Source of the DNA: Gonapodya prolifera JEL478
Lineage: Eukaryota > Monoblepharomycota > Monoblepharidomycetes > Monoblepharidales > Gonapodyaceae
Length of the DNA: 64,000 nt
Direction of reading: 5' to 3'
NCBI GenBank assembly: GCA_001574975.1
Contig: KQ965739.1
Coordinates: forward strand, 508,966-572,965
The notes beneath the pieces are model-generated. The model was not told where the DNA came from. It was given only the letters and a program-made list of their open reading frames with translations, and did not search any database. Position 1 is the first letter of the stretch. Each line of letters opens with the position of its first letter. Shown here one piece after another: positions 1 to 64,000 of this stretch. The position numbers and the translations under genes are program-made.

Positions 1-408
1 CATTCTGTATCATGTGTCATGGCACCAGCCGAATTTGCGTTGTGAGCTCACCCCGATTGTCAAGACTTTGAAAGGGTAGAGGATGTAGTTTACATAAGGA
101 ATATGCCAGACGATAAGGATAAATATCTGGCAACCCAAACGACCGTTCAGGGCAAGAGCAGCGAGGAATTGTGGCCGGACAAACTCACAGACATCCCAAT
201 AACTAGTTTTCACAGTCACGCCAAGACAGGAAGATATCAACCATGAGATCCAGTCTTCCGATATGAAAACGTCGGGTTGAGAGGGCTCACTGATATAAAT
301 AGTTTGAAGGTCATCAGGGGAGGGCTCCAGCAGAGACTTCACGGTGGTCTGCCGACGAAGGAGCAAGTGCGCCTCCTCAAAGAGTAGTGATGGATTGACA
401 GGCGCCAT
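1..408 (-). CDS. Unrecognised protein, 5' part only (cut by left edge)
   Basis: An ATG at 408 opens a frame of about 119 codons. It ends near a good donor (GTGAGC, around position 50), after which the frame soon stops, so I read this as a first exon whose continuation lies left of the window. The visible protein begins MAPVNPSLLFEEAHLLLRR, is hydrophilic at first, and becomes hydrophobic and aromatic in its last 40 residues, which could be a membrane segment or a buried core. I recognise no family motif. It follows the end of the GT32-GT12 gene on the same strand after about 100 bases. The ATG sits in a purine-rich context. A chance open frame is possible but less likely given the good donor. 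Confidence 0.4.
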
Positions 409-512
409 GATGTCTCCGGAAGACCCCGGGGATCGATAGATATTTTGTTGGAGACCCTATCGACAAGCCGCACCTTGTGCCCAAGTTAGGGCACAGCCCC
501 TTTGTCCGATGG

Positions 513-3500
513 TCACAATGTTGTCTTGTTTACATCTTTTTCTCTGTCTCTCTCTACGAATTTCTTTGCAAGTAGTGCAAAACCATCGAAAACGACTGAT
601 AACCCCATGGGCGATTCGAAGTACCCGCCTACTTCAATACTGTCAATCTGGGCCATCTTGCTCAAACACACGGTGATCACTGCCAGCTGCCAGCCTGCGT
701 ACGAGGAGTCGTAGATCGCTGTAAATCGCTCCGATCGCCCACGTAATGGTGTTGTCTTCATGTTATGGGTGTTGTTTTCTGACCAATTGATGCGCACCTG
801 TAGGCCCCAGTCCCACCCTGGACCGTCCCATATTGCGTCAGCCCGAGAATACGCAGACACCTCAATTTCTTCAAAACGACCCTGAACAGAATTATAGAGA
901 TTTGCGCCGTCGATTACTTGCCAGAATCTGGCAGTGGTCATGTCCGTTGAATGATAACCAGCGACATTGAGTGGAGTGCCTAAGCGTGCACACCAAGTTC
1001 CTGCTAAACAACCTTTGCAGATAAGTGAAAACTCAGTGAGGCCCTGTAGAGGCTGCCCAGGATGTTGCCAAGTATTTGAATCCAACACCGGTGTTTCAAA
1101 TGAAGGGTTGCGAACAAGATTGTATTCTGAATGGGAAGAAGAAAACGCTCCGCTTAGACTGAAAAGAAAAAGTCATACTCTCATTTTCACCTTCGAGCTG
1201 GTGCTCCTGAATCGTAGAGAACGACATTCTTCGTCCGCTGTCCTCCCATAGAAACCCGTTTCCCACCCTGACCCAAACAATGTATTTTGTCGCAGGCACT
1301 AGTCCATGTATGATAACAGTATCTCCGTGTCGATAGTCTTCACCTTGACCTGAGTTCACAGGAAACCATTCAAATTCATTCACTCCCTCGATGTCAGGAG
1401 CCACATAGACTTTGAGAGATCTGCAAGGTTGCTTGCATTGAACAAACACTGAGAGATGCCTCGGATGAGCCGAAATGAGATCGAGAGCTGTGGGAGGCTG
1501 GGGCACTGCGGAATTGTGAAACCACGAAAATTGGGTGGACGAAGTAAACAACCATCCTCAACCAACCACACCTTCAACATCCATGACCAACGTTCCCATG
1601 ACAAACATCTTGTCGACATGCATTTTCCGCATCGCTATTCTCCAGAAATCGAAGACCCGATTTCTCATCTTATCATAATTCGTCCGATTCTTCCAATGCT
1701 CGACCTGGCCGTGCTGGAATCCGACTGCCGGACACGTAAGAACGCCTATCCCCATATTTTTTACACGCAGAAAAAATTCTTCGTGCTCTCCAAGTTTCAG
1801 CTCCTCGTCCCACTTGATCTTTCTCTGAAAAGAGAGGGTCCGTCCCAAAAAAACGTTCGGTACGAAGTCAACCTTGTGGCAACCACGATGTGATCCCTTT
1901 GAGCCATGTTCTAGTAGAAGAATACGATCATTTTTATCCATGACACCCGAAAAATCGAAACCAAATTTGACATCATCATTCGGAATTTTCCCTGCGGCGA
2001 TTTCAAATTTTTCCTCATAGCCATCTAACGCATACAAGAGATCACCGACCCCTCCACCAGGAAGTAAGGTGAAGTCATCGTCCAGAGTGAGAAAGTATTC
2101 TGTTCTAACACGGTCCACCATCGCATTTCGACCAGCGGAAAGCCCGACATCGAACTCGAGTGGGACGTACCAAAACCCGTCTGCTTGAGTTTCGTTTGCA
2201 GCGAGTGCGCCTGCTGACTTCTTTTTCGGATTGCTCGTAGTTTGGCGTCGTTTCCAGCCCTCTCTCTTTCCTTTCGCAGTTTCACCATCATCAGTGACTA
2301 TGATTCTCATTCCTGGATACTCGTTTTGCACACTCTCGACGAGTGAGAACACTTTATCGAACCTCGAAACTGTTTTGACGATAACAGTCACTAGGGATGG
2401 CAAATGATAGACAGGAATCTTCATTGTAGCGTCCGACGCTTGATTATTCGTCTGTCGCCGTACTATCAGAAAAACGCAATCTCTGCCGGTTCCACTTTCC
2501 TTCTCCCGAGATATGTAGACTAGACGAGCAAACATGGAGTTGATCTCGGCAACTGAGCGCCCCTCCAGTGACAACGTTTCAGAGGCATGTGGAAAGAATC
2601 CTAGTGAGTTTTTAGTGCGGTGGATCATCTTTTGAAAATCCGTTGGAGCCAGCCAGAGAAGACCCCTTTCAACTTGAACTGTTGCTGTCCATTTCCCAAA
2701 GGCATCATCTTGGGAAGCAGTGGTCTGTTCGTTAACAGGTTGCGTGCAGATAATCCTGATGTCGCGGAGATCTACAAATGGTTTGCCGAGGGATACATGC
2801 GTGGGCCCAACCAGTGAGAGCGGAGTAGCGCCTAACTTCACCCGCTGACGATGACCATCCACTGAATTGTCTAGCTCGGAAAAAACAGAGAAAAGATTCC
2901 AAGCCGCGGCGAGAATAGAGTGTGGATGAGGGACAAGGTGCCGTGTCTTATGCCCATAAAGATGGAGGGACGTGGACGACCTGGTGGTGATATTAACACC
3001 TTGGTAAACGGATAATTTGTTGTCTCCAGAAACCATGACTCACCTCGACAACCGCACAGCCAGTCCTTGCGCGCCATCTTCACCTCCTCGCACAGCTTCA
3101 AATACCTTCCAACTTTCATCGTACGTATAAGGATAAAAACCGTGTCTCGGAACAACGGCGACTGTGCTGTCTTGGCCCATCCTGACCAATTCTTTGAATG
3201 CTTCAGTGACAGCCTTTGGGCCAACCGAGTTAAAAACGTTTGGTTGATATGGAGTGATTTCAAAAGCACTTTGCAACGACACAAATGGAAGAGTATGGCC
3301 CGCCGGACAGCCGAAGAGGCCTGGGGCCAAATAAGAGTCATTTCCTGACAGACACCACGAGCAGTGATTGTGAGACCTCGCAACATCACGTCCAATGAAG
3401 CATGGAATACTCGGGGAGTAAACCGGTGCCATTTGAGTGGATCTCACAGATGGCCAGGCTGTCCAGATGGGCTGAAGAAGAAAAGCATCGAAATCAGAAT

Positions 3501-4408
3501 AGACACCACCATGATGATACAAGTAGCAGAATCGCAAGAAGTCGGTCAGGTGTGAGTAAAAGTACGGGCCTTGACGCCACGTTTCAATGTCCGCGATCCA
3601 CAATTGACCAGGGCAACCATAACCACCTTCCTCCTTGGAGCGAACGAGACGCAAAAGATGATCGTCAGTCATAATTTCGACAGAAACCGAGTATCCAAGG
3701 TCAGTAAAATACTTGAAGAAGGTTTGATTGAGGTGCACAGCTAGGATAGTAACTCGCGAACGAGGGTGATGGTAAAGATACGATGATAGAACCTGTTGGT
3801 GCACCGTAAGAAATGTATCGGGAGGCGTTGTCCAGATGAAGAATATTGGCGGATCTTCAATCAAGGTTCCAATTAGACCTGAACATGAAAAATGATAGAA
3901 TGTCCATTCACACACCGGTTATAGAAAGCCGGTGGACGAAGTTAGAGTAGCTGGCATATATGGGATCTTTTTGCGAGGAAGAAGTTAGATGATGACTCAC
4001 TTCCAAGCACGTACACACCTCACCGGTACTATGCAATCCACTTATTTTTGCTAATTGAACCATGGGGTGCTTTATTTTGGAGGAAAGAGGATCAAACGTT
4101 CCCATGTGGTTTATGACTTCATACAAATCGTGAGCGTTTGATCGTTTGACAGAATGTAGGGAACGAATCAATTGCCACTCACTGCTGGCAGCCAACGTTC
4201 CTGTGGACAAGATGAGTGCACCAAGTGCAAGAATTTTCGTTGAGATATATCTTGTTGTCGGTTTTTGGAGAGTCTCGGAGCTTCGTAAACCCATGCCTTC
4301 CTTCGTGACAGAACGTTGCGGAATTGAGGGAGCGCTCGCAACTCTGATTGCCACATGCCCTTGCTCTGTAAAGGCAGCATCTGTAGCAGGGTTCGTTGAT
4401 GTATCCAT
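513..4408 (-). CDS. Two-domain glycosyltransferase: GT32-like plus GT12-like, with FN3-like and C-terminal CBM-like modules
   Basis: Predicted type II Golgi protein of roughly 1200 residues in about five exons. A short N-terminal tail and one hydrophobic anchor (near residues 54-75, ILALGALILSTGTLA) precede a GT32-type domain with YHHGGVYSDFDAF, whose SDFD is the DXD nucleotide-sugar site. Next comes a GT12/B4GALNT-like GT-A domain with VTVIVKT, the metal-binding LDDDF, and HEEFFLR near its end. After an intron at about 1560 there is a fibronectin-III-like domain. A final exon opens with LVRNPSFETP, typical of the start of a galactose-binding-like carbohydrate module. Two sugar-transfer activities in one chain suggest sequential addition to one acceptor; donors cannot be read from sequence. 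The start at 4408 gives a normal type II tail, but an upstream exon with an ATG near 4861 (intron about 4787-4643) is possible. It lies tandem, downstream of the PP1-regulator gene. Confidence 0.75.
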
Positions 4409-4891
4409 TCCGTCGTGAGCCTCGTGATTCAGTGTTCCGAAATCTTTCTTTATAAGTTTGGAATAGATTCTCGTCGCAAGGGGACCGTCATCTGGGCACG
4501 GGGCAATGATGGCTCCCGAGTCCAGACGCAAAATATGAGTTGGGGGCTTGGAGTCGTCGATAAAACATCGTCGACACGTTTCCGAGGACGTCGGCGTCCC
4601 CATTTCATTCGTTCTCTCCACGTCCTCCGCCTCGAAAAGTCCTGAAACATTCATTTTTAAGATCAAATAATCAGTCGCCACATCCGAATTTGGGAATATG
4701 ATCGGGCTTGTTGAAACCAAGCCCAGCGGAGGTGTCCAAGTACGACAAACCTCCCCCACATCATACATCGAGCTTTTCTTCTTTACCTGTATGGTTTTGC
4801 TTTTGGGAAACATGATTTGACGAATCGAAATGCAATTAAAATGTTCAATACAGCCGACCATCAAGTTGCGAAATCAGACAAAAGACAATTT

Positions 4892-7800
4892 CTATTTCGA
4901 CGCTGCCTCCTTCCCTTCTTCCCAGCTTTCGCTCCGCCTCAGCAAAGCACTAGCGCCCTCCGCGCCCAAAATATCCTTGACACCAACGTCGTGCCCCATT
5001 GCCTTCGCAGTTGCAGCGTCCCAGCTCCTCGTTCTCACTCTAGCACCCACTCTCATATGTGGCGAAAGAAGGGTATGATCGAAGCCGACAACAGGCGGGT
5101 TGAGCTGCATAAGAGGAGATCCTGCCCCGTTCGCAGGAGCGTCCGCTTCGGGTGACGTAGGACTTCCGTCTGAGAATCCCGATGTAATCTTGTGTCCGTC
5201 CACCACGATCAATTGCGGCGCACGTTTGGTCCGGCCCATGACAGGAGAAGTTGGTGCGGGGAAAAACACGTCGTAGAACGAGGCCGGCGGTGGCGCAGAT
5301 GACGCTCTGCCTATGCGGATAGGGCCTCCACCACCGCTCAACATCGCATCTCCTCCACCCATTGAAAGAGGAAGTCCACGCTCGGGGGAAAACCTCCGTG
5401 CGGATAATGTTTGAGACATCCATTTCGTCGGCATGCGAGCATGCAGCCCTTCTGAAAGAAGGGGCACCAAGCCCCCTCCTGATGGCGGTCGCACGGGACT
5501 GTTCTCGGGTGTCGACCTCGGCGTGGTTGAGGCACCCGTAGAGACGTCCGAGGACTCCACAGAGTACCCATGATCCACGGATTCCCCAGAGTGTCCCGCG
5601 ATATCCACATCAATGTCTTTCCCCCCTTCATCGTCCGTTTCCTGGCTTCCTGCATCCAAAAATATGGATTTGTACACGTACTGCCTCGGCGACTTTCCCG
5701 CCCCAGCATCTCCGTCATCAAACACCACAAACTGGGGACCAGGTACAGCACCCGTCACCCGATCCTGGTGCGAGCGCAAGCTGTCCTCTGAGAACCCGCT
5801 CTCACTTATTTCGTCTCCGTAATCTAAGCCAGACATTTCGTCCCCGCTGATATCCTGATCGTCCGACACCCAACTTCCCCATTTGGGCATCGGTGGTGGC
5901 GGTGGAACGCTTACATTGCCTCCTGCACTCGCTGCCACAGCGGCCGCGACAGCATTTGGGTTGATCCAAAGCGGGGATATTGTGGGGGGCACGTGGTTGA
6001 AGTACGTTTTAGGTGTCTGCTGTGGCGGGAAACTAAACGTGGTCTGCAGAGTTCCCCTGCCCGGCCGGTTGATGTGCAACCCAAGGGCGGTCGTGCCCAT
6101 TGACACGCTACTGGCTCCTCCAGGATTTGAACTGAACGTGGGTGGTCCGTCGGATGTCGCGCGACCAAATCCAGGGTTTGTGTTGTTGGTACTGTTTGAT
6201 GGCAGGTTTGCCAGATATTGCAGTGTTTGTGCTGTTGGTGTTCGAATGAGCTCAACCTCGTAATTATTACCCTGTCAGAGACAAAGTCGAGAGAAATTGA
6301 TTTCAGAAACACACAGATTACGTTAGTGCGTTCTCTCAAAACCAACTTCAGAGATCATTGACACTCACGGGACCTCCATTGTTGTCCCACCACTCTCCAC
6401 CCGCTGCCCTATAATACACTGCGAATGACATTGTCAACTTCTGCTGTTTCCCAACACTCTCCCTGAGTGCTTTGCTGAGGCCTTTAATGGCCAAATACGA
6501 CCACACACCACCGCTTGACGCTACACCTGTTGGGGATCCTGATGTAGTGATCAGGGCGAGGTTGGACCCCGACAAAGACCTAGCCAGGGGTGACGCGCCG
6601 TGCTGGGAAGGGGCGAAGGTGGACGACAGAGATAGGTGCTGGCGCTCGAAAACGGAGAAGAAAAGTTCCCGGAGGTCCAGATGGAAGCCAAAGACATCGT
6701 ACCCGGCGATGGTCTCATGGAACGTTTTGTATTCGCAGGGCAGGTCCGTATACGACTGAAATGTGGTGGAACACGAGTGGTAGGATGGAGAGGAAGAACG
6801 TAGGAGGTTTGTGCGTTTTAGATCGGAGCAACCCCACACTAACCGAGTCCCAACAACCCCAACGCTCTCTCGCTCACCTTCCAAAAATCCAGGGAATACC
6901 GTATCCCTACCACCTTCTCATATGCTACATTCCGCACCAGAACCTCCCCACTCACAATCTTGTCATCCACCAACTTTAGACTATGGAGGTGCACAAAATG
7001 CGCGAACACCGCCGATGACTCTGTGGGGGGAGCCACATAGGTTGGCACAGACCCTTGGGAGAGTGCAGAGGCCCCCGACGCCTGGCCTCCACCGCTAGAT
7101 TGCTTTGCGTTTCCTACGGGGTTCACAGCCCGGCCAGGGTGCACCCCCGTGCCGTCCTCGAGCCCCTTCCTCAGAACGATATCGTACTTATGCACGGGCA
7201 TGGTAGGCGCCGAGTCCGGGTCAACCATGGTGTACTTTGGATTGGTGGGAATTGTATTCGGTATGTCGGATTTTTCGAACAGAACGACTTTGCGGAGCTC
7301 TTGGTTCTCAAACAGGACGGATTTCTTGGCGTGAGAGGCCTGAAAGCGTCGAAGGAGAAATGGGAAGAGGCATTGTTTTCAGAATGTTCAACCACATGTC
7401 ACAACGACGATCTAATCCCAACCCTTCTACTCACATTTCCAACCTTCCTCCCACTCCTCAATACCGGCCTGACCAACTTTCCCCCTTTGGTTCGCGGTAC
7501 CACATCCAGCACCGAGCTGGCATACCCACTCCACCCACCCCCCTCCTCTTCGCCCAAAGCTGGGCTCGACGCCGATCCTGATCCAGAGCCGGGACTCCCG
7601 TCGGGGTAACCCATGCCCATTCCCACACCGCGAGGTCCCCTACGACCCCTTACAGGCGTCGCTTGGCCAGGAGGGGGGAGCACGGGCGGTGTGAAACGGG
7701 GTGACCCTGGAGTGGAAGGAGCACGACGAAGGCCCAACCCAGCGGGAACTGGTGAGTGGGTACCAAGGGGAAACAATACTGGAGGGGCAGATGAGCGGTG

Positions 7801-9798
7801 CTGCAAGGGGGGCGCGAAGCCAGGCAGTGGTGTGGAAGCAAGGTCGGCAAGGGAGGACGGCGCAGAAGAGAGTGTGGGTACGCTGGATAGACCTAAGTCG
7901 AGGGACGGCGACGAGGAAGGGGGCGAGGAAGACGGTAGGGAGGTGGGAGATGAGGGGCGGGGAGAAGTTGGGTGCCTTGCGTCGTCCACCTCCACTCGGA
8001 AGCCTCCTCTCCCCCCCGGCCGCTCCGCCACGGCTGAGGGCGGACTAGGCACAAGAGCTGCCAAAGGCCTGCTGAGAGCAGAAAGTCGAGATTGGTCACC
8101 ACCGGGGGATGGGAGCAAGGCAGCAGATTGGACTCGCCGCATGCCGAGACTGGGTGAGGCAATAAGAGGAGCAGAGGCATCCATGAGAGACGCAACAGGG
8201 GTTGCAGGTGGTAGAGTGCGGTTTGTTGGGCCAGAGGTCCCAATTGGTGGTCCAGGTCCCATTGTGATACTTGGTATGTGGAGTCCACCTGCCACCCCGT
8301 TCATAGCCAGTCCTCCATTTAGTCCCAGCCCACCACCCAGTCCAACATGGTCGCCTCCACTGCCTGAATACCTCTTCAGTCTTGGCCCAGCGTGGCCACC
8401 CCCCGGCGACCTCTCCCTATTCCTCGGTATGTCTGGCCCAAACATCTCCCTCGTCGCCTCGTCGTCCCTCCACAAAACGCCGATCGCCTGGCGAGAGGAG
8501 AGCGAGCGAGGGGGTGAGGGGTCTGACGGGAGAGGGTGGTTGAAGTGGAGAAGAGGTGAAGGCGACAAAGGTGAGAGGGAGGAAACGGGTGGGTGAGAAA
8601 GGGAAGAAGACGGATGCGCTGAGGTATGGCTAGTGGAGATGGATATTGGGCCCGTGAACGCGGGGATGTTGGAAACATTGGCACGCAGGTCGGGGCTCGG
8701 CAACGAGAGCGGCTCCGATCCATGAGCGAGGGGTCTTTGGTTCACCCTCACTTCACCGCTTGATGTCAACAATGTGCCCACGAGCCCAGCACCCTGGTTT
8801 GTTGTTGAGCCTCCACCAGAGTACTGCTCCGCGAGGGAGACCGATCCGGGTCTCGCCACCTCTGGAGTCCACGTAATAGAGTCGTCGTCCGAGTCCAGAG
8901 GTAGGTGCAAAGTAGAAATAGGGAGTGGAGATGAAGGCGAGGTCGGGGTGTGAGCGCGGGCAGAAGGGGAGGATCGGTGGTGGTGGCGTGTTGGAGATGG
9001 ATGGTGGAGAGGAGGATTTGTGGGTGAAGAAGACTTTGGGGAGGATGATGAGGAGGGAGAGGTAGAGGCAGACGGAATGGCAATGGGAGACGGAGAGGGA
9101 GATGGAGTTGGAGCAGGAGTCGGAACAGATGGATGGTTCATGCTTAGGGATGGAGGATTAGTGGAAAGGGAAGAAGGGTCTCGCGCAGGAGATGCCGCAA
9201 CTAGCGAGTTTTGTTGAGAGTTGAGGGAGAGGTGGGAGTTGAGAGAAAAGGGGAAGGAGAGGAGCGAGGTGCGCGGGGAGATATTGTTTGCAAAGAGTGA
9301 ATTGAGAATTGAAGCGTGCGAGGCAGGAACGACGGAGAAGAGCGAGTGTGCATTGGGAGAGATGGATTGTGCGTGCATGGGTGCAGAGTGGTTGGTGTTG
9401 GCTCCGTGCGACTGCGACTCCGAGTGCGACTGTGTTGACGCGGAGTGCGACAGCGTGTCAAGCTCAGTCTCCGTCTCTGTCTCGCTGTGGGGTTGCCGCT
9501 CGGTCTCCGTTGCCGTCCCACTGCTGTTGCTTCCCGTGTCCACATCCCCATCGCTCCACGTCGTCCCGTCCTCCCCCCTTTCCACCCTCTCCCTATCCAT
9601 GCCATTCATGCTCTCTTCTTCCCTATCCTCGTCTTCGTCTCCCGAGCCGCTGTCCCACTCCACGCCTCTCTTCCACCCAAGTGACTCACTCACGCCAACC
9701 TCGCCCCCTCCGCTCAACGGCGGCGATGGAAGCCTGCTCCCGCCTTCGACACCTCTCCCTTCGTATCCCACAACGTACACGCGGACTACTCCCTCCAT
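4892..9798 (-). CDS. Glycogen-targeting protein phosphatase 1 regulatory subunit (Gac1/PPP1R3-like, CBM21)
   Basis: A PP1 regulatory subunit that would bring the phosphatase to glycogen and so control glycogen synthase and phosphorylase in the cytosol. The first exon (about 800 codons) is Ser/Pro/Thr-rich and probably disordered. The second carries KSVLF, a match to the PP1-docking RVxF motif, followed closely by KVVLFEKSDIPNTI as in fungal Gac1 proteins. The following exons give a CBM21 domain: SGEVLVRNVAYEKVVGIRYS, DVFGFHLDL, MSFAVYYRAAGGEWWDNN, then NNYEVEL after an intron near 6360-6282. The C-terminal exon (about 440 residues) is low-complexity and acidic. Introns lie near 7426-7361, 6873-6760 and 6360-6282. 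The frame is open upstream to 9846 but the first ATG is at 9798. Its usual role is storage polysaccharide, so its place inside a surface-glycan cluster may be coincidence. Confidence 0.8.
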
Positions 9799-10540
9799 AT
9801 ATACGCCCTCCAGCCCGCTCCCTGTTCCCTTCCGTCGCCCGCTCACTCGATCGCGTCCACTCCCTGCCTGCGCCCCTTCCTGTGATCGGCTCCCGTCGTG
9901 CCGTGCACCTTCACTCGTTTTATGAGGTCCGCGTTTCTCGAAGTGAAGCGCGTTGCCTTTTCGCGTGATTCGTTTTGGGCTTGGAGCAACTGAAGGGTCT
10001 ACTGTGGTCGAATGAACCGTCTTCGTTTCATTACGTTTGATTCCGTAACTTTCCCTCCTAATTGTCTCTTCTTCTTTTTCCTGTGCAGGGGAGAAAATCT
10101 TCTCGCAAACTCCCCGCTTCTCTCACGAGGGAACTGTGATGTGACGTGCTGTGTGTGGCCCATTCAAGACACTAGGAGCCTTGCATCCACTTCCAACCTT
10201 CGCCCTCCTTCGCCTTGTACATAGTATATATAACTCGCACATGTGCATGTGTGGTCTCCTTCTCTTCCTCCGAGACGAACGACTCATTCTTTTTGATCGT
10301 AGTGAAAGCCAATCGGGACATGTAGGTACATACACATGAGAGGTCATACATATTAACCCCAAGATACGCACTACTCCACTCCTCCGGGGCTCAAAAAACT
10401 TTCGACGTGGGTGAGTTTTCATTCAAGGGCGGTTGCGAAAACGGGCGGAATAAGATGTTACATACATCACGTGTACAGACCTCGAGCGAGACGATGACTG
10501 TTTACAGTATCAGTATATGCCAGTGTTAAAATGCATTATT
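9799..10540. other. Intergenic region upstream of the PP1-regulator gene
   Basis: About 740 bases without a supported gene. It lies 5' of the PP1-regulator gene and 3' of the methyltransferase gene, both on the minus strand, so it should hold the promoter of the former and the 3' end of the latter. It has pyrimidine-rich runs and a short TATATA stretch near 10220-10230 in neither strand's expected place. I see no RNA gene or repeat. Confidence 0.4.
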
Positions 10541-11882
10541 TTATCGTATCTTGCACCCCATTTCCCAGTACAGTGTCGGGTTTCCCATCCCCGCAACATC
10601 CATCGGTGGCTCACCGGGCCTCACTGAGTGCCGGTGCTCGTCCCCCAGAACGGCGCTCCGCATGGCGACAAAGCGCTTGAAGAGCCGGGGAAATCGGGCG
10701 CTGGCCAGAGTGAAGAGGTTGCACACAGGGAGCACCCCACGGGATTGCCAAGGTGTGGGGTAAGTGGAGGGCAGCTGGTACACGAGCCAGTCAAGCACGG
10801 CTAAGCCTTCCTCATTTGGCATCCAAGGAGGGTGCACATTGAGGTCACGCCCTTGGATGTTGTCGTTCCAGAAGCCTGATTGATGAGAAGGGAGGGGTCG
10901 TAAGGTTACCCACGAAAGGGTTGCAGAAGGAACAGAGAGGGCTCACTTGGGTTGTATACGTCATGAAGGGAAATGTGGATGTGCTTGTCAGGCCACATGC
11001 GGAACAGCTCAGTCGTGTAGTACTGAGCAAAGTCTTCGAGGAGGGAAGATTGAACGACACGGATGAAGTTACGATGACGTATCAGTCGCTGGTACATCAG
11101 AAAGCGCACGCACCTTTCGAATGGTAGGAGTCCAGGAAAATGTAGTTTGGACTGTGCTCCGGTGTTTCCGCCAGGACATTGTCGATTTGCTTGTGGAAAT
11201 CACCCTTTTTGAACCTCCAGTCAATACTCTTCTGCATTTCCAAGGGTAAGTGTTGCGTGGGGTCGTTCGCCAAGTCGAACGAGTAGAGGATCGCCCCATT
11301 ACCGTTGGCTTTGAGTGCGGAAATGATCCAAAAGGTGGAGAACCCGTCGGCAGGAGAAATTTCCCTATTGTGACACAAACAGTGGTTTATCTACGCCCTG
11401 TCTCGTACTGACGGAATTGCAATCCCTACTCACCACACCACCTTCGGTTTCGCTTCCCGGATCCGCAAGTATCCCACCTCGAGCTCAATGTCGTCCGAAA
11501 TGCACATGTGCGCCCAGCCCTGCCGAAATGTAACCTGCTCCTCGGGAGTGGTCCTCTTGGGCTTTTCACGGCACCAGTCGGCCACCGCTCGACGCACCGC
11601 CTTCAAGTCTGACGAGTACTTCTTGTACAGTTCGTCATACCGTGTAATTAAAACGTCCACAAACGCGCCATCGCCAGCCTTGTCGGCATTGAGGGTGAAT
11701 CCCGAGAATTCTGGCGATTCGGCGTCGTACTGTGATGTGGGTGGCTCCTGTGTCAAGAATCGCCCAGCGCTGGACCGCTGAAGCGGCCACAAAGGCTCCG
11801 GAGGGCGGAAGTAGGTGTAAAGGAAGTGAGCGGACAGCACCAGGAGTAAGAGAGTGGTAAAGAGGCGGGTCTTGTTCGCCAT
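10541..11882 (-). CDS. Membrane-anchored class I SAM methyltransferase-like protein
   Basis: Four exons encode about 370 residues. Residues 7-25 (FTTLLLLVLSAHFLYTYF) form a signal anchor, so the catalytic part should face the Golgi lumen. The junction at 11434/11363 creates VVWEISPADGFSTFWI, which matches class I methyltransferase motif I; SFDL then follows as the acidic residue after strand 2. A later segment reads NYIFLDSYHSKDFAQYY across a second intron and ends in SLHDVYNP, resembling the Methyltransf_24 fold. The last intron joins YNP to SFWNDNIQG. The role is probably O-methylation of a sugar, by context. It shares a 463-base divergent upstream region with the GT37-like gene. Motif I is somewhat degenerate (E-I-S-P-A-D-G rather than E-x-G-x-G-x-G), so activity is not assured. 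Confidence 0.6.
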
Positions 11883-12345
11883 TGTGCTGGTATAAGTGGA
11901 ACGACGGATTCAAACAGCAACAGGGGTCGATTGAAAGGGACAACCCGGGAGGAGAGAGAAATCCTGCTTCCGAGGGGCAGCGGTGTTTCTGGGGAAGTTT
12001 TCTGTGGCGTATTGGAAGGTGAACGGGTGGCAGATAGGGACCACGGGCGTGTGGGTTAGATCTTTTGCCTGCCTGGAACATAAACTGGAAGCAACCTTTA
12101 GAAGATTCTCTCTTTGTTCTACCTTGCTCTGAAATTTGGCACCATTTTCATTCGATCTATTTGATCAGGAACAAAATACCCCCGAAATACGTTTATCAAA
12201 TCTGAAATGAACTTGCACAGATTTTGTTTTCAGAAAGCGGCATACTCCACTTCTTTCTTCAAGGGAGAGGGCGAGGGGCGGGCGTGGAGGGAGGAGGTGG
12301 CCATTAGGGGACGATGAAGCATGGCAGGGGCAACTGGATGGATCA
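11883..12345. promoter_or_regulatory. Divergent upstream region shared by methyltransferase and GT37-like genes
   Basis: These 463 bases separate two ATGs that point away from each other, so both promoters must lie here. No clear TATA box was found; there are AT-rich tracts around 12110-12230 and a GC-rich tract near 12260-12300. Co-regulation of the pair is inference from the layout. Confidence 0.45.
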
Positions 12346-14510
12346 ATGACCACTGATGGTCTGCCGTTCAAACTCCCATCCCCGCGGCGTCTCGCATTAT
12401 GCGCGCTCCCCCTGTCGATATTGCTGCTGACGTTCGCATTTCCGTGGTCTTGGCTGAATCCTTCCGCGGACGATGGGGATCGGCGTGTTCGAACGCCCAC
12501 GGACGTCAATGCCACCGTCACAGAAGAGTATCACTCGACTCTTGAACCTTGCCTTACGTGCGATCCCGATCACCATGATCGGGAGCTTCTCGCGAGGCTT
12601 CGAAAGGTTGCCAGTGGTGAAGACGACGATTCCACAGCGACTTCAAACCATTTTGTGAGAGTAGGACGGCCACCAATCACGGATGCGTTTCTGAGGTCAT
12701 ATGCGGACTACGTGGCGAAACACAGAGCGGCGATGGAAAACATTACCCCCCAGTCCCGTTTTCTCATACACCGCCTCGACATTGGAGGTCTGGGGAACCG
12801 TTTTCCCGGAATGCTGTCGTCGCTGATACTCAGTATGCTGCAAGATCGGATTTGGCTTGTTTATGACGAAAACGGGGGGAACAACGGCAGCCTTTTCACA
12901 TACTTTGAACCTGCTACATTTGATGACCAACCTCTGGACTTTAACTGGATTCCAAACGCAGAGCGCATCGTCACTGGCCTTCAAATAGATGTGAACCTAA
13001 CCAAAGACCCAGGATTGAATCCTGTCAGCTTCTTTCCACAGCAGGTAAGTCAGACGCCAAAAAGTTCTATGTTCCATGGGCGAGGTTCATATCACCAATG
13101 TAGCACTGGCTCTATGACTATGATGACTGGACTTTAGAAGATTTCACCGAAAGTCCCCTTTACACGGAGCCTGTTGTCTGTCATTGGAGTTTCCACTACC
13201 AAATACCCCTTCTTTGGGGGAACGATCACTACAGGAACACTCTCCTAGAATGGTTTCCCACAATGGAGGCATTTTTCGCGATCAGTCAACTGGTAATGCG
13301 TGTAACAGGAGGAGCGAAAGTAAGGATAATGAGTGCTCATCGGACCTACGTGCTTACCCAATTATCCCTCAAGGATGCTTCCTATAACTTTTTCTCTGCA
13401 AATTTTGCTTATCGCAACTCTCTTCCCCAAGCATTTCCTTCGAGCAACATGGAGCAGCCGTTGAACCTTCTGAACAACATGTCTCGGTTCTATGTTATCG
13501 GTATCCAGATAAGGACGCTCAAGGAAACAGATACAGTGCCCCCGATCAAGCACTACGTGGACGCAGCCATGGCTATTTGGAGATCGAGCCGACAGCCCTG
13601 GTCCAAAGTGGGTGTTTCGCATTCTCCAGATAAGTTATCCATTTCTCCATCTGTTTCCGGCCACTTCTAGACCCGTATTTTTCTTGCGACTGACACTGCC
13701 AGTGCTCGCGAGGAAGTGCGCTCAGAATTGCTACTTCACCACAAAACTATTGTAAGCGATTGTGCCAGCATCAACTCCGAGTTAGTGGCCTGTGAAGGAT
13801 CGGCAGACCTCGAGGTCGAGCACCTTCTTTACAGAGAAGACAGCGATATATCGTTCGGGAATATAATCTCACGAACAGTGGAAAGTGATACGGTAGGCGG
13901 AAACTGCAAAAAAACCATAACAATAGCTTGACAAGCATTCGTTCACTTCCCTTTTTGCAGGATGGCCTCATCGATATGAAGCTGCTCTCAATGTGTGACG
14001 ACCTTGTTGTTACTTACGGTAGCTCCTTTGGTTTTGTTGGGGCGGCATGGGGAGGAATCGTTCCGTAAGGTTTTGGCGCCTGTCGAAGAAGAAAGCAGAG
14101 AGTAAGACTGTCCCTTCCGATAGGACGTACGTTCTTCACCTCAAACCGGAAATAGCCAATAAAGGTCACCGAGTGAGTCTTCTCTCCTCCGCGCTCAATA
14201 ATCCACTGATCATAACTTTACCTCTTAGTACCCCGATGGAACTCGGAATCGTACAGACCCGAAAGCGGGATATAAGCTAGACATGTTCACATTCTTCTTC
14301 TACAGAGCACTTTCAACTGGTATGCTTGATCGTCGAATGTTGTTTCCTCGGCAATCATTTAATTCTGACAATATAACAGAACCATGCATGACTCAATTAA
14401 TCCTTAAATTTGATGACAACACAATGGGTGCTTCGAAAGCATCTTTCACAGGTGCTGGAAATCCACTCTGGCCCCACTACGTTCAGTGCGAATCGCCAAA
14501 TCCCTTCTAA
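12346..14510 (+). CDS. GT37-like fucosyltransferase, copy 1
   Basis: Predicted Golgi type II enzyme resembling xyloglucan-type alpha-fucosyltransferases (GT37, GDP-fucose donor). A hydrophobic anchor (LALCALPLSILLLTFAF) lies at about residues 16-32. Motif I appears as DIGGLGNRFPGMLSSLI, and a second peptide VIGIQIRTLKETDTVPP resembles the fucosyltransferase IR signature. Near the C-terminus, CDDLVVTYGSSFGFVGAAWGG matches the 'D-L-x-T-S/Y-x-S-T/S-F-G-F/Y-V' block of GT37. I place exons at 12346-13044, 13104-13319, 13374-13607, 13671-13892, 13961-14064, 14124-14172, 14229-14319 and 14380-14510. The last junction is supported by STEPCMTQL, matching SSEPCTTQL in copy 2. It ends CESPNPF as copy 2 ends CESPNPL. 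The GT37 call is by motif; another GT-B fucosyltransferase family is possible. Confidence 0.7.
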
Positions 14511-14588
14511 ATAAATGTAATTGGTGATAATAGTGTTTGCATAGTAAAAAATATTTCAAAACATCTCCTCCGAGGATTCTTCGATGGG

Positions 14589-16476
14589 ATGGTTTTCAGC
14601 CAACTTCGCCAATGGCGACATATTCTGCCGACGATTGCGATAGTTTCACTTCTGACCCTCGTTGCGGTGACTTACTTTCAAGGTTCTGATTGTGTCGCCA
14701 ACTGCGATAAACCACCATTGAAAACTGGAGGGAGGGAGGACCAAAGAGCACCCGGGAGGGATTACAAGTGGGATCCCGCCTTTGAAATATCCCCATCAGC
14801 TCCCGCAGTAGCGCTGAAAGAGGAAAGCGAGCCCACTCGCCGCCCAGCTCCATCAGAAGTAGAAGATCCCGCACTCAACTTAGATGGTTGGCATTCAACT
14901 CGAGCCTCCTCAGTTTCATATCCTAATTTTTCTTTGCTCTCAATGAACTTAAGGCTTTGAATTAGACGTGGAGCCCGTACCGTACATACACCAAGATGTA
15001 CCGTTCCCGTCGCCACAACAATCACCCCCGACTCTCGATGAAGCAATTGCATACTATACACGGACGCAGGGGAAGCGCCCGTTCCGATTGTACAAGCAAT
15101 GGTACAACTTTGCAGTTTCCAAAAAGTGCAATATCCTGGGCGCCGCACACCTCTCGAAATCATTGCAACATCTCCCCAAGGAGATAACATCGGAGATGGT
15201 GGAGCAAGCCAGCAAGCTTCCTCGCACTGGCACGCTTTACATCGCTCCCTTGAATCCCGAGGAGGACCCTCATAAGGCCTATCATGATGATTCTTGGTCA
15301 GACCAATCCACTGGAGAGCCACTAGAGAGTCCAAACTACGTCGTTCAAAACACCAATCACCCTGGAGCTGCAGATACTAATTGGCAGAGTTGGATGGGTC
15401 CCTTCGCAATCCATTTTCCGAGGTACTTTCGGATGGTGCTCAACATGGAGGATTGGCCGAGGATCTTTATTCCCGGGAAGGACTGCAGAGTAAAACCAAC
15501 CGCTGGAGGTAGTACACATCCGAAAAAGAGTCCCTGGCTCTCTCGGGTACCCGTATTTGGTGATCTGCCTGGTCTGGTCGAGGATAACTCGCTCAAGCAG
15601 TTGGCCGCCAAGGATATGCACAATCCCTTCAATCTCACACTTCCGGCAGAGCATCGTCACAACCATGGGTTTTTCTTTCCGGACCCTCTACCTGGCAATC
15701 ACTATCCCATACCCATTCCAATCTTTTCTCAGGCTACTATCCCCGATTGCTATGCTGACATTCTAGTCCCACTTGGCTACGCCGTTAAGACTTCGAGCGA
15801 CCAGATTTCCCCAGAAAAGAGAACGGGTGCTGATGTCCCATTCATCAACAAGCCTCCAGTAGCGGTATGGCGTGGTACAACGACTGGCGCGGAGCCGATC
15901 CCCTCCAATGTTTCCGAATGGAATCGCATGCATCGACACCGCCTTGTTAAGTACTCAAAGAACTTGCGAACGAAATGCGATCACTCGAATGATGGGTGTT
16001 TCATTGGTATTGATGCCAAGTTTACGGGATACCTGCAAATGTTCACGGACTTTGCATATCAGGAGCATGTGCGGGTGTTTGGAGATCCGGGACAGAACCA
16101 CATGCCTTATGAACTCCAGTTTTATCATCGATTTCTGCTCGACGTGGACGGAAATTCATTCTCCCAAAGGTTTCACACCTTTTTGCGAGAGTCGAAGTCC
16201 CTCATTCTGCGTGCGAGGGGTTTTGTTGATTGGAGTGATCACTGGGTGGTGCCGTATGTGCATTACATTCCTCTCCGTTTTGACTGGTCAGACCTCGTCT
16301 CTGCAGTGCAATGGGCCATAAGTAATGTTACAGAAGCAAAGAAGATTGCGGAACAAGGGCATGACATGGGCAGGCGCGGACTCCGATACGAGGACATCCA
16401 ATGCCATATGTTTGCAGTGATGGGCGAGTATGAAGATAGACTTGCTGCGAGGGGCAATCTCCCTCCTGTTGGATAG
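14589..16476 (+). CDS. GT90 / CAP10-like glycosyltransferase
   Basis: Two exons (14589-14886 and 14966-16476, joined as LNLDDVEPVPY). An anchor at about residues 11-30 (ILPTIAIVSLLTLVAVTYF) gives type II topology. The catalytic region shows the GT90 hallmarks in order: VAVWRGTTTG, HRHRLVKYSKN, FGDPGQNHMPYELQFYHRFL, LLDVDGNSFSQRFHTFL, ILRARGFVDW and VVPYVHYIPLRFDWSDL. GT90 includes Cryptococcus capsule protein Cap10/Cxt1 and animal POGLUT; donors are UDP-xylose or UDP-glucose in characterised members. Here it lies in line with GT37- and GT71-like genes on the plus strand, starting 78 bases after the preceding gene. A role in adding a pentose or glucose to the cluster product is inferred. Length matches the family. 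Confidence in the family is high, in the donor low. Confidence 0.88.
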
Positions 16477-16576
16477 ATTATAAATTTTCTAATGTAACTG
16501 AAGTTGAATCTCTCTTCGGCGACCCTTCAACTGCGAAAGATTCACGTTGATTGGACAACCGACTGATGCAAATCAC

Positions 16577-18886
16577 ATGAGCGGATCGCCTGTTGTTGGA
16601 CTCCCTCTCTTGAGGGTGCTTCGAGTGCGAGGAAGACTGTCAGTCGTTCTGCTGGTGGCAATCCTCAATCTTGCCTTTTTCCTGGTCGTTTTATCTCTTG
16701 AAAGGCAATATCCAGAGGAAGAACTTGATGCACGTGCAGACGAGATCGGAAATTCCGAAAACCGCACTAGCAGTGACCCCGTCGTTGCCACAACTCACTC
16801 CTTTGCTACCACTGCGACCCCTTGGACCACGCCTCTGCCACCTCCTCCCGATCAGCATTCCCAAACAAACCTCCCCTCCGAAAGTATCCCTCTTCCTATT
16901 CATGTATCACTCTCGGACATTGCTCTGTCGTCGGAGGAACGGGATTCTCTCATCACTCCATTCGACGTTGAAGATTTCAGAACTTTAGGGGAGCGAGTTC
17001 GAGCTTTCTTTTACTACCATCGTAAACTTCGCACGATAGAGGACTATCAAACCAATGATCGTGGCCGCTTTGAAGATGTCGTTGGCCAGTCATCCTGGCT
17101 CAAGAATGAAAACCAACAAGTTGCACAGATTCCTCTAGAGGCGCATAACATTATCAGCGAATTTACCCGCTTCATGAGCCGCTTCGAGGTGCTCTTGTTT
17201 CCATGGGTTCGTCCAACATTTCCATCACTGTCGTACTTGTATCGATCATTCAGCCGCGCTCCTCGGACGCGAGGAATGGTGATGACTACGGCTCAGGGCT
17301 TGCAAAGTCGAATGGCGATGGTTGGAATCATGTCTCTGCGCTCGACAGGATGTCTTCTGCCAATAGAGTTTATGTATGCAGGAGATGACGACCTTCCCCC
17401 CGAGACACGGAGGCAAATCCTCAGTCTCGGAGATGGTTACGACATCATCATGCGTGACATTACAGCACTAGTGGATGACACGAAAACGCAAATTGGAGAA
17501 TGGGCCATCAAACCGTTTGCGATAATGTTCTCGAGCTTCACTGAAGTGGTCTTCGCAGACGCGGACGTGGTTTGGTTTCACCCACCCGAAGAAGTGTTCG
17601 ATGATCCAGTGTACAAGCAGACTGGAACGCTTTTCTACTATGACCGTGTGAGTCTGGACGATTTGAGTTGGAATGGAGCCTGTTGTAACCATGTATCCAC
17701 TCCAATTATGAAGAGGACTTTTTTCGGCCCTTCAGATAGACAGTTTGAGTTCGTGCAGGATATCCTACCGCCCCATCTTCGAGATCCCATCCCGTCGTTT
17801 CTTCAATCCCACAACGCCATAATGGCTCGCCAATCAGAACACAACCAAGACTCGGCTGTAGTTGCCGTCGACAAGGGGCGCGAACACAATTTTTACGGCC
17901 TCCTCACAACGTGCCGCTTAAATCTTAAGGAAGAGCGGGATAGAGTAATCTACAAAGTCTTCCTTGGAGACAAGGAGACTTTCTGGCTCGGATGGGAGAT
18001 GTCTGGAAACAACGGAATGTACGGATTCAATCGCTGGCCGTCTGCCCAGGTTGGGTATCTCTCGCGGGGAGACCAAGATCCTGTGGAGGTGGTGACACAG
18101 TAAGTGAGTAAATTTGTAACCTTGTTGGGGACTAACGTGTTACTCTGCTTGAAGTTTAAACTTCACGATAGATTCCGAGAAGGGACACGAGAGCTCAATT
18201 TTGCGAATATGCTCCTACCATTCCGCCCATTTGGACGCCTCGGGTACCCGTCTGCATTGGTTTAACGGTGGACCTCTGCGAGCGAAGTTCTTTGGTGATA
18301 AATCGGATGTTGCGTCGAGACTGGAATACTGGGCTGTCGAAAGGCATTCTCGTTGGGACATAAGTGGGTCGCCAGTGATCTCCGTTGTGAACAGACTTTG
18401 AAAACCTCAAATGCTCCACTAAAAATCTGTCGCTGCTCAGACGACTTCAATGTGGGTAGTGTGCAGAGGTGGTTCCATGGTTACTCTGGCCATTACCTTT
18501 TCCAACACCTTTCTATTCTTGTCACATAGGTGTTCTGTCTTCGGATGCGAGAAGGGCTCAACATCACGGTCGATGAGAACGGCAACGTTTACGACTCGCG
18601 GCCCTCTCTTCTGTCGGAAGATTCAGACGTTGGGACAATGTCTCCCGTGCAATTTGCAGTCTTCGAGGCAGATTATGAGCATCACGACGGTGGCGCAGTC
18701 CCTCACAGACTTGGGCGACAGGAGCTGCGCGTCGTTGCGAAGCTGAAAGGATGGTGGGAGGAGTCTGCCAGGGAGGGCGCACGCTCCATTGAACCGGAGA
18801 GAATTTACGAGAACTCCACTGCCCGCAATCTAACTTCTTTCAATCAATTTACTGATCGCTTGGTGAAAAGCGTAGACGAAGTCTGA
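16577..18886 (+). CDS. GT71 / Mnn1-like alpha-mannosyltransferase family protein, copy 1
   Basis: Type II Golgi protein; the anchor is LSVVLLVAILNLAFFLVVLS (residues about 22-41). The catalytic core has MVGIMSLRSTGC, EFMYAGDDDLPPE, EWAIKPFAIMFSSF and the metal-binding VVFADADVVWF, then DSAVVAVDKGR and FLGDKETFWLGWEM, all as in Mnn1-family (PF11051) enzymes that use GDP-mannose. Exons: 16577-17647, 17714-18099, 18155-18363, a candidate 11-base exon 18441-18451, and 18530-18886. The first intron (66 bases) has no stop and keeps frame. Its position is fixed by the paralogues at 22333 and 40997, which have DR followed by RTFFG or RTLFG there. The frame is open upstream to 16547, but the first ATG is at 16577. 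The C-terminal part (LRICSYHSAHL, LHWFNGGPLRAKFFG) continues the family pattern. Confidence 0.85.
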
Positions 18887-18950
18887 TAGATAATATATTT
18901 GGCTGCAACGTAACCGGTACCTCAGTTTAGCCGACAATTGAAGCACCAGC

Positions 18951-20879
18951 ATGCTCACCTCCTCGTCTCGGCCATGGACGTTGCTGTACTGCGTGCTGGG
19001 CATTCTCGTGGTTGCGTGGCTTTCGAAAACTGGGCTGCGAAGAGGGGGACGGAACAGCTCCGCGGAGTTGGACATCCCAGCTATTGTCCAGCAGCCGGCG
19101 ATTGAGACTCTGGGGGATACGGGCGACTTTGTGGCACCCTCGGCGATCGCAGATTTTGATGAAGAGCGAATGCTGCTCGCGGCGTTCGCAAATGGTAATC
19201 GGCCAGGACCACCACAATCGAAACATTCAAAGAAACCTCCCATCACGAAAGCCTTCCTCGCTGCGTACTCTTCATACGCGGAAAATCATGCAAGGACCAT
19301 GGCGAATGTGACACCGGACTCCCGGTTCTTCGTCGACATTGTAGACATGGGAGGTCTCGGCAATCGCTTTCCTGGACAGATTTCCAGCTTAATTTTTGCA
19401 ATGCTCCTCAATCGAACTTTCTTGATTTTCGATAGAAACGGAGGACCGGGCGGAATGTGGTTTTCCTATTTCCAACCGATTAGTCCCACAACTTCACCAC
19501 TGGATTTTAATTGGAATGCAAATGCCGTGCGGATAACGGAAGGGCTTCAAATTGATAAACGAGCCGTCAACATGACTGCCCTGCGCCTAGACCCAAACCC
19601 ATCCCCATTTTGTTTTAAAACCCTGTCATTGTACGACTACGTGCAAATGACAACAACGAATTGGACCGATGACAAAGAGATCGAAAAGCACAAGATATTG
19701 TGTCATTGGTCGTTCCACTACCAAGTGGCAAACCTTTGGGGAAATCCACGGTATCGACCGAAACTACTTGAATGGTTTCCGACCATGGAAGCATTCTATG
19801 CCACAAGCAAATTGCTGATGCGGGTGACAGGTGCAGCGAAGGTGAGGAGTCGTCTGTGTGCAGCGAATACTGCTTTGCGCTGAAGGGTTTTTTGCTCCAG
19901 GAAAAGTTTCTATCGTACTATTCGTCGCACTTTTTTTACAAAGCCCAACCGAGTCCTCGCTCAGGCGCGTCCTTGGATCAATTTTCACAATATCTTGTCA
20001 CAAAGTATTCGCGATACTATGTGATCGGCGTTCACATCAGAACATTCAAAGAGACGCAAACAGTACCCCCGACCAAGTTTTTTGTGGACGTCGCTGTTTC
20101 CATATGGAGGTCAAGCGGTCGACCTTGGGACAAGGTCTTTCCTAAAGTTCATGCATGCTTGCTTTCTCCCTATAACCAGCTTTCTTTCAGACCAGATTCT
20201 TCCTTTCCACGGACCACTGGCGCGTTCGTCAAGAATTCGCCCAAGAACTACTCCTCCATAATCAAATTGCTCTGGGTGAAACTCCAGTACTGATGGAGCA
20301 GGAAGACCCGCAAAGCAGAGACATTCCACGGTTGAAGCAGTTCATTTATCGAGCGGACAACGATCAATTGCACCACGAAGTGGAAGCTGTCATTGATATG
20401 AAGACGCTTGCGATGTGCGACGAACTCGTTCTTACGTATGGCAGCTCTTTTGGATACGTTGCTGCGGGCTGGGGCGGCATTGTCCCTATCTTTGTGAACC
20501 ACCTTCGCCCAGGTTTAAAGAGTCCCGATCGTGGAGTGAGTGAGAAATTGTGAAATTCACGCTAGAAGAATGTCATGCTTAGCAATTTCGACTCCCCCTA
20601 GTATCCGGATGGAACCCGGGATCCTTCAACGCATGACTACAAACTCACCAAATTTACGTTCTTGTTTTACAAAGCCCTCTCCTCGGAGCCGTGTACTACC
20701 CAACTACTTTTGAAATTGGACGGGAAGCATCTTGACAGCACGAAAGAGGCCTTTACGGGCCCTGGAAATCCGTTCTGGATGCATTTTGTCCAGGTGGGTA
20801 CTCATCTTCGTCCTCACAACTTGACCCATTCCGAGCACTTCCTGGGCTTTTGCAGTGCGAGTCCCCAAACCCACTGTAG
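18951..20879 (+). CDS. GT37-like fucosyltransferase, copy 2
   Basis: Paralogue of the gene at 12346, with the same order of motifs: an anchor at residues 9-24 (TLLYCVLGILVVAWLS), DMGGLGNRFPGQISSLIF, VIGVHIRTFKETQTVPP, and CDELVLTYGSSFGYVAAGWGG near the end. Exons: 18951-19841, 19901-20134, 20191-20535, 20602-20793 and 20856-20879. The last exon encodes only CESPNPL and the stop. Relative to copy 1, some introns are lost: WYD/YDY and GGIVPIFVN are read through here. It starts 64 bases after the GT71 gene and its stop lies 18 bases from the stop of the convergent GT77 gene. A fucosyl donor is inferred from family resemblance. Confidence 0.72.
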
Positions 20880-20897
20880 CAACCATGCACAATACCA

Positions 20898-22252
20898 TTA
20901 TACACATTTCCACGATACAGAGTCGGGAGTCATTTTATTCATCACCTCCATTACCCCTTTTGCTTCTAGACTCCACATACCATCATCATTCAATGCCCCC
21001 TTCTTAGAGCCAGCGCCAGACATGTAATTGGCGTGAATCAGAACTGGGTCTGATATACCGGCGTTCTTCATACGCGCGTTGAAGTCTGCTCGACCTTCCC
21101 TGTGATGATGGTGCATGTTTACTTGACATCGTACGCGCGAACATCATTCGACATCTACCGGAAGTAGTCAAACCCGATGGGGAATTTGACGCAGGGAAGC
21201 TGGCGGAAGGTGAAAGGCTCCTCGTCGAAGTTTAAGTCTTGAATGTATGACTAAGGATTAAGCGCAATAAGGATCCGAATGAGTTATGACCTGACCCCGC
21301 AAGTAGTTGGAAAGCTAGTCGCATACTTTGACATCGGTGACATTCGATGGAATCAGAACGGCCTGTTCCGAACGCCACCACTCTTGCAAAATATCGGCCC
21401 ACAGCGCTTGCACCGACGGTCCGGTCAGCAAAGAGAGACCTCAAGCCAAACTATCGGCCACTCACTCTGATCATCAATATCTGGTCTCCTTGGATGGCTC
21501 TCTTCCACATCCAGAAGCATTCGAATGGTGCGAGGGTTGCTCTTGATGATGTAGAACCCAGTGTTTGGCTCCTCACCAAGCTGAAACTCCTGTCCTTTAC
21601 AGCCTGCGTTGGATTGGAACTCGAAATCCACATCACCCGCAAAATGAGGAATGGGGTTCGATTTGTAGGCGATGTCGACGTCAGAGAGCCAAACGTCATA
21701 TCCCCACTGGAGAAGGTAGCGCACCGCGCGAACTTTTCCAACAGATATATCGTTGAATGCTTCCGATCGCCACAAGCTTGCTTCGTTAGCACTATGGAAA
21801 GAGAAGACGGAGGGGTGCAAGACACTGAACTGCGTTGCGTTGACCGATAGAAACTCGTAAAGCTCCTCATCCTGGGGCAAAACGAGAAGGTTTATAGGGA
21901 ACACTTTTCTGGCGTTGCAGTAGAAGTTGAGCAACATGTCGAGGTAACCGAGGTTGCATGAAATTATGGCGACTGTGTTCAATAGCCATTCAGGGGCGCC
22001 ATCGTATACGCCCACTGCTTCAACAGGGATCGCAGCAGGTCGGGGAATGTCCCGGTCCAGTAACGGCTCTGAGTAGATGGGCGGCGGATCTGAAAACGGT
22101 TGGCGAACAAGTGGTGCGGTTGGTTGCTGGGATTGTTCGAGATTTGCAGGCGAAGGCGATGATTTGGGTGGGGAAGGTTTGAAGGTGATGAAGGATACGC
22201 AGACAAAGAGGATTCCTCCCAGCACAAGGATGGTCCTCGCGTTGAGGCCCAT
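20898..22252 (-). CDS. GT77-type nucleotide-diphospho-sugar transferase
   Basis: Type II membrane protein with anchor TILVLGGILFVCVSFITF (residues 7-24). The core matches the nucleotide-diphospho-sugar transferase family PF03407 (GT77; galactosyl-, xylosyl- and arabinosyltransferases): AIISCNLGYLDMLLNFYCNA, GKVRAVRYLLQWGYDVWLSD, the DVDIAY metal site, NAGCKGQEF, and EPNTGFYIIKSNPRTI. After an intron whose donor is at 21465, DDQTLWADILQEWWRSEQAV follows, then further exons ending LIHANYMSGAGSKKGAL, the usual HANY...K...L closing block. I read about four exons. It is divergent from the GT71 copy at 22333 (80 bases between ATGs) and convergent with the GT37-like copy 2. The sugar donor cannot be deduced. 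Confidence 0.82.
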
Positions 22253-22332
22253 AAATCAGGAACAATCTGCGAGAGAGGCCCACATGTTGGCTTCGGTCAG
22301 CCAGGCCTCAAGGGCACTCTTCGGAAAATGCG
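22253..22332. promoter_or_regulatory. 80-base bidirectional promoter between GT77 and GT71 genes
   Basis: Only 80 bases separate the two outward-facing ATGs at 22252 and 22333. Both promoters must be here or extend into the opposing coding regions, unless untranslated first exons exist. No TATA box is evident. Confidence 0.5.
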
Positions 22333-24509
22333 ATGGAGTTCGATTCGCCAACTACAGCGGCGATAAAACATCGTGAAAGTCTTCGTCGCATCAGACCGTC
22401 TCGGTCGTTTCTTGTCCTACTGTTTTTCAACATTGTTGGATGGCTCCTGTTCCTGGGGAGCAGACGCTCACAAAGATCCCCAACGCCATCTTCCAACGGA
22501 CTCGCAAAAGTCAATGACGTGGTTGCCACTTCAACAGTGCTCACATCGGTCAGCGAGGTAGTGGCATCGTCGACCTTTGGCGCATTCAGTGACATCCCCA
22601 CATCCTCGCCAACACCACGCCAACCAGACTTTGTCGGACGACCGACACGGGATCGCAATTATTTCGGCAATCCCGTCCCCCCTTCGCTTTCTCTCACGGA
22701 TTTCATTGTCGCACCTGAGAGGCGCCAAGAGCTACTTTTAGAATTCAGTGTGGAGGACTTCAAAACCCTTGGCGAGCGTATAAGAGAGTTTTTCAGGCTC
22801 CATCGCAAGTTGAGGGTCCTTGAAGACTTCCAGACACACTTGAAGTCGGAGTTGGAGGAAAGAGCATCTGATACGAACTCCAAATTTCTTGGGACAGTAC
22901 AACGGTCTGACAGGACCTCCGTCCATGCTCAGAACACATTATACGAGTTCCAGCGCTTCATGTCGAAGATGGAGGAGCTTCTCTTTCCCTGGGTTCGTCC
23001 CACGTACCCATCGTTATCACACTTATATCGGACATTTGCACGAGGCCCTCGCTCCAGAGGGCTTGTCATGACCACTGCCAAGGGGCTTCAAAGTCGAATG
23101 GCCATGGTTGGAATAATGTCCCTTCGTGCCACTGGCTGCGACTTACCGATAGAGTTTATGTACGCGGGTGACGACGACTTGCCACCGGAAACTCGGCGGA
23201 AGATATTGAGTCTGGGTGACGGTTACGATATCACTATGCGCGATATCACCTCCTTGGTGGACGACACGAAAACTCAGATCGGGGCTTGGGCAATAAAGCC
23301 ATTTGGTATTATGTTCTCAAGCTTCACTGAAGTAGTGTTCTCGGATGCCGATGTTGTATGGTTCTTTTCTCCGCAAGCTTTATTTGAGGACCCGGTTTAC
23401 GTGCAAACTGGGACGATCTTTTATTACGATCGGGTGTGTAACGAGTCCGTCGCGATGCTTCTAACTTGGTGAAAAACATTCGTGTTGCTTCGAAACAGAG
23501 AACCTTTTTCGGAGCTTCAGATGATCAGTTCAAGTTTGTTATGGACATTCTACCAGCTCACCTCAAAGAACCGATCCCGTCATACTTGCAGTCGCACAAC
23601 GCCATCATGGCGCGACAATCACAACATCAACAAGATTCCGCTGTCATTGCTATCGATAAATCAAGAGAAAATAACTTCTATGGACTACTAACCACCTGCA
23701 GGTTGAATCTCAAGGAAGAACGTGATAAGGTCATTTACAGAGTGTTTCTGGGGGACAAGGAGACATTCTGGATGGGTTGGGAGATGGCAGGCAGTAATGG
23801 ACAGTATGGATGGAACAGGTGGCCGTCAGCTCAACTTGGTTATCTTGTTCGAGGTGATCAAGATGCCGCGCTAGTAGTCACACAGTAAGTACGATGCGGT
23901 GATGCCTTTTTGAGCAAAGAGAAAATTGTCTATCGCTGTGCGTTACAGGGGTAATTACACGCAGAATTCTAACAACACTGTTGAGCACAAGCGGCTGCGG
24001 ATCTGCTCGTATCAATCGGCACATTTGCATCCCGACGGGACACGATTACACTGGTTCAATGGGGGTCCACTGCGAGCCAAATTTTTCGGAGAGTCGTCTC
24101 CAGTAGCTTCGGCACTAGAATATTGGGCCGTTGAGAGACATTCTCGCTGGGACATCAGTATGTTCCTGAGTGGGGGTTGGGAGTAAAGTGATGGTTTGAA
24201 GCTCACGGATTCTCACTTTCACCAGATCCGAGCAATATTTTTTGCTTACGTATGCGTGAGGGTTTAAATATGACGGTGGACAATGAAGGCAATGTACTGC
24301 ATTTTCAGGCATCGGATCAGTCGGGAGCAGAAGCTGATACAGGATTCGACTATGGTGTTTTCAAAGCTGACTATGAGGGCGGAATGGGGGGCGCGGTGCC
24401 TCACAGACTTGGGGAAACAGAGCGTTACGTTATATCAAGGCTTGAAGGTTGGTGGGAGGAGAGCGGTCGGGATGGCGCTCGGTCTCTTGAAGTACCCAAG
24501 TCCACATAA
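22333..24509 (+). CDS. GT71 / Mnn1-like mannosyltransferase family protein, copy 2
   Basis: Close paralogue of the gene at 16577. Anchor: SFLVLLFFNIVGWLLFLG, residues about 24-41. Catalytic blocks: MVGIMSLRATGC, EFMYAGDDDLPPE, AWAIKPFGIMFSSF, VVFSDADVVWF (DXD), HQQDSAVIAIDKSR and FLGDKETFWMGWEM. Exons: 22333-23433, 23499-23884, 23949-24157 and 24226-24509. The intron at 23434 contains stops, so it fixes the homologous but stop-free intron of copy 1. The last junction joins DI to NPSNIFCLRMREG in one step, where copy 1 seems to use an extra 11-base exon. The conserved C-terminal blocks (LRICSYQSAHL, GAVPHRLGE, WWEES) are kept. It runs in the same direction as the other plus-strand GT genes. 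Confidence 0.87.
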
Positions 24510-24864
24510 TCACAATGTAGCTGTAAATGTAGAGTATTTCTTATCCTCATATAGAACATTTACTGACTTATGCGTTGAGGTAAATTGACCCTGAAAAAGG
24601 GAGCTTTGTTTGCCTAGAAATCTTCTTCTTTAGAATTGAGCTATAATTTCGTTTCATAATTATCATCCACACTAGACGCCACTTGTAACCACTCGTTTAC
24701 CCTGCAACTGGACACATTGCGCCACCGTCGTTAAGGTAAATTGAGACATGGATTGGGACCGTGCCTGCGACTGTGTCGATTGACGTTGCTCAAGTGGCAA
24801 TCGCCGTTGGTGCTAGTTTTCGCCCTACGCCTTCGCTTTTCTCTGTTTACCACGGATTGCTAGC

Positions 24865-25803
24865 ATGGGGGGTTGGTCAAGACCGCAAATGATGGTGAGC
24901 GTCTTCAACTTGGAAAGCCACATCCGCCACTGATCGTGACTCGTCCAGACGGTGCTTTTCTGCGTCGGGGCGCTACTTCTCTTTGGAGTCTGGTCGGCTC
25001 CGCGCTCTAGCGACTCGTCTCGCTCTATTCGCGCCGTCGACGTGGGGGTGGGATTAAATGTTGACGATTCGATGGAGGTGGTGTTGTTGAAGAAGAAACT
25101 GGAAGAGTACAAGCAAGCTGCGATAAAATGGCGCCGGATTGCGGGAAAGCAGGTCTGCGACAAAGACCTGCTCTGTTCGCAGAAGGACTCCGTTGGGCCT
25201 ACTGGTGGTTGGTGCTTGGAGCCCGCAGACAACCCAGATTGGTTCAAGGCGAAGTTCCACATGCTTCCTGATCCAACATTGTCTTCTGGTATTGTAAAAT
25301 ACCTGGGTGACAAACCCACGGTGTTGGTCGATATTGGAGCAGGAATTGGACAATATGGGATGTGGTTCAAGGAAAACAACGCAGTCAACATTCAATGGCA
25401 CGGATTTGATGGAGCCGAGAACGTGCACGAGTTCACAAATGGACTCGTTACGTGGACTGATGCGACGGATCCCTTGTTCGACATGATCCCCATCCGGGCA
25501 GACTGGGTCATGTCACTGGAAGTCGGTGAACACATTCCCCCTGAGAAAACAGACAATTTCCTCGATACCCTAGTTAGACACAGTCGAACTGGAGTTATCG
25601 TTAGTTGGGGTATTCCCGGACAACCCGGTCATGCCCACATCAACTGTCGGCCCAACTCGGAGATCATTGAACTCATGGCCCAGCGTGGATATATCCAGGA
25701 CAGCTGGACGAAGGAGTTCCAGAAGCATCTTCGAGATACATGCTCCTACTTTTGGCTTAAGGAAACGGTCATGGTGTTTAAGAGGGCTAAGCCATTGCAA
25801 TAG
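24865..25803 (+). CDS. Membrane-anchored SAM-dependent methyltransferase
   Basis: Two exons: 24865-24894 encodes MGGWSRPQMM and joins across a 54-base intron to 24949-25803. No ATG precedes the hydrophobic segment in exon 2, so this short first exon supplies the start. The hydrophobic stretch TVLFCVGALLLFGVWS is a signal anchor. Motif I is VLVDIGAGIGQYGMWF, followed by WHGFDGAENV as the acidic strand-2 end. SLEVGEHIPPEKTDNFLDTL is motif IV, and IVSWGIPGQPGHAHIN follows as in Methyltransf_23-like sugar or small-molecule methyltransferases. It ends MVFKRAKPLQ. By context it may O-methylate a glycan in the Golgi. About 290 residues is usual for the fold. Confidence 0.78.
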
Positions 25804-26191
25804 CTTTAGATAATTGTGTTTCAAAAGTAATTACACACGCGCTTTCACTTTGTCGTATCCATTTCCATGTCGACGATATTCAGAAGGGGGCTTTCTGAGA
25901 ATCGCTTCAGAAGTGAATCCACTTTTCGATTGTACAAACCGCTAGCGATAACGATTTTGAAAGCACTGGTTCAGCACTATGAATTAGTTCTTGGCTCCCA
26001 TTTCCAATGATAAAAGCATGTTATCCTTGCTTGAACATAAATTAATTTGGAAGTTCGAAAGATATTTATCGTGCACGTAGCCATGCAATCTCAAAGCAAC
26101 AAGGCAAATTGCTTAAATCTGTTTTCAAGGCAACGAAAATTGTCAAGTCATGTCGCAAACATCAGCTCATCTTCGTTTTTCACCTTTGCTA
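25804..26191. other. Intergenic region between convergent genes
   Basis: About 390 AT-rich bases between the 3' ends of two methyltransferase genes. It probably holds both polyadenylation regions; there are several AATAAA-like stretches (near 26036-26046). No gene was found. Confidence 0.4.
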
Positions 26192-27842
26192 TCAGTCCAC
26201 TGCACTAGTACGGACATTGGGTTTGTGTGCTGAGAACACCAAGGTTGAACGTTCTGTTCTTGTGGCACCTGCACCGAAACTCACGTGGTAATACTGAACA
26301 AAGCCAGATCTCTCAAAAAGGTCCATTATTTCGATCCAGCCACGGATGGCAGCAACGTCGGCATCAAGATCCGATCCGTCAGAACCCGGAGTCTGCTTCG
26401 AAACAACTATTGGGCTCTGCTTTTCCGCACTCTCTGGGGGGGTCCATTTTCTGTAGTGCTCCTTGAAGACATGCACTTCAAGAAGGACCTGCGCACTCAA
26501 ACACTTACAGAAGCCTCGCCAAGAAACAACAGTTGGTGTCTCACCTGCTCAACATTGTCCATCACACCATCATGGAAAGCACGTGCAAGAGCATCCCATT
26601 CGAAACCCTCGACATCCATTTTCAGAACGCTTATATGAGTGTGATTGAGGGCGCGCATCACATCGGAAAGTGTCCGAACCGGCCAATTCGATACTTCATG
26701 AGTTCTGAGCGTTGTTCCTTCAATTACGGCAGAAGTGGCAGCAATACCAACACCTATTGAAGAGGGTTGGTACTTTTTGCATTGGAAATAGTAATGGGCG
26801 CTATCTCACTCCAGAACCATTGATTTCGACCCCGGTAATGACTTTCCATGCTGAGCGATGGATCAAAACTAGGCCCAAGGAAGGGACGTGCCTCAAGAAG
26901 CCGGAAGTAATTTCAGCATGAAAACTCACGAGTGGGTTTCGCATCCTGTTCTCTCCCAGAACTCGTCTTCCCAGGTGAAATCCCAGTCCACTCCGAAACC
27001 ATACCTTGATGGGCCAACAGAGGGGTCAAGTTTGGACGACAAAAGACAAGCGACCGAGAAGCTTTCTCCAATAAAACCACTGACATGACACAGGGCGGCG
27101 CATTCCCAAGGTCCGCTTGGGAAGCAGCCTGGCCAGTTTCAATGTTGGTACGGACCGAGTCCGGTCCTTCAGGCGGTCGCTCAAAGGGCTCGGGTTGGCG
27201 CGACGGCCCTTTGTTCTGTTGGTCCAGAGCCCGAGAGATCCCAGAAGGGCGGAAAATGGATTTGGGAAGGTGTCTGGGGCGAAGTTTGTTGCTACGTTCT
27301 CCAATGGACGATGGCTGGGACTCCGAACTCTCAATTGATGGATTTAATGTATGTTGAGAAGAATGGCCGTTCTCTCTTTGCGTTTCCGTGCTTCTTCGTG
27401 TCTTGTGGTTTGTTGCCGGTTGGACTTTATATGCCATCCATGGTGGACCTCGAACATCCAATACATTCACCTCCTGCCAGCCATCAAAGCAGATAGGCCA
27501 ATTGCCATCACCACCGTGACCTTCAGCATGACCACCGAGGGAAAAGAGACGTTCGCATTTATATCGATTCTGCACAATTGAACAATTGAGTCAATCAATC
27601 AGGACTTCGGGAGATTGGAGGCATCGGTAGCAGCACCAGCAACAGCAGCAACGCACTCGATTAAAGGCGAAAAACAGGGCATGCACTGCACTGTGTATGT
27701 CCCACACGATATCGTTTGTGGTTTTGGATACTCCGGTTCCTGTTCTTTTGGTCCGGTAACCAAGAAAAATGAGGATTCCCGCCAAAATAAAGATCAGAGC
27801 AGTCAGGCTTCGCAATAGCCGTTTTGAATCAATGACAAACAT
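26192..27842 (-). CDS. METTL24-type (Methyltransf_22) methyltransferase, copy 1
   Basis: Six or so exons. Exon 1 (27842-27657) encodes a signal anchor (ALIFILAGILIFLGY). Exon 2 (27569-27085) opens NRYKCERLFSLGG and has GDGNWPICFDGW. A weak donor (AT|GTCAGT, 27084) joins to 27004, giving CVMYGFGVDWDFTWEDEF, the family's first conserved block. Then come GCETHSFDPSLSMESHYRGR, WPVRTLSDVM, the hallmark VLKMDVEGFEWDALARAF, and VLLEVHVFKEHYRKW. It ends SAHKPNV plus a short tail. The extra intron at 27084-27005 is absent from the copies at 27914 and 49464. Animal METTL24 is poorly characterised; a sugar O-methyltransferase role here is inferred. It is head-to-head with copy 2, with 71 bases between starts. 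Confidence 0.8.
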
Positions 27843-27913
27843 GGTCCGTTTCGGGCAAATCTGTGGTCATGATCACCCCGACTCATGCTTCGGACAAATG
27901 ATACAGTACTACA
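27843..27913. promoter_or_regulatory. 71-base bidirectional promoter between two METTL24-type paralogues
   Basis: The ATGs at 27842 (minus) and 27914 (plus) face away from each other with 71 bases between them. The genes are paralogues, so this looks like an inverted tandem duplication around a compact shared promoter. No TATA box is visible. Confidence 0.55.
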
Positions 27914-29446
27914 ATGCAGCACCGTTGCGCCACAATCTTCCTTGCAGCACTCGTCGGTGCAAGTGTCGTATTCAGCGTCGTATACATTCAGTCGCCGCAG
28001 CACAGGAAGATTCAATCGCACAAACATGACACGAACCACGACATTTTCGACCAATCCATCATATGGGACACAAACACTGCGCTCCGAGCTCTCCTTTATA
28101 AGCTGAATCGAGTAAGTGCACCATCATGGAAGTCATTATTGCCGCAGATAACTTACAATACCAACAGAATACTTACACGTGCGAACGCATGTTTTCGCTT
28201 GGGGGGTCGGCCAGCGGACACATGGGTGATGGCAATTGGCCTATTTGTTTCGACGGATGGGAAGAATACATTCCTTCTGGACCAAATGACCCTCCATGGC
28301 ACCATTTCCAAGTCAGATTTGATGACAATGGTCAACGGACACCGCTTCAACGACCCCTGTCGAGAAGAAGTACCGCGGGCAAGTTCTATCGCCCTTCTGG
28401 TGTTCACTTGGAACGAATCAAACGCAATAGGGGGCCGAACAGGCAGCCTGAACCCTTGGCTCGCCCGTTCGAAGGTCAAAAGCAAGACCAGGATGAGATG
28501 ACAATAATTGAAGGAGCTGTTGCGTCCCAGGAGGAACTTGGAAATAACCCCAGTTGTGCCATGTATGGTTTTGGTGTCGACTGGGATTTCACCTGGGAAG
28601 ACGAGTTTCATTCCATCACCGGCTGTGAGACGCACTCGTATGTAGTTGCACAGAACCTCCTTGTTACGGTAGATGATCGTTGACGCTTCCCGCAGGTTTG
28701 ATCCTTCCCTGGGAATGGAGAGTCACTATCGAGGGCGCAACCAGTGGTTTTGGAGTAAGTGGCCAGCCTGCTAAGGGGTTGAAAAGCGAACGTCCTGATC
28801 ATACAATACAGATATCGGTCTGTCGCACACAACCACGACAACCGTCGGAACAACTCTCCGAACAAAGCAGGTTTCTGATTGGGCCGTTTTCACTGTAGCA
28901 GACACGATCAGGATGCTGAATCACTCCTATCTTTCTGTCGTGAAAGTTGATGTGGAGGGATTTGAGTGGGATGCGTTGGCACGGGCTTTTAAAGATGGGG
29001 CAATGGATCGGGTAGAACAGGTATGCAAATGCGGTTTGGAATCGTCCCCCTTGTTGTCTTAGCTGTAGCTCTCGGTGCAAGGTTCTCCTCGAGGTGTGTT
29101 AATACCTCCAGCTCGGCATGAGCAGGACCGAGGGTTTGACTCCCCTTCTTCAACCAGGTGCACATGTGGAAACCTAATTTCCGCACCTGGTCTCCCGAAG
29201 AAACCTTGGATGTTCTGGGCAAAGATTTTGTTCAAAAGATCGCGCCAGAGTCTGCCGGCCACGAACAAGTCGTGCGGGGAATCCTCGGTTGGCTTCAGCT
29301 GCTCGATGAGTTTGAGAGGCATGGATTCCTTCAGGTGTGTTAAATGTAGCTCTTCTATTTTATTCGCGTTTGCCGCAAAGCTAAGGTCGATCTCTGTAGT
29401 ATTATCATCATACAAACCCCATGTCAACCATGGAGCGATGGGGTGA
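27914..29446 (+). CDS. METTL24-type (Methyltransf_22) methyltransferase, copy 2
   Basis: Paralogue of the gene at 26192-27842. Exon 1 (27914-28111) gives the anchor IFLAALVGASVVFSVVYI. Exon 2 (28168-28637) has NTYTCERMFSLGG, GDGNWPICFDGW and CAMYGFGVDWDFTWEDEF. Exon 3 (28696-28754) is FDPSLGMESHYRGRNQWFW. The next exon, ending at 29020, has VVKVDVEGFEWDALARAF. A 12-base exon (29082-29093, VLLE) is then needed to join the VHMWKPNF exon starting at 29158. The 3' end is least certain: a 46-base intron (29335-29380) would lead to VVLSSYKPHV and a stop at 29446, matching the SAHKPNV and LAHKPHV ends of the paralogues. That junction loses a few residues found in the others. Without that splice the protein stops at 29343. 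Confidence 0.75.
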
Positions 29447-29612
29447 TGACTTAGGTGGGAACATTCTGTTCTGCGCAATGGTAATTGGACAACCTCAAAG
29501 CTGAAACTCTGCTGCCATTAAGATGTAAATAATGTTCCTTGTTGCTTTGAAGTAGCTTTCGTACGTCATCCAACACGAGTGCAATAATATAATAAACCGT
29601 GATGCGCAATGT

Positions 29613-32600
29613 CTAAACAACACACGATATGCGATAACGTGACAATACTTTATCTATGGATGCCGCCTTGTCAAAAAAAGTGTTCGCCTCCTTGCATTGA
29701 CCCCCAATAGCCCTAGCAACTGCAAGTCGGTGGTACGGCTGCCAGTTTTTAGGGTCCTTGTTAGTTTCCACCGCTTTCTGATAATATCGCCCTGCCATCG
29801 ACAAATCTTTCAGTCCTTCGTGATACATCCCGAGCCACAGGTTCAGCATGCTGTCTTCCGGATGCTTTCGAAGCTTCGCTTTCAAGACATCCACCGTTTT
29901 ACGGTTTATTTCTTGTATGATAATCTGATGATTGTCCAATGTTTCCCTCGCTGGATAGAGGTCTGGATGCAATGTTTGCAACATCGGGACAACTTCAGCG
30001 AAGTTTTGCATATCCCGTTGCATTGACTTGGACTTGTATCGATAGTACAGAAGAAAGTCATTCGCTTTGAAGACCTTCAGGGGATCACGGAAGAGTGCAG
30101 CAAGCGAAATCCAAAGATTCCCTGTGAAATGCGGATGTTAATAAACAGCCCTTGTAAGTCATAAACGAGATTTAAAACCTACAATCTTCATTGCCCCAAG
30201 GTAATATTCTAAAATCCATTCATTTCATATTATTCTTGGGTCTTTATGACCATGAATTAAAAGAGTAGACTCACTCAGTGTACCCCCCAACCGTTGCCCA
30301 GTCATCCTTCCTGTAAACCGTGTTGACCGGAAATAATCCCGCATAAAGAAGGCCATCGAACGTATACTATGAGTAGACGGGAGTTTTACGAATAGCACAT
30401 AAACAGAAGCACCCGGGCACGAAAATGACGTACACTTGGTATGTGCCACTGATAATCAGATTCACCGAAGAACTGCTGGTTGGCGTAAATCATCCGCAAA
30501 TTTGGACTGCCATAGATTGCTCTTGCAACATGTAAGAAGTAGTTGCGATGGATGTAGTCATCTGCATCGAGTGCACAAATCCACTTTCCGCTTGCCCTTT
30601 CAATGGCGTAGTTACGAGCGGAAGATAATCCACCGTTGGGCTTGTCCAGTGCTTGAATTCGAAGGTGTGGATTCTCTTGTTGATACTCTTGTGCGACCTC
30701 GAGACAAGTATCTGGACTTCCGTCGCTAACAATTATCAATTCCCAGTTCGAATAAGATTGAGTGAGAACGCTATTGAGCGCTTGGCGGAGAAAATGACCT
30801 TGTTTGTAACACGGTACGATCACGGAAATAAATGGCTATGCGAGACGTCCATTAGGAATAGTTTCCAAATGTTCGAAAACAAACCCACCAAATCTTCAAC
30901 TTCCAGCGTCTTTTTATCATACCGAACGGACTCGTTAAGTAAAACCAGCGACCCAATTGCTATTGCCACCACTGTTGCGAGACCCTTGACAAAAGACCAA
31001 TCCGACAGAGATTTCCTTATGACTGGCCATTTCGCCCTGTAACCTCGGCCCAGACTGCAAAGCATCTGCGCCAAATAGATCAAGAGACAGTAGGCAGGGT
31101 ACCTGTTAATAGGTAAGCAAAATATATGGGGACATCAATTGGAAGGGAAAGAGCAAAGTTTACCTGAAATACCACAAAGTTCGTGGATGATAAACGTAGG
31201 TAAATTTAACTGGTGAGGCATCCAAGATTAAACACGCATGACAATGAGAGCGGACCGACTTGCCACCAACCGTGATCAAATACGCTGTTATCGTGCCACC
31301 GAACACGTTCGGTGTTGGGTTTCGCTTCACTGCTCGCAGATGCTCTTGGTAGAGACCCATCGATCTTGCCAACGGGATCGTCACATTGTTTCGTCCATTC
31401 CACAATGATATTGTGTCGAGGAACCATCATCTTAACCCGTGATTCACCGTTCCTAATGCACAAATGATGTGCTGTCACAAGAGTACCATGCTCCACGCGG
31501 CAGTATTCCAAGTGCGCTAAAAAGAGAATCGATGTATTCCTAATCGAAGTGCTGGCTTCGAAAGGGTAAACACTATCCCGTAAAAGAAAAGTAATGGCGT
31601 TTGTGGTAGGCGTGAGAATGATAGCTGATTTGCTCGGTGGGTCCTTGTGCCCATCTATGACCCGGACATCGCTAACTGCTAGGTCAGTCTGTTTAGCGAT
31701 TGAGTAGAACTTGTAGGGTCCAGAGGACGCTAAGTGTGAGGACGGATCGTCTACTGTAGTTGAAACAACGACGGGCTGTTTTCCAGGAAGGGCAATTTCC
31801 ACAGATAATGGAGTTGTGATCGAGAATGAGCTCATAGCTTTTGCTGTTATCAATCAGGGCAGAGAGGTGATACGCGCACCGCTCCAAAAGGTGAAACGCA
31901 AACGCACCTGCTTCCATTATTACTTCGTCATGTGACAACGCTTTGGTCCATACCTTCACCTCGGAAAGTCGTTGCACTTCATAGCTTGTCCAGCGGTCAA
32001 CTTGAGCCACGAGCATTCTTTCTAACAATAGTCTATAGGGATACGAGAACACAAAGAGCTCCATCCCATTATAGTAAACGCGACCAAGTTTTGATACACC
32101 ATCAATGACCACTGCAATGTGCATGTCGGGAGGTTGCTCGTCGAGGATGGATATTCGAATGTTTCCCCACACTTCATCATAGTATCCATGATTTATCGCT
32201 ATCTCGAGATAGCAGACACCATCACCATCAGGAGCACATCGCAGTCCTATATTGCGACCTTCGAATAAGTCTATCCTGATGATTGGCGTGATCGAGTCCC
32301 ACAGTTTACTCCGGAACTGATTTAACCCCCCAAACCACGTGACCGAAAGCTTGGTGACTTCAGCATACTCAAGGGCACCTTCCGTTGGATGAAAATTGAA
32401 TGGAACGGTTATGTTGACCTGAGTACCCTCGGGAGATTCAATCTGCAAACTCCGCTCAAGAAGCGAAGTACGATATGAGCCACTAATTGTTGCGTGGTGC
32501 TGTAACTTTGACCGGTCTTGTATCCTGGATGAATCGGGGTGGAGGAAGTCGAGGTCCAATACCAGAGTAGCCGTCGGAAGAAGGCGAGCGCAAAGCTGCG

Positions 32601-34787
32601 AACTCGCGTCAGCCCATGCTATTACTTCATTCAGTGACGTTAACGGTGGCTTCGATTGCCGGCTCAAGGCTAGTTTATGTGCATATTGCAGACTTATCGA
32701 TACTTCAAGAGCAGTAAGCCATCCACTCACGTTTGCTGAGCTCATTTATGGCTGGCATTCGGAGAGCCACATCAAAAACTGCAACTGCATCAAGCTTCCC
32801 AACGAAATCGTGAACTCGGGACTGGCCCATATCAAACTCCGAAGGGGCTCGAACTCCAAGCCAGAGACCGTGAACATCGTCGGTTCGAGTCAATTTGTTG
32901 CAGCCGATTATCGCACCATCAAGATAAAGACAGTGTTTTCCAAGGTCACCGGAGAATGAAAGTGTGACATGGTGCCATGTATTCGTTGTCAAGTGGCGAT
33001 TACTAGTCACGGAGCTTCATCAGAATAGGAAACCTGGGAAGATCGAGAGCTACTTGCCTGTCTGCCCAAAAGTCAATCGGCGCCAACATCCCAGGCTTCC
33101 ACTCCCGCATTTCGTTCTTAACGGTGAGCTCAACAACGCTACTCCATCGACCACCCACTCTGCGGGTGCTCAAGCTAATCCTTCCCCATTTCGTCTCGAT
33201 GGACAAGAGGTCCCGATCCGCTTCAATTTTGTCTGTCAGTTTACACCACAAGGACACCGTCAGGGACTCGGTGGAGAGAGGTGGATCGAAAGGTATAAAG
33301 CCGTAGAGTCCAGACTGTCCATCGAACGACAAACTGCCCTCCTCCAATGCTGGCGATGAACGCAATGGGGCTGTGTCTGGTCGGCGGGAGAACTGACCCA
33401 GTGCACTACGGAGGATACCATCATTGTGTCGGTTTGAAGAGTCATATAGGATTGTGGAGGATTGTTCGTCGAACGTCCACATCCCAACAAGGTGATCCTG
33501 CTGCGACACTGGCTCCAACTGAGTGCAAGCGCCAGGTTGTTGGCTTCCTGTTTTGTTCTGACCCTGGAAAGAGAGCTTTGAGGGCCTATCTGAACTGCCG
33601 CCTGCTTTCGTAACTTCTGGGGCAATGCTCAGTGTCTGTCCCACGTCGAACAGTAAGTAGCGTATCAAACAAGTCAGACTTGTGTCCAGACTCTGAATGG
33701 TATCCAAACTTGTCTGTGCCCAAAACATACTCCTTGATAGGTGTTGGTGCAGCTTTATTGCCAAGTGACCGCTGTAGTCATAGGCACGTTTAAGGTACAT
33801 CGCAACCAATGGTTCGCGCAACGCTGGCGGCCACACAAGTGTATCCCTATCCATAATTTTGATGTGTTTGTGTAACTGACGAGCGACGCTCCCGGGAAGG
33901 CGAAGAAACGTAATCGGTGACTCTCCTTCGAAGACTGAATCCGTTACCTTGGACAACCAATCTCTGGCAACGTAGGAATTGCGCGCAGCAAGCATGATGG
34001 AGGTTGGAGTGCCATCTTCATTATCTGGTGGCACAATTGTTAGAACGTGCGAGAGACTAAACCTCAAATATGTCTCACCTTCGCCTATGACGAACTCCTC
34101 GTGAAGCAACCCAGTCAAAGGTTTGACGACGAGCACATCACTGTCCATAACAACCCCGCCAAGCTCATATAAAACTGAAAGTTTGAGGTGTGTGAGCCTC
34201 TCTTCTGTGCTGACCGCTGATGACCACGACGAGCCGCCACCGGGATACTTTCGCCGCCAGTTGGGCAGGACTTCCACTTTCATGGTGTACTCGCTCGTTG
34301 CCCTGTCCCACCAAGGTCCAGACAGTTTATATGGTGCGTAGACGGTGAAAGAAGTGGGTCGCACAACCCGAAATGTGATAGCAAGAGCAACGTAATTTTC
34401 CAGACTGAACGCGCCTCCAGAGTGCAACTCGTCAGAAAATCCATGGAAAAAGTGAATGGAGAGAGGTATTTGGGCTCGAGGAAGGGCGTCATTTTCTTGT
34501 GCCTGAGTTAGCTGGCCGTTCCGAACAAGGTTTGTGTCTGTCTCTTTTGGCGAAGGGGGATTGACAACCTCCCGCTTCGTGTGGCCATCTACAGTCACTT
34601 CTCCAAGTTGCGACGCTGACAGTACGCCCTCAGAGCGTTTCACAAGGGTAGGAATGTGCGGTGTTGAAGGACTGCGCCGCTCGATGTCAGCTGAGAGGAC
34701 AAGCGAGGGGGCGACGATGAGTGAAACAACCAAGATCAGAGCGATTGCAGTCCCAGACGAGGGACGCAAGCGTGGCGGTCTCCGCAT
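29613..34787 (-). CDS. Giant dual glycosyltransferase: GT32-like, two LamG/ConA-like lectin domains, membrane segment, GT2, TPR-like tail
   Basis: About 1500 residues in about eight exons. From the ATG at 34787 there is an anchor (IALILVVSLIVAPSLVLS). A GT32-like domain follows: IPLSIHFFHGFSDELHSGG and YELGGVVMDSDVLVVKPL, with DSD as the DXD motif. Next is a LamG/concanavalin-type lectin domain (LVGMWTFDEQSSTILYDSSN, SLSFDGQSG, TWHHVTLSFSGDLGKHCLYL), then a second, more divergent one (VLDLDF, HHATISGSY). Two hydrophobic stretches around 31180-30950 precede a GT2 domain: ISVIVPCYKQGHFLRQALNS, NGGLSSARN, the metal site CALDADDYIHR, and NEDWNLWISLAAL, formed across two introns. The end has helical TPR-like repeats (MLNLWLGMYHEGLKDLSMAG). 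One intron (33057-33003) uses a GC donor. An intron near 31260-31208 is unclear, so a split into two genes cannot be excluded. The frame is open to 34868 but has no earlier ATG. Confidence 0.7.
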
Positions 34788-35164
34788 TGGGCGACTCCCG
34801 GTTTTGGCCAGTGGGTCCGGCCGGGAGAATACGGTATTTTGCCCATTGCTAACGCCACAAACTCTCACTGACTGTTCCCATGGTGTGGCTGATTGCGTGG
34901 ACAGCAGAACTTTAAATTACGAAGAGGGTACTCACTTCAAAGACATGCAAATTGCATGGGCCATACTTGCCGACGTTATCGATGCCCAGCGGCACTGCAC
35001 CACCTGTCAACCTGTCATCCCAGTGAAGAAGGCTGTTGACGACAACGGACAGCGGCAGACAACTATTGTTTGATTCTACATATCGTAATTCATTGGTTCG
35101 TAGAAATGGATAAGAAGAATGTGCCACAATCACATTTTCATACCTCGATCGGCGCCTGGGAACC

Positions 35165-36500
35165 ATTTGATTCATCAGAACCACCATATTCCTGTTTGAT
35201 TCAAGGCGCAATCCCACGTGGAGGGACACGTTGAGCAGCGTGGTGGCTCAGTTGCAACTCCCCCTTTCTAAAGATGGATCTTCGTGGACGGACAACCCGC
35301 TTTGGACGGGCGCCACTCATCACGGTCATAACGATTGCTGTTCTGATAGTGGGAGGAGTTTTTTTGACTGGACGCTCTCCCCATCGGGGCATTTCGATTG
35401 CCGTTGTTGGAGAAGACTGGTCACCCAACACTCCCCTGTGAGCTCTACCAAGCGTAGCGACAAAGTCTTTTGTGCCTGCGTCGCTAATATACTCTGTTAT
35501 GGAACTCCCAATGTAATCATTCGCCGCCATCGGACTGTTGTAATGCTTCCCTTCGTCGCCATCCGGCTGTTGTAATGCTACCAAGGTTCTTCCAAAACCT
35601 CGGGCGGTACTATGAAACTCTACGGAAACTGCAAAAAGGGCTGGATAAAGCGGCAGGAGGGCGACAGGGGGTGATTGGAAACATTGCTTGCGAGTATTCG
35701 GCTGAGAAACATTCTCTGACCGAGTGCGGTGAGATAAACTTCATTCTGTTAGGGCTTCCCAGTCAAGTGTACTACTATGCTCGAGCTGCAGCAGCGTCGC
35801 ATGTGAAAACCATTTGTGAGGTTGGGTACGGCGCAGGTCACAGGTATGTCTGGTGTGGTCTTCCGTTGTTGCAGACGTGTAACCCGTTTTCTTGACGACT
35901 GTCAGTTCCGTTCTCTATCTAACAATGAATCCAAAAGCTCATCTTTACAGCTTTGACATATTCCCTGTGACAAGCGGTTCACAATCGGAGGTGTTAGAGA
36001 ATCAAAATCTCTTCCAGGTATGGCAATTTCGATTTCGACAACATCTCAAAACATGAGTTCATAGCTCCTTGAAAAAGTCAGTATCATTGAAGTACATTCG
36101 TGAATATCATGGTTCTCGCTTCACCGCTGTCAGTGGAGACTCCAATACCTCTATTCCCGAGTTTGCACGGAAGCATCCTCATACCAAGTGTGACCTCATC
36201 TCGATTGATGGGTAAGTTGCGTAATGGTCAAGATGAGCTCGCTACATTTTGACTGTTGTACCTGCAGTGCCCACATACCACCGCAACCGTTCTTCGATAT
36301 ACTCCATTTCCGGGCGCTTGCCAGACCGGAATCAATAATGGTATTGGATGACATGGAGTTTCTCCATCCTGAACTACAAAGGGCTGTCAAAGAGGGTTTC
36401 GCAAAGGAACGAGAGTGCTTGCGTGGGGAAGCATTCACCGATCGCGAATTTGCGAACGTCGAGTACTACACTTCATATGTAAAAGCCGGGTATGTTGTCA
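35165..36500 (+). repeat. Inverted duplication, left arm
   Basis: This stretch is closely similar to the reverse complement of 38275-39605. Shared parts include the upstream sequence before the ATG, five exons, and the introns (for example the first intron starting GTGAGCTCT and its CGCCGCCATC). Similarity ends abruptly about ten bases after the donor at 36490. The left arm has an internal repeat of a roughly 23-base unit within the first intron. Identity is high by eye but was not computed. Confidence 0.75.
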
Positions 36501-36854
36501 TTTTTGAATCATATGGGTCGATAACAGCTGAGGGACACTTCATGTCATTCCAGAGAACAAAAAATGTTCTGCTCGGCGCAATATCTGTGGCAATAATGAA
36601 GTGTAGATTCCTACAGGATAGATTGTGCAAATTACATGGCATACTCCCACGAACGCCTATGTACACGCGACATCACGACTCGTCCATTTTATTATCCATT
36701 TTCTCCTGAATACTCTTCAGAAAGTCTCGCACCGTTGCCAAATTCGGATCAAGGCCAATTGATTGCAGTAGAGGGCCCAGTTGACCTGTTCGAACTAAGT
36801 AGACGCGAGAATATCCGGGAAAGGTTTGTATATCTCTCGAAAAGCGAAACATAG
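35274..36854 (+). CDS. Membrane-anchored methyltransferase (Methyltransf_24-like), intact copy
   Basis: Exons: 35274-35437, 35586-35843, 35906-36017, 36078-36211, 36268-36489, and probably 36617-36854. The first exon gives an anchor (LITVITIAVLIVGGVFL). Motif I is TICEVGYGAGHSSVLYL across an intron, followed by LYSFDIFP. CDLISIDGAHIPPQPFFDIL is the Methyltransf_24 acidic/His block, then IMVLDDMEF. The strong donor GTATGT at 36490 and acceptor CTACAG before 36617 add a last exon (DCANYMAYSHERLC). That exon would overlap, antisense, the 3' coding end of RPN13. If the intron is retained the protein stops at 36709. It is divergent from the giant GT gene. Sugar O-methylation is inferred from context. 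Confidence 0.68.
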
Positions 36855-38123
36855 CAGACTTACTGGCTGCCTGCAACCGACGTAATTGCTGCTTGAATTG
36901 TGGACTCCTTACCACCTCAGCCACTTCTTCCTTCGTGCGAGGAGCATCATCGGGTAAATGAGGGAAAAGCGCCTGTAGAGCCGCTGAGTTCTCCAAGACT
37001 GGTGAAACCTTTTCCGCCGAAAAGGCATCCGAAAGCTCCACATCTAGATGAAGAGGTGGGTAATCATTCGACGCCGCGATTTTTTTTTAAAAAAAATCAA
37101 TTACCCTCCATTCCCTGGGGAACTGTTATTCCTGCAATTAAATCACGAATTTGCTGAAGTTGATTCTGAGCGGCACCGCCCGCTGCTGCTCCAGGTCCTG
37201 CAGCTGATGAAGGCGTTGCAACCGGGGGCTCTGGCGGAGCGGTGGATGGCGCGGACACCATGGGAATGTCGGAAGAGCTGTGTGGAAATGGGAATTGGCG
37301 AGTCTTCGAAGTAGTAATGTTCTCAACACCAAGCTCACTCTGAGCTCCCGGGGGATACGTCTTCATCTCCAGATTCTCCGTTAATTGCCTGGTTAATCTT
37401 TGCCACGACGGAAGTGTCTTTCTCGGAACTGGGTTCTGAAGGAGAAAGTGAGCGCATGTTCCTCTCTAACAAAATCCAAGCCGCTCAATAACCTTGCATC
37501 CAGTAGAAATGCTTTGCAGAGGAAGACTCAAATTTCAGCCTGTAAATACAGCACACGGCAGGGAAGCAAAGTCGTCAGACACCACTCGTCTTGTCATGTC
37601 TGCACTATCGTCTCACATGAAGACACGACTTTTCGATTGAGTTACCGCCATGAACGTTGCTTCCATTGGAAACACGATCCAGTCATCCTCAATAGCGTTG
37701 GTCTTCCTGTCTTTCCAGACGAAATGAAGGAGACCGTCGTCGCTCTGTTTCCAATATGAGGAATGAATCGCAAAGCCCGTTCAAGAAAGTCGGCATCAGC
37801 GAGTGAAATTCATTAGTGATGTGGAGAAGGCAGGGCAGGGATGGATGCAATTAGTAAAGACGGTTCAGGTTGAAGAATCGGTTGGGATTCGCGTTACCAA
37901 GAACAATCACCTTGTAAAGATAGATAAGCCCTCTTCTTGGGTCAGGCTTTACCATGGAACCATCTCGAAAGAGTTTTCCTGTTCGATTTTCGGGAGTTGC
38001 GTGATACACAACAGAACCCGCAATATGCGGACGAAGATTCGCACCAGCTTTGAATTCAACAATGTTTGAGCTTTTAGGTGCCGCAGCAGCTGCGAAGACG
38101 TTTGCTGGGAGGGGTGCCGACAT
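36673..38123 (-). CDS. RPN13: Proteasome ubiquitin receptor Rpn13 (ADRM1)
   Basis: Subunit of the 19S proteasome cap that binds ubiquitin through its Pru domain and recruits the deubiquitinase UCH37 through its C-terminal DEUBAD domain. Exon 1 (38123-37911) has SNIVEFKAGANLR and KPDPRRGLIYLYK. The next exon continues DDGLLHFVWKDRKTNAIEDD and IVFPMEATFMAV, then LKFESSSAKHFYWMQ, completing the Pru domain. A Gly/Ala/Pro linker (QNQLQQIRDLIAGI) leads to the DEUBAD domain in the last exons: ALQALFPHLPDDAPRTKEEV, SPQFKQQLRRLQAA, GQLGPLLQSIGLDPN and DFLKSIQEKMD. I read five or more exons. A T8A8 run lies in an intron near 37080. It is a housekeeping gene boxed in by the inverted duplication. Family call is firm; inner junctions less so. 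Confidence 0.88.
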
Positions 38124-38274
38124 TTGTTCGTGAACGACGCTGGGGTGCTTGGTTGGTTCTTCAACAGAGAGCCGGCTTTACAGTCAATTTAATTTGTTAA
38201 CACAACTACCAGACATATTCCGCCGCGCAAAACATCTTCTGCGCACTACATGAGGTCGAAATTGTCAGAACTTT

Positions 38275-39498
38275 TGGTCATACCCAGGATGTGAACACCA
38301 ACATACCCCGCTTTAACATACGAAGTGTAGTACTCGACGTTCGCAAATTCCCGATCTGTGAAGGCTTCCCCTCTCAAGCATTCTCGCTCCTTTGCGACAC
38401 CCTCGTTGACTGCTCTTTCAAGCTCAGGATGGAGAAACTCCATGTCATCCAACACCATTATTGATTCCGGTCTGGCAAGTGCCCGGAAATGGAGTATATC
38501 GAAGAACGGCTGGGGTGGTGAGTGGGAACTGCAGACTAATGATTCCAGTTAAAGGGCACGCTGATCATTATTTGACTCACCCATCAATCGAAATGAGGTC
38601 ACACTTGGTGTGAGGATGTTTCCGTGCAAACTCGGGAATAGAGGTATTGGAGTCTCCACTGACAGTAGTAAAACGCGAGGCATAATGTTCACGAATATAA
38701 TTCAATGTCACTTGCTGAAAAAAGCAGTAGAAACGGAATGGTCAAAGTAACCGAAGGTGCCTTTTACGATATACCCTCACCTGGAAGACATTTTGCTTTT
38801 CCAATACTTCCCATTGTGGGGTATTGTCGACAGGGAATATGTCAAAGCTGTAAAGATGAGCGTTTGGGTTCATTGTAAGATAAAGCACGGAACTGGTAGA
38901 CATAAAGCAAACGGGTTACACCTCTGGGACAGCGGAAGACGACACCAGACATACCTGTGACCTGCGCCATACCCAACCTCGCAAATGGTTTTCACGTGCG
39001 GCGCTGCTGCAGCTCGAGCATAGTAGTATACTTGACTGGGAAGCCCTATCACAATGAAGTTAAGCTCTCCGCACTCGGTCAGAGAGTGTGTCTTTCAGCC
39101 AAATACTCGCAAGCAATGTTTCCAATCACCCCCTGTCGCCCTCCTGCCGCTTCGTCCAGTCCAGTTTGCAGTTTTCGAAGGGTGGCATAGTACCGCCCGA
39201 GGTTTTGGAAGAACCTTGGGTAACATTAGAACAATTGGATGGCGGCGAATAATTAAATTGAGAGTTCCATAAAAGAGCATGCTCGCGACGCAGGCACAAG
39301 AGACTCGGTCGCCGCGCTTGGCAGAGCTCACATGGGAGTGTTGGGTGACCAGTCTCCTACACCGGCAACGGTAATCGAAATGCTTGGAACGAGAGCACGC
39401 CCAGATAGAAAAACCAGTCCAAGTATCAAGGAAGTAATCGCTATGACTGTGACCATCGGCGCCCGTGCAAAACGGGTTGTCCTTCCAAGAAGATCCAT
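38275..39498 (-). pseudogene. Broken copy of the Methyltransf_24-like gene
   Basis: Inverted paralogue of the gene at 35274. The first exon (39498-39332) is open, with anchor MVTVIAITSLILGLVFL and the shared WSPNTP before the donor. In the second exon the copy has two extra bases around 39080-39096 relative to its partner, just after GNIACEYLAE, which puts TGA in frame. Downstream exons are all open and conserved (SSVLYLTMNPNAHLYSFDIF, CDLISIDGSHSPPQPFFDIL, IMVLDDMEF). Similarity ends just past the last shared donor, so the final exon of the partner is missing. The frameshift plus the lost 3' end suggest a recent pseudogene. A sequencing error at the two bases is possible but would not restore the 3' end. 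Confidence 0.7.
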
Positions 39499-39605
39499 CT
39501 CGCGCAGTGGGAGTTCCACTCGAAGCTCAAAGACAATCGATGGATTCCTCCACGCGGGGTAGAGCCTTTGATCCAGAGGAATATGGTGGCTCTGACGAAT
39601 TAAAT
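38275..39605 (-). repeat. Inverted duplication, right arm
   Basis: Reverse-complement counterpart of 35165-36500, with the RPN13 gene lying between the arms. The arm includes about 105 bases upstream of the ATG (shared CCACCATATTCCT and CGTGGAGG blocks), so the promoter was copied too. Its inner end stops about 150 bases before the RPN13 start codon. Confidence 0.75.
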
Positions 39606-39656
39606 TCCGGACCAATCGATCGTTGAAAGAAGAAGTGGCGCCAACATCTTTCAAAA

Positions 39657-40646
39657 ATGACATTACATTTCCGCCATACAATCCCCGTTCTCGTGTTTCT
39701 ATGCTTACTTGCATTTTACATGCTCTCCCAGAGGGACTCCCACCTCGCCAAGCGGCCAGGAGGTGCACTCTTCTCTGACCCAACTCGTCGTCCTGTCGCC
39801 ATCGCCACGATTATCACATCTGACGCATACCTCGATGCAGCCATGGCTTTGCGCTACTCGATCCGAAAGCGCGGCACGGTGGCACGGACAATCGCCGCCT
39901 ACGTCCCCAAGCAGCTCTCCAACCGGTCGTTGTGCTTCTTGGAAGCAGTGGGGTGGGAGCTCCGGCCGGTGCCCCTTATCAAAGCTCCAGATCCCGGCGA
40001 TGGGAGGAAAATTGCTGACGACCGGTTCAAGGACTTGTTCTCGAAACTGCAGTTGTATAAGTGGACAGAGTATGAGCACATCTTGCTGCTCGACGCCGAT
40101 ACGCTGCTCTTGAGATCAATTGACGATATCTGGGATTTGAATGTTGACTTGGCAGCTGTTGGTGACGTTTGGATGGATAGACTGGACCTTGGATTTAATG
40201 CTGGTGTGCTCTACTTTCGTCCAGACATGGGCACCTTCAAAGCAATGGAGAACTCCATCTACCGAGATGTTGATAAGTACGACATAACGTGGTCAGAACA
40301 AGCATTTTTAAACTACTTTTATCGCTTCAAGTTAGTGCTTGTCGTTGTTGTGACCGACCCGATGATGTTTGAACATTGTTCCCGCAGGTCCGTACGTCTG
40401 CCGTATGCCTATAACTGCCCTTTAGCTTTGAAAATGCACAAAGACGCGTGGCCAGTTGTTCGACCTGAGGCCGTCATCCTTCATTTCACATTACAAAAGC
40501 CTTGGAACCATCCCCGTCCAGGCCCTCAGGGGAATTGGGCGTCGGAACAATTCGCCGAAGAATTTAATGAATTCTGGGCGGTCAAAGACGAACTTGATAA
40601 CGATACACGATATAATGGCTTCCAGTGTAGAGATAGCAGGAGCTAG
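39657..40646 (+). CDS. GT8 family glycosyltransferase (glycogenin/galactinol-synthase-like)
   Basis: Type II membrane protein; the anchor is TIPVLVFLCLLAFYML (residues 8-23). GT8 marks in order: IATIITSDAYLDAAMALRYS, DLFSKLQLYKWTEYEHILLL, the DXD site LLLDADTLLL, VGDVWMDRLDLGFNAGVLYF, WSEQAFLNYFY and VILHFTLQKPWNHP. A 57-base, stop-free intron (40331-40387) is likely, since its removal gives FKSVRLPYAYNC, matching the family's R-L-P-Y-x-Y-N. Retention would insert VLVVVV-type residues. The anchor argues against cytosolic glycogenin and for a Golgi enzyme using a UDP-sugar. Its ATG is 158 bases from that of the divergent pseudogene. Confidence 0.85.
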   Translation: MTLHFRHTIPVLVFLCLLAFYMLSQRDSHLAKRPGGALFSDPTRRPVAIATIITSDAYLDAAMALRYSIRKRGTVARTIAAYVPKQLSNRSLCFLEAVGWELRPVPLIKAPDPGDGRKIADDRFKDLFSKLQLYKWTEYEHILLLDADTLLLRSIDDIWDLNVDLAAVGDVWMDRLDLGFNAGVLYFRPDMGTFKAMENSIYRDVDKYDITWSEQAFLNYFYRFKLVLVVVVTDPMMFEHCSRRSVRLPYAYNCPLALKMHKDAWPVVRPEAVILHFTLQKPWNHPRPGPQGNWASEQFAEEFNEFWAVKDELDNDTRYNGFQCRDSRS

Positions 40647-40996
40647 TCAGTCGCTGTTGTTACCCTGTAACTTGTATGGCTATGCCACCGTGAGCGGCTG
40701 CATACCCTTGAACCATCACAGGATCTAACGAGTGACAATGTTTACGTAACAGTTACAGAGGTTCCAATCGCGAGATTTTGTCGTCCTTTTTTGTGTTAGA
40801 GCTCTGAGGGCGCGATTGAGTCGAAATTGCGCGTGAAAAAAGACGACTTGGTGGACAAAAAGGTTTGAGGAGCTGTGAGAGGCGAAGGTTCTTTGGTCAG
40901 CAAAAGCGATCGCAGGGACGACTGATGAGGCCTCGCCAAGTGTATCGTTGGTCGCAGCCCGCGCCCAAATTTTCCGTAAAGTGACACGTCCATGTG
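40647..40996. other. Intergenic region upstream of GT71 copy 3
   Basis: About 350 bases between two plus-strand genes, holding the end of the GT8 transcript and the promoter of the next gene. No TATA box, repeat or RNA gene is evident. Confidence 0.4.
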
Positions 40997-42848
40997 ATGG
41001 CAGGTGCACGGAAACTCAACGTCCGGCGCACGCTTCTGGTCGCAGCGGTGGTGTTGGCAATGCTGGTGTGGTTGCTCGCCCCGTCCAGCGACAGGAACAG
41101 CCAATACCCTGCCGCCACGGACTCGTACCCGGAGAGCAGCCTACTTAACGTGGACTGGACATCATCCGGTTTCGGGGTCGGCGCAGATCCCTCAAATCTG
41201 ACGTTGGCCCATTTCGAGACCGCTATCCTGGCAAAGAAGGAGCTGCTATCTCAAACCGAAGCTCAAGATATAAGCACACTTGGCAAGAGAATACGTGCTT
41301 ATGTAAAACTTCACATGATGCTCCTGGCACTCCATGACCAGACGCGACGACGGTCGCTGGCATCCTGCGCTTCAGAAGGCTCAGGATGTCTCTCAAAGGA
41401 CCCTAACACAGAGTCAGCCTACGCGCGACTTGTTCTTGACGACTTCTCCCACCTGGTAGCGGCGTTGGAGCGCTCTCTCTTCCAATTTTTCGGCGGTAAC
41501 ATATCCACACCCCTTCACCTGTACAGCCTCTTCGCGCGAGAACCACGAACACGCGGAATAGTCATCTCCGCTGGAAATGGACACGTTCGGCTCGCAATGG
41601 TGGCAATCAGATCCGTCAGGGCTGCTGGGTGCACCCTACCGATAGAGGTCATGCATGCTGGACCTTCAGACCTCGTACAGGAATTTCGAGACAAGATAAT
41701 GTCTTTGGGAGACGGTTATGATATTGTCACGAAGGATGTTTATCAATTCATCGACAATAGTGCGGCTGGTATTGGAGGATGGGCCGTGAAACCCTTTGCC
41801 ATAATGTATTCGAGCTTCGCGGAGGTGCTTTTTCAAGATGCAGATGTTCTCTGGCTCGGAAGTCCGAACGAAGTGTTTGAAGACCCGGTCTATAAGTCCA
41901 CGGGAACACTCTTCTACATGGACAGGGTGAGAAACAAAGACTTGATAGTTTTACCTCGTTGTTGATAACTTGAATGGACAGCGCACACTCTTTGGCGTGG
42001 GGGAAGAAACCTACAATTTCGCAGTGAGCGTCCTCCCCGAGACCATGAGGAATCCCGTTCCAGAGGCCCTCAAGTCTCAAAACGCGATGCTTGCGGGAAA
42101 ATCTTCGCACCAGCAAGAGTCCGGAGTGGTCGCGGTTGATAAGAGTCGCATCAGCAATATTTACGGCCTCTTGACGACGTGCAAACTCAACACCGCGGAA
42201 ACGCGAGACAAAGCCGTCTACAATAGGGTCTTTGGCGATAAGGAGACCTTTTGGCTTGGCTGGGAGATGGCCGGCATGTCCGCCATGGACGGTATGTACG
42301 GGTGGACCCCGTGGCCCATGATTCAAATCGGATACATTCTTCGGGGTGACCAGGATGCCGAATGGGTCATCAAAGAGGCGAACTGGGGTGTACCCTACCA
42401 GGGCCACGAAAACGACAAAGACATTCGCAGGATTTGTTCCCTGCAATTGGGTCACCTGGACGCGACGGGTACCCGACCACTGTGGTTCAATGGCGGCCCG
42501 TTGCGCGACAAGTTCCTCGGAGCGGCGTCCCCAGTTACAACGCCCACGCACTGGGCTGTGGAGCACCATTCGCGGTGGGATTTGTTCACGGACAATATCG
42601 CCTGCCTGTATCTCAAACCAGACACAGGCCCCGACGTTTCAAATGATGGCACCGTGACGGAACGGCCCAATATTGCGATAGAATTTGAGCTTGATCACGG
42701 AGACGGGCACAGTGTGGGAAGAACTAAAATGTCATATGTGGACAAAGCCGATGGAGGGTTCGGTGGTGCACTTGCGCATAAGCTCAAGCCAAAAGAATTA
42801 AAACTGTTTGATACCCTGAAGATTTGGTGGGAGGAGACGAACAGATAG
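40997..42848 (+). CDS. GT71 / Mnn1-like mannosyltransferase family protein, copy 3
   Basis: Third and most diverged GT71 paralogue. Anchor: TLLVAAVVLAMLVWLLA (residues about 12-28). Core blocks: MVAIRSVRAAGC, EVMHAGPSDLVQE, GWAVKPFAIMYSSF, the DXD site VLFQDADVLWL, HQQESGVVAVDKSR and FGDKETFWLGWEM. Only one intron (41937-41981, 45 bases) is present, at the same DR|RT position as in copies 1 and 2. The other introns of those copies are absent, with the sequence reading straight through. It has lost the acidic DDD of the EFMYAGDDDLP block, which reads HAGPSDL, so acceptor use may differ. It converges on the exostosin-like gene, 76 bases away. Confidence 0.87.
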
Positions 42849-42924
42849 ATTGAAGAATAATTTATGGCTTGCAAATGTCTTTCACATGTACGTGCAGCGC
42901 GACTACATGTGTGAAAAGTCCTAT

Positions 42925-44681
42925 TCATCCATATGGAAGATCCGCGAGTCCTCCTCTATATCTCGACTCAATGATTTCGAGGACGGTCGCCATCATGGCC
43001 TCCCAGCTAACCATGTAGCGGTCAAATAAATCCGCGATCCGTCTTTTTATCTCCCATACTCTTCTTCCTCCATCTGCGGTTGCCAAATGTCGCAGGTATG
43101 TGGTTATGCGTTCCCGGCCTTGTTCCGTTTCCAGTTCCTCCACGTTGAAGAAAACGGCAATGCTTCTATAGTCGATTACTTCCGAAAAAGGAAGAGGGTA
43201 TGAAGGGGTATAGAATATCACAGGGATGGCGCCTGTTGATAGTGTTTCGTAAAATCGATCTGTAGCGGGAAGGATATCTGTCAGCTCGAGCATTATGTGC
43301 GACAGTCGATGAATTACATTCATGAACTCCGTAACCTCCAACGAGTGCACTGAATGTCGTATTTACTAAGAGATCTGTCAGATAGCTTCCAACATGAGTG
43401 TCGAGATAATGAGAATAATGGACCCAATCTCACCGTCGTAATCGTACTTTGCATACATCGGATCTGTTTTCTCGCAGTCCGCCATGGGGTTGTACTCCGT
43501 GAGATTCATGTATGGCCAACTCCCACTGCACTTCGCGACGCTGATGATGTCTTCATTGTTGTGAAGTTGGAGGATTACAGTTCGAAGAGGCTTATCATGG
43601 TACCTCGAGCCCTTGAACGTCAAGAGATACTTGGTTCGAAAGGGGTTGCGCTCATTTGGAGGCTGTCCCGCGTGGAATCTCGAACCCGAGTTGCTCCATA
43701 GCCAACTTGCACCACCTCGTCGAATGTTGCCGCTTGGATCAACAAGGCGTAGGTGGTGAAGAGATTTCCAATTCCGCAGAGGCATCGTCACATCAAATCC
43801 TACTCGTGGCTGATTCGCGTAGAAGTTGGTGCTTACGACGATGCTGTGTGCAACAAGCTGTCCTGGATCCGGATCCTGAACCTGAAAGAGTATATGATTC
43901 TTTCCCAGTGTACCAGAGAAGTTCCAGTAGCTCAGCGACTCCATATGTTGAAGGGCGAACTCCCTCGAGAACAGACATTGGTTATATGCGCAGGACAAAT
44001 CCAGCGAAGGAATGAAAAGACACGCTTGCTCTGGATCGTGCGTTATGAGGCGCCGTAGGCGCTTTTCGTGGTCGAGAGGTAGTTCGGCTTTAGATGAGAA
44101 CGATAGGCCGATTGGTTGTGGATTGGATGCTTTATGCTCCTTGAGTGGGGAATTTCGATTTTCTAAGCTCCAATTGGCAGCTCTCTCGACAGGAAGAAGA
44201 GCTTCGCTTTGGAACCATGCTACAGGAAGGGTCGCATTCCGTGGGTAGACATAACTTCGTTGTCCCGTTAGAACATTTCCGTGGAGCAGTTCCACAAACA
44301 CTCACGCTCTGAAGCCTTTACGTCGACGGCAAAGATCGAAATCAAAGCATGTATACATGTTACATAGCTTGCGCCAGTAGAATGGGGGCATATCCGTCCA
44401 GGCCCAAATGTCATCGTGAGCTCTCGGGATGGACGGGATCGACACATTGGATGGATACGGATGCTTTTTCACTCGCCGATGTTCTCCAGCATCTTTCCTC
44501 TAGATGCCACGTCCAGGTTAGAATCCGCCAAAGGGAAAGGGAAAGGGAACAGTAGCGATCATACATTGAAGCTGGGAAAGGAAACGAGGCTCCGGAGAAT
44601 GAATGGAATGACGAAAATAGAAGCGAGTAATACTAGGCGGAAATGTCGCCGTAGATGAGGATATGATTGCAACCAAATCAT
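42925..44681 (-). CDS. GT47 exostosin-family glycosyltransferase
   Basis: Four exons: 44681-44565, 44499-44306, 44254-43434 and 43349-42925. Exon 1 encodes an anchor (LVLLASIFVIPFILRSLVSF). Exons 2 and 3 join as KGFRAYVYPRNATLPVAWFQ, the usual exostosin N-terminal strand preceded by a Cys-rich CFDFDLC. Next come EQACLFIPSLDLSC, YWNFSGTLGKNHILF, TKYLLTFKGSRYHDKPLR and, in the last exon, LTDILPATDRFYETLSTGAI followed by PVIF. That last block is the exostosin 'R-F-E-A-L-x-x-G-x-I-P-V' signature. Animal exostosins build heparan sulfate and plant GT47 build hemicellulose or pectin; fungi rarely carry this family. No second GT64 domain is present, so it is a single-activity enzyme. Confidence 0.82.
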
Positions 44682-44975
44682 GGCGGTGATTCAAGACTCG
44701 ATCATTTGGTTGCGGTTGTCTGGGTCTGTCCAGAAGTGAAGACAAATGAATTCGACCTCAACAGAGAGAGAACGAACCAGTGCTTAGTAATCTTAATTAC
44801 AGTACATAATAGCTCGAATGCAAATCAGAAGACTAGAATTTATTTTTCCTCAGTGCGAAAAGCAACTACTTGCCCAATAAGCTGATACATTGGTATGTGG
44901 GCGTTGACAAAGTGTTTATAAGTCAATTGACAATTTTGATACGAGGAGAAGAGTTTGGGAGTGCAATGGTATCCT

Positions 44976-46286
44976 TCAATCCTGGTGCAATTGTGACGCG
45001 TGAACCAACAAAAACTCGGTGCAAGCAGTACATAGGACATTGTGTTCTGATGAGGTATCATGATGTCCGTGAAATCCGTGAATAAGAAATCAAGTTCCAA
45101 GTACCATGTGTAGCGACTCACCTTTAATGACAACATGATAACCCAATTTTCTCCAACTCTTGTAATACTCAAGAACCTGTCGAGTGTTGTACAAGAGGCT
45201 TCCATAAAAATGCATTTCCACCGCTATTTGTGTTGGCAGAACGACGGGATTTTTCAAAAGTGTCCGGAAGACCTGATGCTCGCCGCCTTCAATGTCCTGT
45301 TCAATTCAAACATGTTAGCAGCTGCCGGCGGCTGAACAATCTTGTAGAAACGTCACCATTTTCAAAATATCCACAGCATTATGGCCAAGTTCTGTTACGA
45401 TGCTTTCGAATGTTTTGTAGATTCGTCCGTAAGTCACACCGGCGTTGTCAACATCGCTCAGGCACCATGGCCGGAAATTGATGTATGAGTGGGTAGCAGG
45501 TGGCTCCGTAGAAGTGCAATCGAACGTCCAAATCTAAGCACAGAAGAGGACAAGAAGTAATATTTGCATAGTCGATTGATCACCTGCTTACCTGGCATTT
45601 TCCACCACTTTCCGCATGCATTGCATCCTCAAAACTGAAGTCCCCGTTACTCCCAAGAGAGTAAATAATGCATGGCTCAGTCTTCGGAACCACGCATATC
45701 CTACAGCACAGAGGGTCAATTTTATTGGACGCTGAGAGACTATTTGATCCAAGCAAGGAAGTAATACGCACCATTTCCCACCATCTCCAATTGCTGGCCG
45801 CCGAGCAAGGTGGTTCGGGTCACACATGTAGGTCGTTGGGATTAGATTGTACATATCCCACCCTCGCCCAGCTTGAAGAAACGTTTGAAGTTCGCCGTCG
45901 CTTAAAGCAAGAAATTCGTCCACGACCTTATCCACGTTAAGTTACCATATTAAGAGTGTATCAAGGATACGTCGAGAGATGAGACATACCTTGCTGAAGC
46001 TGCTCGACAGATACTCCCCCCAGCATTGGTTTGATCCCTCACGGCCCATGCCAGACTGTGCACTTTTCCGAGCTTTTTCTCGAAGGCATCCAAGAACAAT
46101 GGACATATCTGTCGAATTTTCATGGGATTCCAGTGCCATCGTCGGAAATCCTTGCTTCTGCGATAATTTGAATGGTTGGTGTGGTGAAAGGCGGCAGAGA
46201 GATGCGGTTGCGACCAAGAGAAGAAGGAAGACGATTGATGCTACGATGAAGCGCTCTGAAGGGAGGCGCATGGCCGCCCAGGTCAT
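44976..46286 (-). CDS. METTL24/FkbM-type methyltransferase, diverged member
   Basis: The ATG at 46286 opens an anchor (FIVASIVFLLLLVATASL). I read six exons. After the first intron (donor 45989) come VVDEFLALSDGELQTFLQAG and CDPNHLARRPAIGDGGKW. Then VPKTEPCIIYSLGSNGDFSF is the conserved Methyltransf_22 first block, and IWTFDCTS follows as its partner. LGHNAVDILKMDIEGGEHQV is assembled across an intron and gives the LKxDxEG hallmark. The fifth exon has IAVEMHFYGSLLYNTRQVL, and the last, after a donor at about 45122, is the short HNVLCTACTEFLLVH, with a stop at 44976. Members of this family carry E-G-x-E-x where others have E-G-F-E-W. It is tandem with the exostosin gene and likely acts in the Golgi lumen. 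Confidence 0.75.
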
Positions 46287-46952
46287 TTTCGCTCTTATTA
46301 GAGTTTGTGTCGCTTTGGGGCTTCTGAGATCTTCGTCCAAAATTAAATGCCGGCCGCAGGCCCGCCGAGGTGCAACCTTGAGGGGTGCAAGCCATAAGCA
46401 AGTGTTCTCATCTCGTCTCCCTTGACCAATGCTTTACTTGTATTCCGTTTGTTGACCTGGACACGACACAGGGGCTCCCACCACAATATCTGTGTAAGTA
46501 GAGCCTTTTCCATCTCAAAACATGCGGTCGCTCAATTTCCGCGAAGCCATTGTAGTTACCATGAAATTATCTGGAGTAAACACAAGTTCTCCCTCGTGAT
46601 TGGATCCAACGAATGGATGTTGTGCAACAAAACCGTGGTACAATCGATGCTTCGCATTCGCCATGTGACAACCAGTAAGGTACAACAAGTCGGAGTACTA
46701 GGACTTTAGTAGATCGCAACTACCAATAGAAAGCTACGAGTCCATCGGCGAGAAACCGAGTCCTGACAACCAGATTCTTGTCCGGTCACCCAACCGATTG
46801 CTCCTCGCGGGCGCTTATGGTCTCATGGCAAAATTCTCAATGCTATTGTTCGCTCGATTCCACCCCAGTCCCATACATCGCCCAACCCACCCAGCCATCC
46901 ACCCACTTTCCGCACCAATGAACTCCCACCAGCACCTGCGAGGTCCACGCCC
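46287..46952. other. Intergenic region
   Basis: About 670 bases between the start of a METTL24-type gene and the stop of NDUFB3, both on the minus strand. It should hold the promoter of the former. Short reading frames here have no recognisable product, splice logic or codon pattern. No repeat or RNA gene was seen. Confidence 0.4.
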
Positions 46953-47162
46953 TCAGTGGTGTGAATCTCCTCCCTGCATTTTATCATAAACGACGTATCC
47001 TGCGAAAACAGCGAGCGCCAGTGGCAAGCCGGGGGCAGCCGATCGCCAGGTTTTGGTGGAGGACCAGAATGGATGGTAGCGCCAAGCGTCGTAACGAGCC
47101 CAGTGATTTCTGAAGTTTACAGGGGCACTAGCGCGGAGGAACTTTGGGGGAAGGAAGCCCAT
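46953..47162 (-). CDS. Mitochondrial complex I B12 subunit (NDUFB3-like)
   Basis: A 69-residue, single-exon protein beginning MGFLPPKFLRASAPVN. It has NHWARYDAWRYHPFW, matching the family's W-A-R-N-E-A-W-R-Y block, then PGLPLALAVFAGYVVYDKM, the single transmembrane helix that places it in the membrane arm of NADH:ubiquinone oxidoreductase. The frame stays open 62 codons further upstream, but that extension is basic and Cys-rich and unlike the family, so I chose the ATG at 47162. Its length is in the normal range for this accessory subunit. It is divergent from the RGG-protein gene with about 330 bases between starts. Confidence 0.8.
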   Translation of the reverse strand: MGFLPPKFLRASAPVNFRNHWARYDAWRYHPFWSSTKTWRSAAPGLPLALAVFAGYVVYDKMQGGDSHH

Positions 47163-47488
47163 TGCGCGAGGAACGCGAGGAAAGGTCTGCTGTGCTGCGA
47201 ACTTCGAGTTTTCTTCACATCCCGGCCGCGCACACCCGCCTTTCGCTTTCGCTGCCCGTCCACTACATTCATTTTCAACCAAAATAAAGATTATTTTACG
47301 ACATATTCTTACAGCTTTCAATTCATTATTTGCTGGCACGGATGGCATGTCTTCGAATGGCGAACATAGAACTTCATCTTATATGGGATGAAAGGAGCGG
47401 TCATATTAGTTTCACAAACAGAAAAGAGGTGCAGCTTTCAAGTCGAGAACCGGCGGCAATAATTGATCAGTCAGTGAAACCCAATATC

Positions 47489-49220
47489 ATGAGACCTGAT
47501 CCGCACAAGCAGGAAGCATCGCGTCGCGTGGGTTTCTGTTGAATCGCCCAGATTTCGTTATCCAATAGCATTGACATTTTCAATTCATCCTTCGCTCTGA
47601 CCAATCGTCCGCGCCAGTATCACGCGAAGCAGAGAGCGGCGGGTCGTGGATCTGACGCTCCTGCACGAGGAGGGCCTTCACCACGAAGGGGCAACGGCCG
47701 CGGACGGGCTGGTTTTTCGGGCAATGGACAGGGACGCGGCGGTTGGACTGGTGACCATGAAGGGAGCGGCGCGGTTTCTGGTTCGCCAGTTAGCGGACAC
47801 GCCGAAATACAAGATTATGAAGACGCTGTCTACGAGGATGATTTGGAAGTTGGCGATGCAGTCCCGAAAGGCAGTCCCAACAACATGCCGGGACCCAGTG
47901 GCGCTTCTGCTGCATCAAATTCCTTCAGTCGCCGCAAGATTGAGTCGAATGCGTGGAGGTACAACGAACACGATGATTCGACGGCGCAGGTCGATGTTGT
48001 TCAAACAGAGACTGCTGAACTCGCTGAAGCGGTGATGGCATGGAGTAAGCATTGGTCAGCTGATAGGGGGCTTTACGTGCTTTACGTGGCTGTCCGTGCT
48101 GACGATATGCCGATGAAAGGTTCTTCTCGGGCCTCCGCTGCGGCGGACCCACCATTACAGGATTGGGAAACTACCGAGACGACATCTTCCCGGTCCACGC
48201 GAGGTACGGTCGCACCCGCAAACGCCTCCGAAGCGGAGGTGAGCAATTCGCATTATGGAACACGATGACGGGCATTCCTTTTTAACTTCGCTCAAACCTC
48301 ACTTACCCCTTGTATCGCTACAGGCTTCTGCATATCTATCTTCCTTGTTTTCAGTGGACTTGCAATCTCTCTCGGGCCGGCTCGCTAACGTTTCGGTCGA
48401 CGATTCTCAGGTCCCGTATGACCGAGCGCCATCCTCGGGGACATACTCGTATCGCCCAACCTTCGCATCGACCCCTTTGTACCGAAATGACCGACCGTTC
48501 ACATGGCGGCCATCATCCGTCCGTCCTGGGCGGGCAAGTGCTTCAAGCTGGGATGATTCTCGCAATTTCAGTTACGGATATCCTTCCGGACCCATGTATC
48601 CGAGTGCCAATGGAATCGGGAGCGCTGGTACCCTCCGCACGCCTGCTGGCACGAACTTTTCTTCTCCCCCTCCGGACGCGATGTCAGACCCCTGGGATGA
48701 GTACGAGGTGTACGAGTCTGACCCAGAGTCCGACTTTTCGGATGATAACGGTGACGGGTGGTATGTTCCACCCGAGATTCTCACCCAGACGCCTCCTTCC
48801 GCAAGCGGATTTGGGCCGGCGGCCCCTGCGACTGCGAACAGGTCGATTGAAAACCCCTCTTGGAACCTTGACGCGCCGGAATGGGTTCCAGGAGCAACAT
48901 GGGGTTCCGCCGCTGTGACCTCAACTGAGTTTAAGGGAACTGGTGGATGGGATGGCGAAGCCGAAGGACCAAAGCCTTCTCCCACTGGAACGAATGAACT
49001 TGATACTCTTCTTGGAACTTCCTCCACCGTTACCAGCACAGGCAGACCACGGGGCTCTGGCCGCGGCACTTCTGCGAGAGGCAGTAGGGGCGCCAGCCGT
49101 GGTAGTCGGGGTGCTACGCCTTCACGTAGAGGAAGGGCTGGTGGGAATGCGGCTGGTAGAATGGGATGGGATGGCGAAGTTGAAGGTGGCGACGATTTGG
49201 ATGAACTACTTGGGTTGTGA
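47489..49220 (+). CDS. RGG-rich, probably RNA-binding protein with a PAM2-like motif
   Basis: I place a short first exon (47489-47527, MRPDPHKQEASRR), then 47618 to about 48043, about 48121-48239, and about 48323-49220. The N-terminal part has RGG/RG repeats (ARGGPSPRRGNGRGR, GQGRGGWTG), the middle is acidic and disordered (DPWDEYEVYESDPESDF), and the end has more RGG-like repeats (RGSGRGTSARGSRGAS). NPSWNLDAPEWVPGA resembles the PAM2 motif (L-N-x-x-A-x-x-F-x-P) that binds the MLLE domain of poly(A)-binding protein, with Trp for Phe. A short GWDGE unit occurs twice, the second close to the C-terminus. A role in mRNA handling is inferred from these features alone. I do not recognise a named orthologue. 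The first exon is the least certain part. Confidence 0.6.
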
Positions 49221-49463
49221 TAAATCGAAAGGGGGGCAGAATAGCGCGCGTCCACTGTTTGAATTGCTGCAGTGAGATGTGAATGCATATTGTTATTCCT
49301 GCCAGATGCGTGGGAATATCATACAACTAGCTCCGGTCATCGCTTCCTTACGAAAGCAAGCTCAAAACAGCACGGTAGGTTATTAATATCTGGAGTAACG
49401 GAGATGAGAGGGGATGGCCAACCACGATCAGCACAACCTCGCACTAAGATCAACAAGGACTCC

Positions 49464-51075
49464 TCACCTCGATCCTCTCCAAACTTGGACTGAATCGACA
49501 TGGGGTTTGTGTGCTAAGAACACCAAAGGTTGAACGCTTGTTTGTGTGGAACTTGCACCGAAACTCACGTGATAATATTGAACAAAACCGCTCTTCTCGA
49601 ACTTATCCAAAAGTTCGACCCAACCAAGAATACCCTCCACGTCCTGAACCTCCTGAGACACACTTGGAACGTCAGCAGGGGGGGATCCAGATGGAGATGT
49701 AGGTCTCCACTTTCGGAAGAATTGTGGGAACATGTGGACCTCGAACAACACCTGGCGAAAAGGAATAAGTGTTCCCAACTCTAGTGATAGAGAGAGTAAC
49801 CGGATCACCAACCTGCTCGACGTGGTCCATGACTCCGTCTTCAAACGCTCTTGCGAGGGTATCCCACTCGTAGCCTTCCACATCGATCTTCAGCAGGTCG
49901 ATGTGGGCGTGTCCCAAGCGCTTCAAATGGTCGCTCAGAGTTAAAACCTCCCATACGGTCTCCTTCCCTGTCCGAAGACCGACACCGGTTGTTGTTTGCG
50001 ATTCGGCGGCGATACCACGATCTTGGTGGTTGAGAGTTTCGGGGTTACCTCACTTCTTTGACCAGATCCCAAATTAATCTGCCACTCACTCCAGAACCAT
50101 TGGTTCCTGCCGCGATAGTGGCTTTCCATGTCCATCGATGGATCAAATCTTCATGTTTGAGAGAGTGATGTTCAGGCAAATGGACTTGAAAACCCTGGAG
50201 CGAGTGCGTTGACTCACGAGTGGGTTTCACATCCCGTCATGTTGTGGAATTCATCCTCCCAACTGAAATCCCAGTCCACACCAAACGTATAGACCACGCA
50301 CGGGGGATCATTGCCGAGCTCGGCTTGAGAAGCAGCGTGTCCGAAGATTGTTTCATTCCGGAGATCGGTCTGACCCTCGGGGGGGCGCGTTAAGGGCTCC
50401 GGCTCCCTTTCAAGACCAGCGTTGGCCTTGTCCAGTTGCTGCAGCTCAGAGCCTGGGCGGAAGTAAATGCCCTGCGTGGGGGCTCTGCGGGAAGCACGGG
50501 CGCCGTGGCGTCCACGAAGTGACTCCACTTGTGAAAGATCTTGGACCCGCTCAGAGATTTCAGATGCGCTTTCGATAACGTCCCTTCGTCCATGTTTGGG
50601 CTTGGGTTTGAATTTCAACCAGGCGGGACCGTGGGATGGATTGGTGAAGATGACCTGCTCCCACGCATCAAAGCACACAGGCCAGACACCATCCCCTGAA
50701 GGAGCTCCGCCGAGGGAGTAGAGAGCCTTGCAGGCGTATTGGTTCTGTTTTCGAGGATTGAAGGCACACGATTAAGTTGAAAAAACAGTTCCAAATCATC
50801 ATGGTACATACTTTGTTGAACCTGAACATCAAGGCGAACACTGCCGAATGGGCATCCCAGTGAACGCCCTGTTCCCTGAGCGAGCTGCCGACCGCGTACC
50901 GCTGGGTGTCACTCTGCGATGGTTTCTGCTGAAAAGATGGCGGTGGCAATTCGCAGGGGGGCGCCGCACGAAGAAGGTAGAGGTCGTCGGCAAACAGGAA
51001 TGTGGCGGTAATGAAGATGGTCAGGATGATTCCCAAGCTGAGCGCTGTGCGGGACGGCGTCCACGCTGGTGCCAT
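49464..51075 (-). CDS. METTL24-type (Methyltransf_22) methyltransferase, copy 3
   Basis: Close relative of the pair at 26192-29446. Exon 1 from 51075 has the anchor ALSLGIILTIFITATFLFA and HWDAHSAVFALMFRFNK. Exon 2 opens NQYACKALYSLGGAPSGDG and contains CVVYTFGVDWDFSWEDEF with GCETHS. Then follow FDPSMDMESHYRGRNQWFW, an exon with GIAAESQTTTGVGLRTGKE and LLKIDVEGYEWDTLARAF, and a final exon opening VLFEVHMFPQFFRKW and ending with a LAHKPHV block near the stop. VLFE is joined directly to VHMF here, unlike copy 2, where an intron separates them. It is convergent with the RGG-protein gene. It marks the right end of the glycan cluster as I define it. Confidence 0.82.
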
Positions 51076-51365
51076 CGTTGTCGTTGGCTCTCCAGTGGCT
51101 CCTCGGCCTCACAGAATTGAACCGGTTCAATTGGCCGCAGGAGGGGTTCACTTACTTTTTTTTCGCCTTTTCTTATGGTGTCATGAAGATCAACATCCCG
51201 TCACTTCGACAAATCTAATTAAATAAATAGTGACGTCTCCTTCCCCTGGATACGACAAGTCACACTTTTCTTTGAAACGAGGACGATCCTCATGATGTTT
51301 GGGAAAATGTTCATGACATGTACTCTTTACAAGTTCAAGTTTTTCAAAATGAAATGATTCACTAC

Positions 51366-54283
51366 TTAAGCCGTCTCGCTAATTTTGTTGCGAACCCTCT
51401 TCGCCACCTCGACCATGTGCGTGAGCGCCTTCTCAGTCTCTGGCCAGCCACGAGTCTTAAGTCCACAGTCCGGGTTGACCCACAAGAGGTCCGCCTTGAT
51501 GTACTTCAGCATCTGCTCCAATCTGTCCGCCATTTCCTCGGTCGACGGAACTCGGGGGCTGTGGATGTCGTACAATCCAGGGCCAATGCCGTTGGTGTAG
51601 GCGTACTTCTCGAACGCGTGGAGAAGCTTCAAGTCAGACTTGGAGTTCTCAATTGTGATGACGTCCGCGTCGAGTTTCTATCGATGGACGGGGAACAAGG
51701 TCAATTGGCGCTCAAATTTTTATTGATCATCCTTGCATCATCTCACCTGAATTGTCTCAAAAATGTCGTTGAAGTCGGAGTAGCACATGTGTCTGTGAAC
51801 CCGAGATATTTCGGTTTAGGATGATCCATAAAAAATTGATAGAGGCAAACTCACGTGTGGATTTGAGTCTCGTCCTTCACACCAGTTGAAGAGAGGAGGA
51901 AGGCTTTCGCAGCCCAGTCGAGGTACTCGGCCCAGTCGGTCGACCTCAGAGGCAATCCCTCCCGAATGGCGGGCTCATCGATCTGAATGACAGAAATTCC
52001 AGCCTTCTCTGTAAACCGTGTTATCGAACGGTGTAAGCAATCGAAAGGAGTTTCAACGCTAAGAGCACACTCACCCAGATCTTGAACCTCTTTTCTGATG
52101 GCGAGGGCGAGTTGCCATGCGGTGTCACGTCGAGGCTGGTCATCGCGGACGAACGACCATTGGAGGCAGGTCACTGGTCCAGTGAGCATGCCCTTCATAG
52201 GCTTTGTCGTCTTAGACTGGGAGAACTTGGCCCAATCGACCGTCATGGGGGTGGGGCGGGAAACGTCACCGTAGATGATGGGTGGCTGTGGGAGAGTTGG
52301 GGCGAATGAATGAGGGGTGAATTTCACACACCCAGCGCACGGCAACACAAACTCACTTTGACGCAGCGGGATCCGTACGACTGGACCCATCCGTTTTGGG
52401 AGAATACGTATCCGCGGAGTTGCTCGCCGAAGTATTCCACCATGTCGTTACGCTCAAACTCTCCGTGGACCAAAACCTAGGGAAATGAAAAGGGAAATTT
52501 GAATTTAGTCTGACCCAACAGCAGCCGGATGTCCAGCACAAACTTACGTCCAAGCCAATGTCCTCCTGAATCTTGATGCACTTGGTAGTTTCATCTTGGA
52601 TGAACTTGGTGTAAGTCGCTTCGTCCCATTCACCAGACTTGAGCTTCTGGCGCGCAAGACGGACCTCCTTGGTCTGTGGGAATGATCCGACGGTCGTGGT
52701 CGGGAAGGCTGGGAGCTTGAGGTGAGCCTGCTGCTTCCGAATACGGGACTCGAAGGGCGATTCTCTTCTGAACATGGAGTCCGACACGGCCGAAAGCTCA
52801 GATTGCACCGCGGGGTCGTGGATCAAGAGCGAAAGTTTCCGTTTCTGGTTGGCCCGGCGGTTGGCCTCGAGAGCCTCGGTGACCTCGGCGGACGGTGACC
52901 CTCTAACGACACCAACGATAGTGGCGATCTCGGAAAGTTTCTCCGATGAGAAGGCCTGTCAAATCACGGAGATTTATGTCAATAAGATGCACAACTGTTC
53001 GATGTTCGACAATGTACTCACGAGCCATTCGAGGATCTCCTTCGACATCTTCGTCTCCGCAGTAAGGCTGTGGGGAGTGTGCAAAAGACTGCACGATGGA
53101 GCCACGAGGACATTGTCGGACCCAAGCGCGGCTACGGCATTCTGGACTTTTGCGATCGCAGCGTCGAGGTCGACTTTCCAAATGTTACGGCCGTTAACGA
53201 CACCGAGCGAAAGCTGCAAGTTGTTCTTCTTGGCGACCTCGATGACAGTGTCGAGCTCTTCAGGTGCGCGCACGAGATCGGCGTGGATTGCTTGCACGGG
53301 AAGTTTGGCAACAATGTCAATGTTCGCTCCGATGCGGCCAAAGTAGCTGCAGAGATGATAAGAAGTGTGTAAAACTTGAAAAAGAACAATTAAAATCATA
53401 TTCTCACTTGGCGACGATGATCTTGATTCCGGAAATGGCCGAGAGGCGGGCATACGCGCTGGCGTAAGGAGCACTGAAATCGCTTCCCAGATCCATGGAC
53501 AGAGCAGGTTCATCAAGCTGAATCCAGCTGGCACCGGCATCTCGGAGGTCCCCGAGAAGTTTCTCGTACACGGGAACGAGCTTGTCAAGCAGGGAGAGTT
53601 GGTTGAAAGCGGATTGTCCCTTGGCTGGCTTGCTCAACCACAAGAATGTGACCGGTCCCAGAATGACAGGTCGGGTGATGATGCCCTTCTCCTTGGCCTC
53701 CAGAAACTCCACAACAGGCTTCGCCGGGTTCGAGAGGGTGAATGTTTGGTCGGCGGAGACTTCGGGAACAATGAAGTGGTCTGAAAGAGAGACAAATGGG
53801 TGATTGTTAGTGCGATCTTGATCGCACTCAAAGTTTGTTCGGCGACTTACAGTTGGTGTCGAACCACTTCTTCATCTCCATGGCGGGAACCTTTGTTAAA
53901 CGTATCAGATCATGTCAAGGTACTCTGAACGGTGAATGACAGCGAATACATGTCCTCACATCGATTCCCTCAGCGGCCCTTTGAAGTCCACGTCCCATTG
54001 CGAAGTAGCGGTCGAGAGCATTGGGAATGCCACGGTACTTCTCTGGCTCGATCCCGAAAAGGACAATGTGGTCCAGCACTTGGTCGTAGAACGAGAAGTC
54101 GTTGGAAGGAATGTGCGAGATACCCTTCTCGCGCTGCAACTCCCAGTGAGATGCGCGGATGTTTGCGGCACCAGAAAGGAGAGCCGTAGCGTTGATCTTG
54201 GAGGCCCAGTAGGATTCAACGAGCTTCTTCAGTTCGCGGTTGGCGCCGATGCGGGGAAAACCAAGGTTGGATGAAACGACCAT
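51366..54283 (-). CDS. MET6: Cobalamin-independent methionine synthase (MetE/Met6)
   Basis: Transfers a methyl group from 5-methyltetrahydropteroyl-polyglutamate to homocysteine in the cytosol, making methionine and so feeding the SAM pool. About ten exons. The N-terminal half starts [20 protein letters not shown] and contains [13 protein letters not shown] and [20 protein letters not shown]. The catalytic half contains [57 protein letters not shown] and [14 protein letters not shown]. Zinc ligands are visible as HMCYSDF (His and Cys) and the second Cys in [13 protein letters not shown]. It ends [10 protein letters not shown] tiny exon carries [15 protein letters not shown]. Family and start are secure. 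It abuts the methyltransferase-rich cluster, but a functional link is only suggestive. Confidence 0.95.
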
Positions 54284-54327
54284 TGTGTGACTGTGATGAC
54301 AGGGTGTTTGCCTCTGAGATTATAATC

Positions 54328-54335
54328 TATTTATA
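54328..54335 (-). promoter_or_regulatory. TATA box of MET6
   Basis: Read on the minus strand the sequence is TATAAATA, a consensus TATA element, about 45 bases upstream of the MET6 ATG. It is the clearest core-promoter signal in the window and implies a short leader. Confidence 0.5.
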
Positions 54336-55677
54336 AAGAGGTAAGGTTATGATGCGCCCTAGGTCGGCGTGGCAGGCAACCATTGAATTTGGGGATATGA
54401 CCACTGGGATGACGCGCTACATGTGATTGGGCGGCCCAACAAGATCACCGAAGGGATTACATGACAAAAGGCCACCGTGGAAATCGCCGTTGTTATCGCC
54501 CCCCATCAGTCAAAGATGGAAACCCAATCGTTCGTTTTCCTGAATATGGCTCCGAGATTGATTCCACCCTCCCGCAACGATGGATCCCCAACAAGGACAC
54601 GGACACAGAGTCTATTACAAACATGGGACCCTAACGCGGCAGACAACTGCTTTCTGCAAATTCTATATTTCTTACAACGATGAAGGTAGAATAATTGCAG
54701 TTATCGCAGTAAGTTGGCCAATTCGACTGCCGCACTCAATACCCTCGCCCACATCGATGGTTGCACAACTATCACGGTTTGGCGAGTTCAATCCAAGCAC
54801 GTGGCATTGTTCCCGAAAGTTGAAGCCTTGTAAACTAGAGAACGCGAGGGTACCTCGGACAGCAGGTGAACTGACAACTGACTAGCGGGCGTTCGAATGA
54901 TTTCTTGACACGTGGTTGAATTTCATTTGTGCCTTAAGCGATGTCCCCGAGAGCAATGGACGGTTGTTCGAGACCGGCGGCTTCAAGGAGTTATCATCTA
55001 GCAACGCTTCGCCAAAGGGACGCAATCTTGCTCCTGCTCCACGAAGACAACGCAAAAGCTCAGGTACCGAAGGTGAGTTAGAAGCTTTGTCTTGGGCATG
55101 CGGTGAGTGTAGGGGTAGGAGTGGGAGTGGGACATGTTGGTGGGAGCAGAGAGACGAGGTTGTGAGACACCATTTCGAGACAGGAGACCATGTGGGGCTC
55201 TTTGCCGGCTAGTTAGCTTCAAGTAAAAACTACGGTGTACTTGCCACTCAATTAGAAGCGCTTTCGAGTTGGACGAAAGTAAATACATGGCCTCGCACAA
55301 AAATTATATGCCAAGCAACTACGACAAACGAAGGTACTACCACATGGTCGCTGACTTAATTCTCCAAAAACATTGTCCCCTTCCTTGTCCAGGACGGACG
55401 GGGTTTAAGACAAGCCAAAACGAAATCATGAAGCTTAGTTGTGCGAAGGTTCCGCTCCCTTTCTCGAAGTGGAAAATGCGTGGTCTGTGTTCGGACACCG
55501 AATCACGAGCTAATGGACGGAGAGGGAGGAGGTCAACTTCAACGCAAGACATGCCGACATAGTATGTCGTAGCTTTTAAAACAAGGAAAGAGAGTAGAAA
55601 ACAAGAATACATTGGAAATTCATACATTAATTCCTCTGCCTTCAACTCAGCCCGGTCCTTCCTGTCCCCCACGCTCA
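54336..55677. other. Long intergenic region between MET6 and VMA13
   Basis: About 1.3 kb between divergent housekeeping genes, the longest gene-poor stretch in the window. Open frames are short, with no splice logic and no recognisable product. No repeat, transposon end or RNA gene was found. It must carry both promoters; an unannotated non-coding RNA cannot be excluded from sequence alone. Confidence 0.4.
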
Positions 55678-57615
55678 ATGGCCGCGGCTGCAGCGACGTC
55701 GTCGACCGGGCCGGTCGAAGAAGTGTCCATCGATGCTCCTGTAGTGGCTTCTCACAACACCTACCTCGTTGAACAAACCGCATCGGTTCGAGCTAAACCT
55801 GTCGCTTGGGAGGTGTGTTTCAACGAAACCTTGGGGGAGCGCTGGAGATTGGAATGAGTACTTCACTTCTCCTTGAGACGGGATGAATTTCTCTGGAGCT
55901 CGGCCTCGTCTCTGGGCTGAAGCTCCTGTGGAAGCTCGTCACATGTGGAATCACCGCAAAGCCGGCTGCATTCGCTACTTTGGAGAAGCTTAACGGGACC
56001 GGCTTGTGCTTGAGTGCAATCGCGTCGAAATTCCCCAGGGGGAGGGAGGATGGTCGACCGTCTCCCATAATCAAATCGGATTCAATCTAGGGATACCACA
56101 ATGCTGGACTTATCACCAAATCCGAGCTTGACACCATCTCCGACTTTGTGAAACGCTCCACCATTTCGTTGAAGGCGTCTGTAGAAGAGGTGAGCTTCAA
56201 TCGAAGAACACACTTGATTCAAACTAAGTTCTACACGCACCATGAAGCCAGAGGGCTCGCGATATGTCGCCTGCTTTTTGTCGCTTGCTGGAAAGCTCTC
56301 GCGCGCAGACACTCTACAATACTTGTTGGTCCAGATGGACGACATTCTCGCATGTAAAGTGTTTGCTTGATGTTTCTATATGATTTTCACGCTAATCGTC
56401 CCCTCTCTAGTGAGCATTTCCAGCAGCGACCTGTTTTTCAACAGCGCGAAAGTAACCACAGACCTCCCTTACACACCCCTCATCCGCCTTCTCTCTAACC
56501 CAGACGAATACGTCCAATTGATGGCTGGGAAGGTCCTCACGGTCCTTGTTGGCGCAGCAACGAGCTTTCCATCAACTGTCGACTTTAAGCCAGTGTTTAC
56601 TTGGATCGCCACCCTGCTGGGAAATACAAATGCGAACTTGCAGGACCTGGGACTGCAGTACCTGGACGGTCTCTTAACACCCAAGGAAATCAAGCCAGTA
56701 TTCTGGGCCACCCCTAATGCCCCTGAAGCGTGAGTCTCCTCTTGGTTCCTCGCAGCAACATCTGGGCTGAGGTGATAGCATCTTAGCCTCGCAAACATTC
56801 TGAAAACTGGAACACCAAACGCGCAAACATCATATCAAGCCATTTACGCTTTCTGGCTACTTTCTTATGATCCCATTGTCGCCGGAGATATAAACAAGCG
56901 TACGAACATCGTTCCTGAATTTATTGAGATTGCGAAGAACGCTATCAAGGAAAAGGTCATTCGAATTATTGTTGCCACGTTCAGGGTTCGTGGTTATACT
57001 GTTATGGGAAAGTTGACAGCGATTGACGCAAAGGTACTCCTAGAACCTTGCCCTCAAAGCCCCCGACGACAACATCATTCCAATGCTCGGTGCCAAATTG
57101 CTTCCGTTTGTTGAAACACTTCAGGGTCGTAAATGGACGGATGCAGAAATAGTGGAGGACCTGGAGTATCTGAAAGATGTCCTTTCGCACAATGTCGCCA
57201 ACCTGACGACTTGGGACGAGTACTACAGCGAGGTTAAATCGGGTCACTTGGACTGGTCTCCCCCCCATCTCTCAGAGAACTTCTGGAAGAATAACGTGAC
57301 CAAGCTGAACGACAGGGATCATGAGTTGCTCAAGGCGCTTGCCCGTCTGATGGCCACAAGTAAGGACAGCAAAGTGCTTGCGGTAGCGTGCCATGACATT
57401 GGACAATATGTGAAGTTCTATCCAGAGGGAAAGAAGTGAGTTGCTTGAAAAGTACATGCAAATGAACTCTTTCGAAAGCATTCGTTTTTTTAGGTTTGTG
57501 CAAGAAGTCGGTGCGAAACAGCACATTATGGAACTCATGGCAAATGAGGATTCGGATGTTCGATACAATGCGCTGTTAGCAACGCAGAAGTACATGGAGA
57601 AGGCGTGGAATTGAG
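55678..57615 (+). CDS. VMA13: V-type ATPase subunit H (Vma13)
   Basis: Peripheral V1 subunit that regulates ATP hydrolysis and couples V1 to Vo on vacuolar and endosomal membranes. Exons: 55678-55812, 56091-56189, 56254-56353, 56411-56729, 56787-56994, 57044-57435 and 57494-57615. Joined protein blocks include AKPVAWEGYHNAGLITKSEL, RADTLQYLLVQMDDILA, YTPLIRLLSNPDEYVQLMAG, NAQTSYQAIYAFWLLSYDP, HLDWSPPHLSENFWKNNVTK, and the C-terminal ACHDIGQYVKFYPEGKKFVQ with NEDSDVRYNALLATQKYM, all strongly typical of the family. The first intron is long for this window (278 bases). Length (about 450 residues) is normal. It is divergent from MET6. Confidence 0.93.
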
Positions 57616-57747
57616 TTGGACTTCGTTTAGGTCGAGCACCAAGGGCTGTATGAACCCAAATTATAAAGTTCCGTTGTCCCCTTTCGTCTGCAACTGAGCG
57701 GGACGGTTAAACGGAAATATACACACACTGCCCAGATCTGATCATAA

Positions 57748-58743
57748 ATGACTGATGCTATATCCACCCTTACACACCAACGCCAGCCATCGCCACCACG
57801 TATGGCATACTTGACACGGACTGAGCACTTCTCGTCTGCCCATCGTTTGTACTCGAAGCAGCTCTCAGAAGAGGAGAACGTCGAGATCTTTGGAAAGTGC
57901 GCTAATCCCAATGGACACGGGCATAACTACGTAAGCGCTAAGTCTGTGACCTCCTCGTATCTGTGAAGTTTGAAGGCCGATTCGATTTTCGTTCATGGGA
58001 TGATAGACTGTTGAAGTGACCGTTAAGGGAGACGTGAGGACTCACTTTGAAGATGAAAGCTTCCACAGTGTGAATTGACATCGCATTCGCCCTGTCACTT
58101 ATAGATTGATCCCGTGACAGGGATGGTGCTGTCCATTACACATTTGAAAGGGTGGATGAAAGATGTCATTGATGAATTGGACCACAAGCATTTGGTAAGA
58201 CGCGACTTGAGTCTTATTGATTCTGGCCCCTTCACGGTGCCTCTTTGTCGTTTACTAGGATCTTGATGTGCCATATTTCGCTAACCGCGTCAGGTGCGAA
58301 TTCCCATCGATAACCTGGCCTATCCACACCAACAGTTCTTCTCCACTCTAGTACCACAGAAAACCTCGCTGTTTTCATTTGGGTGTCACTAAAGAAGAGG
58401 CTAGACCATCATTTGACGTAGGTTGCTCTTTTGTTGGCACAATTTCGCCTTTTTAACATCCCCGCTCAGCAAACAACATGCTCCCCGGAGAGGAATTGAT
58501 GACATATTGGTCGGTCGGCGCTCACCTGACGTCGGCGGGGATATGGACCACTCCGATGTGGACACATTGTCTGAGAACTTGGGTGCGGGGGCTGACAGCC
58601 GTGGGAGACCACTTTCGAGGGACGAAGCTCGTAGGGACGACCAAGTAAATCGTAATTACGCTCGGCGGCGAGGAACACTACGATTGGTGGAAGTGAAACT
58701 GCATGAGACCGTGAACAACACGGTAGTTTATCGCGGTGATTGA
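57748..58743 (+). CDS. 6-pyruvoyl-tetrahydropterin synthase with an internal insertion
   Basis: Converts 7,8-dihydroneopterin triphosphate to 6-pyruvoyl-tetrahydropterin in tetrahydrobiopterin synthesis. Exons: 57748-57930, 58007-58033, 58105-58194, 58259-58292, 58352-58417 and about 58470-58743. Visible motifs: FSSAHRL (zinc His), [14 protein letters not shown] (catalytic Cys and two zinc His), [53 protein letters not shown], and the last strand [18 protein letters not shown]. Between the helix ending KKRL and the last strand, about 75 mostly charged residues are inserted ([20 protein letters not shown] and after), where the family has only a few. The insertion could instead be an unrecognised intron; the frame is open throughout. 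The first 18 residues are also an N-terminal extension. Confidence 0.85.
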
Positions 58744-58981
58744 TTTTGGCATTACTTCTTCGTTATCACTATTGGCATGCGATATGATAATTATTTACAC
58801 ATCAATAGCATCGTTGTTGTGACGCCGAAAAAATTGATCTGAGGCCCCTGATTTTGGGAGTTGCCGTTCACCTGCCGTTCCCTCACTCAGGTCGCAATCA
58901 CTGGACTCGGTCAAAGCCATCTCGTGTAAAGGACCTCGGGGATCAACCAGATTCCTCAACGATTGCTTTTAACACGAGACG

Positions 58982-60911
58982 ATGGCGCCCACCCAAGATG
59001 AAGTCGTCGATGAGAACAAACGACTAAAGGATCAGATTTCCCGGTTGATGGACGAGCTGGTCCGCGCCGAGGAGGGGATCGCGAAACGACAGGAACATGT
59101 TCGTTGTTTCCAAGTCAGAAGGCATCGTGGGAGTGACCGAGCTCATCTGGGTTGTTTATGATTGCAGGTTCGACGAAGCCTTCGTGCAGAGATGGAATCC
59201 ATGAAACAGGAACATGATGCTCAGATGGAAGAGCTTGAGGAAGAGGCGAGTTAAATAGATCGTAAAACCGGCTTGGTTGTTTTCGGACTTTCATTGGCGT
59301 GTGCCCCGCAACAGATCGCACGTCTCAAAGCCCAAGTGGAGCAATTGGAAGCAAACGTCGCAGAAATGGATGAGGAGCTCATGTCCGCATCTGAGTACTG
59401 TGCGGCACTGGAGAAAAAGATAAAAGACGGCGAGGGGCTGGTGAGGAACCTCGAATCATCATGTCAATGTTAAAGGGAGACAAATGAAGCGTTTGTGCAG
59501 CGCAAACATATTGCTCAGCTTGAAGCAGAGCTTGACAAAGCGGAGGCGGAACTGGATGAAGCAGACAATATGGTGGGTTTTCGGTTGAAGGCATTCAAAG
59601 TGACCGACCACTGATACTTTAATAAAGCGCAAGGAGAATGAAGAGCTTCAGGAGCAGCTTCAGGATGCATTTACACGTATGCGTGAACTCCAGGAAGCTG
59701 CGGAGCAGGCCCAGGATACCGAGACGTTGGAAGCCCTCGTGAGTTTTGTTCCGATGTCATGAGCTTAACGCTATGAATAATATGTTTGCATCAACCAGCG
59801 AACGGAAATTGAGCGATTGGTAAGTCTCCCCATCCTCCAAGCTCATAAACAGAAGGGTCTCACATTATTTCCGTGAAAAGAAAGCGGACGTGGACACGGT
59901 TGTGAGTAATCCATTGCGAACTCCGTTCACGAGTGACTTTTGTAACGATGTCAACCACTCCAGTCGTCAGAAAAGAAGGATCTTGAGGACCAAGTCCGTG
60001 ATGCCGCTATCAAACGGCTCGAGCTGGAGCGGAACCTCACCACGGCGGACGAAGAAAACGATCGACTTCGCGCCGAAGTCGCCGCTCTTCGTGCGGAAGC
60101 TGCGCAGGCGCGATTGAACCGCAAACCGTCCATCTTTGACGCCGAGGCCCGCGCAGCGGCCGCCCCCATTCAGCGTGTGAACTCACGATCTCGCCCGACA
60201 TCACCAAACTCTGAGCAACAAAGCCCGCAGTTCCGTGCGCAAGTTGTCGGCGAAGCCGAGGCCAAGGAGGAGCTCCAACGGAAACGGTCGTCGGGCCACT
60301 CGAGACAGCCGAGCAGGGCGCCATCCCCGACATCGACATCGGATGCCACGTCCAAGCCGCCCTCACGCAACCGTGACGGCGAGGTGCGCATTCAGCGCTC
60401 CATGTCCACAATGAACCGCCCCTGGGCGCGGACTGCCAGCAGCGGCGCGATGGCGAACACGAACGGCAACGGCAACGGAGTGGCCCCTGCCGCCGACCCC
60501 CCGTCCCCGGCTGGCCCGGCGGTGTCCCGGCAGGTTGCAGCAGTGAAGCGGGCCCAGTCGGCCAAGCTTCCGCGAAGACGCAAGGGCCCCGGCGGCAACG
60601 CGCTTGACGACTCGGAGGAAGAAGGCGGGAGGTACGACAGGGACTCGACGAGCTCTCGGGACGACACCTTGGTCGAGCTGGAGTCGCGGGCGTCCGAGGT
60701 GGACTTTTCGGGCAAGGACTATGGCAGGAAGAGGAGCTCGAGTGGCAAGGATGCGCTGTTGAGGGAGGCTTACGATGATTTCGCGGGCAGAGACTCGCGC
60801 AAAGAGTACTCGTCGCCCAGGGACGGAGCGTCGCCGAGAGAGTACGCGAGGAGGGAGAAGGATCATGTGAAACCCATTCCCCCATCGCCCCTTTCCGACG
60901 TGGAGGTTTAG
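58982..60911 (+). CDS. Coiled-coil protein with a basic, disordered C-terminal region
   Basis: Many small exons: 58982-59098, about 59168-59245, 59315-59440, then others including 59799-59819 (21 bases) and 59881-59898 (18 bases), and a long final exon from about 59964 to 60911. The N-terminal half is a nearly continuous heptad-repeat coiled coil (DENKRLKDQISRLMDELVRA, QVEQLEANVAEMDEEL, QLEAELDKAEAELDEA). After LRAEAAQARLNRKPSIFD the last 250 residues are Ser/Arg/Pro-rich and likely disordered. One intron (59246-59314) appears to start with GC. Such proteins are often cytoskeletal or scaffolding, but I recognise no named family. Codon use is GC-rich toward the 3' end. The start context is good and the preceding 200 bases are free of genes. 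Confidence 0.65.
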
Positions 60912-61031
60912 TGCTGGTTCGCTAAAAGAAGTGTACTTTTGTTTTAAGTAATGTGTCAGTGTTTCAATTTTGGCTTGAGTCGGCGGAATACAGAGACTAC
61001 TACTTTAGTGAATTTCCTGGTCGACTTTTCG

Positions 61032-62824
61032 CTACTTTGCGATTGTGGGAAGAGGTGGCAACACTTTCCCCTTTGCGGGCACTTTGACGGATCCCACCTG
61101 CTGTGTGCCCGCCGCCACATGAACGAGCGAGGGTGAAGACGACCCCGGCGATCCACCTCCACTACTCTTGCCGCCGTTGGCCTGGAATGCCGCCTGCAAC
61201 CTCCTAAACACATTGGGGGACCCAAGCACCTGCGATCCCGACGCGCCCTGAGCTGCAACACTCTGAACCGCGCCCTTGTTGGCTGCCCTGCCTTTGCCCT
61301 GGGCCAAATTCTCCGCCTTCCGCTTCTCCCCCTCGGCCTTGATCTGCTCTGGTGACTTGTACGTCGCCAGGGCCGCGTAGTGGCTGACCACGTTCATGGC
61401 CGTCACGTGGCCGACCCACTCCCAATCCCCGGGCACGTCGGTGCGCACGCGGTTGATCTCGAAACGGTACACGGACGCGTCCTTGGGGAACCCGGGCTGC
61501 AGCTCCGCGTCCAGGTCGAACGCGAGCTCGTTGAGCAGGTGCGAGAACAGCGCCTGGATCACCCCGCCGTGCGTGTAGAGCAGCACGTTGACGCGTTTGT
61601 GCGGCGGGCGGGCGGGCGCCGGGCCGGGACCGTGTTTGTGTGGGGTTGTCGTCGCTGACGTCGGTTTGGGACCGGAAGTACCCAAGGCGCCCGAGTGGCC
61701 TTTACGGGCGGCGTACGTGGCGGCAGCTTGCGCGGGCGACATGGGACCCGTGGGCATGGCGCCCGTACTCGTGCCGGCGGCGCTGGTGGAGGATGCGGAT
61801 GCGGAGAGCCCGAGCGTGTTTGACGCGCGTCGGCCCACGAACGAGGACGGGACGGGCATGGCTGCGGACGAGGGTGTGCGCACGGGGGACGGGAGAATGG
61901 CGGACATGCGGCGGGCGTCTGTGTCGGAGACTTGAGGGCCCATGGAGATGCCCTTGTAGTGGCCGGACGAGGTAAGGAGGTCAGGTGCGAGCTTGGTGGA
62001 AGACGACCCGGGAGTGGTCTTTAAAGGGTCCTTGTCCTTGTCCTTGTCGTCGGCGGCGGCGAGGTCGGTGCTTCCTTCTCGACTGAGCGGGAACCCAGTG
62101 GGACCGAGGAGGTGTCGCGCAATGATGTCGGCGTACACGTCCAGGACGCGGTCCTCGAATTCCTGCGCGGATTCGCCGCCATTGTCGCTGATGAACTCTT
62201 CAAAGAGCTTGCCCTCCTCGTTGAGACGGGCTTTCGCTTCGGGCCATGCGAGGCCCGTGAGGTCGCCCAAGTTGCGCTCCCGCAGGCGGGGTTCATAGGT
62301 GATGGAGCGTCCGGGGACAAGTTTGGTCAACTCAAGAGCGGTCTGTAAGCGTTTTGTATTGGCGGTCGACGAGAGTGGTTGGTCGTTGTTGGATCAACGT
62401 GTGAAAGTGATTGTATGCAGCAAGACCAATAAGGACACAAGATACTTCATTGAACTGCAGTAATAATTGACGCACCTGCTTCGTCTGCCAAGCATCACTG
62501 CAGTACACGGCGTCCCACTCCGTCTTCTTGAGCCTCTGGGATACGAGCGCTGCCTGCTTTATCCCGCGGTGCGAGAGCTGATGCTCGGACTGGCCGACGA
62601 GCGTTCGCGGGCGGCACGAGGATACGCCCGTATCGGCGCTTGTGGGAGTGGGAAGAGACGAGTCAGCAGAGAGACAGCGCACGGCTTGCACTCTATCCCG
62701 CCGCCCAATCGCTGCCATCCACTCACTGCTTGACAACGGTGACAGCCAACACAACGTTTCCTCTCCGGTACTGGAGCGGCGCAGACTCTGGAAGCTGCAG
62801 GCGAGGGGGCGACTGCGCAGACAT
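61032..62824 (-). CDS. Histidine-phosphatase-superfamily (phosphoglycerate-mutase-like) protein with altered RHG motif
   Basis: Three exons. Exon 1 (from 62824) ends VVLAVTVVK; after an intron (donor about 62729) the chain continues HADTGVSSCRPRTLVGQSEH. So the usual RHGET block at the end of the first strand reads KHADT. Downstream blocks are normal: QLSHRGIKQAALVSQRL, DAVYCSDAWQTKQTALELTK, EPRLRERNLGDLTGLAWPEA, GGESAQEFEDRVLDVYADII, and the second catalytic block VLLYTHGGVIQALFSHLL. The His that would carry the phosphate is kept, but Arg and Gly of RHG are replaced by Lys and Ala. A long Ser/Ala/Thr-rich insert (about 150 residues) lies between the two halves, and the C-terminus is low-complexity. 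Substrate unknown; it could be a phosphatase of altered activity. Confidence 0.78.
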
Positions 62825-63018
62825 TAAGGATGGACGGTAATCGTGTAGGGAATCGAATGCAACCGGCTGTTGCAATGGTGTAACTGTTGCGAACTCTTTG
62901 TTGTTTTCTGGGACGATCGGTGCGAAGTTATCTTCGCACCCTTCGCACACCTGGTCTGACCCCGCAACACTCCTCAAAACTATTCTCATAAATACATTAC
63001 TACACATGACTCCGTTTG

Positions 63019-64000
63019 TCACGTTCGTGGCCGCTTCGTGGTCCCGCCTACGGTCCCCTCGCCAACACGTCGCGTCCCCGTTCGCCCACCCGCCCCACCT
63101 TCGTCGCTGTCCGAGGAGACAACAACCGCATCTTGGCTCACGACAAACGCACGCCGCGCAGCATCGCGTTTCGCTCGTTCGTTTTTTGCCGACGTGTGCA
63201 TGTCTCCCCTTGACGCATCCCATGATACAGACACGCTGGGTGCACCGTCAAGTGCAAGTGCAGGACTCATCACACCTCCCCGCCGCGTACCATCACCTCC
63301 CACGTCGTCCTCCGCACCCCCTTGCTGCTCCCACCCGAAATCCCACCCCGTATCGCCCCCATCCCACTCCCACGAATCCAACTCTGCCCACTCCTCCGCC
63401 GGTGGATCAGACCCAAAGTCCACACCAGGAGGTGCACGAGTGTTGTGTGAACCGGCCGGGTCATCTGCACGTGGATTCACTGGTCGACGACTAGCCCCAT
63501 TTCCTACTGAAGCGACCAGTCCATCCAACGCCGCGAAATCCATTTCTTCCATGTCACCCAGGTCGTCGTCAAAGTCATCCATGTCATCAAAGTCATCAAC
63601 CGTCTGCCCATCACCATTCCACGAGGCTGTGGCTGTGGCGTCTCTACTCGGCCCAGCGCCCACTGCACCCCATCCACCCGATCCCACTGCCGTCCTTCCT
63701 GAATCGCTCCCCTGCCACGGACCCGGTATGGCCCCGCTCGCACTCGCATCCATCCCAACCGCCGTTCGTCCAGAAGAGTCACCCCACGTCCCTCCAGCCG
63801 CGTTCGTGCCGCCGTGACCAGCACCACTCGTGGTAGTATGTGCGCCTTGTCCAGCGCCTGTGCCTACCACATGCGCACCCGCTTGTCCCGCGCCTGTGCC
63901 TGCCGCACCCGCTCGCGCACCCACCAACCCGTCCACCACCGCCCACACTTCCGGCGCAGAAAGCACCGCATCAAGCGAATCGTCCTCGTCGAAATCATAA
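63019..64000 (-). CDS. Acidic low-complexity protein, C-terminal part (cut by right edge)
   Basis: An open frame runs from the right edge to a stop at 63019, about 325 codons with no ATG needed inside the window, so the start lies beyond. The sequence is Gly/Ala/Thr-rich at first (GTGAGQAGAHVVGTGAGQGA repeats), then acidic with DDFDDMDDFDDDLGDMEEMD, Trp-rich (WDGGDTGWDFGWEQQGG) and finally basic (GTTKRPRT at the end, a possible nuclear localisation signal). I recognise no domain. The opposite strand is also open for 259 codons, but its product has no sensible composition. Confidence 0.5.
   Translation of the reverse strand, partial: YDFDEDDSLDAVLSAPEVWAVVDGLVGARAGAAGTGAGQAGAHVVGTGAGQGAHTTTSGAGHGGTNAAGGTWGDSSGRTAVGMDASASGAIPGPWQGSDSGRTAVGSGGWGAVGAGPSRDATATASWNGDGQTVDDFDDMDDFDDDLGDMEEMDFAALDGLVASVGNGASRRPVNPRADDPAGSHNTRAPPGVDFGSDPPAEEWAELDSWEWDGGDTGWDFGWEQQGGAEDDVGGDGTRRGGVMSPALALDGAPSVSVSWDASRGDMHTSAKNERAKRDAARRAFVVSQDAVVVSSDSDEGGAGGRTGTRRVGEGTVGGTTKRPRT

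What the first reader, a model, noticed from the sequence alone, without database searches (positions are those of the whole stretch)
513..51075. A 50-kb cluster of eleven glycosyltransferase and seven methyltransferase genes
GT32-GT12, GT37-like (two), GT90, GT71 (three), GT77, GT32-lectin-GT2, GT8 and GT47 genes are packed together with seven membrane-anchored methyltransferases. Nearly all have one N-terminal anchor, as Golgi enzymes do. Eukaryotic glycosyltransferase genes are usually scattered, so clustering at this density suggests a dedicated pathway for one complex, methylated and probably fucosylated glycan. In an organism with wall-less zoospores the product could be a coat, capsule or adhesive. 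The families are read from motifs; the pathway and product are inference.
Basis: partly seen in the sequence, partly recalled or inferred. Interest (0 to 1): 0.88.

Follow-up and report, generated by a model that had tools for sequence, protein, structure and literature searches.

The report
Clustered sugar-transferase and methyltransferase genes
A 50,000-base stretch of a probably fungal genome packs together nineteen genes, most of them for membrane-anchored enzymes that link sugars or probably add methyl groups to them, which is unusual for a eukaryote and suggests, without proving it, a dedicated machinery for decorating some complex glycan.

Summary
Spliced gene models put 11 glycosyltransferase genes at 513-51075: GT32-GT12, two GT37-like, GT90, three GT71, GT77, GT32-LamG-GT2, GT8 and GT47. 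There are eight methyltransferase genes, not seven; one (P) has a broken frame. All 11 glycosyltransferases and 6 of 8 methyltransferases reach a Pfam cut-off; J rests on a SAM-like motif, P on homology to N. In 18 of 19 models there is an N-terminal hydrophobic segment; in none of 9 others. Three unrelated genes interrupt (CBM21 protein, Rpn13, RG-rich protein). No such gene was found among five flanking genes to the right; the left edge is open. Local duplication explains 6-7 genes; 8 unrelated glycosyltransferase and about 4 methyltransferase founders remain. Seven of eight paralogue pairs are synonymously saturated yet conserved in protein, so the array looks old. "One methylated, fucosylated glycan" remains inference: no sugar-nucleotide, transporter or membrane-synthase gene was found, no upstream motif beat shuffles, and synteny and expression could not be tested. 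Precedents: the Ostreococcus "viral immunity" chromosome, giant-virus glycogene clusters, the fungal GAG cluster. A new variant of a known kind.

The parts
513..4813 (-). A: GT32 (Gly_transf_sug/Gb3_synth) + GT12-like (B4GALNT1-like) two-domain transferase, weak fn3-like stretch and unassigned C-terminal domain; start codon uncertain
   Evidence: 5 exons, 1320 aa; PF04488 2.6e-8, PF00535 6.8e-7, PF04572 7.9e-5; B4GALNT1 2.7e-10; fn3 only 0.032
4892..9798 (-). B: CBM21 protein, an interrupting gene, probably not part of the system
   Evidence: PF03370 1.9e-21 on a fragment; no hydrophobic segment
10541..11882 (-). C: anchored methyltransferase, Methyltransf_24
   Evidence: PF13578 8.4e-6, 27.1 against 26.3 bits
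12346..14510 (+). D: GT37-like (XG_FTase) a
   Evidence: PF03254 2.9e-6; joint D+G profile hits plant FUT4 3.2e-12 and FUT1-type chains 5.7e-6
14589..16476 (+). E: GT90 (POGLUT-like)
   Evidence: PF05686 7.6e-18; POGLUT2 4e-13
16577..18886 (+). F: GT71 a; one intron placed by hand from paralogue I
   Evidence: PF11051 2.2e-37; F+I+R profile hits MNT2 7.1e-10
18951..20879 (+). G: GT37-like b
   Evidence: PF03254 1.3e-7; 42% identical to D
20898..22252 (-). H: GT77
   Evidence: PF03407 8.8e-28; no solved relative by sequence at E up to 1
22333..24509 (+). I: GT71 b
   Evidence: PF11051 7.7e-36; 62% identical to F
24865..25803 (+). J: probable anchored methyltransferase, class I SAM-like motif DIGAGIG; first exon uncertain
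   Evidence: PF08242 E 0.081, below cut-off; motif position; no NCBIfam match
26192..27842 (-). K: Methyltransf_22/FkbM-like methyltransferase
   Evidence: PF13383 2.8e-13, PF05050 1.2e-7
27914..29504 (+). L: Methyltransf_22 methyltransferase, head-to-head with K (71 bp)
   Evidence: PF13383 2.6e-12; PF05050 below cut-off; gap
29613..34787 (-). M: GT32-like + two LamG-like stretches + GT2 + weak TPR, with a second hydrophobic segment before GT2
   Evidence: PF00535 8.4e-29, PF13385 6.5e-15, PF04488 0.0049 below cut-off; GalT1 1e-20, chondroitin synthase 1.2e-16
35274..36596 (+). N: Methyltransf_24-type methyltransferase; C-terminus uncertain
   Evidence: PF13578 1.3e-10
36673..38123 (-). O: Rpn13/ADRM1 proteasome subunit, an interrupting housekeeping gene
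   Evidence: PF16550 9.7e-20, PF04683 1.3e-10 on a shorter model; full model
38246..39498 (-). P: inverted copy of N (79% DNA identity over about 1.3 kb) with a broken frame and no SAM motif in the model; probable pseudogene or assembly error
   Evidence: not scanned with Pfam
39657..40646 (+). Q: GT8 (glycogenin / Skp1 galactosyltransferase-like); its one intron is uncertain
   Evidence: PF01501 1.2e-8; Skp1 alpha-galactosyltransferase 3.6e-18, glycogenin-1 2.3e-17
40997..42848 (+). R: GT71 c
   Evidence: PF11051 1.2e-39
42925..44681 (-). S: GT47, exostosin-1-like
   Evidence: PF03016 4.3e-20; EXT1 2.2e-18
44840..46271 (-). T: Methyltransf_22, divergent from K/L/V; 3' exons uncertain
   Evidence: PF13383 3.5e-17; 22-26% identity to K/L/V
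47357..49220 (+). U: RG-rich protein without Pfam match, an interrupting gene; start uncertain
49464..51075 (-). V: Methyltransf_22/FkbM methyltransferase
   Evidence: PF13383 6.8e-17, PF05050 9.2e-10
51366..54283 (-). MetE (cobalamin-independent methionine synthase), flank; marks the right edge
   Evidence: best match 4ztx 849 bits

Best explanation
This is an old, locally expanded cluster of Golgi-type glycan assembly and capping enzymes in a probably fungal genome. Shown: 11 GT genes of eight unrelated kinds and 8 methyltransferase genes of about four kinds lie within 50.6 kb, nearly all with one N-terminal hydrophobic segment; the density comes from founder genes plus local duplication; most paralogue pairs are conserved in protein although saturated at synonymous sites. 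Inferred: the GTs use sugar nucleotides supplied by genes elsewhere. They build branched, protein- or lipid-linked glycans with mannose-, GalNAc-, xylose/glucose-, galactose-, uronic-acid- and fucose-type transfers, by family analogy. The anchored Methyltransf_22, Methyltransf_24 and J enzymes O-methylate sugars with SAM. The products are surface or secreted glycans: a coat, adhesive or matrix. Whether the genes make one glycan or a family of alternative ones is open; the repeated families favour a family of related glycans.
For: Domain calls: 22, 23, 59-62, 73. Hydrophobic segments in 18 of 19 models against 0 of 9 other models (two of the nine, CC and RIGHT, are doubtful models), Fisher 1.4e-6. 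Motifs aligned with solved enzymes: the GT71 DAD with MNT2 DSD, GLGNR with FUT4, DDDF with B4GALNT1, GT2 DADD with GalT1 DSDD. Four intron positions shared by K/L/V, and one by I and R. pS 0.78-0.90 against pN 0.20-0.31 for 7 of 8 pairs; N/P dS 0.49, dN/dS 0.25 (only codons in locally alignable stretches were counted). Tight packing: gaps of 18-100 bp from D through I, and head-to-head pairs 71-158 bp apart (H/I, K/L, P/Q). XG_FTase genes and probable de novo GDP-fucose synthesis are reported in Chytridiomycota (passages of PMC10481521).
Against: No sugar-nucleotide enzyme, sugar transporter or membrane synthase among the 26 of 27 named models scanned. No upstream k-mer above the 95th percentile of shuffles. 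Three unrelated genes interrupt. No expression, synteny or biochemical data. Methyltransferase substrates are unknown; the Methyltransf_22 set has no solved relative by sequence at E up to 1, and its FkbM NCBIfam scores are below cut-off in the two members tested, T and V. H has no solved relative by sequence. [quoted passage not shown] Gene models are my own, partly set by paralogue homology, without RNA.
Confidence: 0.55

Rival explanations
1. Surface-glycan diversification locus: the cluster is not one linear pathway but a reservoir of GTs and methyltransferases that varies surface glycans against viruses, parasites or hosts, as proposed for the small outlier chromosome of Ostreococcus.
For: Local paralogues in four families, an inverted duplicate (N/P) and a disrupted member. 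GT and methyltransferase genes, an FkbM methyltransferase among them, are concentrated on O. tauri chromosome 19 with spatial grouping and duplications (passages of PMC5082852).
Against: 7 of 8 paralogue pairs are synonymously saturated and conserved in protein, so not young. GC and GC3 of the cluster genes overlap those of their neighbours, though GC tends to be lower. No epimerase/dehydratase or transporter genes as on that chromosome. No population data.
Confidence: 0.22
2. Passive clustering: tandem duplication plus low rearrangement has left glyco-genes side by side, without functional coupling.
For: Extra local copies account for 6-7 of 19 genes; unrelated genes sit among them; no shared upstream motif.
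Against: After collapsing paralogues 12 of 15 distinct genes are still GT or methyltransferase founders, P about 1e-13 per start at an assumed 5% background. Duplication cannot bring unrelated families together.
Confidence: 0.18
3. Endogenised giant-virus or bacterial glycogene cluster.
For: Giant viruses carry 38-49 kb glycogene clusters, with GTs and sugar methyltransferases in some (passages of PMC9614988). The GT2 part of M has bacterial solved relatives (names, organisms recalled).
Against: All 19 models have 1-9 introns (that of Q is uncertain). Five viral scans (GT71, Methyltransf_22, GT37, N and J queries) gave one relative, a GT71-like gene on a contig whose ORFs look phage-like by my reading. 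The prokaryotic scan, made with J only, found no relative. Solved relatives of the GT71, GT37, GT12, GT90, GT47 and GT8 genes are eukaryotic enzymes (organisms recalled). The scans use short peptide patterns and may miss distant relatives.
Confidence: 0.03

Closest known systems
Small outlier chromosome (chromosome 19) of Ostreococcus tauri and other Mamiellales (PMC5082852, passages read)
   Same: Eukaryotic concentration of GT and methyltransferase genes (table: 14 GT and 8 methyltransferases, protein/DNA ones included, in 290 kb), an FkbM methyltransferase near grouped sugar genes, duplications.
   Different: There a whole outlier chromosome with epimerases/dehydratases and sugar transporters; here 11 GT and 8 methyltransferase genes in 50.6 kb of intron-rich DNA next to housekeeping genes, without such genes found.
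Galactosaminogalactan (GAG) five-gene cluster of Pezizomycotina (PMC4817252, abstract and outline; PMC8224951, search listing)
   Same: Fungal, physically linked exopolysaccharide genes; product serves adhesion.
   Different: Five co-regulated genes including a deacetylase; here many Golgi-type GTs and methyltransferases, no deacetylase found.
Giant-virus glycogene clusters, e.g. CroV 38 kb, Tupanvirus 49 kb (PMC9614988, passages read)
   Same: Size; GTs with sugar methyltransferases in some; methylated glycans known.
   Different: Viral and with sugar-synthesis genes; here introns, N-terminal anchors and no sugar-synthesis gene found.
XG_FTase/GT37, GT71 and GT77 families of early-diverging fungi (PMC10481521, PMC8778642, passages read)
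   Same: Same families, reported present (XG_FTase in Chytridiomycota) or variable (GT71, GT77) in such fungi.
   Different: The passages read give family distributions, not this physical linkage; GT77 expansion is placed mainly in Mucoromycota.

Membership tests
GT71 (Mannosyl_trans3) | Whole-domain profile match and DxD motif | tested here: met
   F, I, R near full-length matches, E 1.2e-39 to 7.7e-36; DAD aligned at the MNT2 DSD
GT37 (XG_FTase) | Profile match | tested here: met
   D, G above gathering score, best stretches of 40 and 46 residues only; profile hit to plant FUT4 and FUT1-type chains
GT37 (XG_FTase) | Fucosyl transfer from GDP-fucose | not testable with these tools
   needs biochemistry
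GT47 (exostosin) | Exostosin domain match | tested here: met
   PF03016 4.3e-20; EXT1 2.2e-18
GT12 (B4GALNT) | Similarity to B4GALNT1 over the catalytic domain | tested here: met
   Gene A region, E 2.7e-10 from three short collinear pieces, one with DDDF; best single piece 0.0048
GT32 | Gly_transf_sug DXD domain | tested here: inconclusive
   A met (34.9 bits against 23), M not met (18 bits)
Methyltransf_22 | Profile match | tested here: met
   K, L, T, V reach the PF13383 cut-off
FkbM family (NCBIfam TIGR01444) | Profile cut-off | tested here: not met
   T 18.2 and V 31.8 bits against 37.7; K and L not given to NCBIfam. Pfam's FkbM model PF05050 is reached by K, T, V and not by L
Glycan O-methyltransferases | Sugar O-methylation activity | not testable with these tools
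   needs biochemistry
Mamiellales-type small outlier chromosome | GT and methyltransferase concentration | tested here: met
   11 GT + 8 methyltransferase genes in 50.6 kb
Mamiellales-type small outlier chromosome | Epimerase/dehydratase and sugar-transporter genes | tested here: not met
   none among the 26 of 27 named gene models scanned
Mamiellales-type small outlier chromosome | Atypical composition / separate chromosome | tested here: inconclusive
   cluster CDS GC 0.47-0.56, nine other models 0.50-0.65; chromosome context not held
GAG-type fungal exopolysaccharide cluster | Deacetylase, epimerase and synthase genes | tested here: not met
   none found; gene roles other than the deacetylase are recalled
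Co-regulated biosynthetic gene cluster | Co-expression and conserved synteny | not testable with these tools
   no RNA data; no genome held for the window

The most novel reading that the evidence does not exclude
A non-Dikarya fungus keeps an ancient, dedicated genomic locus for making and diversifying O-methylated, fucosylated, EXT1/B4GALNT-type (animal- and plant-like) surface glycans: a eukaryotic counterpart of a bacterial capsule locus, possibly acting as a surface-variation or anti-parasite system like the Ostreococcus immunity chromosome.
Probability: 0.2. Interest if true: 0.8.

Novelty: new variant of a known kind. Interest (0 to 1): 0.55.

Why it matters
Physically linked sets of Golgi-type GTs are uncommon in eukaryotes, and glycan structures of early-diverging fungi are poorly known (both from general knowledge, not from a call). 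If the genes act together, the locus predicts a testable glycan (methylated, with hexuronic-acid-, GalNAc- and fucose-type transfers) and supplies enzymes for it. It would also be a further eukaryotic case, beside the Mamiellales chromosome, of a GT-methyltransferase locus, which bears on why glyco-genes cluster.

Tried and rejected
Rejected: viral or bacterial origin (and introns in all 19 models). Recent burst of duplication as the whole explanation (saturated pS in 7 of 8 pairs). Shared promoter element: the most frequent 6-, 7- and 8-mers upstream of the 19 genes were below, at and at the 95th percentile of 100 shuffles. MetE next door as supplier of methyl groups: possible but not argued. 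Led nowhere: AlphaFold models of J and of the A C-terminal domain, single sequence, mean pLDDT 32.8 and 38.4, so no fold search was made; Rfam, tRNA and tandem repeats empty; first gene-finder settings merged genes and were dropped; hhalign of Methyltransf_22 against C gave no match; Pfam found nothing for the left-edge ORF or the A C-terminal domain. The motif strings were picked by eye from each protein, so that call only gives their positions. Literature searches, whose lists are capped at 6-20 papers of up to 13,244 matches, listed no paper whose title or abstract start describes this locus. This is no proof that none exists, and without the organism's name a targeted search was not possible.


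Full report
Approach. The window is intron-rich eukaryotic DNA and no whole genome is held for it, so I could not measure density elsewhere, synteny or expression. I wrote a small Viterbi gene finder trained on the window. I then corrected eight models by hand, from splice sites and paralogues (D, F, H, L, N, Q, T, V), and added flank models. The start of A, the first exon of J, the intron of Q and the 3' ends of N and T remain uncertain; no RNA supports any model.

Observation. Between 513 and 51075 there are 22 gene models: 19 glyco-type and 3 others. Glycosyltransferases: A GT32 plus a GT2-like domain that matches B4GALNT1 (GT12) at 2.7e-10; D and G XG_FTase/GT37-like, whose joint profile hits plant FUT4 at 3.2e-12; E GT90 (POGLUT2 4e-13); F, I, R GT71 (MNT2 7.1e-10); H GT77, without a solved relative by sequence; M weak GT32, LamG-like and GT2 (GalT1 1e-20 and chondroitin synthase 1.2e-16); Q GT8 (Skp1 galactosyltransferase 3.6e-18, glycogenin-1); S GT47 (EXT1 2.2e-18). 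Methyltransferases: C and N Methyltransf_24; K, L, T, V Methyltransf_22; J below every cut-off but with a DIGAGIG motif; P, not scanned with Pfam, a copy of N with a broken frame.

Boundaries and interruptions. B is a CBM21 protein (scanned as a fragment), O is Rpn13 and U is an RG-rich protein without a Pfam match. To the right lie MetE, V-ATPase H, PTPS, a coiled-coil protein and a histidine phosphatase; a last model at 63-64 kb was not scanned. To the left is a truncated ORF (10-408) with no Pfam match, so the left edge is open.

Anchors. At a mean Kyte-Doolittle hydropathy of 1.6 or more over 19 residues, 18 of 19 cluster models have a hydrophobic segment within the first 45 residues. Gene A reaches only 1.55, at residue 190 of a model whose start may be too early. 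M has a second segment at residue 1165. None of nine other models has one; two of these nine (CC and RIGHT) are doubtful, and the partial left ORF, which has a segment at residue 82, was left out of the count. Fisher test 1.4e-6. This fits type II Golgi topology but does not prove location.

How the cluster arose. All-against-all comparison: F/I 62%, F/R 42%, I/R 46%, D/G 42%, K/L 50%, K/V 50%, L/V 45%, N/P 67% identity. K, L and V share four intron positions, all found by the program before hand correction. I and R share the one intron that R has; F's matching intron was placed by hand from I, but F and I share two further introns found by the program. They are therefore DNA-level copies, not retrocopies. 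D-E-F and G-H-I look like a repeated GT37-x-GT71 block. Seven of eight pairs have pS 0.78-0.90, too high for a finite dS, with pN 0.20-0.31: old copies conserved in protein. Only codons in locally alignable stretches were counted, which favours conserved parts, and the eight pairs represent four families. N/P is younger (dS 0.49, dN/dS 0.25). Collapsing paralogues leaves 8 GT and about 4 methyltransferase founders among 15 distinct genes. At assumed backgrounds of 2-10% the chance is 1.8e-18 to 3.4e-10 per start point. The backgrounds are assumptions, not measurements.

Function. By family analogy the set could transfer mannose-, GalNAc-, glucose/xylose-, galactose-, uronic-acid- and fucose-type residues and cap with methyl groups; donors and acceptors are inference. 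Catalytic-type motifs line up with solved enzymes for GT71, GT37, GT12 and GT2. For the other GTs and the methyltransferases I only located motif strings picked by eye (their meaning is recalled). What is missing matters: no nucleotide-sugar enzyme, transporter or integral-membrane synthase in the 26 of 27 named models scanned. So this is an assembly and capping set that would depend on donors supplied from elsewhere. I prefer a family of related, branched, probably O-methylated surface or secreted glycans over a single linear pathway. It is not tested here, nor is the organism a proven chytrid. MetE matches PDB entry 4ztx best (849 bits), then 3ppf (788), with 1u1h at 768; that these are Neurospora, Candida and Arabidopsis enzymes is recalled. 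The margin is small, so 'fungal' is likely but not proven.

Comparison with the literature. O. tauri chromosome 19 carries 14 GT and 8 methyltransferase genes (protein and DNA ones included) in 290 kb, with an FkbM methyltransferase near grouped sugar genes and changed expression in virus-resistant lines (passages, PMC5082852). Giant viruses have 38-49 kb glycogene clusters, some with methyltransferases (passages, PMC9614988). GAG is a five-gene fungal cluster (abstract, PMC4817252). XG_FTase genes occur in Chytridiomycota (passages, PMC10481521). [quoted passage not shown] The locus is therefore a new variant of a known kind of arrangement, denser in GT and methyltransferase genes per kilobase than the O. 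tauri chromosome, and without donor-synthesis genes found.

Verdict. Observation confirmed with small corrections; interpretation partly supported. The strongest open alternatives are a glycan-diversification locus and passive clustering; synteny and RNA-seq would separate them.

Noticed in passing
35165-36497 and 38299-39605: A 1.3-kb inverted repeat (79% identity) made of methyltransferase genes N and P flanks the proteasome gene Rpn13; it could promote inversions of that gene.
   Followed up: partly
51366-54283: MetE (methionine synthase) lies directly beside the last methyltransferase of the cluster; it may be chance.
   Followed up: no
10-408: Partial minus-strand ORF at the left edge with no Pfam match and a hydrophobic segment; the cluster may extend to the left of the window.
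   Followed up: partly
516-1124: C-terminal domain of gene A (starting YNLVRNPSFETP) has no Pfam match; it may be an unrecognised carbohydrate-binding module.
   Followed up: partly
L001 8715-9605: A GT71-like gene (33% identity to F, query residues 232-451) on an IMG/VR contig whose other ORFs look phage-like by my reading.
   Followed up: no
18441-18451 and 29082-29093: Apparent micro-exons of 11 and 12 nt in F and L, supported by alignment with paralogues.
   Followed up: partly
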